DNA from: Ulva prolifera
Lineage: Eukaryota; Chlorophyta; Ulvophyceae; Ulvales; Ulvaceae
NCBI GenBank assembly: GCA_023078555.1
Contig: CM041196.1
Coordinates: 11,798,985-11,862,984 of the forward strand
Direction of reading: 5' to 3'
DNA: 64,000 nt
The notes beneath the pieces were generated by a model. The model worked only from the letters and a program-made list of their open reading frames with translations, ran no database searches and was not told the origin of the DNA. The translations under genes were made by a program, and so were the position numbers. Shown here piece after piece: positions 1 to 64,000 of this stretch (the stretch's first letter is position 1; each line of letters opens with the position of its first letter).

Positions 1-7
1 GCCGCAG

Positions 8-280
8 GCAACGCGCGTGGTGTTTGTCGTGGCGGGCCACCGCAGCACTGCGGCCGCGGAGGCGGCGGAGGCGGACGAGGGGGTTGAGTACGTGCCCGTG
101 CCGATTCCGTTTGCGCTGCCACCGCAGCCGTACGGCGCCTCGGATGCGCCGTGGACGGTGGATGGGGACTCGGCTGAGATGCTGCTGGACACGCATGGCC
201 TGCGCCGAGACGAGGCGGTTGGATCGATGTACGGCTACCTGCAGGACGTGGTTCAGCCGTACTTCCAAGACAACAACTAG
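8..280 (+). CDS. 3'-terminal exon of an unrecognised protein (5' part off window)
   Basis: An open frame runs from the left edge to a TAG stop at 278-280. A GCAG acceptor at 4-7 would start the last exon at base 8 in phase 0. The visible 90 residues begin ATRVVFVVAGHRS, pass through an acidic-alanine stretch and a proline-rich stretch (VPVPIPFALPPQPYG), and end in GYLQDVVQPYFQDNN. Third positions are mostly G or C, as in the distal exons of the other genes here, which supports a real terminal exon. There is no membrane segment. I do not recognise the family, and the upstream exons are needed to name it. Confidence 0.55.
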   Translation, partial: ATRVVFVVAGHRSTAAAEAAEADEGVEYVPVPIPFALPPQPYGASDAPWTVDGDSAEMLLDTHGLRRDEAVGSMYGYLQDVVQPYFQDNN

Positions 281-1340
281 GCCGCTCGGCGAAAATGTCG
301 AGATGTGTGCCTCTGTATGACAGCTGCTGCGCCTCTATGTTAGAGGGGGCTTTGGCATGAGAGCGTCCATGCTATACATCACATCGCATTCGCCTCAGCG
401 CAAATGTACCCAGCCATTGTGGCGCAGTACAGAGAGTGTATGTTGTGGACGGCCGTGTGCGCATGCATGCACATAGCCAGTGCAGTCGCTGCCATCATAC
501 AAGCTCATATCTGATGGATGTAGCAGTCGAGACTGACGAGAACCGGTGGCGGTGGCGGTCACAATGGCCTGCAGGGCAGATTGTCGGCCAGAAGGGCGGG
601 TGGTGGCGGTGGGAGTTAAGTTTTGCCCTTGAATCAGTAGCACTGGTGGGTGTTGGCTCAAACAGTCTGCAACACGGGGCATGAGCTGCCGCTTGCCTCG
701 TATGCTCAAGAGCTGGCAGAGTGTGGCAGGTGGTATGGGTGGGTTGTCGCGGTGGTGGATGTGATTTTCGATGGTTGGCGAAGTCATGTTACGAGGCGTG
801 CTAACATAGACGTGTAGTGGAAGAGTCTTGGTTTTGAGATCTGCGTTGATGATTTCGGTACAGGCGCGTGCAGTAGTTGAGCGGCCAGCACATGCGATTG
901 TGCCATACGCAGTGTTGGCTATGTGTGAGTGAAGATAGCTTGCAACCGCAAAACGGCGGCTGTGTGTTTACTTGTCTGCGGCATACTGCCACTTGGGCAT
1001 GTTATCAATCAGCTGTAGCTGAGCCGAAGTTGTTTGCGAGTTGTAACAAATGTTTGCGTACTGGACATCATGTGGGACAGTGGTGAGTGATGATGCTACA
1101 CCTGCTATCAGTACTGTGTTACACCTCGCTGAATCTCACCGAGACAACACTATGCCGGTCTACAATACACATCCTTTCACAAGGCGCGGCCTCACGAACG
1201 TATTCTGGGAGCTAGCAGTGTTGAATACTGACAAAACTCATTGCTTCCAGAAACACTTCTGCCACTTGCACCACATACTCGAAAGCAAATACTGAAACGG
1301 TCCTGAAACAATCAACCGGTGGTCATTTTGACAGCCCTCT
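281..1340. other. Gene-free stretch
   Basis: Short overlapping frames only. No splice-compatible coding series, RNA gene or recognisable repeat was seen. It contains a TGCATGCA palindrome near 466 and would hold the 3' UTRs of the convergent genes on either side. Confidence 0.5.
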
Positions 1341-2173
1341 TTACTGCACCGCGATCTGGCGCTTTCCGTTGCCCTCTGCACTCTTCTTCCCAATAGTCAA
1401 GCTGAGCACGCCATCGCTGTATTTGGCGTCAACGCTGTCCATGTCCGCATTCTCTGGCATGTGGAAGGTGCGAGAGATGTACTCTGAAGACCGCTCCATG
1501 CGATGGAACGTGACGCCGGTCTTGTCCTTATCCTCCGTCTCTGCCTCTTGTGACCTGCGCGCTGAGATGGAGATGTGGTCACCGTCTACATCGATACCGA
1601 TGTCCTCCTTCTTGACGCCCGGAATGTCCGCCTTGACTGTGTATGCCTCATTATCCTGCAAGATAGGGCCGCATTTACACATGAGTGCGCGCTGCATCGT
1701 GATAATGCACACACACCAATCGGAACAAGCAGCTCTGGACAGGATCAAATCCGAGATATACACCAGAACATGAGCGACCGGAGACATCCCAGCATTGGTC
1801 ACTACATGCTAGACAGTGTACGTTACATTGGTCAAAAAGGCGTTCAGCTGAGCTCAGTTGTGCAAACAGGACGCGTTGACCAGCTGGAGTGGTGTCAAGG
1901 GGATTCGTGACTTCGCACCTCCACAATATCAATCGCCATGTGTGCTGTCGTCGTGGCCAGATTCCCAGCCGCTCCCTCGCCGCTGAAGAAAGGACTCACC
2001 ATGTCGACGCCGAAGAATGGGTCAAGGGGTGACAGCCGCATGCCCCTTCGACGGCGCCGGGCCGGCACATCTGAAGTCGCGTGCGGCCTGCAGCTGAGCG
2101 CCGCAGCGTCGGAGCGCTGTACAATCTTAGATGGGCGCATGCCGCCCGGCAGACGAACCACAGATGACATCAT
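1341..2173 (-). CDS. Small heat-shock protein (HSP20/alpha-crystallin family), probably organelle-targeted
   Basis: Two exons on the minus strand: 2173-1919 (85 aa) and 1655-1341 (104 aa), joined in phase 0 by an intron with donor GTGCGA and acceptor TGCAG, giving 189 aa. The junction reads MAIDIVE/DNEAYTVKADIPGV, the normal start of the alpha-crystallin domain. The domain continues with VKKEDIGIDVDGDHISISARR and ends with the family signature DGVLSLTIGKK. Members are ATP-independent holdases that assemble into oligomers and bind unfolding proteins. The N-terminal 60 residues are rich in Arg, Ser and Ala with few acidic residues (RRRRRGMRL), which suggests a plastid or mitochondrial transit peptide; this is an inference. 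The IXI-like C-terminal tail is short (RQIAVQ). A heat-shock element lies about 100 bp upstream of the ATG. Confidence 0.9.
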
Positions 2174-2270
2174 TGTTCTTCAAATGCTGTTTCGATGCCT
2201 TCTCGGAGAAAGATAATAAGCTAAAGCTGCGGAGAGGAGGCGATCACTGGCGTTCACAAGCTTGTAATCT

Positions 2271-2280
2271 CGAATGTTCG
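2271..2280 (-). promoter_or_regulatory. Candidate heat-shock element upstream of the HSP20 gene
   Basis: The 10-mer CGAATGTTCG is a perfect nGAAnnTTCn pair of inverted HSF half-sites, 98 bp upstream of the HSP20 start codon. A third adjoining unit is not clear, so this is a minimal site. The palindrome reads the same on both strands. Confidence 0.45.
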
Positions 2281-5200
2281 ATGCTGGATCCGAAAGGATA
2301 CCGGACTGCCTTAAAGACGCTTTACGTTTTGCGACAATACCAACAGAGACAGAATGTGTTCTGTAGGATGTTTGCTTGCCATTATATAGGCACAGCAGGC
2401 CGGCAGCGAGGGCTGCAGGCGATCGCTGATAGAGCGACCGCATGCAGGCATGCTGACTCACATGCTCCTGGATGGCACCAGAAGCATCATGAAGGCTCTC
2501 TTATCTTCTAGAAGCTACACGTATGGCAAGAACATGATATATCATCTCTGTAGTGTTGTCCAACTTTCAGCAGATGTAGTGCATGGTTATCTGCACTTAT
2601 AGACTGATGAGCAACAACTTATCAGGTTCATTCGTGTAGCTACCTGACCAGAAGTGGAGTGCAATCGGGTGCCCCACAGCCACATGATCAGCATGGGGCC
2701 AATCGAATCTGCGGATGCCCCTGCATGTGCATGCAGTATCAGCTCTGAACCCTAGGCAGCTACTCACCCGGTGCCATCTCTTCACGCTTTGCATGGCGGG
2801 CTGGTGGCTGCAGCCATGGAGCATTGTGTTTCAAGGGCAATTGCCTTTAGGATGGGTGGGGCAGTAGCACCACAGGAACATATGTGCATCACAGAGAAAG
2901 TACTGTGAAGCACAGAAAGACACAGGGCCGCTATTCCAAATAGTACAATGGGCACACATAAGCAGCGCAATGAAGCAGCTGCCCAGCACCACCACCATCC
3001 AGCCATGGTTTGTTGGGGGTTTTTTTTCACCGCGGACAGGGTTAAGAAGAACCAGAATTTGACCCTACGTAAGGAATCACAAAGCGCCGTTCAAGGGTCA
3101 ACACTTTCACTGGTTGCAGGGCGTCCCTTCCTCAGTGCTCGACATGTCCGGCACCATGAGTGCCGACTCCAATAGCTGATGTAGAAAACGAAACAACAGG
3201 CGTTGTGGAGTAAGCATGATGTGGTCAGACCGCAGTGCTGAGAACAGCAGCTCTGCAAAACTGGCCACTCGTGCCAACCCCAGATGGGTGATATCATATT
3301 TGCTACGATATACATGCATGCACCGGCGTGCCCTTCATTGTGGGTGCATTGTTGTCGCAGGGTGAATCGTCTCAGCGAGCAGGGATCTCCGGTGGGTGTC
3401 TGAAAATTCTGCTGGACACTAGCTGGGTCGCTGCTCTATAGTTTCGAACTACTGCTTTGATACCTGTGGGGCATACCGCAAAGGATGCATGAAGCAGGTG
3501 CATGGAGCTCAGGCATGGAAGGCGGCCTCAATCCGTGTAATCTCAATGGTCTGATGGTCAGACTCGGGTTCTGGCAGATCTACAGAGTCTACCTGCGGTT
3601 CTGTCCCTCCACTGCATGCTATAGCTTGCAGGCGCAGCCGACTGCAATCATGCCCAGATATGTATATCTGATGATATCATATGCAAGCGCTTGCAAGCGC
3701 GCGCCTCGTGATTTCAAAACTTCCATGCAATTCTGTACAGCACAGCTGCATTCGCACCATCGCGGACGATCAAGGACGATCAAGCCTAGGCAGCGGCTGC
3801 CAGCTGCTGTCTTGCTGCAGGAGTCGCGATGACGCGAATCCTGTTGGTCTCAACCTCTGGCATAAAGCTCAGCAGTGCAGGGAAGGGAAGGGGGGGTGGG
3901 CACTCAGCCCTCACGCACGTCCACCGGGAGAGCGGGCACCTCAGAAAGCTCTGGAAAACGCTGGGATCGTCTACAGACTAATTGGACCCTCCTGGGTGCC
4001 ACTGTACCTTTGTTTCAAACTAGTCGCTGGGCAAAGTCGCACTTTTCCGTCAAAATCGTATGCATGGCTGGGCATAAAGACATGTTTTGCCCAACGCTGC
4101 TCAGCGCTCGCCCATTGGCCTCAGAACACCCATTATAATTATGTATGGCCCATACTACTGATGCTGTCTTTTTAGTTGGTGGTGCTGTGGGCGGTTCAGC
4201 AGCAGTTTTGACATGTATGGGGCGCTGCAGACCACCTGCAGCCTGCTTGGAAGCTGCACTGCACGAAACAAGCACCGTAGAAGTGTGATCTCAAGTCTTG
4301 AGATCTAATGCTGACGTTCATGCGATTGCGCTGCCTCGATGGCTCAGGACGCATTGTGCATTGATCAACACACTGATCACAGACTGAATTAGCAGTGCAT
4401 GGCTGGCTGCTCAGATCAGTCTCAAAGACTGGGTGGAGTACGAGCTAAATCTTGGCCCATTCGTGTGACACTGAAAACATCCAGTTTTGTGACAATCAAA
4501 CCGCTTGCTGCATGCACAAGATACGTGTAGATGCCATGATTCCATATGATGCTGCTGCGTCTTTCAATCGGAGACTTATCGATTCTCACGTCCGGTGTGG
4601 AGTCAGCTATGTTTTGTTGCAAGCCAGAGCACATGTAGGCCTACATGTGCTGACACGTTTGTGAATGTGCACAAGACATAGGTGTGATGCATCAGGTGAT
4701 GTATCGCAGTAAGTCAAAGCTGTTGCGTCCTGGTGTGGGCAAACAAAAGCAGCATGCTTTGTGCGTCACTCTCATGGCACTGTGCACTGCACGCCAGATC
4801 AACAGTGAAGGCTCGGCCTCAGCACAGCCTTTCCGTCTTGTGAACCAAGAACCAGTGGTCCACGGCCAGTAATAGATTGCTTCTTCCCTAGTGGCCAGTT
4901 ACTGATCGGAAAGTGACACGTAAAATTCGCGCTGGTTGAATCTGGATATCGATCTTTCAGTTCAGCAAGGACGATGTCCTCATCATCCTGTTCCGGCCGA
5001 TTGACACAAATAATTTGCAGATTAGATAACAGACATAACATTCAGCAACACATGCCTAATCGTGGTGATCAGCCCCGCCGAGCTGGTCGCTCGCCGTGGC
5101 CACGCTGACGAGTCGTCGCGACCCTTGCCGTCAAGTCAGACGGACACTCAACAACGAGCTGAATTATAAATCATAACCAGTAACACATATTATGGTCGTT

Positions 5201-6073
5201 TCAAGGTGTTCTCGGTCCACCGAGCACAATGGGCCTGCGCTGGGCGCCATTTGACGCCATTTGAGCCGCGCTGGGCAATTGGTCAAGAACCCCACGTTTC
5301 ACTGGGCATTCACACCTGTTTCGCTCAGTATGCTTGGGACCGATTCAGTTTGTTCTACTCAGGCTATAGCTCTTTAAAGCGTGTTCCAGAGCGTTCTGAG
5401 GTGCCCGCGCTCCCGGTGGACGTGCATGCAGACCGAGTGCCCACCCCCCTTGCAGGGAGTCAGCAGACGCATCGCATGCATCGCAGGTTTTGCACGTTTT
5501 GCCAACAACAGGGAATCGATGAGCTGTGAGTGGAACGCATGTTTGCTGCTTCTGCCGACTGGCCGCAGCTGTCGGAGCATGGCGCTTACAATGTCGATCA
5601 AGCTTGCGCATGGAACAAGCTTCACCACTGCATCAGTTCAGTCGACACGCCGTCAATCCCGAGTCCTGCAAAGGTGGGGTACATGTCGTAAATGCGACGT
5701 TCATGCAGCAAACCACAGAGCAGCTCGGGCGCATGGTGTTGGTGGCAGTGTTTCCTGTTGATGCGTCAAGGGCCTGTTGATGCGTCAAGGGCCTGAACTC
5801 AAGGCAAGTACTGATACGGCAAGAGCCTGGCTGTAATACTGCACAAGTCCAGCCTCTACGACGCCTACCTAGAGGCTGCTGCAGTGTCGGGTCATTCATC
5901 ATATAAATCAGTACCCTGCTGTGCGTACACGGTGGCTGTGTTTGTGGAGCAGTGTCTGGGATCGGAAGGAGTCGCTTTCGTTTCGGACCAGCACGCCGTC
6001 CGGCTGCGCCGATCTATCTCTAGCTAGGTTGCAGAGGATTCTTGCGTCTGAGGGCTTCCCCACCTCTGCAATC
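2281..6073. other. Long gene-free stretch
   Basis: No coding series with agreeing splice phases was found between the HSP20 promoter and the MLO start. Base composition is near 50% GC. A 19-bp direct duplication (CCTGTTGATGCGTCAAGGG twice) sits at 5754-5791. The last few hundred bases must hold the MLO promoter and 5' UTR; I saw no clear TATA box. Confidence 0.45.
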
Positions 6074-9000
6074 ATGGCAGCTCCGGAAGTCGGTGAGGAA
6101 GAAAGCGGCTCTTTCGAAGTAGCGACATGGCGTGTTGTCACGCTGTTTCTCGTCATCGTCGCAATAGATACAGCATGGGAGTTCTTCGACGAGTTTGTGA
6201 CCCATCGACTGAAAACGAGAATGCAGATCGGGCTGATGCACGCCTGGGAACAGCTCAAGTTCGAGACCATGGCCCTAGGCCTCATTTCGCTGCTCCTCGT
6301 CGTTTGCGAGGTATGGCCACCAAAGCAAAGTGGTCAACTCCCTGATGTCTTCTTGTTTGCGATGTTTGCGTCATGACACTGTCCGCCTTCGCTGTGTTGA
6401 CCCAGCAATGGCTCTACGTGCCGCTGAGATTCGACTCACTGTCATCCGGCACTCCGCGTGTACGTGCAGGAACAACTGCTCAAGATCTGTATCAACAGCC
6501 CTGACGAAGACAAGGCGGAGTATGGCTACGACACCAAGGGGGGCAGCCCGTACCCAGACGCTGGAGCTCCAGCAGAAGCACATGGAGAAGAACACCACAG
6601 GCGACGCCTACTAGCAGCAGCAGGCGGAAACCCATGCCCTGAAGGCAAGGAGCCGATCTGGGAGAGCGAGCTGATCCACAAAGCCCACATCCTCATCTTC
6701 CTCATCGCAGCCTGCCACATCGGCTACGCCATGATCTCCATCTCGCTCTCGATGCTCGCCATGCGCCGCTGGCATAAGTTCGAGGAGCGAGTGAAAGGAG
6801 GCGAGCTCCTGCCTCTGCCTCTCGGTGGCCTGCAGAGGCAGGGCGAGCCCACCTTTGTCTTTGGCCTGCGCCAGTGCCTGCGCCAGTTCACTCATCGCTT
6901 GGACGTGGCCACGTACAGCGCCCTCCGGGCCCTGTTCGTTGACAGAGTCAATGTGCGCCTCCTGTGCCTGCCATGCAGATGTGCCTTTACACGGAGCACA
7001 CAGAGCACACATCTGGCCTGCAGTTCTGTTGTGCATCTGCAACAGCATGTCCAGGCTGGCTTGAACCAAGCTCCTCGGCCACCCAGTCTGCTTTGGGACA
7101 GTATCGGTGGTTGTCCGTCATACTTGCCGACCCTTGCTCGCATGTTTCACCAGAATGTCAAAGCGATCCGTCAGGTCGATGTGCAGGATCATTGACTCCT
7201 CACTGAATGCTATTGCGCCATTGTCACATTTTGCGGCATGAAAGATGTGGGACAGTGTCCCCCCCCCCCCCCCCCCCCCCCCCCCCTGTAGTGCCACACA
7301 CTTGTAGCCATGCACCCCACGTAACACACATATGCACTGACTTCACTGGCATAAATGCCACCGCAGCCACCGGCCCCGCACAGCATCCACCACGCCCCAC
7401 CACCACTACCGCCAACCCCACGCGTCCGCTCTCCCTGCAGGTCGGCGCCGATTTCGACTTTGCCGCGATGATCCAAGAGTACCTCACGGAGGAGTTCGCG
7501 CGTGTCGTGCGCTTCGACCTCGTGATGTGGGGCATCGCGATCCTCTGGATCGTCTTCCCGGAGGGCTCCTATGGGGGCTTCTGGATGACGGGCGCCTTCA
7601 TGCTCGCCTCCGTCGCCGCCGGCGCGAAGCTCACCGCGGCAACCTCGCACCTCGCGCGCCACGCGTACAACCTCTACTACCAGCCCCTGCCGCGTGGCGG
7701 CGGCGGCGGCAGCGGCGGGGTGCCGGAGCTGGGCCGCAGCGCCGGCACGCTGGCGCCGAGCGGGGGCATGTCGGCAGGCGCGAAGGAGGTGCGTGTTTGG
7801 CGGACGTGTGTGATGCATACGTTGCGCGTGCATGCATGTGCAATATGCATGCAGGACGGCACCTCTCAAGGACCGTGTCGGGAGCATACGCAGTGTGTCT
7901 GGATGCGGTCGCTCCAACGTGACGAAAACGTGTGATGTGTCTGGTGGCTCGGTGCGGATGCCCCACATCGCATTGCTGGCTCTGTAAGCGAGGACCGCAG
8001 GGACTCTGAGGCAAGAGGCAAGACACTTCTGTGTCTGGGCGGTGTGTCAGGCCAGTGCGGTGAACACAGCCTGTACCTACTCCTCCGCCTCATCGCTTGA
8101 GCTAAGACGACAAAGCTGTGCAGGATACCAAGCACTGCCCATCACCTCCGCCTGGGCCCGTGGCCGAGTCAACCGAGGCCTTGAAACGCACCCGTGCTGA
8201 CCCCTCTGCCGCGGGCGGCGTCCTCCACACGTCCAACACCCCCGACGCGGACGCCCCGAGCACTGCTCGGGCCCTGCGCCGCGCACTCCGCGGCCACTCC
8301 CAACGCATTAAAGCCCCCTCCGGCCCTGGCGGCGTGGACGATGACCCGGATTCGTACGAGCTCCTCCGCCTGTTTTGGCTTCGCCGGCCGCGCCTCATGC
8401 TCCACATCTTCCGCTATGCGTTTTTCCAAAACGCGATCGCGATTGCGGCCGTGATCTTCGGGTTCTGGCAGGACGAGCACACGATCTTCGGGGGGGCGGT
8501 GCGCGGCTACGACAACACCGTGCGCGCGATCGCGTACCTGCTCCTCTTCTTTGTGCTGCTGCTGCTCGTGCACACGTCGGTGATCCTGTTCCCGCTGTAC
8601 GCGCTCACGGCGGGAACTGCGGAGTTTGGGTCGCCGGCGGGTGTGCTCGACTTCGCGCGGCGCCGGGGCATCCGGCCGGACCTCGTACTATTCCTGGAGG
8701 AGACCGCCCCCGCCAAGGTGTGTTGCTCCGGGCCTCTTTGCCTCTACTCTGAGAACCTGCTGGGCTCGATTTTGTACAGCTGCGATGTCTTGCGTTGAGG
8801 CTGCTATGCAATTTGAAAAGTTCCCAATAAGCCAAAACCCGGCCGTATCGTTATGCATGCATGACCCCATCAGCCAGCGCTCACCAGACCGCCACCACGT
8901 GGCTACAGGGCGCTTCACCGAAAACAATCCCGAAGCCCAAGCCCAAGTGCGACATCGCCGGAACGCTCCTCGTCCCCAGCCGCTCCATCCCAGAGGATGC

Positions 9001-9436
9001 CAACCACCTCGACAGCGACGAAAGCGATGACGATGCCGAACTGCCGCCAGTCGCGGTGTGCGACGACGGCACCTCCGGCGACGGGCCGCATGGTCCGGAG
9101 GCCCTCTCTGCGGTCCCGGCGCCTGCACGCATGCTGCGCGCCAGCAGCGTCAGCGCGCCGCCGGCCGGCAGGGCCGCTGGAGGCGGCTGTGAGCCAGTGT
9201 CCCTCTCGCAAGCGTACTCACTGGGCAGCGCCGCGCCGCAGCACAGCACGCAGCACAGCACACAGCACGCGGTCGCCTCGCCGCATGTCGAGGCGTCCGG
9301 CGGCTCCGGCACGCATGGTGCGCCCTTGCATGGCCACGCGCCGGGCATGGCGGCGACGGTGCAGGGTTTGTTGGAAGGCATGGCCGCGCGGCGTGTCGAG
9401 GCGATGGCCGCTCGTATGCGGCGGCCGCGGCGCTGA
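6074..9436 (+). CDS. MLO-family seven-transmembrane protein
   Basis: Five exons, all phase 0: 6074-6310, 6470-6952, 7441-7788, 8124-8717 and 8909-9436 (TGA), giving 729 aa. The ATG sits in ATCATGG and leads straight into TM1. Hydrophobic segments lie near residues 17-35, 65-79, 151-176, 265-281, 286-306, 448-471 and 492-514. MLO hallmarks are the CPEGKEPIWESELIHKAHIL stretch before TM3, MRRWHKFEE after it, the FDF..MIQEYL loop, LFWLRRPRLMLHIF before TM6 and FPLYAL in TM7. Plant MLO proteins act at the plasma membrane, bind calmodulin, and are linked to calcium signalling and powdery-mildew susceptibility. The tail after TM7 (about 210 aa) is low-complexity and acidic/serine-rich, and I could not place the usual calmodulin-binding helix. 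Usual family length is 500-600 aa. Exons 1-2 use mixed third bases and exons 3-5 nearly all G/C. Confidence 0.88.
7259..7286 (+). repeat. Poly-C tract in MLO intron 2
   Basis: An uninterrupted run of about 28 C residues within the intron between MLO exons 2 and 3. Length in such tracts is often unstable or mis-sequenced. Confidence 0.9.
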
Positions 9437-11338
9437 GTCGTGCACGTGTGGCCACCAGCGCGCCCCGCGCAGGGGCCGTAGCCGCTCGCATGCGGCGCAT
9501 GCGGCGGTGAGCTGGGCGACTGTGGCCACTAGCGCATAGGCCTGTCATCGGTGCAGCTCTGGGATGAGCACGCCCTTGGCTATGGTGGCCATGCTCTGCA
9601 GTGGGCTGGTATGACGTGGGCTGGGCGGCTACTCCGTGTGCATTAGGAAGCACAGCTCTGCCGGGTGGGAGTTTCGGTGCGGCAGCTGTGAACTGCTGTG
9701 ATCATCTGCGGAAGGCTGCAGTGAGTTGAGGTGTGGGGGTTTTGGGTGTTGCCTGTTGAGTTGTGCGGATGTCGCAGTGCATGCAGCTTCCGTTCATGTG
9801 GCTGGCGATAGTCTGCTGTCAACAGAGGGCAGCCTGAATGTTCGCTGAATTGTGGGTGTTGTGGCAGGATGGGCTCAGATTGAATCTACTCCGCAGATGT
9901 ACCCAAGGCAGTGGGGTTGTGAACTTTATGATCAGCAGGTGGAGCACGCATGCATGATCTAGACGTGGTCTCTGCTGTGCACAGCTCGACACTGAGAAGG
10001 ACGAGTATTGAGAATATTGGCATTGAGAATAGAGGGGTAGTCTGGCAGGTCTTGGTAGGAATGCAGTGGCTGCTGCGTGCGAGATCCCGATGGTACATCA
10101 GGAGTGACCATGCAAATATACTGTAGATTTTGACTGAACATGGTGTTCTGGAGGTGAAGGCCTTAGGATGACTGTGTGGGCATTGAGCTGGCTGGATGGG
10201 TGTTGATACCAGTCGGGAGATACCCTCACAAGCCCTCAGAAGCTTGTGAGGGTACCCTCAGAGCTGCACCCAGCAGAGCTTCTGCAGAAGCCACCAGCGG
10301 CACCCAGCACACCCACAGACCTGACACAGGCACAGACTTGGCATAGATGCAGGGTAAAAACAAACTGTGGGATGATAGTGAAGGATGTACGCATAGAATG
10401 GTGGGTGGCCTCTGCTCGCACCTGCATAGGGGCTGGTGTTTCACTGTGAAGTAAAGTGTATCTGAATCTACTGAGCCGTATCCTGAAGAGGACATTGACA
10501 ACTCCGAATGAACGGGACCACATGCCGAAGGGGTAACCCGCCTGGAGACCCCCCTCAGACGCCCGTACAAAACGCACGGGGCCTCCTCCTGATGTCAGGT
10601 GGTCATGCACGCAGACTCAAATCCACGACCTCACGAACAGGAAGGGGCTGTCTTGCAGAATCTCGATCCATGCTGTGAGTGACGTAACACATCCAACGTG
10701 TCTGTGGTCAACGCAGTGCAATGCGTTGGCATGTAGCGTCCAGCACTGAGCACGAAGAGCACAGGGTGACAACAGCAATACTATGGCTCACAGTGGGCGA
10801 GCAGCCTGGTGAAGTGTGCACATGTGGCCACACTTCACGGATTGCCCACAGCTCCCATGCAGTAGGCAAACACCTCCTTTCTGTTGTCGCGAAGAGCATC
10901 TGAGCCACGGGTGCTTAGTGGACGCTGCGAACACCCAGCTGCAAATGAGGTTGTGCATACATGTCAGTCGGGCCGATGGCACTAGCACTGCAGCCAATGG
11001 TACTTAGTGGACGCTGCAAATATATGTAATATAATATTACACTATAATTCAGGGGGAGATGATGTTGCGTTATACGTCAAGTCAGGTCGTCACGCCCGGG
11101 CTGGTTTTGCACTGCAAGCACCACGGTGGTATATACACTGCTGCCACACGGCCAGTGCACTTCTCTACCTCAGACAGAACACATGGCGATGCTGCGCATG
11201 GACCTACACCCCATGCATGGACACCAACCTAACGATGTCGGGCCATTGCATGGTGAAACAGCTCGGGCCACTGCATGGTGAAATAGCACTATCAGGAGTC
11301 CTCCCAGCCACATGCATGCATGGACAGCCTCAGTCTGG
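9437..11338. other. Intergenic region between convergent MLO and xylulokinase genes
   Basis: Holds the 3' flanks of two convergent genes and one SINE copy at about 10451-10656. I saw no other coding or RNA feature. Confidence 0.5.
10451..10656 (-). mobile_element. SINE family copy A (minus orientation)
   Basis: Read on the plus strand it opens with GTAAAGTGTATCTGAATCTA, then shows the family body (GAGCCGTATCCT, AACGGGACCACAT, GGGGCCTCCTCCTG, AGGTGGTC) and a degraded B-box region (AATCCACGACCTC). It matches the complete copies at 22391-22660 and 38535-38804. The tRNA-like head is decayed here. Confidence 0.7.
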
Positions 11339-14300
11339 CTACAGCGGCGACCCCTGCGCAAACAGCGCCGACCCCGAAGCCACATGCCGCTGCAGAGCCT
11401 CCGCATACACCTCCGCATTTCCCGGGTCAGGCTCTATCTCCGCGGCCTCCATTTCCGGGGGGTGCGCCCTGACAAATGCGGCGACGTCGGCGCCCTCGTG
11501 CACGGCCGCGGCCTGCAGCGCGGCGCCCAGCGCAGCACTCTCCGCGATCTTCGGCAGCCGGACGGGCAGGCCCAGCACGTCGGCGATGATCTGGCGCCAG
11601 AGCGGGTTGCGGGAGCCTCCACCGACGAGCCGCACGCTCGACATGCTGATGTCAAAGCCCTCCAGCCTGCACGGAGCAGATTCTGCTTGATGGCGACAGA
11701 GACGAGGAGGCAGGTCGCAGTGCATGGACCTCATGCAAGCAAAGGACCCCGCGCCGCTGCAGCGCAGGCATCGCTGTGCGTGTCAGAGCATGGTGAAGGG
11801 AAAGTCGCAGCCCCTGGCATTGTCCCCGGTGCTCACGCAGCGGAAGCATGGAGGGGTGCCAGTGCACAGCAGTGTTGGGTTGTCGGGCCCGATCATATGG
11901 AACAATTCAGAATATTCAGCTCTAATTTGTGGGTGGCAGCCCTGGAAATGCTGCACCGCGACCGGACACTGGTGCACAGCTCTGTTTCCGAAACCGCACC
12001 CCCGGTACAGCGCCTCAAGAACACACCGAACGCCTCCGAGACAGCACTGGTGCAGGCTTTCACTGGTAGTGTGATGGACCAGCATGATGGGCCTCAGCCC
12101 TGGTGGAGCACCTCCATAGCGCCAGAACCTTGTGAAAGCCGCAGCACCAGCACCGGAACACACGTTCCCCGGAGGCTGCACCGATGCATGGAGGGACACC
12201 CCAGACCCAGCACCGCAGCCAGTCTACACCGGCAAATTATTCGGTGGCACACGGCCCCTTTGCAGTCAACAAGGCGCGGTCGATGGTTTGTGGAGGGTCG
12301 GCGGACACCGCGTAGGTAGTAGCAGAACTGGGCCACTGTGTCACGTTGGTGGGGATAAGTGCGCAGCCAAAGCAGAAGCGAAGCCCGGGAATCCATGACT
12401 GTTGCGTCCAGCAGCCAGCTATAGCTAAGACAGAGCATGAGGCCCGGTCAGCGACGATCCACCCTTCCATCCTAGACCGAGCCTTGCATGCACTGGATGA
12501 ACTGTAGTCTGCCTGGGGCTCAGGTGTTGTGAGGGCGCTCAACAGTGCATGGACCCGGAGCTGCATGCATGGGTATACCAGGCAGCACAGGGTTGAACGG
12601 CAAAGCAGCACAGGGTGGAGGAACGCTCACAGGTCAATGCCGGCAGCTAGCGAGAAGGTGCTCCCCTCCAGCGCTGCACGATACAGCAAGCCTGGCTGGC
12701 GGAGGGCCCCGGGCGTGAGTCCGAGGATGCCGCCGCGCGCATGCGGCCAGTCGGGCGTACGCTCCCCCGAGAGGTACGGCAGCATATACACGCCGCCGCA
12801 CCCCGGCGGCGCGGCGGCTGCGGCGGAGGTGATAGCCTCCATATCTTCCCCGAACGCCGCGCGCACCTCCTCGGGCGGCTGCGTGCAGTTCATCGTGCAC
12901 AGCAGCGGTAGCCATTTGCCTGCGACGCATCAACGGAGCTGTGAAATGCTGCCAACAACAACATATATAAATGAAAATTCTTGGCCAGTCGACATGAGAG
13001 ACACGATTCGGTGAGATTCATCGGTTCTCGGTAGTATAGTGGTTAGTATCCCCGCCTGTCACGCGGGAGACCCGGGTTCAATTCCCGGCCGGGAAGGAAG
13101 CCATGTTTTTTGCCTGGAATTTGGCGGATGTGTGCAGTCCGTATCCACTTCACTGTTGCCTGATGTGGTACACCGTGGATCAGCATGCGCACGCTTCTTC
13201 AGGCTGACATAGGCACTTGCAGCCGTGCAGCCAAGCAAACATCGACAGATCCACTAGGGAAACTTCACATGCAGCGTGTTCGACCCCAATCAGCAAAACT
13301 GTGCCCCAGGCCCTGCAACACTTCTGCGACCGCCGTTCATATCCTAGACCACATGACGTTTTGCAGCGAATGTTCCCGAAAAGGTGTAGAATATAATCAG
13401 CTGCAGAGCACCGCTGCAGGCCGGGGGGCACACCGGTTGCATCACAAAACGGCGCCACCTGGCCACTCGGGTCCAGCACCGCCTTGTCTGAGGGGCAGAA
13501 CAGAGTCCCCGACGTGCCCAGGGACACCACCAAGTCCCCCTCAGCCACTGCGCCGACCCCTAGCGCGCTCGCCATGTTGTCGCCGCTGCCAGGCGCGACC
13601 GTCACCCCCGCGCGCAGCCCGAGCGCCGCCGCGGCGTCCGCGCGCAGCTCCCCGATAGACTCGTTCGGAGCTACGAGGTCCGGGAAGGCGCCGGAGAGGG
13701 AGGGGAGGACGCGGCGGATCGCGGCGGCGTCATGCGTGCGCGCCTCGACGTCAAAGACGCCCGTGCCGCTCGCATCCCCACACTGCAAGCACTGCTTCCT
13801 GTTATATCACGTGGTCGATGACATGCCACTGCTGGATGATGCAGGGGGGGGGGGGATTCGTATGTGAACGCTGGCGGTTGACTACATGCATGCGCACGTG
13901 CACCTGGTGGTGTGGGCGCGGATGTTGGCACAAGCCACCTTGCGTACGCACGATGCAGGAACCATCGCTTGTGGACTTTCTGGGCGAGACTGTGGAACAC
14001 GACCGTGTGGATGCACCTTCACTGCTCGACAGTGAGCTGTGCACATCGCATGTCATGGCAGCAAAGCCACCGTGTGGATGCGATGCCAATGGCGCACTGG
14101 TCGCCACTCAGAGGCAACACCAAAATTCTGCGAACAATCATTGTATGTGCATTGCATTGAGGTCCACTGATGCATTTACCGGCAGAGGTAGTATCAATAG
14201 AGCAGAGACCCACACTGCGGCTGCGGCATCCCGCGCAGCGCCGCATGCATGGACGGCCCGCCTCCGCGGAACGCACACGGTGACAGACCAGTGACATGAC

Positions 14301-15660
14301 CGCTTTGCCCATGGGGGACTGGGACACTGTAAACGCACAAGGGTCCAGTGGTACTGTGGTCACACCACTGGACTTTTTCATCCACACAGGAACCGCACCT
14401 CCATCGCGAAGTTCCCGGTGAGCCAGAAGTTCACATAGTCGTGCGGCAGCAGCACCGTCTCGATGCGCGCAAACTCGTCCGGCTCCTCGTCCGCCATCCA
14501 CAGCAGCTTCGGGGCCGTGAACCCCGCGACGACGGTGTGGCCGAGCTCGGCGGAGAGCCGGGTGGCTTGGGGGGCTGCTTCGACGTCGCACCACAGCTTC
14601 GCCGCCCGAATCACGCGGGCGTCAGCGTCCAGGGCGACGAGACCGTGCTGTTGGCCGCTGACGCCGACAGCGGCTACAAGGGATGCAGCGACTGTCTGCA
14701 GTGCTTGTGCGGTGGACTCCTGGACTGCCTGCACCAGATTTGGGTTGCTTGATGTTGCGGTCATTCACCTCACAACCGATCCCGAAAGACAGTGATGAAG
14801 TGGCCATGACTGCATGTGATTGGGCCAGTTGCCTGTACCGCAATCACTCTGCACATTGGCACCTTGACAGTGTGGGGGCTCAATCACTCCAGCCGCTGCG
14901 ATCACAAGGGCTTCGCTCAGGGCTAGACTCGGTCTCTCGCCAGAGACATGTACGCATTGCTAGTACAAATTTACTAGTAGACGAAGTGTCCAAGAATGCA
15001 GCAGCAGCAGCAGCTGCAGGTGGTGAACCAGGTGGTGTCAATGGCTGAGATGGAGGTGTACACATGTGGTTCCTAGGCTGTATTGACCTTGCGCAAAGTG
15101 CTACAGACAGGACGCTATCGTCCTGCGGATTTGAAGCATGCGGCTCAGGTCCGACACTGCCACGTAGTAGACCACCCTTCCAACGACATCAGAGCTCGAG
15201 GTATTGTCAATGGGATTGCGTCATGCATGGGTATGCACTTGTAGACTTCCAGTGGCAGAGATGTGAGGATGGATTACATGTGTTCTGCCCGCTGTGGCAT
15301 GACCAGACGCAAGAGGGCTGCAACAATATCGCCCAAGGCCTATCAAGCTGCTTCATGACAAGAATTTATATTTGTTCGCAGTGATCGAGAGCTTGTGTGC
15401 GGCAGCTAGCGTCCAGACGCGCGGAGGTGCATGCCGGTTGTTGACAACAAACAACAATCATTCATTGTTCCGTATCATACAGCAGCTTCGCAGACCCGCA
15501 CATCTATCCAGGTTTCCGGATCTTGCTCGGCTTGCCCAGGCCTCGTGGAGATCACATCGTACGCCTTTTGACCAGACGACACTACACGACGCTGTTTAGA
15601 GTCCCACACCAGCGCCTTGCAGGACTGCGTTCCTACATCTAAGCCTAGATACAGCACCAT
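11339..15660 (-). CDS. xylB: Xylulokinase (FGGY carbohydrate kinase)
   Basis: Five exons on the minus strand: 15660-15502, 14728-14399, 13782-13434, 12919-12631 and 11666-11339 (stop), with phases 0, 0, 1 and 2 all closing correctly, giving 484 aa, the normal xylulokinase length. It phosphorylates D-xylulose to xylulose 5-phosphate, feeding the pentose phosphate pathway. The N-terminal FGGY domain opens with LYLGLDVGTQSCKALVWD (the DxGT phosphate loop), followed by GVSGQQHGLV, KLWCDVEA and HDYVNFWLTG. The hinge MECGDASGTG is typical. The C-terminal domain has VAPGSGDNMASALG, SLGTSGTLF, LPYLSGERTPDWP and VRLVGGGSRNPLWRQI. Exon 1 has about 58% GC3 and exon 3 about 85%. Intron 3 carries a tRNA-Asp gene on the opposite strand and intron 4 a hAT-like MITE. 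Confidence 0.93.
11870..11971 (+). mobile_element. hAT-like MITE, copy 1, with perfect 8-bp target duplication
   Basis: A 102-bp element beginning CAGTGTTGGGTTGTCGGG and ending CACCGCGACCGGACACTG, so its ends are imperfect inverted repeats. It is bounded on both sides by the identical octamer GTGCACAG (11862-11869 and 11972-11979). The 8-bp duplication and the CAGTG terminus are hallmarks of hAT transposons. There is no coding capacity, so it is non-autonomous. Related copies are at 37296-37398 and 47903-48005. It lies inside xylulokinase intron 4. Confidence 0.85.
13025..13095 (+). tRNA. tRNA-Asp (anticodon GTC)
   Basis: Folds as a full cloverleaf: acceptor stem TTCTCGG/CCGGGAA (13025-13031 with 13089-13095), anticodon stem CCCGC/GCGGG around the loop CTGTCAC with GTC at 13058-13060, and T-arm CCGGG-TTCAATT-CCCGG. 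The internal A box (TAGTATAGTGGTT) and B box (GGTTCAATTCC) for RNA polymerase III are intact, and there is no tRNA intron. It lies in intron 3 of the xylulokinase gene on the opposite strand. The sequence closely matches the general eukaryotic cytosolic tRNA-Asp. Confidence 0.96.
13106..13111 (+). terminator. RNA polymerase III terminator of the tRNA-Asp gene
   Basis: A run of six T residues on the coding strand, ten bases past the tRNA 3' end, as expected for Pol III termination. Confidence 0.75.
13843..13855 (+). repeat. Poly-G tract in xylulokinase intron 2
   Basis: About twelve consecutive G residues within the intron (poly-C on the transcribed strand of the gene). It is similar to the poly-C/G runs at 7259-7286, 25700-25717 and 48416-48428. 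Confidence 0.8.
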
Positions 15661-16323
15661 GACGAAGTCGTATGTCTGGCTTACGAAGAAGCGGCGCAGG
15701 ATCGCTTCATCATTGCGCCATCCCAGAATCACAACTCACCTCCAGAAGGCTAGCAAGTGCCACAATCATGGATTGTTTCAAACAGCATAAGAGGGCTTTG
15801 TGGAGTCTATTACACGCAATAAGGGGCATGCCTGTGACTGGAGGTGCGAGTGACAGACGAGCTGATTGGGTGTCTCGGATGCAGATGGTGGCGTTGGTGC
15901 GGTTCACTACTTCCAACCCACATATCGCGGGTGGCATGCCACGCAAGCGAGAGCCCCTGCTGTAGGGGGGCCACATTGAAGCCCGGTTCAGAGTGGGGTA
16001 ACCTGGCGATGTTGCCCCCCTTGGATGTTCGCGCTATGGTCGCAACAGGTGCAGCCTGTCCTGTTGAGGCAGACTGTGCAAGCGGACAGCTCAGGTATAC
16101 GCTCGTGGATGTCAATGCAAGACAACAATGTCCTTGAGTTCGATTGTTGTACCGTGTGGTCCGCTGCCCCCTGTGCAAAATTGCTTATTGGCATACCCGA
16201 TACGGACATCGTGCTTGCAACCCATTTTCGCGGTGTCGTAGGCTAGTGCACGGAACATTGTTCACGTCCCGCAGTCCACAACGCCTGGGACGTCGTGGTT
16301 TTATAGAGTGAGAAAGCTTCATT
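15661..16323. promoter_or_regulatory. Shared upstream region of divergent xylulokinase and ER J-protein genes
   Basis: 663 bp separate the two start codons, which point away from each other. No coding feature is visible inside, so it must hold both promoters and 5' UTRs. I saw no strong TATA box or an ER-stress element I could defend. Confidence 0.5.
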
Positions 16324-19300
16324 ATGAGGCTGGTGTTTTCACTTAGAGCTGCCTTCCTCTGTGCATTCACACTCCTGGCTGGTGTCGTGCAAGCAGTGCG
16401 CGAGACGAAATATTACGACCTCCTTGCAGTGTCCCCGGAGGCAACAGAGCAAGAAATAAAGAAGGCGTATAGAAAGGCAGCCTTGTACGCAGCTGTTCTC
16501 TTTTCGCAGCACCCAACTGCTCTCCCAGGCGTTTCCAACGTGATCACTGAACCAGCCCCGCGATCCCCTGCGCATTTCACGACAGACCTGTGTATGATGA
16601 AGTCTAGGCGCTCGCAGTTCCTGGAATGAACGGATGGTGATGAGGCGTTCGCCTCAGTTGCCCGTGTTGCGACTTGGCTTCTACGCACGTCACCCAGCTC
16701 CACTCAGCATTATTTACAGCCTTGCCGCTGCCTGCAATATTCATTTGCTTCCTACCTGAATATCTGAGAAGTCTGAGACATCTGTCAATGGCGTGTGTGC
16801 AGGAAATGGCATCCAGACAGGAATCCAGACAACAAGGAAGAAGCAGAGCAGAAGTTCAGGGAGGTATGTAAAGCGTGCTGCTCAGCACCTGCACACGAAG
16901 ACCTTTCGAACGCATACGCATGGTTCCTAGCAGGTACTTCAGGCACTCTGCAGCCTCTCACCCCTGCCTGAATTCTGCCCCGGACTGCAGGTCGCCCAAG
17001 CATACGAGGTGCTGTCAGATGCAGAGCAACGGAAGGTCTATGACCGAGTACGCTAGAATCTTGAACATACTCTAGCATCACAGGCCTGATCTGATGTATA
17101 GCAAATCCAACATCACCGGATCAGTTGTCTGAGCTGCCTTTGTCAGTCCTACAGCTACTGCACCACAGCTACTCCAACACAGCAAGCCACCCTGGTCATG
17201 GTGTGCACATGCTGACATCAGTCCGTCACACTACTGCGCTTCTGCAGTTCGGAGAACAGGGCATCTCAGGGGCTCCAGGTGGAGGAGGACCCCAACGAGG
17301 ACGTGGCGGGGCTGGCGGTTTCCATTTCCATGGCGGGGTATGCCCTTTACCTAGCAACACCCCAGCACGGCACTTCAGCTTGCTCGTGCATTCGCTTTGG
17401 CTCTACAACTGCTTTGGCACGCACAGAGCCTCTGTGAGATGCTGAGCCTGGGATGTGTGCCGCTCGTGACAGAACGTATTTGCGTCCACAATCAAAAGCT
17501 GTGTGGCAATCCAGCGACACGGCCGCTATACCACTGGATCCTTGCACGTCGCGATGTTCAAGGATCCAGCGGTATATCTCTGGAGCTAGCGGCCATTTCA
17601 CTGGATTGCCACTACAATAAAAAAGCTGCCTCTCATTGTTCAACAATCATTGCTGGCAGATCGTTGGTCACATGCACCCGAGTGCCCAATGATCCGCACG
17701 GTAAACGCATGAGCTTCCCAAGCAGCCTGGCGCTGTAGCCTCGCGATGTGTACCTTGCTGCTGGGCTGCGCCCCACCGGAGCGCCTCGCATGCTGCGCTC
17801 CGTCAGCTTCTGCAGGGCTGCTGACGGCGTCCCTGCTGCCAGCAGGGTCGCGCCAGCAGAGCTGCTGCCCACATGGAACACTGCGAACCGCCTCACGCGT
17901 GACATGCCACACTGCAGCTCACCTCACGTGTTACACGGATGAAGCCGGAGAGGCAAGACCACCTCATGTGTGACACGCCTCAGCGCAGCCCAGCTCCGGC
18001 ATGCCACACTGGAGACCACCTCATGCACGACACACCTACATTCACTGTTGGCGGTGGCGTTGGTGTTCCTGATCCTGTGCGTCGTCGTGGCGTTGTTGTT
18101 CCTGGTCATGTGCGTCGTTGTGGCGTTGGCGTTCCTGATCCTGTGCGTCGTCGTGGCGTGGGTGTTCCTGGTCCTGTGTGTCGTTGTGGCATGGGTGTTC
18201 CTGATCCTTTGCGTCGTCGTGGCGTTGGTGTTGCTGAGCCTGTGCGTCGTTGTGGCGTTGGTGTTCCTGATCCTGTGCGTCGTCCTGGCGGTCCCACCAG
18301 CCTCCCTGACTTTGTCCTTGCAACACTGCAGCCCATCTCATGCACAACACACCACGCTGCAGGGCCGGGATCCATTTGAGATGTTCAAGACGATGTTCGG
18401 GGACGACTTTGGTGGTGGCGGCCGCGGCGGGTCGTTCTCGTCGTCATCGCCCGACGGCCGCCGCTCCTTCACGATGCACTTCTCAAGCTCCGGGGGGCCC
18501 GGGGGAGGCTTCGCGGGCGGCTTCCCCGGCGGCGGCGGCGGCGGCGACGGCGGCGGCGGGGTGTTTGGCAACGCGTTCCGCAACGCGCAGCAGCGGCAGC
18601 AGCACCCGGGGGGCGGAGGCGGCGGCCGGCAGGGTGCGCTGAAGCTCACGTGCCGCCACTGTTATGCCAACAGGATTTTGCCATACGCATGAACGCCGTT
18701 GAGATGTTGTGCCGCGGATGCATGAGAATTTCTTTGGGCAAGAGTGCCTGTGGCAGAGTGCCATCGAAAGCGACCATTCGTTATCATGATATCAAGCTGA
18801 GCACTTGCCTCTCGCGGTCCGGTGAGTGCGGAGTCGTCAATTGCAGCATCAAATTGGATTTGGGATCATGCATACGTACATACATGATGATTCCATCCGC
18901 TCTTTCGTGGTGTGTTAGCTAAAGTGTGCTGAGGGGGTGGGGTTGCTGCAGCGCCGCCAAAGCCACTCTACACCGCCGACGGCTCCGTCCCGCTCGTCAC
19001 CCCCGACACCTTCCCGACACCTTCCGGCGACTTCGTCACCGTCGTCCACTTCTTCCAGCCGGGTGACTCCAACGACGCCCTCGCCGCACAGGCCGTGCAG
19101 GCAGTCGCCGGGAAGCTCTCGTCGTCGCGCATCGCGAAGTTCGCGGCGCTCGACTGCCATGCGCATGCCACCCTCTGCGAGCGCCACGGAGTGGCCGGCA
19201 CGCCCGCGATCCAGGCGGTCGTGCCGGACGCGGACGAGACCGCGGAGTTCATCGGGACAATCTCGCCCGCGGAGCTCAAGGCGTGGACACTGCGGCAGGT

Positions 19301-22300
19301 GCCGTCGCACGTCACGGCCCTGCGCGGCCAGAAGGACCTCGACGCGTTCCTCGAGGTGCGCGTGCTATGCATGCTGTGCGTGCTGCGGTCGCGTGGCCTA
19401 TGGTACAGGCTTATGATTCTTCTGACACCCGTGGTCTCACCACAGCTGTTCAATGTCATCATACAGTTCCTTGGGATCGCACCCACGCGGATGCTCCCCC
19501 CCCGCAAGGGCCGTGGTGTCCACACTGAATGTGCTGTTAATGGCTGTGGCGCAGGTGCATCGGGCTGGGGTGGTGATTGTGTTCGTGCGATGAATGCTCG
19601 CTGAATTTTTCGTGGTGCTGTTCGCCGTACCGCACTTGCCCTTTTAATACACCGAATGTGGATGGGTGTGCGGCCCCGAGGGAGCATGTGGCCGGCATGC
19701 GATGGCGTGGCTGCAGGCCCCTGCAGGAGGGGCTGTGTGCGGCGGTGGCGACTGAGCGTGGGGGGTGCTGTTTGCAGAGGTGCACGCCGGGGAGCCGCGC
19801 GAAAGGCCAGAGCGCGGCGTGGGCGGCGTGCGCGGTGCTCGTGACGGACAAGGCCGAGGTGTCGCCGCTGTGGGCGAGCTTCTCCACGCAGTTCCGCGGC
19901 AAGGTGTGCCCCGCCTGCCGCTGCTCGCCTGTGGTGCCACCTACCTCTCTGCTTTTCTTGTCGCAACGAACGAACACGCCCCCTCGACCGCGCACTCCGG
20001 CCCGTCTTGTCATTGTTGGCCCCGTGCACGTTGGTGCAAAATAGCGGCGCGTCCACGATGTAGTATGCTAGTATATTAGTACTACTGAAGACACCTACGA
20101 AATGGAAGTACAGATGAGCAATACCACCTTGCACCATCGATGTCCACAACCGATTGATGCTGTCCGTGGTGGTCGACACATCCGTCACATACCACATGCA
20201 GTCCCTGTGGCTGTCGGCGGCCTGCATGAGCATTTGCTTTGCGACCGAGGTGCATCATACAGCCTGTTCATGCAGATGAAGTCAGGTCAATCGCATACAT
20301 AGCAGTCATCACAGACATCGATTTGATTCTGACGTTGCTGAGGGACAGCTATCGTATTGTACCGGTTGCAGTGATTCCACATATACTGCTTCATGTTGCC
20401 TTTACCGGCCAGGAATTCTGCCTGCTACACTGTCGATGATAAGAAGAATGGAATTCACACTATAGATCCTGCTGCATTATGATGGCAAGCCCAAATCCGA
20501 GCTGAGCACCTAGAATGTGCATATGGGCCCCTAATAGTAAGGGTTGACTTCATGCATCTCACTTGATACTTGGAGTCTCCATGGGTCCCGATGTACAGTC
20601 AGCAGCTGTCACAGCCACCCTTATATGCTGTTACGCACCATTAACTTATGGTTGTGCCATGCGGCAGACGTGCAAATGCATGCCCCTACCTGAATCATCA
20701 CCCAGGTCCACCACCTAAGGCATCCCTAGTGCAAGTTCACATGAGAGCCACTTAACCACTGCGTGAATAAGGAGTCAGGTATTTGGGTACATCCTGCCAT
20801 CTTGACAATGGTTATGGTTACTCAGATGTGCAAGCAGGAGCTGTGTCACAAGCTAGGCAGCCTGCCTAAGGCAGATGTCCCTGCTGGCTGACACAGTCAT
20901 TGTTGACTTGCTCTCTTCTTTTCACGCAAGCAGGAGCTGTGTTACAAGCTAGGCAGGTGTCCGTGTCCGTGCTGGCCGGCCGACGGAGTCATCATCGGCC
21001 AGACAATGATGACGTCGTATTCGTCATGCCCAGAGCCGGACAGCATGGAAACACAGCACAGAGCACAAACCGCAAGGCACAAACCGCAGTGCATCACAGC
21101 CTGTGCTGTGCAGCAGCAGCAGGAGCACTGAGGTCCATTGCCTGCGGCTGGCGGTTTGCATATGCATGGCCTCAGGCTGATATGGACCACTGTGACCGGT
21201 CATGCAAGTGTGCGGGTAGTTGTCATCAGACTTGATCACACCAACTTTCAGGCAGTTCAAAGTCAGTCAGAAAGTTCAAAGGAAACAGACTTCCACAAGG
21301 CAAACTTGCACTCTGGCTTTGGGACTTTGAAGCAGCAGAAGCTTGCACATTTAACATTGCCTGTGGTGCTCACTGCCCCCTCGCCTTTGCCATCTGTAGT
21401 GCAGGCAACATTGTGTTACAGGGACAAACGCGGCGAGGCGGGCAGCACGGCGAAACAAGCATCCCAAGAACACGACCACCAACCCAACTCAACGCACCCA
21501 CGCCACAGCCACAATAAGCGCAAGTTGAACCTACAGCGGCCACACCGAACTCACACACCAACGTTTCCACACACACACCCCCCAGCTGCAGGAATCATCA
21601 TTGTGTATCGTGTCTGGTGGGCCTGTGCTGTCTGTGTCTGCGCCAGGCTTTGTGGTTGGCCTTGTCTGGACGTACATATGGGAATGTGCCAACACCAGTG
21701 GGTAGGCGTGATGCCCGAGTTGACATTGTTCCTGCCATTCTCTGGCTGCCGGGGAACCCTGCAGACCCCTGCAGCGTGGCATGTGCCTATGCCCCACCCC
21801 CCTCGGACAACCGTACGCAACTCACAGGCCCTCCTCCTGTGCGAAGCGAGGTGGCCACACACGGCTGTTTCGATTCCCCCAGGCTCTTCCTTGCTTCGAT
21901 TGCCCCAAGCGCACGCAGAATCTGTGGCAATCCAGTGACATGGCCGCTATGCCACTGGATCCTTGCACGCCGCCATATCACTGGATTGCCACAGAATCGA
22001 ATCCAATCCACTGGCAGGGCCTGAACAGGAGGGGCACCTGCCACACTGTCCTCGACCTCCTTCTTTCGCGGCCGTGCTGCCCGCCTCGCCGAATTTATCC
22101 TCGCCACATTGGCCTCGACCTCCTTCTTCCGCGGCCGTGCTGCCCGCCTCGCCGAATATATCCTCGCCACACTGTCCTCAACCCATCGGTGTCTTTGCAT
22201 GAGGGACATGCTGCGGGAATGATTCTTCTGTATGGTGGGTGTTGGCAGTGGCTTGGGGTGCGCTGTGTTCCTGCATCTATGCTGCATGTGGTACAAGGAC

Positions 22301-25300
22301 AAAGAAAGCAAGGCAGGTAGCACCGCGAGCAACAACCAGGGGAATCGCACACCACGCAACAAGCCACACGCAGCACACACCAGCACACATTTGGGTCCAA
22401 TGGGTTGAGGACGGTATAAAAGTTACCCCCTCCGTTTCAGGAGGTCGTGGGTTCGATTCTGCGTGCGGTTTGGGGAATCGTAACGGCCGTATGTGACCAC
22501 CTCGCTAGCACAGGAGGAGGCCCTGTGAGTTGCGTACGATCGTCTGAGGGGGGTTTCCAGGTGGTTTACCCCTTCTGCATATGTAGTCCCGTCAACTCGG
22601 AGGTGTCATTGTCCAATAGGATACGGCTCAGTAAATTTCAGATTCACTTTACTTTCCTTTACACACCTACCCATCTATGCTGCATGTGTTACCCGTGGTG
22701 CTACCTGCTTCCGAGTCGCTGTCCTTGAAACACGTTGCATGGACCAGCAAGCGTCAACCTTGACACAGGTGGCCTGCTACCAGGCCAGGTGAGACGCACT
22801 CCTGTATCAAGCTTTATGAAAACAAACCAAAACAGCAGTGACCAGCTGCTACTGAGCTGCTGCAAACATGCACTACCATTGAGTAGTGAGTTCACCACTG
22901 ACTCAGGACACCTGTTCCCACTCAGAACGAGCGTTCTTTTCAGCTCAGCCAACACAGCTGCGCCACTGGGCTGGGACGAGATAACATGATAAGCTGCAAA
23001 AGGAGCATTGCTGACAATGGGCTGACCATCATGTTGCAACCACCACACATCTGATTGCTCTGCAGTTAAGGGGCATGTGAAATTACTGCTATACCATCAG
23101 ATCCTTGCAAGGCTACACCATTGGACCCTTGCCTGGATCTAGTGGTAAAGTGGTCATATCACTGGGTTGCCACAGGGCAGTCCTGCCCTGGTGGGGCTGG
23201 TATTCAGGTCTTGCATAATCTGTGCATACTGAGCTGTGCATGGTGGCCAAGATACCACCTGCCTCTCTGAAAGACATACACTTGCCACCAATGTATTGAG
23301 CCAGGCATCATTCCTGTAGTCCTGCCCCTCAGGCCTATGACACAGAAGCGTTGACAGCTGCTAGGCCTGTCACTACAGCTGAAAAGCACGGGGATGATGG
23401 TGCACTATTACAGCTATGCATGTTTCTACCTGCTGACCGCCTCAATGACGCAAATCACATGAACATGAAGCAAATGAGTCTTCTTCTGACCATCACGCAA
23501 AAACAGCAGTGACCAGCTGGACATGCCTTCTCTCAGTTGCATCTCCTGAACACACGGCACCAATGCTCGTGTTGATGTGTTGCCGGGCAATGTCTGTCCT
23601 GTCCTGTCCTTCGGCGTGCCGGCGGAGTGGGGTTTTCGTTGCGATCCTCTGTACCGGATAATTGTCAGGGATGACTGAGCACGTGTCCCCGATATCCTGG
23701 CCTGCGAGCTGTTTGGGCGAACCTTCATCGTACCTTCCGCTTCAGCCAACCGGGCATCACGCAGCTGCAGCGCCACTGTGAACAGTGCACAAGCCGCAAT
23801 TCATACCCCAGCCTGAACTGCATGCCAGAAGCTGCGGCTTTCGATATTGCCGGACTCGAGTGTCATATTCCAACACCCCACGCACACCAGGCGCGAAGTC
23901 GGGCGTGCCCCAGTTCTGAAGCGCGCTTCGCATGCATCTCGCCAGCTTGCAGCGCCTCAGACAATCACCAGACTTCATGCCCACATGCTCTCGGGATCAC
24001 ACCACAAACCCTGCGCAACCGCTCGCTGCGGATCGTGTGTCTGTGATGATGGCCGCTCCCTCTGGTGACGGCTTTCGTCACATCTCTGTCCGACATCACG
24101 CCACATTAATCATCCGCAGCGGCTGATCCCTGGCCTGCACAAGCGTGGTTATCTCTCACCACATCTAAGGAGCACCATCAGCAGCTAGCATGAAGCATTG
24201 ACACGTGTCAGCGCAGCCAATACATGTATCTTGCACTCCCTCAGTCTGCAACACTGGCTGGTGGGATGCCTTTGTTGCTATGTGTCGCAATGACACAGTG
24301 AGAGAGGGAGAAGCAGGTGCTACAGCAGTGAGAGAGGGAGAAGCAGGTGCTACAGCAGTGTGAGAGGGAGAAGCAGGTGCTACAGCAACAGAGTCTGTAG
24401 AGATGGAGAGGCAGGTGGCAGCACAGCCTCCATTGCCGTGCACCTGCATCTAGCCACCCTGCATGGCAGACCCACATGTGCCAGGTGGTGGTTTGACAGA
24501 TGCCAGTATTGGGAGTGATAGACATTCAGTGCATCACACACCTTATGTATACTGTGACGCAGGGCCGTGCCTGGCTTGTCTGCATGCAGACAAGCCAGTG
24601 GAGGTCCCCCTGGCAACATCACTGGTGACTCCCTGGTCTGAGTCACAGGCACACACGCTCTACACATGAGGGGAATGCCTAAGGGGCCGACAAGTAGTGG
24701 GTTTCTTGAGTGCATCGGGTCAATGTGCTTACCACACCGAGCAGGTTCTGTAGTGTGGAAAACCTGGCCTAGCTCCTCGTGGCTGCAAGCGAGACGAGAC
24801 ATCACCAGCGCTCCATGCTTCCTCCCAATGTGCCACTATGTGAATCTGTCCATGAAACCAAGCACGCTGAATCAAATCTCCTCTCGCTGTGCTGCTTTAC
24901 CGTGCCTGAATCATCTGCACTCCAACGTAATCGCAGGCCAGTGCATCTTGTCCACATTGCCACACTTGTAAAGTAAATCTGATTTTACTGAGCCATATCC
25001 TATTGGACGTTGGCAACTCCGAATTAACGGGACCACATATGCCTTGTGCTCGTAGGAACCACTGCTCGTAGGAACCACTGCACACCTCCCCTGCACCCCC
25101 AGGAGCACACAGCACCCCATAGACACAGCACCACATAGACACACCGTGCGTGTGTGTGTGTGTGTGTTGCCGTGTGCTGGTGTGACGTCGGTGGCCGTCG
25201 TGCCGTGCTAGGCAGCCAAGGCCAGCTTCGATGCGGTTCTGCATTCGCTATTGTATGTGGTGGTGGTGTGCTTGTGCGTTGCCCTGGCGGTCCTGCCAGC

Positions 25301-26172
25301 TCTCTGATTTTTTTTTTTGTAACACAGCACCACACACACACACACAGGACGCCGTTCAGCTTTGAATCCATGACCCATGCCGGAAAGACTGTAGCGCCGG
25401 AACATGAACACCTGGCGATGCAATCCTTTGAGCACCACGCACGCCCGGATGCCCTGAGGATAACCTCAATCCCGCCGTTAACGAGGCCGCATGCATACAG
25501 GTCGCACTGGCGCAGATCCAGACCGCCGCGGCGCAACGCGTCGCCGGCCTCGCGGGCGCCGGCAACCTCTCGCTGCACGCCTTCTGCAACGGCGCCGGCA
25601 CGCCCTGCGCCTCAGAGGAGCTGCCAGAGGAAAATAAGCCCAAAGCCATTCAGGCGTTCCTTGCGCAGTTCCGCAGCGGCACCAAGTGCCGGAAAGGTGC
25701 CCCCCCCCCCCCCCCCCGTGGCGCGCTTGGCCCATGTTCCACGTTCTCCAGCCTTGCCCATGTCGCCGTGTGGGTCAGGTTCGGTGCATCAATCGACCTA
25801 GTGATTCATGTTTGTCTCCGGCTTCCGGTTCCGGCGGCACATGTGACCTGTGTTGCATGACGGCTCTTCCGCCCACGAGATATGTGGGTTGACACGTGAA
25901 ACGGCCGGCAAGCAAGAACAGCCAGATGCCTCTCCCTCCCCCATTTCCCCTCTCCACCCCCCCTTCGAGAGATACGATTGAGCAGGGTGTGGCCACGTGC
26001 AGAGGTGACGCTGGCGGACGCGGCGCAGCTGGCGCAGTGGCCGGTCGCGCAGCTCAAGGCGCTACTCATCGACCACGGCCTGCGCTGCCGCACCTGCGTC
26101 GAGAAGGCCGACTTCCGCGCCTTCATCCTCGAGCACGTGCTGCGTGCTGCGCCGCCGCGCGACGAGCTCTAG
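16324..26172 (+). CDS. ER-lumenal J-domain co-chaperone with thioredoxin-like region and MANF/SAP-like C-terminus (RDEL)
   Basis: Predicted exons: 16324-16484, 16803-16863, 16991-17047, 17248-17337, 18363-18633, 18952-19355, 19778-19903, 25501-25696 and 26003-26172. Every phase agrees, giving about 511 aa. Residues 1-24 form a signal peptide ([14 protein letters not shown]). The J domain follows ([20 protein letters not shown]) with the HPD motif at 57-59, then a G/F-rich linker (about 100-205). Residues 215-390 look thioredoxin-like ([30 protein letters not shown]) but without a CxxC active site. The C-terminus has a CRTC motif at 484-487 in the context expected of the MANF/CDNF C-domain, and ends RDEL, an ER-retrieval signal. 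J domains stimulate the BiP ATPase. The weak point is the 5.6-kb repeat-filled intron before exon 8: the last two exons could belong to a separate gene. Exon 8 could also start at 25459, same frame. Exon 1 is about 55% GC3 and exon 7 about 98%. Confidence 0.72.
17503..17612 (+). mobile_element. Foldback MITE (TGGCAATCCAG family), copy 1
   Basis: A 110-bp hairpin starting GTGGCAATCCAGCGACA and ending TTTCACTGGATTGCCAC, with an inner inverted pair built on CACTGGATCCTTG and CAAGGATCCAG. It lies in intron 4 of the J-protein gene. No coding capacity and no clear target duplication. Confidence 0.75.
18062..18295 (+). repeat. 33-bp minisatellite, about 7 units, in J-protein intron 4
   Basis: Units begin GTTCCTGATCCTGTGCGTCG and recur every 33 bp (starts near 18065, 18098, 18131, 18164, 18197, 18230 and 18263), with a few substitutions each. 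Because the period is a multiple of three and stop-free, a frame encodes an 11-residue hydrophobic repeat, but it lies between two well-supported exons and is most likely intronic. Confidence 0.85.
21413..21454 (-). repeat. Short dispersed motif (GGCAGGTAGCACCGCGA family), example copy
   Basis: Reads TGTTACAGGGACA, a short spacer, then GAGGCGGGCAGCACGGCGA. Similar blocks occur at about 22288-22328, 33196-33225, 55869-55897 and 56013-56046, and in reverse orientation at about 18284-18325, 22694-22735, 25281-25327, 37756-37798 and 38501-38536. The sequence to its right also matches the 33.2-kb copy for some 50 bases. Confidence 0.6.
21794..21880 (-). mobile_element. SINE fragment (internal part, minus orientation)
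   Basis: Contains CTCGGACAACCGTACGCAAC, CAGGCCCTCCTCCTGTGC and AGCGAGGTGGCCAC, matching the body of the complete copy at 38535-38804. The head and tail are missing. Confidence 0.7.
21922..21994 (+). mobile_element. Foldback MITE (TGGCAATCCAG family), copy 2
   Basis: A 73-bp element with near-perfect inverted ends: CTGTGGCAATCCAGTGACAT at the left, and the reverse complement of the right end is CTGTGGCAATCCAGTGATAT. It is flanked by AAT on both sides, a possible 3-bp target duplication. Confidence 0.8.
22050..22175 (+). repeat. 63-bp tandem duplication
   Basis: Two units starting CCTCGACCTCCTTCT at 22050 and 22113, each continuing with GCGGCCGTGCTGCCCGCCTC and GCCGAAT, with only a few differences. 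Confidence 0.85.
22391..22660 (+). mobile_element. tRNA-derived SINE, complete copy B
   Basis: About 270 bp. The head carries an A-box-like GTCCAATGGGTTGAGGAC, an anticodon-arm-like hairpin CCTCC-GTTTCA-GGAGG and a good B box GGTTCGATTCT, so it looks derived from a tRNA gene. The body includes GACCACCTCGCTAGCACAGG and GGTGGTTTACCCCTTC. The 3' end is GGATACGGCTCAGTAAATTT followed by TTTACTTTCC. It aligns over its full length with the copy at 38535-38804 in the opposite orientation. Confidence 0.85.
23095..23172 (+). mobile_element. Foldback MITE (TGGCAATCCAG family), degraded copy 3
   Basis: Shares CTATACCATCAGATCCTTGC at the left with copy 1 and CATATCACTGGGTTGCCACAG at the right with copy 2. 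The left inverted end is eroded. Confidence 0.55.
24298..24387 (+). repeat. 30-bp minisatellite, 3 units
   Basis: Three near-identical 30-bp units, each containing GAGAGGGAGAAGCAGGTGCT. The unit resembles part of the short dispersed motif (AGGCAGGTAGCACC). Confidence 0.9.
24968..25044 (-). mobile_element. SINE 3'-end fragment
   Basis: Read on the plus strand: TAAAGTAAATCTGATTTTAC, GAGCCATATCCTATTGGACG, ACGGGACCACATATGCC. It matches the 3' third of the complete copies. The remaining two thirds are absent, as expected of a 5'-truncated insertion. Confidence 0.75.
25700..25717 (+). repeat. Poly-C tract just inside a predicted intron
   Basis: About 18 C residues starting three bases after the predicted donor GT at 25697-25698. 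It may affect splicing or be length-variable. Confidence 0.85.
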
Positions 26173-29100
26173 CGCGCCCCCTCTGCAGCAGGTGTCTTTG
26201 TAGCACGTCCGGTGCATGGCGGATGCGAGGCTCTCATGCGTCATACGCTCGTGAACAGCATGCAGCGTGCAGCACGATGTGCACGCGCGGTGTAGGCGTT
26301 GGACGCTGAAACACGGCAGCACAGCACGCGCCGAACTGCCGCCCCGAGCGTGTGGCTCATGGGGAAGCCCCTGCGCGAATTCACAGAGTTGAGGCTGCGG
26401 CAGCACAGCACAGCGCCGTCGCGGCGGGCCGTTGCCTTCGTGGCGCAGTTCGATGCCACGATGGCAATCCGCGCATACATTTCACAGATGCAGAGACCAT
26501 CGCTATGCGGCGGCTGGGGCCCTGTGAGGTGGTGTCTGCATGCAATGTTGCAGATCCGAGGCAGAAGAAGCTGAGCGTGGCCCCTTGAAACCGAAGGGGG
26601 GTCGCCGTGGTGATCCGCCAGTTCATCTCAACATCGTATCAGAGACGTACATCGGCTGTAAACTGCGTTTCAGCCGATGCAGCCGCTGGTAATCAAGCCA
26701 CTTACGGCACCCGCGAGGCCAGTACATCAATGCTCCACCAGGCCGATTGTGGTCCGCGATGGGTACTCACTTACCGAGCTCTTTGTCCAGTGCAAACTCA
26801 GCCAGCAATGGCGATGACCACGCCGTGTACACAAGAAGTATATGGTCGAGGTAGGTAGTGCACACGGAACACTGTGCTTTCGCGTGGTCACCTCTGTGGG
26901 GGAAGGGAAGGGGTCAGGCCAGGCACGGTATGTTGGAGGCCGTGTTCACCTATTCAAGGCTAGCACTGTGTATGCTGTATGTCCTGGTGTGGCAGAGTTC
27001 TATCAGCAGGCAGGTTGGCATCAGTCATTACCCTGACCTCCCTACAAAAGGGGGGTGGGCATTATGCCATACCCTGATGCTTGCCTGCACAGCCACAGCC
27101 GCATGTAGGGTTTGATGGCCTGGCTATGGCAATGATCATAGGGTGCATTGTCCGTGGCTGGTGCATGCTGTGAACAGCAGAGTGGTGCCCTGGATGCCAC
27201 ACGTTCCTTGAGCATGGGCAAGTCATGTGAACAAGCAAGCTCAGCACCACAGCAGCGGCAATCAGGCCCCCCCCTGCCCTTTACTAGTGTAGAGTTAGTA
27301 GCGCCCAGGTCCTTGGACGGGCGCAGGTTGGTGACGCAGATGTGGGAGACAATGCCTGTGTGCCGGGGATAGGTTGGGCATGGATGTTGACGCAGTGGTT
27401 GTGGATGTGCAATCAAGAATGGCAATCTCCTAGCGCACGTTAGCTGGGCAGCCTCGGTTCAGCAGTATATTCCAGTACCATGTTTCTTATGCTGATCCCT
27501 TGCGTACAGTCACAGAGAAGCAAAAGCGGCTGTGTATGCTTGGGATTCCACAGCCCTACATTGTGGTTGTAACAAGATCCATCTCATGTCGGCTCTTTAC
27601 CTGTGTCTAGTCGGCACAAGATCATCTGCTCTTGTTTTAGAGATGACATTATTGTCAGTTGCTGTCTTCTGTTGTCTGGTGTGACTTTGTCACTTGCTGC
27701 AACAGCTCCTCACCCCATACTCGAGCTGTGCCTGTGTAGATAAGTGACCGGATGCAGCAGGTGAGAATCTACATCACGAGTAGAGTGCAGATGCCTGCAT
27801 GTTGAGTGGTGCCATGTTCAGACAGTACTTGTCCTTGGGGCCATGGACAAGGCATGCAAGGCAGTGCTGCAGGACCATGCTCAACAGATTCAAAAGATGG
27901 CGACAGCGACGAGTCGAAGCAAAATGGGTGGCGTTGTTTGCAGGTGTGTGACGCTGCTGGGCAGCCTTCTATGGACCAGTAGTTATACAGATGTGGATGT
28001 CTATTTTGACCCAAGTGACGAAGCCAGCACGTAGGACAAAAAAGATTTAATCTACCAGGATAGAGCATGTGAAATTGTAGCGGTGAAGCCGTGAATGCAG
28101 GCCGGCTACAGCAATCTCAAGTCTTCCAGAGACAGTCACTGTACCGATAGGCGTCACGCGGAGAAGTCCAAAAGCACACTACTCGTCCCACCTGACTAAT
28201 GCGGACAAATAATCGATTGTTGGTTGCCAGTCGATATTTAAAGCTGCAGTCATGCCTCTAATTGATCGCTAGCACTGTGCGCACCTGTAGGTGTGGGGAG
28301 GTGCAAAACGCAGTGTCAACAACGGCAGACAGTCAAAAAGGGCTTGCCAGCAGCCGGCTTTGGTCAAGTGTCTGCACGGCACATGACTTGGAGTTGACCA
28401 TGCGACAAACTGTGTACGTACGGTAAAGCGTCCTCTGTGCCAACGTCATCCGATTGCCAGTGCAGCTGCATCGGAGCACTGGGGACAGATTGAAAAAAGG
28501 ATAGAGTACATACGGCCATGAAGTCAAGCCTTAATCATTGAGCTGCTTTTGCTGCCGCGTGTCGTGAAGTCGCCTGTTAGACACAGCCCGTTCTATGCAT
28601 TCGGCACTCGTGTGATGGGGTCACTGAACAACGGGGCAAATGTCTGCCCGACGGCCACAGTGATCGCAAATGTAAGCAGACATGTGCACCGTTCAGCTGC
28701 GCAATCGTGTCATGCCTTCAATGTAGAAGGTGCTGCAAGTCACGCATATCTCGCAGATGTCTCCACAGCCACAAAGTAGCTCTTGTGGATCCATCCGAAG
28801 CCACGCATGGCGTGATCATGACTCCATATTTTACCGAAACGCTCATGAAAGATCATCCGCTTCCACACGAACGCTGTCAGCCTTGAAAATGCAATGGCGT
28901 TGGGCACGTTCACCTGTGTACCACACGTTATTATCGCCAGGCTGCGACGTAGCGACGTTGTAAACATCTGGCAGTACTGGGTGGACGGAATTGCTGCGGC
29001 ACGGGTGAAACACACCATCACCACCTGGATTCTTCATTCGAATCACGCGTATTTCATGGCACAGGCTCTGCGGTCATGGCCCCCCAGGCTGTCATGTGCA

Positions 29101-29558
29101 GGCGGCCTCGACGGCACAACCATGACAACCAATCGTAGCACAGCGACCACAACGGTGTCAAACATTATTTGCGATGCAATGCACTTCGTTGCTTGTCGCA
29201 CTCAGGCGATTGTTTGCTCCGTCACTAACGGTTGCCAGCAAACATGAACAAGCGGAACATCAGAAGTATGACTGTGTACTGCAACATCAACACACGGCTA
29301 ACAAAAGTATGGCGCCGCTACTGCCAACCAGTACATCAGGCAAATGTCGGCAGAACCTGCCGCGAACAGCAGGTGAGGCTGCTTCGTATAGAATGCTCAC
29401 AGATTACATATCAGCAAACGTTGCCAGGGAACATACTGTGAGTCTGACACAGGAACTACAAACAAGAATCACACTACTCAGCTTATAAGCTGATGCACGA
29501 CACCATCTGTGTGTGCTTTCATGGCTGGCTACTGAGGAACATGCCCAACAACGATCGA
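26173..29558. other. Long gene-free stretch
   Basis: Only short frames. One plus-strand segment at about 28549-28670 reads like protein and ends at a GTAAGC donor, but I found no partner exon. No repeat family seen elsewhere in the window was recognised here. Confidence 0.4.
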
Positions 29559-30221
29559 CTAGCTCTCAGCCCATGGGTTAGCCAGGCTTTTCACACTGGC
29601 AGCGGCCATGTGGGCACACCACTGTGCACAGACCTGTCTTCCCAGAGCAATATCATCCTGGGCAGCCAGAGACCCAACCCCTGCAATAGCTGTTCCAGTA
29701 TGTGCAAGCTGTGGGGTACACAGGCCATTCTCTCGCCCCATCTCTATCTGCTGCATATGGTAGCGCTCTAACTTTCCCCCGGCTATCTGACCAGCAATCG
29801 AACCAAGAATGGTAATCAGAATGGCGTAAGGCGGCAAGATGATGGCTCTCCTCAGTGCACCCACTACAGGCACTGATGCGTGAACAGTAGCAATCCATTC
29901 TGGCGAGAACTTGTCGAAATGTTCCTTCAGCATTCCCGGAGGAACATTCCCCATACATGAGAGGGCGAAGAGAGATGCGAGGCGATTCTGCACGGGCTGA
30001 GGTCGGATCGCCTTGCACACTGGAGTCGATGCGACGAACTTGCGGATTGCCACGACAACCGGTGGACACTGAATTCTGCCATTCTTCCCGTATATGTTGA
30101 CCCAGGAGAGCAGGAACGACATCACGCTGGCGGTGAACGCCTTCGACTGGCTGCTGCTAGCGCGGGGCCTCGGCGCTCCTCCAGCCCCACTTGGCATGGG
30201 CACAGCACGGTAGGCGCACAT
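29559..30221 (-). CDS. Conserved-looking membrane protein of unknown function
   Basis: A single open frame of 220 codons from ATG at 30221 to a stop at 29559. The N-terminus is Arg/Ser/Pro-rich and lacks acidic residues for about 40 residues, like an organelle-targeting peptide. The core holds RIQCPPVVVAIRKFVAS, LASLFALSCMGNVPPGML, KFSPEWIATVHASVPVVG and then a hydrophobic span (about residues 128-149, IILPPYAILITILGSIAG), ending in a Gln/Ala-rich tail. The alternation of conserved-type tryptophan, cysteine and proline motifs reads as a real protein family, but I cannot name it. A CTGCAG acceptor lies just upstream of the ATG, so a 5' UTR or coding exon could precede it. Third bases are mixed, as in promoter-proximal exons of the neighbours. 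Confidence 0.55.
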   Translation of the reverse strand: MCAYRAVPMPSGAGGAPRPRASSSQSKAFTASVMSFLLSWVNIYGKNGRIQCPPVVVAIRKFVASTPVCKAIRPQPVQNRLASLFALSCMGNVPPGMLKEHFDKFSPEWIATVHASVPVVGALRRAIILPPYAILITILGSIAGQIAGGKLERYHMQQIEMGRENGLCTPQLAHTGTAIAGVGSLAAQDDIALGRQVCAQWCAHMAAASVKSLANPWAES

Positions 30222-33200
30222 GGATGAATCGGTGCCTGCAGCGAAGAAAAGTACGGAATCAGCAGGACGGGGTGAGGACGCGATGTCGTTACAGCGGCTA
30301 GGTCTTGAAACATGCAGCCGCCCGAGAACGCTCGAGAACGTAGCTTCGATGTTAAATCATATGATCAAGATATGCTATTAGCCGCGGGCGAATTCCACGC
30401 AGCGATTCTGTGATCCTGCGATCCTGAGATGAGCATAGCGTGCTCGCTGAAATGCGAGCATGAGCTCACAACTGGAACATGCAAGTCGTGCAGTCAGGGC
30501 CTCAGCATCATAGAAACAGCCAGTGACAATAAGCAAGGGAAGAGGGCCGCATTTGGTGCCCAGGACAGAGCGTACGGCAGTGCGCAGTGGCGTCCTAGCA
30601 AACTCGCATCGCTCCGAAAGCGCACCTAGCTCGAGAAATCGATGTGTAAGATCCAAAGAACTAATTCAAGTAGGTTATACGTGTTGCAGATGGGACGGGA
30701 GGTGTGGCGGGCAAACGTGAACCTGCTGTGGGAACTGCTAGCAACTGGGTGTGCAGACTTACTGAAGCCCGCAAGCGCTTAGCATCGACAAAGTGTACGG
30801 CTGGCAGAGGTGCTATGCACTATGTCGCGCTGGGGCACTGTGCTGTAAGACCGCGAGGACCGGTGGGATCTTGTGAACCTCGGCACATGGTGCAGTGCAT
30901 ATATTGTGTCTGCGAGCATGTTCGACATATCGGGCTCGAAATGCATGCCCAGAGCCACAGCCAACCATCATGCATGCATTTATCAGATCATGTTTCTCAC
31001 AGTCGCAACTGTGCACACGAACCGGCCTGTCCTATCGCGGGCGCGCGGAGTCGAAGCCAGAGCTCCCGATACTGCTTCGTGGATCTGCTCCAGACACTTC
31101 TGTAACCTGAAGAGAAGAAAGCTATCGCATAGGCAGTCCACGTCAATGTGCAAGTCAAAACCGAGTCGACGTCTTGCAGAGTTTACGCCGTGCTGTGCAG
31201 CGGCAACGGTAACCGACCCTACGAGTGCAGAACGCAGCTTGCTGCGCCGTAGAATTGCTCCTCATGCATATCATCCCAACACGTCAGACAATACACATGG
31301 CGACGGCCGGCCCACACAGGCGTGCATGTAGCTTCTGACACATATTCCCCCACAGTCAACCTAGGGCTCCCCAACGAACGAGGCCTGGCACTGTGTTCGA
31401 TGGTGGCCACTGGAGAAACTAAGTCATGTAACGACACAACTACCGGCGATCGAACGTGGCACCACGCGTTACGGAGAATTGACACGCGATTGTGGGTTGC
31501 GGTAGACGGCCTGGATACACGCAGTCCGTCTGCTGCGTGCCATACTGGCTGTCCATGGGGGCACTATGACGTGATTCACGCATGCATGCATTACAAGTTT
31601 CTTGTCACGACGCAGCGCCGCACGACGTTGTGTCCCTGACGCCACAGCGCCAGGTGCCGGTTCGCCGTAGGCTGGTTGACCCATCCCGCCCCGGATATCC
31701 GCACTGCAGCCCGACATTCATACAGACCTCCCGCATCGGGCGCAAGAAACAGCAGACTCAATCATGACACTCACTCATCTCCAGTATTTCTGCGATCATC
31801 GGGATGTCGACCGGACTGGCCAGTCGTGGGCAGAGTTTACGTTGTTGTATATGCTTCCATATGCACGCCAGTGGGTCGTGGCCGTGCCCACGCGGGGCCG
31901 GATTATGTGCATGCCCAGCGATTGGGCGTGCCGTTACATGCGAGGGTTGTCCGTGAGTAATTATATTGTAGCCTTCACACGGCTAGCTCGTCCATGATCA
32001 TGCATGAGCGGCCCGTCAGCACCCACCACGATGTCTGCCACTGTGACAGGCGGCACTGGCACGTATGTACACCGAGCCAGCGACTCTTTGGCAGCTTATC
32101 TTGGCTTCACTAATGATCCAGAGCAGTCATTCACTTTGTGACTCGATGGCATTGTAGCTCAATCCCATGTCGTCACGCGTGGACTGGGTTCGAAGTGCCT
32201 GATTCAGCTTCGTGCATACATGTGGCCAGGTGGTGTACCACGCACAGATCAGCAACGGTTCGTAGTCGGTTTAACTGCCTGTACATCGAGCTTACCATGC
32301 ATGTTCTCGACGTCAGCTTGCCATGATCTCTGTCTCGGAAGAAATGCTTAATTGTGCTAAGCATGTTTGTACAGTACAGCGCATTCATCAAAGTATCTTG
32401 AATATATCGGCATCGCTCCGGACGTTCGTAGGGTAGCATAACCTTTATAGCTTGAAAAAAGGATTTATTACATGCGATTGCATGTATAGAACCGTAAAAC
32501 CGCGCGCAGACAAGCGGCTACCGGGCCCGCAGTGCCCAGCGTCGGTGTGACGACGATGCAAAGGCATCACATGCACATGCCAGTCAGCTGCTTGGCCACA
32601 TGCCCTCGCGATCAGCGGTGCAGCCTCGAAGCAGTGGTTCACGCGTGCGCTCGCGATATCGATCAAAACCGCATGCGGCCACGCAGCAGCTGGCCGCACG
32701 GCAGGTGGTAGCTACAGGTGGCTCCATGTACACACGTCAGCATGAGCACATTCACACCGTCCACACGTCATACAGACCGCGGCCGCGCGCTCGATGCAGC
32801 GGGTCATGCATCGCAGGCGAGTGGGAACGCGGTGGATCGCTACAGCAGCAGCATATTAGTATTCGACATGATTCACGGCTATACCCTGCAAAGCTACCGG
32901 ATCGAGTCTTGCACAGCCTGCAGGGCCGTGGCCACTGTGACGCGCATTGCGAGTGGCTGAGAGCGCTGCGGGGCCGCGGTGCGATATCGATGCAATGGCA
33001 AACCCGAGGATCCGAACGCAGCGGTAGCTGGGAGCGCCGCGTGCAGGAACAGCTCGTGATACCAGCCTTGGCTGTGTCTTCTCCAGTTTACTCTTCTGTA
33101 AATATTAACCTTGGCTGTGACTGTGCGCTTACCTAGGTGTGCTACATGGATAAATTTAAACGTTTAAACGTTTAATTAAAGGCGGCGAGCTCCTAGGCGG

Positions 33201-34886
33201 GCAGCACCGCGAAAGCAGCAAGCAGCGCAAGAGCACAACCACCGACCAAGGCTTGGCTGTGAGTGCACATGTGTATATCTGCGAGCCCACCGCGGCAGGT
33301 CCACAGCACTCGTGCTAGTGCATGCAAACATGAACACATTGAAATGTACTCGTGTGCTAGTGCACTAGCACATGATTGTTCATGTTGTCATGGAGCCAGC
33401 CACAGCTGGCCAGCCATAGATCAACACGTATTAACAGTCCGTATTAACAATCCAATGCCATTCTACAGCTAGCTGCTAGCAGCACTGCACTAAAGCCGCA
33501 ATTGGATCCAAGTTGGCAAAAACTCCATCTAGATCTGCATGCCCTTGTACCACAACATTCCTCTGAGCAGATGTAAGTATATCTATGTGACAGCAGGTTT
33601 GTATAATGTTGTCCAGGACACATGCCTGCAGGCCAGCCAGCACAGCTTCCCCATCCCGATGTTCCCACCCAGGGCAGAGGTGAACATGCATCCTCATCTT
33701 GCCCATCGACAATGGCAGGTGCCAGGTGCAACAGAAGGTGCCAGATGCCCCCGTGTTCATTGGATTTCACACAGTCAGATGCAGCATGCTTGCAGTCTAT
33801 TGCAACCCGGGTGCAGTTGCCTCAAGATCAGGTGGTCATTCACAGCTCCAGCTAGCTTCGGTCTCAACTAATTGCCATTATTGTGAAATGGTGGTCTCTA
33901 CAAGACCAACAGAGGTGCATGGCATAGACTGCTGTGCTGGGCAGACCTGCCTTGATGCTGTGGTATCACATTTTTCTGAAAATGTTGTTTCCTCTCCATG
34001 ATGTGTCACAAAAATAAACATTTCCTCTGCCAGCAGTGACTCGTATGGATGCTCATGATCTGTGCAAGGAATCAGCTGTCAGCTTTGTCCCTGTGGCCAC
34101 TAAGATGCTCGAATGTGACATACTACATCGTGGCCTGTCTAATGTTCTGGAGTATGTCATGGGGCGGTTGGAGAAGCGGGTAGCACTGCAGGAGCTGCAC
34201 GTGAATGCAGCACAACCAAGCGACGCCGCAGCCGTCACGTTCCACGTACCGACCAAAAGGGCACCGCAGCTGCTAGCTGTTCAACACCACCCCCAGGCAG
34301 TCACCATCACACGCCACGCACACACAAATGCACCCATGGTCACGCATGGCGGTCGTGTGCATGGCCATATGCGCCTCTGAGGCTGTCAAGTTCCTCACAG
34401 GGCTTGGCTGAATGCTGCAAGCAGGCATCTCAACATCAGACAGGCAATGCTGCAAGTAAATCAGTATGAAAGAGCTTGTCCAGCCACAGTGTCGACCGAT
34501 TGCAGCCGACTGGATTTGCCATGGCACACCTGCACACCTGAACACAGCAGACTGCGAACAACTCTATGACTCTGAATGCACTGGCCATCACCCAAGCAAT
34601 TCTTGCAACATCAACCTCAACACAAAACATGTCCACCGTTCGCACACTCCACTCCACAGGCACATTTAATCACTGCATGCAAGACAGTAGGTACATCTCC
34701 ATTGCCCTTAGTCTCGCCACCATCGTCTTTGAATCATCACTTCTGAAATAAAACATGGCACGTTGGTCCGCAACAACATGTGCCCTCTCAGAGGACATTC
34801 AGCCAACTCTGAGCTGGGCACGGCACTCCCCTCATCGGGCAGGGCCGTCCTCCCTGCTAGGCCCTCCCCTACAACTCAGAACGAAC
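30222..34886. other. Long gene-free stretch
   Basis: No gene I can support. It contains an AT-rich palindrome at 33151-33180 and a short dispersed-motif copy near 33196-33225. A plus-strand frame at 34036-34380 is protein-like for about 60 residues but has no recognisable domain. Confidence 0.4.
33151..33180. repeat. AT-rich palindrome
   Basis: The core TTTAAACGTTTAAACGTTTAA is almost self-complementary, in otherwise balanced-composition DNA. It contains overlapping GTTTAAAC and TTAATTAA octamers. Function unknown. Confidence 0.7.
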
Positions 34887-36242
34887 TCAGAACAAATCAT
34901 TCAGCATCGTCAACACCTCCGCATCCTGAGCATCCACGTCCCCGCGCGCCTGAAATTCAGCACCATGCCTCCAGGTCCGCCCCGTGCCTCGCTGCGGCAC
35001 CCTGTCAGCTACTGCGCCCCCTCTTGCTGCAACCTCATCACCTCCCCGCCACACATCCGCCCACCCCTCGTGCACATCCCGTCCGCCATCTCCACCTTCA
35101 TCCCAGGGTGCACCAGGAGGTGGCGGTGCATACGCATGGTGATCATACATGCGTGCATCCATATGGTCCCTGTGACCACGGTGTGGCGGATGCTGCACGC
35201 CGGCGGCGTCACCTGGAGTCTGCGTCGTCGCACGCCCACCTGCACCACTATTTACGGGGGCGGATGTGTCCTGATACTGGTGTCCAGGGCGCCCCCCCCT
35301 CCCAAAACTGTTATAGGCCGAGGCCGACTGGTGCGTCCCCTCTCGTGCCGCGTGCGCTCCACGGGGTCCCCCGTCTCGGTCACGCCCCCTGTCCCCACCC
35401 ACCCCGTCGCTGCGCTGCCCTGCATGCTTTACCGGACGCGAAGCGTGCCCCAGAGGCCGCCCTGCCGGATGCTGCAGCAGCGTATGTGTCTCCACTGCAC
35501 CCCGTCGCCGCTGCGGCGGCGCGTCCGCACCCCGCAGCCGCCCCGCCGCATGCATGCCATGCCCACCCTCCAGATCCCTCTCGCCGATTTCATCTGACAA
35601 TGGATACCCTCTTCCCTGTCTGCCTCCGCCAGGCGCCGCACAGGCCCGTGTGAACGGCGCCTCCCGAACCCTAGTGGAGTCCGAAGCCCCTCTACCCACC
35701 CTTGCATCCATGCATGCGCCGGTCTGCCCAGACACCCACTCCTTCAGCCGCTGCACACCCCAGCAGTCCTCGTCCGCGGCTCCCCCATCATTAGCCACAG
35801 CACCGCGCGATGGCTCCCGCAGCGCGCCGCCATGGCGGCCGCTCTGCGACTCCAGCAGGGTGTCCACCTCAGACACGAGGTCTGCGAGTGCGTCATCAAA
35901 CGCGACGAGGCGCGTCAATGGCTGCAGGGGCAGCTGCAGGGGCGGCGGCAGGCCGCCGCCGGGGCCCGGCGGGCTGTCGAAGCACGGATCGGGCGCAGCG
36001 ACCCCCGGCGCAAACACGGTCGCGGCAGACGTGCCGGAAGCCTCCGGCGGAAGCGCATGCATGCTTGGGTACGGTCCGATACTGTACTCGATGCCGCGTC
36101 CATGCGCGGCGCCCGCGTGGCCGGCAATGCGATGATAGTCGCCGGGGCGGTGCTCGGCGGCTCCCCCGGCAGAGTCGGTGGGGCCGCCTCCGGGCTGGCT
36201 GAAGTGGATGTGGACGTGCACATCCTCTGCATGCATGGTCAT
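34887..36242 (-). CDS. Long low-complexity protein exon, unknown function
   Basis: An open frame of 451 codons, far longer than chance in this window. It is rich in Gly, His, Arg, Asp and Ala, with no membrane segment or recognised domain. Two short stretches look structured: FDDALADLVSEVDTLLESQ and the extreme C-terminus DAQDAEVLTMLNDLF before the stop. It may not start at the ATG: the sequence CATGCATGCAG just inside the start matches the acceptors of distal exons elsewhere here, so the true exon could begin at about 36229 (phase 1), with earlier exons to the right, possibly those of the coiled-coil gene ending near 39.9 kb. Three shorter plus-strand frames overlap it and are taken as shadows. 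Confidence 0.5.
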   Translation of the reverse strand: MTMHAEDVHVHIHFSQPGGGPTDSAGGAAEHRPGDYHRIAGHAGAAHGRGIEYSIGPYPSMHALPPEASGTSAATVFAPGVAAPDPCFDSPPGPGGGLPPPLQLPLQPLTRLVAFDDALADLVSEVDTLLESQSGRHGGALREPSRGAVANDGGAADEDCWGVQRLKEWVSGQTGACMDARVGRGASDSTRVREAPFTRACAAPGGGRQGRGYPLSDEIGERDLEGGHGMHAAGRLRGADAPPQRRRGAVETHTLLQHPAGRPLGHASRPVKHAGQRSDGVGGDRGRDRDGGPRGAHAAREGTHQSASAYNSFGRGGRPGHQYQDTSAPVNSGAGGRATTQTPGDAAGVQHPPHRGHRDHMDARMYDHHAYAPPPPGAPWDEGGDGGRDVHEGWADVWRGGDEVAARGGAVADRVPQRGTGRTWRHGAEFQARGDVDAQDAEVLTMLNDLF

Positions 36243-36736
36243 CGTCAGGCGGCCAAACTTCAGCCGAACTCAAGGCAGAGACAAAGACGGCCTCAAGGCA
36301 CACACGGGCTGCCGATACCCGCAAGTGCACCGGATTCCACAAGTGCACCAGATTCGAGGACCGGCTACTCAGTTTGTCAGCGGGGTGTTGCCATGGAATG
36401 CCATGAAATGCCTAACAGCATGCTGAGCCGCCTGACTGTGCCCTCATGAGGCCTCACATGACACATCACTCCTGTTCGATCCATACGGTCTGCAGCAACT
36501 GGCAGCAACTGGCGGGGGGATGGGGATGCAACGAGGGCTATCCTGCACGTGTCCTGCTGGGCACCTCCCACCACACATGGGCCGACGCATTCCAGGCAGT
36601 CAGCAGGTGCATGTGCGGACTTGTTGATGCTTGCCCCTTCCTCTGGATGTATACGGAGGAGATGACGAGTGCAGTGAATAAGTGCTTTGTCTCTACATTC
36701 ACCCGCCGCGTTGGCTGGATTGCCACCCAAAGTGAC

Positions 36737-36801
36737 GTAAAGTAAATCTAGATTTACTGAGCCGTGTCCTGAAGAGGACAGTGACATCTCCACATGTGCC
36801 G
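36737..36801 (-). mobile_element. SINE 3'-end fragment
   Basis: Plus-strand sequence GTAAAGTAAATCTAGATTTA then GAGCCGTGTCCTGAAGAGGA and CACATGTGCC, matching the 3' end of the family. The rest is missing. Confidence 0.7.
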
Positions 36802-37295
36802 GCTGGACTGACACATGAGGGCTCTGCCTGAGTCGTGTGCCTGCCTGTGGTGGGCCTGGAAGTCTGCAGGAAAGCAGACTGTCCATGCCCACCACAGGCA
36901 GGCAGGCAGGCCTGACTCCAGTTCAGTCCAGTTCAGTCTGCTTTGCTGCAGACTTCCAGGCGTCCAGCCAAGGCAGTGAGAGCCCCTAACACAGGGATGC
37001 ATCAGGCATACTGCAATGATTGGTTGCACATGTGGCTGCAATCCTCTCTAGTCGATAATGTACAGTCAATCGTCTGTGGCTGCTTGTACATTGATGTTGG
37101 GCCACTGTGCAAGGTTCAGTCATTGGCAGCCGGTTGGACTCGTTACAGAATGCAACTGTATGTGGTCGGGGCTCTGGGAGGACTGGTGCATGTGGCAGCC
37201 TGAAGAGCTGCCTGCAACTCAGTGCATCGGGTGGAGTGTGGCATTCCAGTGTGATGACCGCCACACACTGGTCAGCCACAAGCAGGCCTGCTCAG

Positions 37296-37398
37296 CTGTG
37301 TGGGGTCGCCGGGCCCCATCATATGTAACGATTCTGATTATTCAGGTCTCAATTTCCGGGTGGCAGCCCTGGAACTTCTGTAAAGCGACCCAACACCG
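37296..37398 (+). mobile_element. hAT-like MITE, copy 2
   Basis: 103 bp sharing GGGCC, CATCATATG, GATTATTCAG and GGGTGGCAGCCCTGGAA with copy 1. Its ends are inverted: GTGTGGGGTCGCC at the left and GCGACCCAACAC at the right. The flanking octamers are only partly alike, so the insertion is older or the borders have drifted. Confidence 0.75.
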
Positions 37399-38534
37399 CT
37401 GTTGGGCCCTCAGCTAGGCTGTCTGCTACATTGGATTGCTGGAAGTTTGGCCGTGCAGACATCATCATGGACCACTGGCTCCCGCAAGAGGGCTAGACAG
37501 CAAGCCTGGAGCCAGTGTTGCAAGATGGTGGTCTGCACGTCCCACAGACATCAAAGTCACAAGGAACAATGGTCATTGTCTGTGGGCACCTCTCTGATGA
37601 CAGCCCGGAAAAAGCATCACATGCACCTAGATTACACAGTTTTAGCAGCTCACAAAGCAGTCCGTTGGACCCACATTACTCGTGGCAGTTTCAGCCAGTG
37701 CACGCTGGAGCCAGGTTTGGTCTGGTATCCATCAGCAGTGTAGGTGCCTGCGGGTAGGTGCCTGCTAACTGCCTCTCCGGCTATGTCCTTGTAACACATG
37801 ACGTGTTGCAGCATGTGTGGCCATCGTGCTGTGTACTCATGCAGTGCACTCACGCTCACACAGGCAGGCTGCAGCAAAGGCACGTTGCAGCACAGGTAGG
37901 CTGAAGAACAAATAGGCTGGAGGGGGTCTCTCAGCTGTACAGCTGTTATGCTCAGCCATGTGTTCGAAAGCCAGACTGATCAGAAGGTGCCCAGTCTTCA
38001 GGCCCGACCATGCAGCCACAATCGTGGTCAACCTATGCTCAGGTTGCTGCTCCTGTACAATATAGGTCGATGTGTACTACACTAGTAGCATTAGCAGGAC
38101 TGTTTGAGATGATTGAGGCCGCCCTCACAGCTGCTCAGTCAACAATTGCTCAAGCTTGCATGCACCGGGGTGTGGCATAATGGCACCAGCAGATACACAC
38201 AGGCGCCTGTGGACATTGTTTGTGTGCGACGATGGCATGATGGCATGGGTGCGATGAACCAGGTTGGTGATTGAAATTTCGCGCTGCTGCGAGAGGTGGG
38301 CGAGAGGTGGGCGGCCTGCCTCGCCGCCTAGCTTTTTTCAACACAATGGCACCCAACTGCAGAGACTTGGAAAGACTCTCGTCCAGCCGACAGAACCACC
38401 GGTGGACACACATGGCCTGTTGCAGTCTCAGGCCAGCGTATGGTGTTTCTGTGCGGAACAGGGATAGAGCTGGCTCCCTTCAGCAAATGTCACTGCCAGA
38501 GGTGCTGCCTATCTCTCGGGCTGTGTCCTTGTAC

Positions 38535-38804
38535 AGTAAAGTAAATCTGAGTTTACTGAGCCGTATCCTATTGGACTTTGACAACTTTGAACTAACGGGA
38601 CCACATACGCCGAAGGGGTAAACCACCTTGAAAACCCCTCTCGGACGACCGTACGCAACTCACAGGGCCTCCTCCTGTGCTAAGCGAGGTGGTCACGCAC
38701 GGCCGTTTCAAATTCCCAAAGCGCATGCAGAATCGGACCCACGACCTCCTGAAGCAGAGGGGGTAGCTTTTATACCGTCCTCAACCCATTGGACCACACA
38801 TGCC
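38535..38804 (-). mobile_element. tRNA-derived SINE, complete copy C
   Basis: Reverse complement begins GGTCCAATGGGTTGAGGACG (A-box region), then the hairpin CCTCTGCTTCAGGAGG and B-box-like GGGTCCGATTCT, and ends GGCTCAGTAAACTCAGATTT. It is collinear with copy B over about 270 bp. The B box here has one change (TTCGA to TCCGA). Confidence 0.85.
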
Positions 38805-39030
38805 ATGGAATCAAATTCACCACTCACATTCACCAGACTGTCTCCACGCCTGCGCACTGGCGCTGCACTATATTGCCACTGTGCTGCCGCAGCAGTCAGT
38901 TCCGCGACATGTGCACTGTATCATGCATCCCTCACACGTCGCAAACGTTGTGGACATGTCACACAATTGACAAAACTGTCACGACATGCCGCACTTCGGG
39001 CTGGTGCAGCAGGCTTGCGACCTCAGCAGC

Positions 39031-39090
39031 GCCAACCAGGACTGCGCCAACCAGGACTGCGCCAACCAGGACTGCGCCAACCAGGACTGC
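39031..39090 (+). repeat. 15-bp minisatellite, 4 exact units
   Basis: GCCAACCAGGACTGC repeated four times without change, suggesting recent expansion. Confidence 0.95.
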
Positions 39091-39876
39091 GGGGAGAGCG
39101 TTTGCGTGCATGTTGGACAACACATTCAAAACTGCAGTGAGTTTCCGATGCACAGATGCAATGCATGCAAGATGCTGTACGCAGGAAGTGTACGTCGATC
39201 CTTATATACTGGATCCAGTGGGCCAGGCATTTTGAAGTTATATACAGTGTACGTGAGGGCAGTGCCGCAGCTATATACTCAAGCAATCACAAAGTATCAT
39301 GGAGCAGCTTTCGCAGTCACAGCCCCAAACAGCCACTCGTGCAACAAACACAAACACACCAACCGAGACGTAGTGAGCCAGAGTTAGCAAAGCCACACGT
39401 GGCCGCGTGCAGTTCATAACCCCCAGGCATATACACGCCAAAGGAAAGACCGTCCTGCATCCTGTCTGAGGGTCAACGTTCACTGAATGCTGCTAGTCAT
39501 GTGAACGGCCTTACCAGTGTCGGCCTTGCCAAAGGCCTCATCAAACATCTGCGTGAGCAATCGACACCACAACCGTGGCGCTGGACCCCGTTCGGTGCCG
39601 TTCTTTCAGTGTCGAAAATGTCCTCAAAAGGAGACGGCCACACAAACCCCGCCTAGGCTGACTTTACAGTGCACCAGATCGCGATCCAGCTGAGGATCCC
39701 TGACCCTCACGTCGACCATGGCGTTCCACCGCACGCGATGCTGCAGGCAGGAGTGCACTGCCTCACGAGGCTACACATGCACAGGACGATCACGGCGACC
39801 ATGTGTCGAGCATACAGTCAGCACTGGGGCGTGGCATTGGCTACAAGGGGCAAACGTGGTATCCATCGCAACTCCC

Positions 39877-42533
39877 TTAGGTCTCCCTATGGTCATCCGG
39901 AGTTGCCGATGTCCGGTAAGCAGATGGCTGTGTAAGTCTGGATGTACTCGACCTTACTGTAACTTGCAGCCATGTGGTGCACATTTCTGCAGTGGATGCA
40001 CTGCGCACTGAAGCGTCCATACGTAAGCAGCGCTGAAGGTATGCCTCACACCACCGAATCTGTCGCGCAGTCAGCGAAAATGAGGCAGGTCTTTGGAGAT
40101 ATAACTTAGAATTATTAGGCAGAATATTGGAGGGAGGCGCACCGCCCTCTGCACCGAAGCTGACATCCGGGAGCAGCATGTCTGGCGACCGGCTGCCGCT
40201 GGGGCTGCTGTAGGGTAGCCCCACTGACACGCTCCCGCCACGGTCGGCCACGTCGTGCTCCCCCGCGCCGGAGCCGGGGCTCACCTGTGGCCACGCCGCA
40301 TCACCATCACCCCCTGGCGCTGCGGGTGCCGCTGCCGTGGGTTCCACATCAACGACGCTGCGGCGGCGCTCCAGCTCGCACGGAGCCTCCGCTGCCGCGC
40401 CGCCGCGCCAGGACCCCCCCCCGCACAGCTCGGCGCCAGACCGCTCCTCTGTTTCCACAGGCGCTGGCACATGCAGTGTTGCATGCGGTGCATGCATTGG
40501 GCCGCTCTGCGGCACACCCTCTTCGCCTGCATTGCTGCGCTGCGGGGGCGCTTCGGGTGCTGCGTCCGCCCGGCCGGGAGCGAAGTGGCCTGGGGGAAGA
40601 GAGCCATGCGAGTCAGGGACGCGCTGATGACGAACGCGGCCAGTGGTCGCCGTAGGGCTGTGCTGTTGGTTGCTGGGTTCGTCGCGGCACAAAGGTGGAC
40701 CGCCGCCGCTAGGTGCATGGGAGGCTTGCCACGTGTTGGGTAGCTCTTCGTTTGCGGTGTCTACAGTGGCTGCGGCGGCATCAGCGTTGTCCGTCTGCAC
40801 CGCAGTAGCGCTGGGCACATGCAGTGGGTCACTGGCGGGTGCCATGCATGGCTCTGGGTCCGGCGCCCAACAGTGGCCAGATGAAGGCTGCGCGCATGGT
40901 GGGGACGGCTGATGCAGAGTGGAAGTCGTCTGGTGGGGTTCGTGAGCTGTGGGCAGTGGAGTGAGAGGTTTGCGGGTGGGGGCTGCGAGAACGTGTGGGG
41001 CCGTGGCGAGCTGACGCGGACTCGGGGGGTTGGCGCTGGGCTGCAGGGAGGCACGCACAGGCTGGGGCATTTGCACACGGGCCGAGGCGAGTCCGGTGGA
41101 GCGAGGCTTGACGGTAGGTGCTGCGGCCTGGGAGCGTGGAGTCCCTTTCGGGCTTTGCGGCGCCGACTCTGGACCCTTGAGCGGCTGCTTCTGTGGCGTC
41201 GCGGTGAGCGAGCCGTGGTCAGAGCGCGGAGACCGTGGACTGCTGCGGAGGGTGGGCTTCGGGGATTTGGAACGGCGAGTGCGTTTTGGGCGCGGCTGCA
41301 AGGTGGACGCACGTGACTGGGGGCTGCTGGGGGGGGACTGTGCTGTGGCGCCTGTAGCCATCTCCGCAGAAGGCTTTGAAGGTGCGTCCTGTAACACTAT
41401 CTCACGTGACGAGGGAGGCGGAGTGATCGTCGATGCTCCTTCACATCATCGTCTGAGGTGCTGCGGAACATGGAGCTTGATGTCGCGACAGTCGTGTTGT
41501 AGGAGTGGATGGGACTGGCCATGGCCAGGTGCAGGATCCTGGTTTTTTATATCATGTAAGCACACCAAAGCGTTCCAGAATTGGCATACTTTGGCGACTA
41601 CAACATTTTCATGGTGCACGCAAGCAGCAACCAGTGCACCTTTCTACCTTAGATAGTACACGCAAGCAGCCTGCGCAGCAAGCGTGTACAGTGACACAAA
41701 TGCTCGCACAGCAGTGCCGAGTGTGCTGGCTGCAGCTTGCGTGTGACTTTAATGCATGCCGAAGATGTGCGACCTGAAATATGAAGGCAGATTGGCAGTA
41801 GCACGTGCAAGTGGCAGTGATAATGTGTGTAGGAGCACCTGTGGCATGCAATCCTGCTGATTGCATGGGTTGCCTGCTTCCTGGTCTGCAGCTGCTTTAC
41901 TTCCATTGCCGACTACAATGTTCTCCGGTACAGCAGTTTCGCCTGGATCTGTGCTGTTTGTTGGGACTGCGTACTGCTGTGTGGCAGTGGCACACGCGTC
42001 AGGCTTGTGATCCCCGCTGGATACCCCCATCGCAAAGCATGCAGCTATGAAACATTGTATTTCTTCGTTGGTTGGCGTGCATGACGGCGCCCCGGCTTGC
42101 GTTGGTCGCGATGCTGCCGTCTGGTATCGTCGTAACAGCTGCACAGCATAGCCAAGCTGATGCCGAAGCAGTGCGCTGTCCGGCGCAGCAGCCGCTGGAC
42201 CACTTGCACCCGCATCATTCTTCTCAAGCTCCTTCACTCGTGACCCCAGCTGAACAACCTGAACAACGCCGGCAACGTCAACCAAAGGCAGGCCAACTGC
42301 ATCCAGCACGTTGAAAGCATCTGCATCTGTACCTGCTGGATCAAATTGGCCACTTTACGTTTATCCTCTTCCCGCAATTCATGAAGCGTAGCCCCTTCCC
42401 CGACCGCGCAATTTGTTGTGGGGTCAATGGTGGCATACTTTGGTGCTTTATGAACGTCCTGGCCGTTTGTCGGCGTTCGGCTCGACGTCGACGCAACTTG
42501 CCGTGGTTTAGATCGACTCTTTGCAGCTGGCAT
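39877..42533 (-). CDS. Coiled-coil protein with hinderin-like motif and long disordered C-terminus
   Basis: Predicted exons: 42533-42333 (67 aa), 42249-42025 (75 aa) and 41388 onward, open to a stop at 39877 (503 aa), phase 0 throughout. The exon 1-2 junction reads LREEDKRKVANLIQQ/LGSRVKELEKND, an amphipathic helix that resembles, from memory, the EDKRRIANLI coiled-coil region of vertebrate hinderin (KIAA1328); the later VQLLRRYQ also fits. Exon 3 is a Pro/Ser/Ala/Gln-rich disordered region ending in a more ordered patch (ARQIRWCEAYLQRCLRM). The 3' end is uncertain: donors at 39957 (GTAAGG) or near 40.04 kb (GTATGG) would skip the terminal stretch and lead to further exons. The start could also be the upstream in-frame ATG at 42617. 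If the hinderin link holds, a cilium or centrosome role is conceivable; this is speculative. Confidence 0.5.
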
Positions 42534-42991
42534 GCTGATGATCCACGCATCTAATCCGCAGACTGCGCTAGGAACATAATCAACAATGGCACGTCTCCAG
42601 GATGGAAGCGATTGCACAGATCAAAGATGAGCTGGACGAAAGTTAGCCCGTCACATTTTGCAAGACCATGAGTGCCTTCTGCTGGGGAGCTGCGGAGGGG
42701 CGAGTTTCTTCGAAAGGCTTTGGCCAGTGAGCCTTGGCCGGGGCACGCGATGGCACACATGCATGGCAGAGCGTAGCCAATTGTTGCAGCACTGTGATCC
42801 AGCATGCTCACGCCAGTAAAGGCATGAACTGACATCATGGATCAGCATGCTTTCCGCTTGATCGACGAACGCTATACGTCCGGACGTTCCAAACTTTGAA
42901 CAGTGACCATATAGTAACAGCCATAACTAAACTTGTAGATCTGCGCGTTCTTTTTCCTCCGAAAGAAGGCCGAAGAGCTGAATTGTGAATA
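42534..42991. promoter_or_regulatory. Compact divergent promoter between coiled-coil and PPR genes
   Basis: Only 458 bp separate the two predicted start codons, which face apart. No other feature is visible, so this interval probably serves both genes. Confidence 0.4.
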
Positions 42992-45900
42992 TTGATGGTG
43001 CCTGGTCGTCCGCGCACCCGAGCCGCTCAGCAGTTGGACATCAGACAGCCTGTGCACGTCGTGCCTTCGCCATGCCCTCTCGTGGCTCCTGCGATATCTG
43101 TCAGCCCCAGGAATCAGCGGCAGGCACCAATATTTCAATTTGATACGCTTTGTGTTGTGGCAGCCGCAGCGGCTGGACAGGTGGAAAGCCTTGCTTTTGA
43201 GGCCGTGCCTCTCCGGGAAATCGACTCAGTTGCCAAGGCCTCAGGCACTTCGGCACCATACGTACTTGGGCGAAAATATAGCAAGCATGTGATAGGTGTG
43301 CTCCACGGAGCCGATTTCACTGACGTTCTCATCTCTTGTGCGGTCACTTTCCTGCGTTTGTGGTTGCTTGCCGTCGAGGGCCTGCACTGCGCAGAGCTTG
43401 TTTTGCCTACGCACGACAACGCATCATCAAGGCAAACGACTGTCCATCGTGCTTTCAGTGAACTTTGACATGCGCGGAACCCCGTTGCTGGGCTGTCTCC
43501 ATGTGTGCGCTAGTGCCCGGCTGAAACGTGTCCCGCCAGCTTCGTCGTCGACCGTGTGGTATGTGCAGCCCTTGCTAAAGCCGGCGACCACGTCGATGCC
43601 TGGAAGCTATTCAAGAAGTTGCGGGTACATGAAGCGAAGCTACAATACAACTGCTACCATCATGTCATGGTTGCTTGCCTTAAGGTGCGCCTTGGATCGC
43701 TTTGCGTCTCAGAGGCATGCCCGGAACAGCTTAGCAGAACTGTACAGTAATAATTTCATTCCTAGCATTTGCGTGTCCGTTTTGGCATGTTTGGCCATCA
43801 CGCACTGCTGTGGGTTCCTGAAGCCAGCACCAACATTAGACTACATTTGCCACTTGACCCTGGCAGCGTACGTCGCCTGCACCAAGTATATGCTACGCGT
43901 GTCGCAGGTGTATGAGCGCAACAGGGCACTTGAAGCATACCGTGCCATCATTGAGGACGGGAAGTCTCCTAATCCCCCCACCACCTGCCAACTCATCTCC
44001 GGTCTGCTACGAGGTGCACGCAAGCAGGTCGATGAATACGTCCCTCAAGCTATAGAGATTTGGAAGGACTTCAAGAAGAGAGAGGTGAGTTCCCTTCCTG
44101 GATCTGGGTCCCTGCAAGCGCTGTGCCTTTCACTGGTGCGGAATTGCGGACACCATTACAACGTTTCCTCGGCTGCGTCGGCTTGACAGCATAGAACCCA
44201 GCCTACACGCAACAACGAACTACTGTACCGATGTGTACATCCACGTCCCGAATGTTGAGGTCAAGTGTTGGTGCGCCACCACTGGTGCAGCCTCCTGTTG
44301 TACCATCCCCCACCACATCCTGCTCAAGAGACCCATTCGCCATGTCAGGGCTACTGTCTGGCACGTATAGCAACAACAACACTGCGTGCACCTCCTACTG
44401 GCACGCTAGGGGAGGGAATGACAAATGCTGCCCCCATTTCCAAATCCGATCCACGGGCTGTGACCACGTTGCCAGCACAGAGTCTCGGTGCAGCATCACA
44501 GCTGCTTCTCGTTGCATCGCAATTCCACACCCTCCCAAGCATGGTGCATCTGCACAAGGTATCATCAGCAAACCCTCCTGTGACATCAGCAGCGTGGCAC
44601 ATGGTTGCACAATGCATGCACACTTCATGATGCAACTCCTGGCCGCCTGCTTCAGCCAGCAGAATCCAGCGCTGCTGGCCGCCTGTGCCGAGTATAAGGG
44701 TGACACAATCACCTCTCTCTCAGCAGATGCGAGCACACTCGATGCATGGGTGGGACAGCATGTTGCGATCTGCACCTGTGTGGTGAAGACAGAGCTGATG
44801 CACAGGTGGTACAGCATGTTGCGATCTGCACCCGTGTGGTGAAGACAGAGCTGATGCAGCACCACGCATCACCGCAGCCCGCTGCCTGAATGCATCTCGG
44901 GGGTGTGTCAATTTACACAAATAGGGCCATCGTATGGCAGAGCAAGTGAACAAGCCAACTCATAGCAATGACCGGCACCTACCAAATCTCACTCCAACCG
45001 ATCATCCCGATGGCTGAATGCATCTCGGGGGTGGTCCCCACAGCCGTGTATGGCTGCGCAATGGAGTACCCCATGAGCCGATGCTGTGGCGCACACATGA
45101 GATGCATGCACACATACCCGCAGGAGCTGGCGCAGGCATCTCTAGCGCAGGGCTAGCGTACCACTCTGGCATGCGGCGGCGTGGCATGGTGTTGCCGCGG
45201 TGGGCCGCAGCTGCATGCGGTGTTGCCTCGACACGGTTTCAAGGCTGACGTGCTGCCTGCTGTGCAGGGCCTGCAGAACATGGACATGCACAGCCTGCAC
45301 GCCGGCATCCACGTGCTGTGCCGCTCCGGGGCGCCGGCGGAGGCGCAGCTGCTCATCAACGGCATGTGGGCCCGCGGCATGGATCCCGGCACCCAGGTAC
45401 CCCCTCCCCCCCTACCTCCCGTCTCACAGCCCGGACTGTGGCCCCAGTGTTGGTATGCTGACACATGACCACACTGCCATGACTGATACCTACTCCACAC
45501 CGTTTGCTGCTCGCTGTCTGCCGTGTGCTGTGCACAGTATGGTTTCTGGCGCGTGCTGTGCGCTGTGTGCTGGGCAAGCGGGCGCCATGGTGCAGGCGTA
45601 CAACATGCTGATCAGCGGGCACGCCCAGGCGGGGGACATCGAGCGCGCCTCGGGCATCCTCGAGACGATGGCCCTCAAGGGCATCGTGCCGAACCGCGAG
45701 TCGTACAACACGATCATCAGCTGCCTGTGCCGCGCCGGGGAGGCGCAGCAGGCACAGCACGTCGTGGCGATGGCGGCGCGCCGCGGCATCATGCTGGACG
45801 AGTGGGCGTGGAGCGCCGTGGTGCAGGTGCGGACACCGCGCGCACACACCTTGGGTATAATGCATGAGTACAATGCATGCGCTCACACTCACACTGCGCA

Positions 45901-48900
45901 CACACTTCGGGTACAATGCATGCATTCGCATTGATGAGGGGGGTTGCGTGCCCGGGGCATACTGTTTGTGTAGCACGCACAACCGTGGCGCATGGCCGCC
46001 ATGCAGCGTGCACCAGTGGCACTGCCATGGGCGCTGCGGCTGCTGCCCCGCCACACGGTGTAAGGGCACGTCCACACGCTCTGCATGCCACACGCCGTCG
46101 TGTCTACTTGTGTGCGGCCAAGAAAGTTTTATGTGACACAACGCGTCTGCGGTACAGCGCGGCAAGCAGTGCCCGGACTGCCCACAGCATGCTGTACCAC
46201 CCAGGCCCGCCCCATCGCTGTCGGCTAGGCTGCTGGTCACACTCCACCGACGCACAGCCCCCTGAAGTCAAGCATGGGGTGGGGGGGCGTCATGGCTTCA
46301 TCGCACGGCCCATCATTAAACTCCCGCTGATGCTGTAGCACCGGCATGGCATGCATGCAGGTGCACATCGAGGCGCGGCAGCTGGGGGCGGTGCGCGCCG
46401 TGCTCGGCCAGATGCGCACGCACGGCGTCAAGCCGGGGCCGGTAACCATCTGCCAGATCCTCAAGTCGTGCGCCCTCGCGGGGACGCCGGTCGAGGCGAA
46501 GGCCGTGGCCGTGCGGGTGTGGAAGCACATCCTCGTTACGCAGGTGTGCCTTCGCCACGTCTCCGTGCATGCGTCCCATGCATGCTTCAGGTCCAGCACG
46601 TGGCACACGAGGCTGTGCCCACATTTCACTCGACCGTCTGACGGCTCAAGGATGTTGCGCGTGGTGGCGTCGCCGTGTCTTCAGTGTACTGCTTTAACAA
46701 GTAAGTGTGCAGTTCTCTTTCTGTAGCCCGCCCGGTGAGTGAAGTGTTCCCTTCCTCCGACTGGGTCCTGGCACCAGGACCGTACGAACTGGACCGTACG
46801 AAATCCGCCGAATCAGAATAGTACACCATGCATGTGCACCATGCACGCAGCCGGGGCGGACAAAGCTGGTAGGCATGTGTCCTCATGCATGTGCAGGCGG
46901 AGCCGAACGAGGAGTGCTATAACGTGATGCTGAGCATCGTGCTGCGGGGGGACCCGAACTACGTGGCGCACGCGATGGAGGCGGTCGCGCAGATGCGGGC
47001 GCGGGGGCTCACGCCGCGCTCCGACACGTTCAACACCCTCATGCAGGCCGCGATCGGCAACGCCGACTTCCTGCAGGTGCGGCCCTGCTGCAGCCGGCCT
47101 GCTGTGTGCTGTGTGATGCGTGCTGTGGGTCCGTGCGCGGTGGTGCTCACACGCATGCATGCTGCATGTGGTCGGGAGGCAGCGCGCGAGGCAGCGAATG
47201 TCAAGCCGGAGTTTGTATCGGCGGTGGGTGTGCGAGCAGGCACACAGAACCTGTGGGGGTGCGTCGGTGAGTGTGGTACAGAGACAGAGTCGGGGAGGCA
47301 GGCAGCGGAGCAGGACCGCACGGAACGCAGGAGCTGGAACCCCATGCCACCGCCAGTCGCTGCAGAACCCAGACGCCTCGCAGATTCTTGGTTGTTCTGG
47401 CTCCCCGTTCGGTGTTGATGTGTGGAGCTGGCTGAGATTCAGTTCGATCATATTGTGCGAATGCGTGTTGCCGCCCTGCCTTTGCCCACGCGAAACAACC
47501 CATGACACTGTCTGACATGGCGTGCGCTGACTGGCGCTGACCGCACCGATCTCAGGTGAGAGCCGTGCAGCCAACACCAGGTTGAACAGACGCATGAGAC
47601 ACCATCCCCACGTGGCTGCAGGCGGTGACGCTGTTCCAGCAGCTCGAGGCGGAGGGCCTGCAGCCCGACGCCCGCAGCTACACGGCGCTGATGAAGGCGT
47701 TCCAGGAGGCCGGGGACCTCGTGCGCGCGCAGCGCGCGTACTCCGCGGCTGCCGACGCCGGCGTCGCCAACATCGTCGCGACGAACGCGCTCGTGGACGT
47801 GCTGGTGGACGCGCAGCGGCTACAGGACGCGGCCCGCGTCGTGCAGACGCTGCAGCGGCGCATCGTCCAGGGCGGCGGCAACGTGCAGGTGCGTGGGTAA
47901 TTCATCGAAAGGTCGCTGGCACCACCCACATAAAGTGATTCTGGTTACCTTGGCCCCTCATCTTGGGCAGCGGCCCTGGCAATGCTGCACGGCAATCCGA
48001 CACTGGCGTGTATGTGTGTGGTGTCACTTGCGGTGGGTGACGTGCGGTGTGACGGAGTGTCTGCCGTCACGCCGGGTGCTGCGCCGTCGGATCTGGCCTC
48101 TTCCGGCTGGTGTGCCACAAGGGCAGCGGTGCAGCATGCCCCACAAGGTTCGACCAAGTCCCTGACAGCAGATCGGTCACTAGGAAGCCCCAGTGTGACC
48201 AAATGCCCGGTAATGCTTCAGCATGCGCACGCCAACGTGCTGATGACTGTTTCTGTGTTCGTGTGGCAGTGCCGCCTCGCATGCATGAGGAACCTGCCAC
48301 ACGGTTGCGCGGCGCTAGCGTGACCTGCGCACTACAGATGTCAACCGTGCACTCCCTCACACCCGCAGAAGTGTTGAATGTGGACGTGGTCACTGGTGAA
48401 CCCCAGTTCTGCCCAGGGGGGGGGGGGGACCAATGTGAACTGTTCGCAGATCAAGGGTCGGTGTCGTGCCGCGAGTATCATTCCGTGGCATGCGCCGACA
48501 GGCCTGATGCGTGCAGGACGTGCTGCCGGGGTTCGGGGCGCTGCTGGTCGGGTACGCGCGGCAGCGGCGGTGTGCCGAGGCCGTGGCGCTGCTGCGCCGC
48601 TTCAACCACATCGGCGGCGTGCCCGACCAGTTCATGCTCGAGACCGTCCTCACCGCCTGCCTCACCTCCGGCGAGGTCCGCGCCCCGCCCCTGTCCCGCT
48701 GTCTGTCGTCCGCCGTGCTCCTCATGCATGTATACCATGCATGTGGCCGCAAGCCAACTCGCAACACAACATTCTGGGCGATGTGTTCAAGATCGCTGCG
48801 TCGAACTGAAAGGATGAATAACTCGACGACAAACAATTTATGGTTTTATTTTTTTGTTACAGCCGCAGCTGCGTGGCTATACGTTGTGCTATTCAGGTCG

Positions 48901-49503
48901 TGGTGTGTGCTGTATCTGGAGGTAGTGCTATGAATCACGACAAGGTCAGTGACTGTTCGCAGCAATCCTCGTGTGATTCCCGTCGTGTGATTCCCCTCAA
49001 GGTCGGTGGCTGTTCGCCAGCCCTTCTTCTGTACGAGGCCAAGTCTCATCGCAGACACGACACATTGTAGTGTTTTTACTAGCCTGCTTCTTGGTCACGC
49101 AAGATGTTGTTGCCTTCTTGGTGACTCGCTCTTACTGCTGAATGGAGCATGTATGCAAACAGTGTGATGACCGGCCCTTTTGGCGGTTAGCAGGGCCCCT
49201 GGGAATGACACATAGGTCAGCCTTGGTCCTGATCCCTCGCCTTGCCAACCGACAAACACATCCTCCGAGTGCTGGCCAGGTTGACAGTTCTGGCACTGGC
49301 TACAGGTGGTCTTCGCGAAGCAGGTCGTGCGCGCGATGCAGCTGAGCGGCAACGCCATCGACACCGCCTTCTACGAGCGCATCATTGACGCACAGATTGA
49401 CCGCGAGAACAGCGAGGACGCGCCCGCGCGGCGCATAGTCCTGCTCGAGCGCTTCAAGTTCTGGCTCGGCGTGCCCAATAGCTACTACAACGCCGAGGAC
49501 TAG
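42992..49503 (+). CDS. Pentatricopeptide-repeat (PPR) protein, probably organellar
   Basis: Eleven predicted exons: 42992-43295, 43397-43457, 43540-43684, 43908-44084, 45268-45396, 45596-45826, 46361-46543, 46897-47076, 47622-47888, 48517-48675 and 49306-49503 (TAG), about 677 aa. PPR motifs are clear from exon 3 on, for example VVCAALAKAGDHVDAWKLFKK, AYNMLISGHAQAGDIERASG, SYNTIISCLCRAGEAQQAQ and SYTALMKAFQEAGDLVRAQR, each a pair of helices. PPR proteins bind organelle RNA base by base and govern its processing, stability or translation. No E, DYW or SMR domain follows. The N-terminus is basic and lacks acidic residues at first, fitting a transit peptide. The first two exons are less certain, and an exon may be missing in the 1.2-kb intron after exon 4. 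Most introns are phase 0. GC3 rises from about 59% (exon 4) to about 92% (last exon). Confidence 0.85.
44755..44865 (+). repeat. 56-bp tandem duplication in PPR intron 4
   Basis: Two units sharing ACAGCATGTTGCGATCTGCA and GTGTGGTGAAGACAGAGCTG, starting at 44755 and 44811, almost identical. Confidence 0.9.
47903..48005 (+). mobile_element. hAT-like MITE, copy 3 (diverged)
   Basis: 103 bp in a PPR intron. It aligns with copies 1 and 2 through AGGTCGCTGGC, GATTCTGGTTACC, GCGGCCCTGGCAATGCTGCA and the right end CCGACACTG. The left end has drifted (CATCGAAAGG) and no target duplication is evident. Confidence 0.65.
48416..48428 (+). repeat. Poly-G tract in a PPR intron
   Basis: About 13 consecutive G residues, about 90 bp upstream of the exon at 48517. 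Confidence 0.85.
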
Positions 49504-52270
49504 CGCCGGCAGTCAAGCCGAACTCTGCCGGCCGCACGCCGGTGGGGCTGGAGAAGAGTCCCGGCAATTCCGCACACACAGGCCGCCGCCGTCCGCGCGG
49601 ACGGCAACGCCCGGGCGTCAACACTTCCGCGGCCACTGGATCCGCGCCGGCATGCAACTACTGGCTGGAGCACACTGTAACGCGCCGGTACGTGCGGTCT
49701 ACGCCTGATCTTGCCGCGCTGTCTGCGGGGGAGCTGGCGGGATAGGTCACCTGACAGATGTAGGGCCTGCCTGCATGCCGGCCGCTGTCAGATGCTGACG
49801 GCGCAAGTCCACACGAGCCCGTGCCGGGTGCTGGGGCGTAGCAGTGCCACCATCACAGAGGCTGATTCGTCCAGGGGGGGGCGGGCCGGGCTCCGCGGGA
49901 TGCTTGGACCCTCAGCCAGACTGCCACCGTGCCACCTCTGCAGTGCATGCCCCTGCGGACGCCTGCATCAGGAGAATCCGCCCCCCTCGACATCGCAGGC
50001 CTAGTAGCTGCCATTCAGGCGAGTATCCGGGTGCGGCATGCCGGAGGCCGTGCTGCGGGGACACGCTGCCCTCAGGCAGATAGATTGCAGGTGTTTCGTG
50101 ATGTTTTGGCATGGTGTGTACATTTTCTACGGCTCGCCCAGGGTCTTAGGGCTGGTAGCGCCTTCTGGCTTCAGTTGGATGGCGCGACAGTGCCGGGTGC
50201 GATGCCACTGGGTGGCACAATGCGATGAGCATTTGTAGGATGGTGTGGCCTTCTCGCGCGAACCGGCTGGAATGGCCGGAACGGCTGGCAGGCTTAAGCG
50301 TATGACATGACAGTAGCCGCACCATCTACTGCCATGCTGGTGTTGTGAAGTGCGTCGAGGTCACTGGCGTGCACTTGTCGCTGTTGCGCCTGGTATCACA
50401 GTGCCATGAAGAAATAACGAAAGTTTTCAAAGTTCGTAAGTGTAGACGACGACCGAGCGGTGGGTTCCCACAGTCCTGCCCGCGGCTCTTGGGTGCGAGA
50501 TGCTACAAGGCTGCACCGCATTGCAACTGTGTAGTTTGTGCATTGGAACAGCGTGCCGTGATATGTGACTTATTGTTTTTTACGTCCACTTGCAGCAGAG
50601 TTCATGCAGTGCTGCCCCTTGGCACATGTGGTGTGTCTGACCGCTTGGGGCTACGCAGCCTCCCCACATGCTAAGACACTGCGGTCGCCCAAGCTGATCA
50701 TGTGAAGACGGAAATATTCGTGCCGGCTTGGGATAGGCAAGTTTTCTCAGAGTGGAACAACTTGTGCCAGAAGTCTCCGCTGTGTCACTACGTCCAGTGC
50801 ACTTGGCCGAACATTTGACACTGCTTCAGCAACTCCAGCCTCGCCCCTGTCTACCTGCCAGACATACTGCATGCACGATTCTACAAAAAGCCAATTGCTA
50901 TTACACATGCGCTCCAGTTCACGCCACACGCAGCTGTCTGAAGCCTTGCCGCACCCCAACAAACACCCCGCGGCATTTCCACAGACCCTACACATGACAG
51001 TCTTCGAGGCAGAACTCAGAATGCTGAATCCTCTCTGCAACTCGTGCTCTTGATATGGCCAACGAGCCAGAGCACAGAACACACAGGTGTTTGATCACTC
51101 TGTTCCCTTCAACATGACACACTTTCTAGACATGGTCATGCACATCGCTTCACACCGCTGCCCAGGCTGCTCCCGTTGCCTGAAACCCCGCCGAAAGGTA
51201 TCCAGTGCGCCAAAAACAACCCCTGAAGAAGGAGCGAGTGTCTGCTGGAGAATGGAGCGAGCATCTAGGGGACAGCTGGTCGGAGCGCCAGCTCATTTAT
51301 CCCCAGGAGTCATGATTTACGTGGCGTATTAAACCACTACAATGCGCTCCCGCTACGAGGAGTCCGGGCGCAAGGATCACACCGGCCCTGAGGGGGTGCC
51401 TGCGCCCTGCCATGCCACCTACCTGCCTCCGCACCCGTCACACGTTTGACACCGTGTCTGCGTTTACGGCAGTTGTCCTTGTCACAAAGCAGCAAACTGA
51501 TTCCGGGGTGTAGAACCTGCGACACGGGCCCATCTCCCACTCAATACCGTCTGCCACATTGCACCACATGAGCAACGTTGCGGACGGCATCTGCATGCAT
51601 GACGCCACGTGCCACGCTTGCGGTGAATGCGCACACTGATATTGGTGCCATACATACCACATTGCTGCCGACACGCAGCACACACCCGGCATGGGCCAGA
51701 TGCACGAGAACCCCTCCACGCCTTGTGTGGCGCAGTTGTGGAACCCGGGGCTCGGCACACCTTCCCAGCACAGGCGAGGTTCGTTGCAACACACAAAGCA
51801 CACAGCATACACAGCACGGACCCTACAAAGCACACGTGTCCCGGCCGGGTGGCTGTTCTGCAACTGGGACCCAGGAGACCCCAAGCGCCAGACAAAGCCA
51901 TGCTGGCTCGTGAAAGCGGCGCACCAACCGCACTCTGCGCACGTCGTGCTGCGCTGAGCGTGCTGTGCTGTGCTGTGCAAAGCCGGACACACCGCCCGGT
52001 GTGGGACCCGTCCGTCACCCCTGCCATCAACACGCCCGCTGAGACAAGAGCTTCCCACTCGATGCATCTGTGCTCGCAGACATGTACAGGGCCACACTGG
52101 AGGGTGCGAACAGAGCGAGAGCATGCGGGGAAACCTCTGTGCGCCATCTTCCCCGCCACACGGTGATGCGTGGACGCATCACGGCGCGTGGGTATGTGTG
52201 ACGCAGTGCCCCCGCATTCGCGGCGGGGGGCCCCAGACTCATTCACGATTGGACAGTTCACAACAGTACA
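49504..52270. other. Gene-free stretch between convergent PPR and bZIP genes
   Basis: Contains the 3' flanks of both genes. Long overlapping frames on both strands at 51.4-52.2 kb have Cys/His/Arg-rich, repeat-like translations and no splice-supported partner, so I do not call them genes. Confidence 0.5.
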
Positions 52271-55200
52271 TCACAGTGTCAGGGTCTGCGTCGCCCGCCG
52301 AGGGGGCCCCGCCGCGCTGCGGCCGGGCGGCGCAAGCCCCTCCCGCCGCATCTCCGCCGCCGCCATGCGGCAGACGACGAGCATCTCCATCGGCACACAC
52401 GCATGCCGCACATGCGCGCAGTTCAGCCGCGTGCGCTGTGCCGCCGTCATGAACCACGCCGGCAGCACAAACCCCGACATGAAGTCCTCCATCTGCCGCG
52501 CGTCCCTGCGGTGCACCTCTATGAGCGCAAGCGCGGCGTCCTCCGCCGCGCGGGTGCTCCGCGCCGACATCCCGAGCAGCAGCCGTGGCACCGCCGCGGG
52601 CGGCAGCCCCGGCGCAGCGAACTCGAAATCGTCTGGGTCCGGCTCGTACAGGGGCACGACGACGTCGCGGCGGGCGCCGGCGGCCGCGGCATCGAGAACC
52701 CTGAGCAGGTCGGCGGAGATGTGCGCGGGCGACGGGAGCTTCGCGGTGGTGGAGAGCGCAGCTGCAAGGTCGCCGTCCAGAGCTTCGCGGCGGCGCCGCC
52801 ACGTGTCCCAGAAGTCGGCGAGGAACGCGCGCTGCTCCGCCGAGAGGCCGACGGCCTTGTAGACACGCACGTACATCACGTCGACCTGCGTGCGCGTGGG
52901 TTTTCATGCACGATCGCGGCTGTGGGATGTGCATGATGCATCACCGAAGCTGATGTTCATGGTCCCATACCTGATATTTCCTGTTGCCACCTGTCAATTA
53001 TAATGATCACACGCAGGTGGATCGATGGAAAGAAGCAGGTGAAGGGGGCATCTCGGCTAACCAACTTCAGTTCACAATTTCCACCTCAGCCCGTGCTACA
53101 GGTCGGTTCCTCAGCCACAATTTGTACCATCTCGAGACCAATTTGGCAACCTCGACCTCAGCTAATTCGCGCGCCATTGTTCCTCGCGCCATATGGGCGA
53201 GCAATCAGCGGTTGCGGCTGCAGGGGGCGTGCAGGCAGCGGGTGCGACGAGAGTTTCACGCACCAGCTCTGCAAACTCCTGGTGCTTCCCCGCAGCCTTC
53301 ACAGCGAGAGCACGCGACACGCGCTTCGCGTCCGCCAGCAGGGTCAGCCAGGAGAAGCCCCAGGTGGACGTCACCTCGGCACACCGCGCCGCGACGTGCT
53401 GCAGCCGCGCCTTGCCCGCCAGGGTTCCGGCCTGTGGCCCGTCCTGCACAGCATGCGCAGCATGACCGCACCCTGCGCACGAGGGCAGCTGTGCTGGTGC
53501 GTCCTACACGCATGAACATTGCGATACGCTGTGCCCTTGCGCAGTGCAGCGTGGTGTGAACTATAGGAAAAAACGGAAAGTAGACAACTCAAGTCAAAGG
53601 TGGCTGAGGTGCAGCCCGGCACTGCTGTCCGAGGGTCCTCAGCCCGAGGTGCCCGGCCCGACACAACTTCCGGCGCCTCCACGTGACAAGGGACAGGACC
53701 AGGATGCTTCAAACTCCGGAGGACTACTCACCGCCCGGCTCTGCAACGCACGCCCTCCATGCATATTCCAGCATCGCTAACCGCGACAGAGGACATGTAT
53801 GCAGCACCCAAACACACTGCTAGTGCTTCTGTCACACTTGCGTGGTTATATTGTTGCGCATGCATGGTGAAACAAACAAAAAGTTAAGATGTATACTGCG
53901 TCAGGAAAATAAACACATTTTGGTCCGCACCTTTGCCATCGAATCAAAGGGAGCTTCGCGCAGCATCGTCACCACTGTGTCCACGGCCGCCTGGATGACC
54001 GCCGCGACATGCATGTCGCCACGAGCCGACGGCGGCAGTATACGCTCTGCCAGCGAGTCCAAATCCAGGCCTAGGGGGCCGAGCCCCGCCACGCTGTCCG
54101 CCCCTCCGCGCTCCTCCGCCGCCGCAGACCCCCCCGCACCCATCACGCCCCGCAAGAATGAGAGGAACTGATTGCATACCGTCACCACGTCGGTGCGGCG
54201 CATGTGGCGCAGCGAATCCGCGAGGAGCCGCGCGAAGATGCGCCGCGTCGCGGTGACCGCGCAGCAGGTGCCCCCCAATCCACACCGCACCTCGCACCCT
54301 TCCACGCCATCGACGTCGATGATAGGGTTATCCGCAAGGTCGCAGGATACATGTGCTGCCTCCGCAGGCGCGCAGGCGCCCCCGGCGGCCGTCGACCCAG
54401 ACGCCCCGGACGTGGACTTGGAGCCGGGGGCGGGAGGGGGTGCGCCCCTGGGGCCTCCAGGGTGCAGGAGGGGGTCCGCCAGGGTTGCGGTTGACGCGGA
54501 GCTGCGGGGGGATCTGCAGGGCCCGACGTGGTCCGCTCGGGACCGCTTTGCGGGGCCCGGGGTGAGGGAGATGTGGGCCTGGCTCTTCAGATCTGCATTC
54601 ATGCATGGAGTGCATGCATGGCGACCAGATGGAACAAGCACATAGCAGACATGCGAGCGTGGCATCAAGCCATTATGGCAGACCGCACAATGGATCGCCC
54701 CAGCCTTCAGCGCTGCATGCAGTGCTCTATGGGGCCGTTTCTTCCCGGAGGAGTTCCCGCTGGATTGATTAAGATCGAGCGGTGCTGCATCGCTGAGGGA
54801 GAGGTGCCAGCATGCTGCGCTGGCTATCATCGGCTCTGACAGCCACTTTTCAGTGACGAAACCCGTCGGGGGGGATCCTGTCCTGGCGGCATTTCTGGGC
54901 AAAACGTCTGGGGAAAGCGTACTTCAGCGGGAATCCTGCCACGTTGTTAAGCACTGGAGGTATGCATCAAACGGTTCAACGGTCCGCGAAGGGGCAACTG
55001 AACGCACCTGTAGCCACCCTTTCCGCGAGGCATGCCTGCGCCACATCCTCTTCCGTCGTCAGCAGCGATGCCTCGAGGCTCATCGCGAGGAAGAACACAA
55101 AGTACGCGAGTCGGCACTCGTCTGACGCAAAGCCCGAGCTGAACGATAGCACCGGCGCCGCGTCGGGCGTCGCGCTGGCGCCGCCAGCGACGCACGGCGC

Positions 55201-57545
55201 CGCCGCAGCCCCGTCTGTGCGGTAGCAGCTCTGCACAAACCAGCACGTGTCCGTGGCGGCGATGCCGGCGGCGGCCGCCTCCGCCGCCTTGTACGCGTCC
55301 ACCGCGTCCGCGAGCGCAAGCTCCTTCGTGCCCGGCCCTGGCGCCCCGGCGCCGCCATGCATGTGCCGCATGCACGCGCCGAGCGACAGCGGCGCAGCGT
55401 GCGGGTACGTCCCGATCGCCCGCTCCGACCCACACGGCACGTGTCGGATCCGCCCCGGCGACACGGCCACCGCGGCCTCCGGCGCGAAGACCCCGTCCAG
55501 CGATGCGGTGTGACGGTCCATCAGCGCGCGCGACACGACGCCGCCGCGCGCTGCGTGTGCTGTGCATGCTGCGGGCCCAGCCGGTGGCGCGGCGGCGGCC
55601 GCCGGCGCCTCCCCACGCTGCTGCACGAGTCTGATGTACTCTGTGTTGGCCAGGTTGAGGCGGCCGGAGATGGTCTCGCAGAGGGCTTGGGCGGCGCTGC
55701 GGCGCGGGATCGCGTCCTGGAGGGCGGCCTGCGTGATGCGCACGCGCTGCTCCAGATCCTGGATTTCTTCCTGCAGACAACAGCCTGATTTCCAACAGGT
55801 ACGCCTCGGTGAATCCAGATTCACTGTACTTAACTATGCGTGGCGCGGGGCGCGTGTTGCGCGAACGAAACCGATGAGGCGGGCAGCACCGTGAAGACAA
55901 GCATGGCGTGTGGCATGTAGCCTGAGGCTAGCAGTGTGCGGTCTCAGCGGGTGATGTGCAGAGCGAGGAAACCAGTGAAATATTTTCACGGTCTCCAGCA
56001 TGTAATGCAGAAAGTGGACACCGACAGAGAGGCAGGTAGCACCGCAGGATCCGGACCCACGGCATGTGATTTGTAACAGTGCATGCAATAGCGAGCACTC
56101 GGGCCGCCCAGAGCACTGTTAGGTCGCTCTTGTGTCATTCACGTGTTCTCGGGTCATTCACGGCTTGGGTCGTTCACGTGAGCCTGTGGAGTGTTCGGTG
56201 TGTGGTGTGGCACTGGGAACTGATTGCACCGGCCATGTGCTCGATGCACAGCTATGCGGCGATGGAATCATGCATGCCAGCAACACCATGATGGGCAAGG
56301 GCCTCTGTATGGCAGCATGCCCGACCGTGTAGCCTGTGGTGCAGCCTGTGGTGCGGGCCGCGGGTACAGGCACTGTGTTGAAGAGTAGACAAGCAGAACC
56401 TCCTCAGGAGGCGTGGTCATTGCAATGCACGTCTTTGATGAGCCCTGGGTGCCGGTGGGTGTGTGGCTGGGTGCATCTTCAAATCGATGCTTATGAATGC
56501 TGTGCCTTGTGATGTGTGTTGGCTCTGCCATGCAGTAAATATCGCCTGTGTAGATGATTCAGCTAGCCAAAGCCACAAACGGCTGTACACCGGCATGGCG
56601 TGGGGACACTGGCTTGGAACAGGTATGCCTGCACCAGATGTCACAACATACACGATGTGACAGCGGGCCGTGGTCTAGACATGGCGGCAAGCGGTCTGCA
56701 AGAGGCATGCTTGCTAGCTAGTTCCACAGTAGTGCTGGTGGAATGTGGCACGAGGTGGGCTGGCAGCGTAAGTGGTGTACAGTGTTACAGCATAACAATC
56801 TGTGTGCCACTAGATTGCGAGGACGCGCTGAGTCTGCAAGGGTGTCAGGTTGGCGATGGCATTGCATGTGTGCTCACGCGACGTGACATCGGTTTAGCCC
56901 GTCGCAATTGAGTGCACACCAGCCCTCGACATTCAAAATAGTTCTCAACAGGGCAGGCAAACGAATCCATGATACAAGCAATAGTCCCTGCATTCGTGCC
57001 CATGCTGTTATACATGCGTTTACAGATGCTACATACGCGCAAGCAATGGCTCAAAGCTGTCGACGTTTGCGCGACCAAATGCACAAACAGGCAAGTTAGG
57101 TGCCTTGAATACGACCACGGTCTCCTTCACAGCAACATCGATGACCGCACTGCTTCCTCATTGCACGTCAGCAGGAACTCTTTCTTGCGTCCCCATGCAC
57201 GATAGTCATTTAACATCCACGATCCCCGTCGATAGAATATGCCCGAGGTTGATGGACACGATCAGAGATACGTACTTTGCATTTCCAGCGATATCGTGTC
57301 TGAGCCTTTCGATTTCGTTCTCTTCGGGCGTCAGTGATCTTGCGCTTCCCCGCCTTCTTGGCAGCACCGGGTTGAGCCGGAGCCCCGGCCTCGAGGGCCA
57401 CCGGCACTTCGTCGAGCGCATACAAAGCACCCAGGTCCACCGATAGACCTACTGCATGCGCCTGCTGCTGTGCTGGCGTCTGGGTAAGGTCATCTGGGGC
57501 TCCAACTGCGTGCTCGAAAGACGCTATAGCGTTATTTAGCCGCAT
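52271..57545 (-). CDS. bZIP-domain protein with large C-terminal region
   Basis: Five exons on the minus strand: 57545-57276, 55770-55008, 54592-53931, 53443-53264 and 52885-52271, with phases 0, 1, 0 and 0 all closing, giving about 829 aa. The exon 1-2 junction assembles the bZIP: ITDARRERNRKAQTRYRWKCK then EEIQDLEQRVRITQAALQ. Asn78 and Arg86 of the basic region are present and Leu96 stands at the canonical distance. The zipper is poor, with Thr and Ala at the next d positions, so dimerisation may be weak or short. After it come Ala-rich and helical stretches (DECRLAYFVFFLAMSLEASL, VVTVCNQFLSFLRGV, TSTWGFSWLTLLADAKRVSR, LSAEQRAFLADFWDTW). The repeated Trp/Leu helices after a bZIP resemble the acyl-free C-terminal regions of many algal bZIPs, but I cannot name the domain. 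It is probably a nuclear DNA-binding regulator. GC3 jumps after exon 1. Confidence 0.82.
56013..56046 (-). repeat. Short dispersed motif copy in bZIP intron 1
   Basis: GACAGAGAGGCAGGTAGCAC followed by CGCAGG, matching the short dispersed family. A second, weaker copy lies at 55869-55897 in the same intron. Confidence 0.55.
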
Positions 57546-59847
57546 GGCCTCGAAACACGCCTGATGAAAACTCCAATACTAACACGGCTGCGGTCAGATA
57601 ATAACAAATCAATGGGTACAGGTGCACCGAGGAGGCGCGACCACGGGCTGCCTGCGAACGGGCTCAAGCACAATTACAGCAAAAGAAAACCATGCCGAAT
57701 CTGAAAACACAAGCAAGTAAAAAACATCGCAATGGAAGTACTGAACGTGGCCGGTCGCACTAGTTACACTCCATACTTCGGGCAAATTGCGTCTGTGCCA
57801 ATGTACACAACTACGGAGCCATGCTCCTCGCTGCCTCCCTGACCATTCACCACCTCAATCTAATGATGATGTCAACTTTCTGTTTCCGGGCAGCATAACG
57901 GTCGCTTAGCGTAACCTTGCACCATCTCCGTGGCAGCGTCGCATGCACATGCACACGTTTCTGCGCCGTTGTCAGCCACCGTCATGCTCATCGCACAGCA
58001 GAGATCTAAGTGATCTAAATTCTGCAGTAGCCAAGCCTTCATAGCCCCACTAGGCTCCAAGACACCGCCTGACAGCAAGGCCTGGCCTCGCCTTCGACAC
58101 CAGACGCGAGTCGCGGAGGGGCTCCCGAACGACTTTGCCTGTTCTGCCTTGTCCTGGACGCTATTACTAATGCGCTGCACGCGGTATGGATCGCAGCGAT
58201 ACGCCGTTCCGCGGTACACTTCGCTCGGGGCATGCAGCGTGTTTCGCGCGGGCGTGGCACAGCCGAATGCAACCCGAGCTGACACCATTCTACGCTCTGA
58301 TCGTCAAAGTGACTAGAGAGCATTCTGCGGCTGATCACTTGATAGCGCATTCCGCCGGTACGAACTCGTACGCAAGCCCGTGCACGTGATTTCTCACGAG
58401 GACCCCGATCTGCAGCTGGCAGATATGGCTGACGAGACAATTCAACGGCCTCTCAGGGGAGCCTGCCTTGGAGCAGCACGTCACAACGGGCATGCAGCAA
58501 GCGCGCTGCAGCTGCTTCCTCGCCTCCATGAATGCCGCGCCGCGCGCAGATTCTGCACTCCAGAATTCATGGACTCCAGAGGCCGAAAGTTGGGCCAATG
58601 CAAGCACTTCCATCAAATGCACCATTTGCACTTACGGCAGCCGTTCGTTTTGCGTTTTTCGTTTTGGCAGATTAAGCCTCGTTTTGGCAGGTTCAGCGCA
58701 TAGCCACACGAGTTCACAACCATGCATGGGAGAAGGCAGACCAACCGAAACACCGAGAGAGGCTGCATGGCAGGCCTGGGACGGTGTGAACATTCAGTGG
58801 CTGCAGTGTTGTCGACGTCTCCAGCTCAATCTGGATGTAGCATTGACATCACGTTTGTACACGGAGCCACAGGCGCACACGAAGGAACAGTGCAGCAGGT
58901 GCACCCCCCCTCAGGTGCCAGGATGCAGTAGCTACACCCCCCCTCACCGCCTGGCGAGCGCACAATCTAAGCACATGATACAGCCACGCACTGTCATTAG
59001 ACTGTCATTAGAATCGGCACATGGTGCGCCGACGGCCATCTGCAGGGCCGACACACCGCACATGTAATGATGCGGCATTCTTCAAGACAGCATTGAAGCA
59101 TTGACAGCATTGATGCAGCAGATGTATTGATACAGCTTGTGCACTAACGCAGCACTCCGCACAGCAGACTAGACCTGTATGTGCATCTCTAATCTACGGT
59201 CCTCACCTGGACACATCTTTTCCTATGCACCCGAATGCCTTCTGCATCCTCACCAAGGGAGTTTTTGGCTGTGCCAGAGCCCCGGCAGTGCATGCATGGT
59301 CGCCTCCGGCCTCCGTTGAGGTCACGTGTGTTCCCAGGGAATCAGCGCCGAATGGGCAAGAGAGCAACAGGCAGTCGTCGCCACATCAGCATGTGGCTCC
59401 CCTACCAAGCGCTGCACGGCTGGGAATGTCCATGGGAGCAGCGGGCAATGGCTGCCCACACTCATGCACATGGTAATGTGATCCAGGGGCACCAGTGCCA
59501 CCCTGTCTGGCAGGGACAGCCAGGCGGCAGCATTGCCACGTCTTTGCCATGCGAGCACAGGCAATTCACCATCTGCATGCATGGAGTACAGGAGACTCCG
59601 ACGTCCCCCCCCCTTACAACAGCATTGCACCCACAGGGCACCCACAGCGCATAGCCTGTGAGGTAGGGTCATAGGGCCACCATGGATCGGCAGGAATGTT
59701 CACCTACCCGTGGGCTCTCGTTCACCTATCCGTGGTGCATCGCGGCGCGCGCCGTATCGTTGTCGCTGATTCGTGCACCCGCTTACAGCTTTCGCAGCGG
59801 GCAAACGCCGTGCTCGGCGCAGTCATGCAGCTCATGCATGCACCCAC
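57546..59847. other. Gene-free stretch between bZIP and ARP4 genes
   Basis: Both flanking genes are on the minus strand, so this holds the ARP4 3' UTR and the bZIP promoter. A minus-strand frame at 57872-58288 (138 codons) is the best coding candidate, but it has no domain or splice support. Confidence 0.4.
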
Positions 59848-62800
59848 CTACGGGCTCTTGCGGTGGATGAGCGCCGCTCCGTGCTCGGCGTACTCCTGCC
59901 GCGACAGCCACAGCTGGTGGAACGACCCGAGGCAGCCGAGGATGGACCCCCCTAGCCACACCGCAAACTTGCGCTCCGTCGTGTTGTGGTTCATCGACAC
60001 CTTGACCTTTGCGGCCTGCGGCGCGAGGTCCAGCAGCTCGCGCTCCAGCCGCTCCTTCGTCGACGGGAACAGGCAGCCGCCGCCTGCAGCAAATTCCGTG
60101 GTGACGTGTTGGTGAATAGACCCAACAAAGCGGCCTTGTCATGCATGGCCGGGGACGTGAACCCGCTCTTGCATCATCGGCAGCTAGCAGCCGCCATCGC
60201 CACCAGAACAGCGGAGTCGATGCCAGGACCTTCTCCTACAATGGTATACCACTGAACGCATGCCAGGTGTGAGTGGATGGCGCAGATGGGACGCTGCTGC
60301 TGCGATGAGAGGGCGATTGGTTGCGGCCATGTGACAGACATGCATGTACGGATCACACGCCGTGGCGACAGCTCCATGCATGAGCGGTGTGCCAGACGTC
60401 TACAAATGCAGTCCTGGTCGATACGATTTACGTTCGCAACCGTGCCACGGCCGAGGCCGGGGGCATGGACGACCTGAGCCACGCACAGGACAGTATGTCC
60501 GCGTGGCACGCGGCCGCGCCTGCAAGCCTCGCCAGCATCGCCGCTGTTTCACGCACCAGGGGAGGCAGGCGATCTGCCGGGCACGGTGCTGGATCCCACT
60601 TGCAGAGCGTGCAGGATGGCTACCATCATCGTGCCGTATGACGGCATCACAACGCATGGTCCCCATGCATGCCGGGAGGAGTGCCCCGGTGTGGCGACCG
60701 ACGCCGTTTAAGCACAATGTATGACGGCCATGCATGCCGGGAGGAGCGCACCAGAGAGGACGACGCCGTTGTAGAGGTCCTTGTGGGCGTCGATGTCGGT
60801 CTGGTTGACGGCGTCGACGACGAGCTCCGGGAGGGCCTTCACGACGTCGCCGTCTGGCGTCGCGACCGGCCGCATGCCCTGGATGTTCTTCACCAGGCCC
60901 TGCACAAACATGCGTGGTGGACCCACTGGCGAATACATGCGCGATGGACCCACTGGCGAATACATGGCTCTTGGGGCTGGGGTGCGGCAGGTGGATGGCA
61001 GTCGCAGGAGGGACTGGCCGCAGCGTGCGTTGGCATCTGAGGTGCTCTCCGCTTGCCCACGTGCTATTCACCAAAAAAAACGGTTGGCCGAATGGATCAC
61101 CAGTAGGGTTTATTCTTGACAATGACGTTGTGGCATGATTGCATTCGATATACTGAACATCACATTTGAAATATAATCGAGGTCCCCCAGTCACATGCAA
61201 CTCCATGTCGGCGAGCGCACCGGGTTGAACATGATCTCCGGGATCTTGAAGCGCTCCACGCCGATCGCGACCACCGAGCCGTCCGGCAGCTCGTACGATT
61301 GCGGCGGCATGTTAGGGTTCTCGTCCTCCTGGAACGGCGTCTCGCTCACGCGGCACGAGGATTCTTTAATGTCAGCGAGCAGATGCCCAGAGGCCCAGGC
61401 GGTGTGGCTTGGGGTGGCGCCAGCCGACACCCCCCCGCCGCCGGCCTGCCGGTACGTGTACCACGGCTTGACAAAGATGGCTTTGGCGGCGAGGCAGTGG
61501 TGGAGGGCCTCGTTGAGGAGGCGGCCGCCGATGGGGGAGCGCATCACGGAGGAGCTGATGGAGTAGCCCTCGTTAACGGCCGAAACTGCAGGCGCGGTGC
61601 AAGGTCAATGGAGGATATACTGTGATAGCCGTGTATGCCGAGGACTTGCGTCTCATCCTCGACACAAACCGCATGGTGTCACGATGAACTTGTTAACTGT
61701 ATGCTAACAACTTGACAAGGGTGTCGTTGACCGCCGACACTGCAGGCGCGGAGGAGCGTGGGCGGGCGCGCAGAATGTCACCAGTGGCCATGCATTTGTA
61801 TGTGCTGGGAACCCTGGCCGCACAGCGGCAACCACATGGCTCAACACAAGAGGCCGCAGAGGGGACGGAGTGCATATCTGTGCATGACTCAGGAGCTGGC
61901 GGAGCAGCCACAGCGTGCGCTGCAGCTGCATCGCAAATGTGTCATGCGCGACGCCCCAAGAGCGCCAACACTCCCAAGCCTCGACTCACAGCGGGGATCG
62001 CACGGGAATCAGGGGCAGAGGTATTAATTGATTGTCATGCATGACTGTCATGCCTGAGGCCCGCGCACTGCCTCTCTCCAGAGACGACCGGCACAGAAGG
62101 GGCGGAGAGTAGCCGCGCAGCGACACACCGGAGGCTGGAGGCACAGCACAGCTCAACCCCTGCCAATCCTATGGCCCGCATTGTGGTGCTTGGCAGTGCT
62201 GCGGCATCGGTGGAACCGTGGCATGCACTCGTCACAGCGATCGTAGAGCATGCGCAAAGCAAAGCGCTGCATGCATGGGACGCGCACCGACGGTGCCGTC
62301 GTGGCCGACGTCGATGACGAGCGACGTCTGGCGGCCGAGCGCGAACGATGCAAGCACGGGGTTCTTCGCGAGGAAGACGGCCGGGCTGCCGAAGGACTCG
62401 AAGAGGCGCTCCACGATCTGCTCGCGCGCCGCCTTGGAGTAGAACGGCGGCTCGGCATACACCAGGGGGTGCTCCGCGGCCTCGCACCGCATGCGGCCTC
62501 TGCGCACGGGGCCTCCGGTCAGCGGGAAGCAGGGACGCCTCACAACGCGTCCGTCACATGGACCTGGGCGAGCGCACGGCAGGGAAGACTGCCTGGTACC
62601 GTCAGTGGTACAGAATCACACGCTCTGGTGCTTGAGAACCATCGCGTGAGCACGGGCCAGGGCATGGCAGAGCAGACTGCGGGATCCGGTCGGTGGCAAC
62701 GAATCGTAAACTCCTGGGCGAGCGTACGGCAGCGTAGAGGGCGGGCTCACGTCAGTGGGAACGCGTCACAAGAGCTCGCTGTGGCGCAGATCAACAAAGC

Positions 62801-64000
62801 AGGCTGCAACTGCCGGTCAATGAGGAGCAGCACCGTCGCCTGCCAGATCGCATAGCAAGCCCTGCTGATCAGGCTGCCACCAGCCACCAGGGAGCGCAAT
62901 GGCCCGGGCCATCGCATGGCGTTGGGGAGCAGTGCTTGCTGTGGTGGCCGGGGGTGTAGCCATGATCAGCAGGGCTTGCTGTAGGGCCTGGCAGGCAGAT
63001 GTGCATCGGCAGCAGCGTCTGCGGATCGCTGCTGGCATGACAGCAAGCACAGCCTGTGGGTCATACGGTACACAAAGAGCAGCTCAAAGTTGTGTGGTTG
63101 GCAGGACTGGTACACGGCAGGGGAATGAGTGCGGGGGCAGGTCAGACAGGGGCACCGGTGAAAAATCACAGATCAAGGCAACATTCATGAACAGCAAACT
63201 GATAAACGTCGCATGGAGGATTGGCAGCAATGGATCGAGGTCGCCAGACCTGAGCAGCTGTGCCGGTGAAAGGCACCTGGACATGCACGCGAGCAAGAGA
63301 ATGATGTACATTTTGAGATGAAACGGAGGAGTGGCGATGAGGCACTGCACGATCGCGATCAGGTGCTGACATGATCAGCTGACATGATCAGTCCTAGATG
63401 TAACAGCTGAAAAACGCGTCAAGACGAGAAAGCCTTATCAATGACGTATTGGGATGGTCAATAGCACAGCAGCATACGGGCATACGGCTGCAGATATGTG
63501 GATCATCATCAGCACTGCTGTTGGACAGGGCTTTGTTCAGGTGAGACTAGCGAGAGCAGGAAATGCGCACATTAGGGCTTCATGTACAACGGTGTCCCAC
63601 AGGTCCCAGTCTGATACTATACCGTCTTTTATAGTGGGAAACACCTCCATGTGATCTGGAGGCTTGATGTGCGGATGGTTCAGCGCCCGCAGTCCCCGCT
63701 TTTGCCACGCCTTCTGCTCCGCAGGAGCTGCGCCTTCTCCACCAGCATTTGCTGATGTCGATGGAGGATCCACGTCCATCGGTGTCGCGCCCGCTCGCTT
63801 GTCCTCGGGGATCTCTCCCACGGTCTGTGTAGACACCAGGCATTCTGACCAATGAAGCATATATTGGGAACAGAACACCCATGCACTGCAATACATGCTA
63901 ATAAAATTGCATATTGTGCACTTCCTGAAACATCAGCGGTCATGGGTGCCGACCAGATGGATCGCACCGTCCCGAAGACAACACGCGGAGTGTCTTCTCC
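59848..64000 (-). CDS. ARP4: Actin-related protein 4 (ARP4/BAF53), 5' end off window
   Basis: Six exons on the minus strand: 64000-63968 (partial), 63824-63571, 62499-62288, 61585-61221, 60899-60752 and 60083-59848 (stop), with phases 0, 2, 1, 0 and 1 all consistent. About 415 residues are visible; some 25-30 N-terminal residues lie beyond the edge. ARP4 is a nuclear actin-related subunit of the SWR1, INO80, NuA4 and SWI/SNF chromatin complexes. The sequence shows TPMDVDPP, DHMEVFPTIKDGIVSDWDLW, AVFLAKNPVLASFALGR, SSSVMRSPIGGRLL, DIKESSCRVSETPF, SYELPDGSVVAIGVERFKIP, EIMFNP, NTTERKFAVWLGGSILGCLG and the terminal IHRKSP. These match the plant ARP4 type closely, including the MDVD insertion that ordinary actin lacks. 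GC3 is mixed in the first visible exons and nearly all G/C later. Confidence 0.95.

What the first reader, a model, noticed from the sequence alone, without database searches (positions are those of the whole stretch)
6074..64000. Step-like GC3 rise from promoter-proximal to distal exons in most multi-exon genes
Hand counts of G/C at third codon positions: J-protein exon 1 29/53 and exon 7 41/42; PPR exon 4 35/59 and last exon 60/65; xylulokinase exon 1 31/53 versus roughly 85% in exon 3. MLO, bZIP and ARP4 show the same jump by eye, on both strands, and the introns between GC-rich exons stay near 50%. So composition tracks position within the gene rather than strand or region. The known grass-type gradient runs the other way (5' high). 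Possible causes are gene conversion bias focused on gene bodies or 3' ends, replacement of distal exons, or a chromatin boundary about 0.5-1 kb into each gene. I know of no description of a rise this sharp.
Basis: partly seen in the sequence, partly recalled or inferred. Interest (0 to 1): 0.8.

Follow-up and report, generated by a model that had tools for sequence, protein, structure and literature searches.

The report
Genes start GC-neutral, turn GC-rich inside
In this green seaweed genome the first kilobase or so of many genes uses all four bases about equally at silent sites, while the gene interior is pushed almost entirely to G and C; this turns the well-known grass pattern upside down and suggests a DNA-level bias that avoids gene starts.

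Summary
Sharpest is the PPR gene: 111/220 before 44084, 452/467 after 45268 (exons of 90 nt or more).

The genome (88.9 Mb) is a green alga, probably Ulva prolifera: a plastocyanin exon is 45/45 identical to PDB 7pcy (species recalled). In 240 kb elsewhere the rise is present but not universal (9 up, 4 down, 13 neither of 26). Pfam-anchored codons go from 0.60-0.70 in the first kilobase to 0.75, then 0.85-0.91. Step positions vary.

Low exons have A=C=G=T at fourfold sites; high exons have G=C and A=T. GC1, GC2, amino acids and intron GC shift the same way within genes. Presumed highly expressed genes are not the GC3-richest. This favours a strand-symmetric DNA-level bias (conversion or repair) sparing gene ends over codon selection; the sharp exon/intron contrast stays unexplained.

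Not wholly undescribed: Qin et al. 2013 reported low terminal, high interior exons in three algae. Amplitude and base symmetry look new.

The parts
6074..9413 (+). MLO-family gene (PF03094): exons 1-3 GC3 52/79, 117/161, 23/42; exons 4-6 108/116, 166/198, 136/168
   Evidence: gene model and counts; Pfam; short predicted exons beyond 9413 left out as doubtful
11339..15829 (-). Xylulokinase-like FGGY kinase: 5' exons 15/30, 35/58, (13/36 uncertain), then 82/92, 97/112, 79/96, 93/110
   Evidence: Pfam FGGY_N/FGGY_C; short predicted exons 13353-13400, 12112-12175, 11868-11950 (GC3 .44-.59) are probably wrong
16324..19903 (+). J-domain protein: first exon 29/53, later exons 83/95, 123/135, 41/42
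   Evidence: DnaJ; predicted exon 17989-18290 overlaps a 33-base tandem repeat and is probably not coding
34461..36590 (-). Uncertain gene model with no supported step (GC3 0.78 then 0.90, gain 2.0)
39877..42533 (-). Gene model with 0.46 then 0.75 GC3, step gain 8.5; not scanned against Pfam
42846..44084 (+). PPR gene, low-GC3 5' exons (>=90 nt): 111/220 together
   Evidence: PPR families
45268..49503 (+). PPR gene, high-GC3 exons (>=90 nt): 452/467 together, separated by introns of 46-67% GC; shorter predicted exons 46007-46057 (.71), 47366-47419 (.50) and 48897-48902 not counted
59848..63896 (-).
   Evidence: a further 5' exon probably lies upstream of the one seen
1341..2463 (-). Small HSP20 gene: 0.34 then 0.75, step gain 10

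Best explanation
Unconstrained DNA in this genome sits near 52-57% GC. A directional pressure towards G:C, equal for G and C and equal against A and T, acts on gene interiors and raises synonymous sites to 85-98% GC. It is weak or absent over roughly the first 0.5-1.5 kb of genomic distance from the start codon, and somewhat weaker near the stop, so terminal exons and some short genes keep the background composition. Shown: the position dependence, base symmetry, coordinated shift of GC1, GC2, amino acids and intron GC. Indicated on few genes with recalled expression: no elevation in highly expressed genes. Inferred: that the pressure is GC-biased gene conversion, or an equivalent GC-biased repair, excluded from gene-start chromatin. 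Not explained by this alone: why introns respond only about 13-19% as strongly as third positions; I suppose that indel-rich intron alleles abort heteroduplexes, or that splicing holds intron GC down.
For: Fourfold sites: low exons A .259 G .258 C .245 T .238 (n=1769), high exons G .460 C .443 T .051 A .046 (n=4413). The rise persists at sites not in CpG context, GC .60 to .96. All 9 twofold amino acids move from 0.50-0.61 to 0.81-0.95, none exempt. Within genes GC3 correlates with GC1 (rho .43), GC2 (.22), GARP residues (.31), FYMINK residues (-.33) and adjacent intron GC (.45); introns beyond 1 kb are slightly richer than nearer ones (mean +.019, 24 of 36 genes, P=.048). Genomic distance fits better than coding distance (weighted RSS 102.5 vs 114.8; exon rank 104.9). 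Plastocyanin exons 0.59 and 0.71, tubulin main exons 0.63-0.74, LHC main exons 0.70-0.79, against 0.97 in PPR distal exons (expression levels recalled, not measured). Longer gene spans have higher GC3 (rho .36, P=.027, 38 genes).
Against: Introns between high exons are only about 60% GC, and GC falls within about 50 bp of the exon edge with no long decay (40 introns); plain meiotic conversion should not see exon borders. Outside the window 4 of 26 tested genes step down. GC3 falls again beyond coding base 2400 (.678, 5 genes). One RbcS copy reaches 0.89 within a 1.3-kb gene whose first exon is .72. No polymorphism or recombination data were available.
Confidence: 0.45

Rival explanations
1. 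Selection on exonic synonymous sites for GC (exon recognition against lower-GC introns, mRNA stability, avoidance of cryptic splice or poly(A) sites), relaxed in 5' and terminal exons.
For: The contrast between exons and introns is sharp and third positions respond roughly five to seven times as strongly as introns (slopes .19 and .13).
Against: G and C, A and T are symmetric, which RNA-level selection would not be expected to give; GC1, GC2 and amino acids shift too. NCG exceeds NCC and NGC exceeds NGG by second base rather than by amino acid, and CC/GG depletion is also seen in introns.
Confidence: 0.25
2. Chromatin-dependent mutation or repair bias: a gene-body mark, stronger on exons, recruits mismatch repair and lowers GC-to-AT mutation; gene-start chromatin lacks it.
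For: Would explain position, length dependence and exon preference together. Low exons show a CpG-decay signature (NCA over NCG: for example ACA .36, ACG .27; TCA .33, TCG .18) while high exons prefer NCG; CpG o/e .92 low, 1.12 high.78 introns.
Against: Non-CpG sites rise as well. Equilibrium near 0.96 needs about a 24-fold directional ratio, large for mutation bias alone (inference). No chromatin or mutation data here.
Confidence: 0.2
3. Translational codon selection that strengthens along the message (cost of premature termination).
For: A rise along the coding sequence is predicted.
Against: Genomic distance fits better than coding distance; genes presumed highly expressed are lower, not higher (few genes, expression recalled); no tRNA-like preference for C or G enders.
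Confidence: 0.04
4. Repeated conversion of distal exons by cDNA, which is truncated at its 5' end.
For: Would be exon-only and spare 5' exons.
Against: Predicts that nearness to the 3' end sets GC3 and that short genes are high; instead the within-gene slope with distance to the stop is positive when start distance is held (.036.008-.069) and short genes tend to be lower. Distal exons keep their introns.
Confidence: 0.02
5. Artefact: the gene finder adds false low-GC exons at 5' ends.
For: Ab initio models contain doubtful short exons; a finder with untrained codon models loses the effect (permutation P=0.45) and one averaged class weakens it (P=0.02; paired P=0.09).
Against: Pfam-supported codons, whose coding status does not rest on exon scores, show it: 9 of 10 paired genes rise, exon-level rho .56 over 63 exons (starts and exon borders still come from the finder). 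Conserved domains lie in low 5' exons of DnaJ (.52.42), Derlin (.43) and actin-related genes (.48.62), and in mid-GC3 ones of MLO (.67).
Confidence: 0.04

Closest known systems
Algal exon-position codon bias (Qin et al. 2013, PMC3576282; text parts 1-3 of 4 read)
   Same: In Chlamydomonas, Volvox and Ectocarpus first and last exons have fewer NNC/NNG codons than interior exons; the reverse of land plants.
   Different: What I read gives averages by exon number. Here single genes jump from about 0.5 to 0.97, and base symmetry, intron and amino-acid covariation and genomic distance were examined. Qin et al. found no CpG-context dependence in algae; here low exons show CpG decay.
Intron-bounded step gradients in rice and Arabidopsis (Ressayre et al. 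2015, PMC4684703; abstract and Discussion read)
   Same: Sharp steps within genes, GC-rich coding parts alternating with poorer introns.
   Different: There the outer exons are GC-rich and the interior is low (U shape), with negative correlations of synonymous and nonsynonymous GC inside; here ends are low, interior high, and codon positions correlate positively. Only 5 of 17 up-steps fall within five codons of an intron.
5'-3' GC gradient of grasses and other plants attributed to GC-biased gene conversion (PLoS Genet 2017, PMC5460877; passages read)
   Same: Positional dependence that may come from biased conversion.
   Different: Opposite direction, and there short genes are on average GC-richer while here short genes tend to be poorer.

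Membership tests
Algal arch-shaped exon GC3 profile (Qin 2013) | First exon lower in NNC/NNG than interior exons | tested here: met
   (not seen with the untrained finder)
Algal arch-shaped exon GC3 profile (Qin 2013) | Last exon lower than interior exons | tested here: met
   tested as distance, not last exon as such: slope with ln distance to stop .036 (.008-.069), weaker than the 5' effect; 3' terminal exons are the least certain part of the models
Algal arch-shaped exon GC3 profile (Qin 2013) | GC-ending codons increase with intron number | not tested
   only gene span was tested: rho .36 with GC3
Grass-type gBGC gradient | GC3 highest at the 5' end | tested here: not met
Grass-type gBGC gradient | Short genes GC-rich | tested here: not met
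GC-biased gene conversion in general | Strand-symmetric preference for G and C | tested here: met
GC-biased gene conversion in general | Acts on non-coding DNA as on synonymous sites | tested here: inconclusive
   introns covary (rho .45 within genes) but with slope .13
GC-biased gene conversion in general | Excess of AT-to-GC variants at high frequency; link to recombination | not testable with these tools
   no polymorphism or recombination map
Translational codon selection | Highest bias in highly expressed genes | tested here: not met
   plastocyanin, tubulins, LHC, RbcS against PPR; expression recalled, few genes

The most novel reading that the evidence does not exclude
In Ulva the gene start is a bounded domain of about a kilobase that is shielded from a strong, exon-favouring, strand-symmetric GC-biased conversion or repair process running through gene interiors: an inverted counterpart of promoter-centred recombination, with a boundary sharp enough to read from a single gene.
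Probability: 0.3. Interest if true: 0.7.

Novelty: new variant of a known kind. Interest (0 to 1): 0.5.

Why it matters
A leading account of within-gene GC gradients in plants rests on recombination near gene starts, giving GC-rich 5' ends. A green-lineage relative with the opposite, steep pattern, symmetric bases and a weak intron response would let biased conversion, repair targeting and exon selection be separated in one genome. It may also matter in practice: gene finders with one coding model miss low-GC3 5' exons, so gene sets made that way may lack true first exons.

Tried and rejected
Organism: guessed from genome size, then tested with plastocyanin. Light-harvesting proteins only showed a chlorophyll a/b green alga. 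Cytosine methyltransferase domains match in the genome (8 exon matches, all over the cut-off), so CpG methylation is possible; not pursued.

CpG loss alone as the cause of low exons was rejected: CpG-free fourfold sites also rise.60 to .96. cDNA conversion and translational selection: see rivals. A chaperonin-family test found 41 exon matches but their DNA could not be fetched. No relatives of this genome are held, so no cross-species test.

Literature: ten searches ran; one search was a malformed query. Among the rows listed (searches listed only 10-20 of many more) I saw no nuclear GC3 study of Ulva; one search gave a chloroplast codon study. The library lacks most subscription papers. Papers opened: three (PMC3576282, PMC4684703, PMC5460877).

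Rows dropped. Eleven predicted genes judged by me transposon-like or repetitive were left out and the codon-family part of 61; one search used a mechanical rule instead (3-4 dropped). Genes cut at the 5' end of a stretch were left out of positional counts (39, 42, 48, 57, 61), those cut at either end out of the span and regression tests (41, 42). Exons with coding score under 10, or under 60 nt (90 nt), were dropped; one search kept 175 of 353. One search needed 100 codons in at least two exons. For Pfam I chose 30 of 60 predicted proteins (some cut short when pasted): 28 had a hit and were all used, with the best stretch or two per protein only. One search stopped with an error after printing part of its results; the rest was redone.
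Full report
What was examined. The window is bases 11,798,985-11,862,984 of contig C1 of an 88,887,114-base genome in 44 contigs. A plastocyanin exon found in the same genome is identical over 45 of 45 aligned residues to PDB 7pcy and, by my count of the printed alignment, 39 of 45 to 1iuz; I recall these as plastocyanins of Enteromorpha (now Ulva) prolifera and Ulva pertusa, which no call stated. Light-harvesting proteins point to a chlorophyll a/b alga. I take it to be Ulva prolifera or a very close relative.

Gene models. No annotation was available, so I wrote a two-strand hidden Markov gene finder with two coding classes (GC3 0.5 and 0.9, free to switch at any codon or intron) so that neither class is tied to position, and trained it on the window and 20 stretches of 10 kb; four more stretches were added later. 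Sixty predicted genes of at least 240 coding bases came out of 304 kb.

The window. In the PPR gene exons of 90 nt or more carry 111/220 before base 44084 and 452/467 after base 45268. Ten window genes could be tested for a step: 8 have a supported rise, 0 a fall, 2 neither. Window introns average 57% GC (69 introns).

Beyond the window. Of 26 further genes tested, 9 rise, 4 fall and 13 show no supported step. In a regression with a separate level for each gene (144 exons, 38 genes) GC3 increases with the log of genomic distance from the start (.084.049-.114) and, less, from the stop (.036.008-.069); coding distance fits worse, exon rank almost as well. Exon-order permutation gives P=0.0002 for confident exons with the trained finder, P=0.02 with one averaged coding class, and no effect (P=0.45) with untrained codon models, which find few low exons; with all exons of 45 nt or more it gave P=0.012, and the paired tests there ranged from P=0.0005 (cut at 500 bp) to P=0.059 (cut at 1 kb). 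Because these depend on the finder, I used codons inside Pfam matches as the firmest set: 28 of 30 proteins scanned, 4328 codons, of which 23 genes and 3613 codons have a predicted start. GC3 by distance was .614.683.700.603 in the first four 250-base bins.749 and .906 in the next two, then .850 (1.5-2.5 kb) and .905. The bins hold different genes, and starts and exon borders still come from the finder; paired across 1 kb, 9 of 10 genes rise.

Step or slope. Across the 17 rising genes of the 36 tested, a single step gains 371 log-likelihood units against 254 for a line in genomic distance and 276 for a line in its log; the step model spends one extra parameter per gene. Exon GC3 has two modes, near 0.57 and 0.9, with a dip at 0.65-0.70 (175 exons of 90 nt or more). 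Step positions vary: median 0.97 kb, quartiles 0.47 and 1.46 kb, range 0.18-3.4 kb; 5 of 17 lie within five codons of an intron. A step is therefore a fair description, a fixed boundary is not.

What moves. In low exons fourfold sites are A .259, G .258, C .245, T .238; in high exons G .460, C .443, T .051, A .046. All nine twofold amino acids move together. Within the four C-second families G exceeds C, within the two G-second families C exceeds G; CC and GG are also depleted in introns (.70.65), so this looks like DNA context and not tRNA choice. Low exons also show CpG decay, but sites free of CpG rise too. Within genes GC3 covaries with GC1, GC2, amino-acid composition and adjacent intron GC. 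Such coordinated shifts are expected of a DNA-level pressure.

Expression. Plastocyanin exons have GC3 .59 and .71 (a third predicted exon.52, is probably intron), main exons of three light-harvesting genes .70-.79, main exons of three tubulin genes .63-.74, RbcS .53 to .88 in one copy and .72-.89 in the other. These genes are highly expressed in algae by common knowledge; PPR genes are not. GC3 is thus not a mark of high expression here, although the sample is small and expression was not measured.

Length. GC3 rises with gene span (rho .36, P=.027, 38 genes), as expected if gene ends are spared. Some short genes at L024 and L017 are flat near 0.5-0.6. RbcS and a few others are exceptions.

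The unexplained part. Introns between high exons are about 60% GC (40 introns), those between low ones about 53% (14), and the fall at the exon edge happens within about 50 bp. Gene conversion alone should not respect exon borders. Rejection of heteroduplex in indel-rich introns, an exon-enriched chromatin mark, or added selection on exons could supply the difference; I cannot separate them without polymorphism, recombination or chromatin data.

Prior work. Qin et al. 2013 (PMC3576282; parts 1-3 of 4 read) reported that in three algae interior exons carry more GC-ending codons than both terminal exons, opposite to land plants. Ressayre et al. 2015 (PMC4684703; abstract and Discussion) described intron-associated steps in rice and Arabidopsis, with high outer exons. 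A 2017 PLoS Genetics paper (PMC5460877; passages) ties the land-plant gradient to biased conversion near gene starts. The present pattern is a strong form of the algal one. What I did not see among the listings of the ten searches made is its amplitude in single genes, its base symmetry, or any nuclear GC3 analysis of Ulva.

Verdict. A real feature of this genome, clearest in the window and in homology-anchored codons, a new variant of a known algal pattern, most likely a strand-symmetric GC-biased process that spares gene ends; mechanism open.

Noticed in passing
window 18054-18290: A 33-base tandem repeat (7.2 copies) that reads as a hydrophobic [11 protein letters not shown] repeat in the J-protein model; probably an intronic minisatellite mistaken for an exon.
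   Followed up: partly
L016 about 221-10000: Two neighbouring predicted genes share long stretches of nearly the same protein and look like a tandem duplicate (the one scanned has no Pfam match); both have mid GC3.
   Followed up: no
L021 about 660-2190: A block of predicted exons (243 and 51 nt with equal intron lengths) occurs twice in a row with the same composition, an apparent recent tandem duplication at a reverse-transcriptase-like gene model.
   Followed up: no
L017, L024: Stretches where the predicted host genes (prephenate dehydratase, TPR, SWIB, NAD kinase, EF-hand) have GC3 near 0.4-0.7 and introns near 50% GC; a regional component or short-gene effect.
   Followed up: partly
window and loci: Predicted splice sites favour GTGCG donors and TGCAG acceptors; CA/TG dinucleotides are strongly over-represented (1.46-1.57) and TA depleted (0.57-0.60).
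   Followed up: no
G000 C8:3079269, C3:9584914, C1:10925093, C10:1716281, C6:534058: Cytosine DNA methyltransferase domain matches, so CpG methylation is possible in this alga.
   Followed up: no
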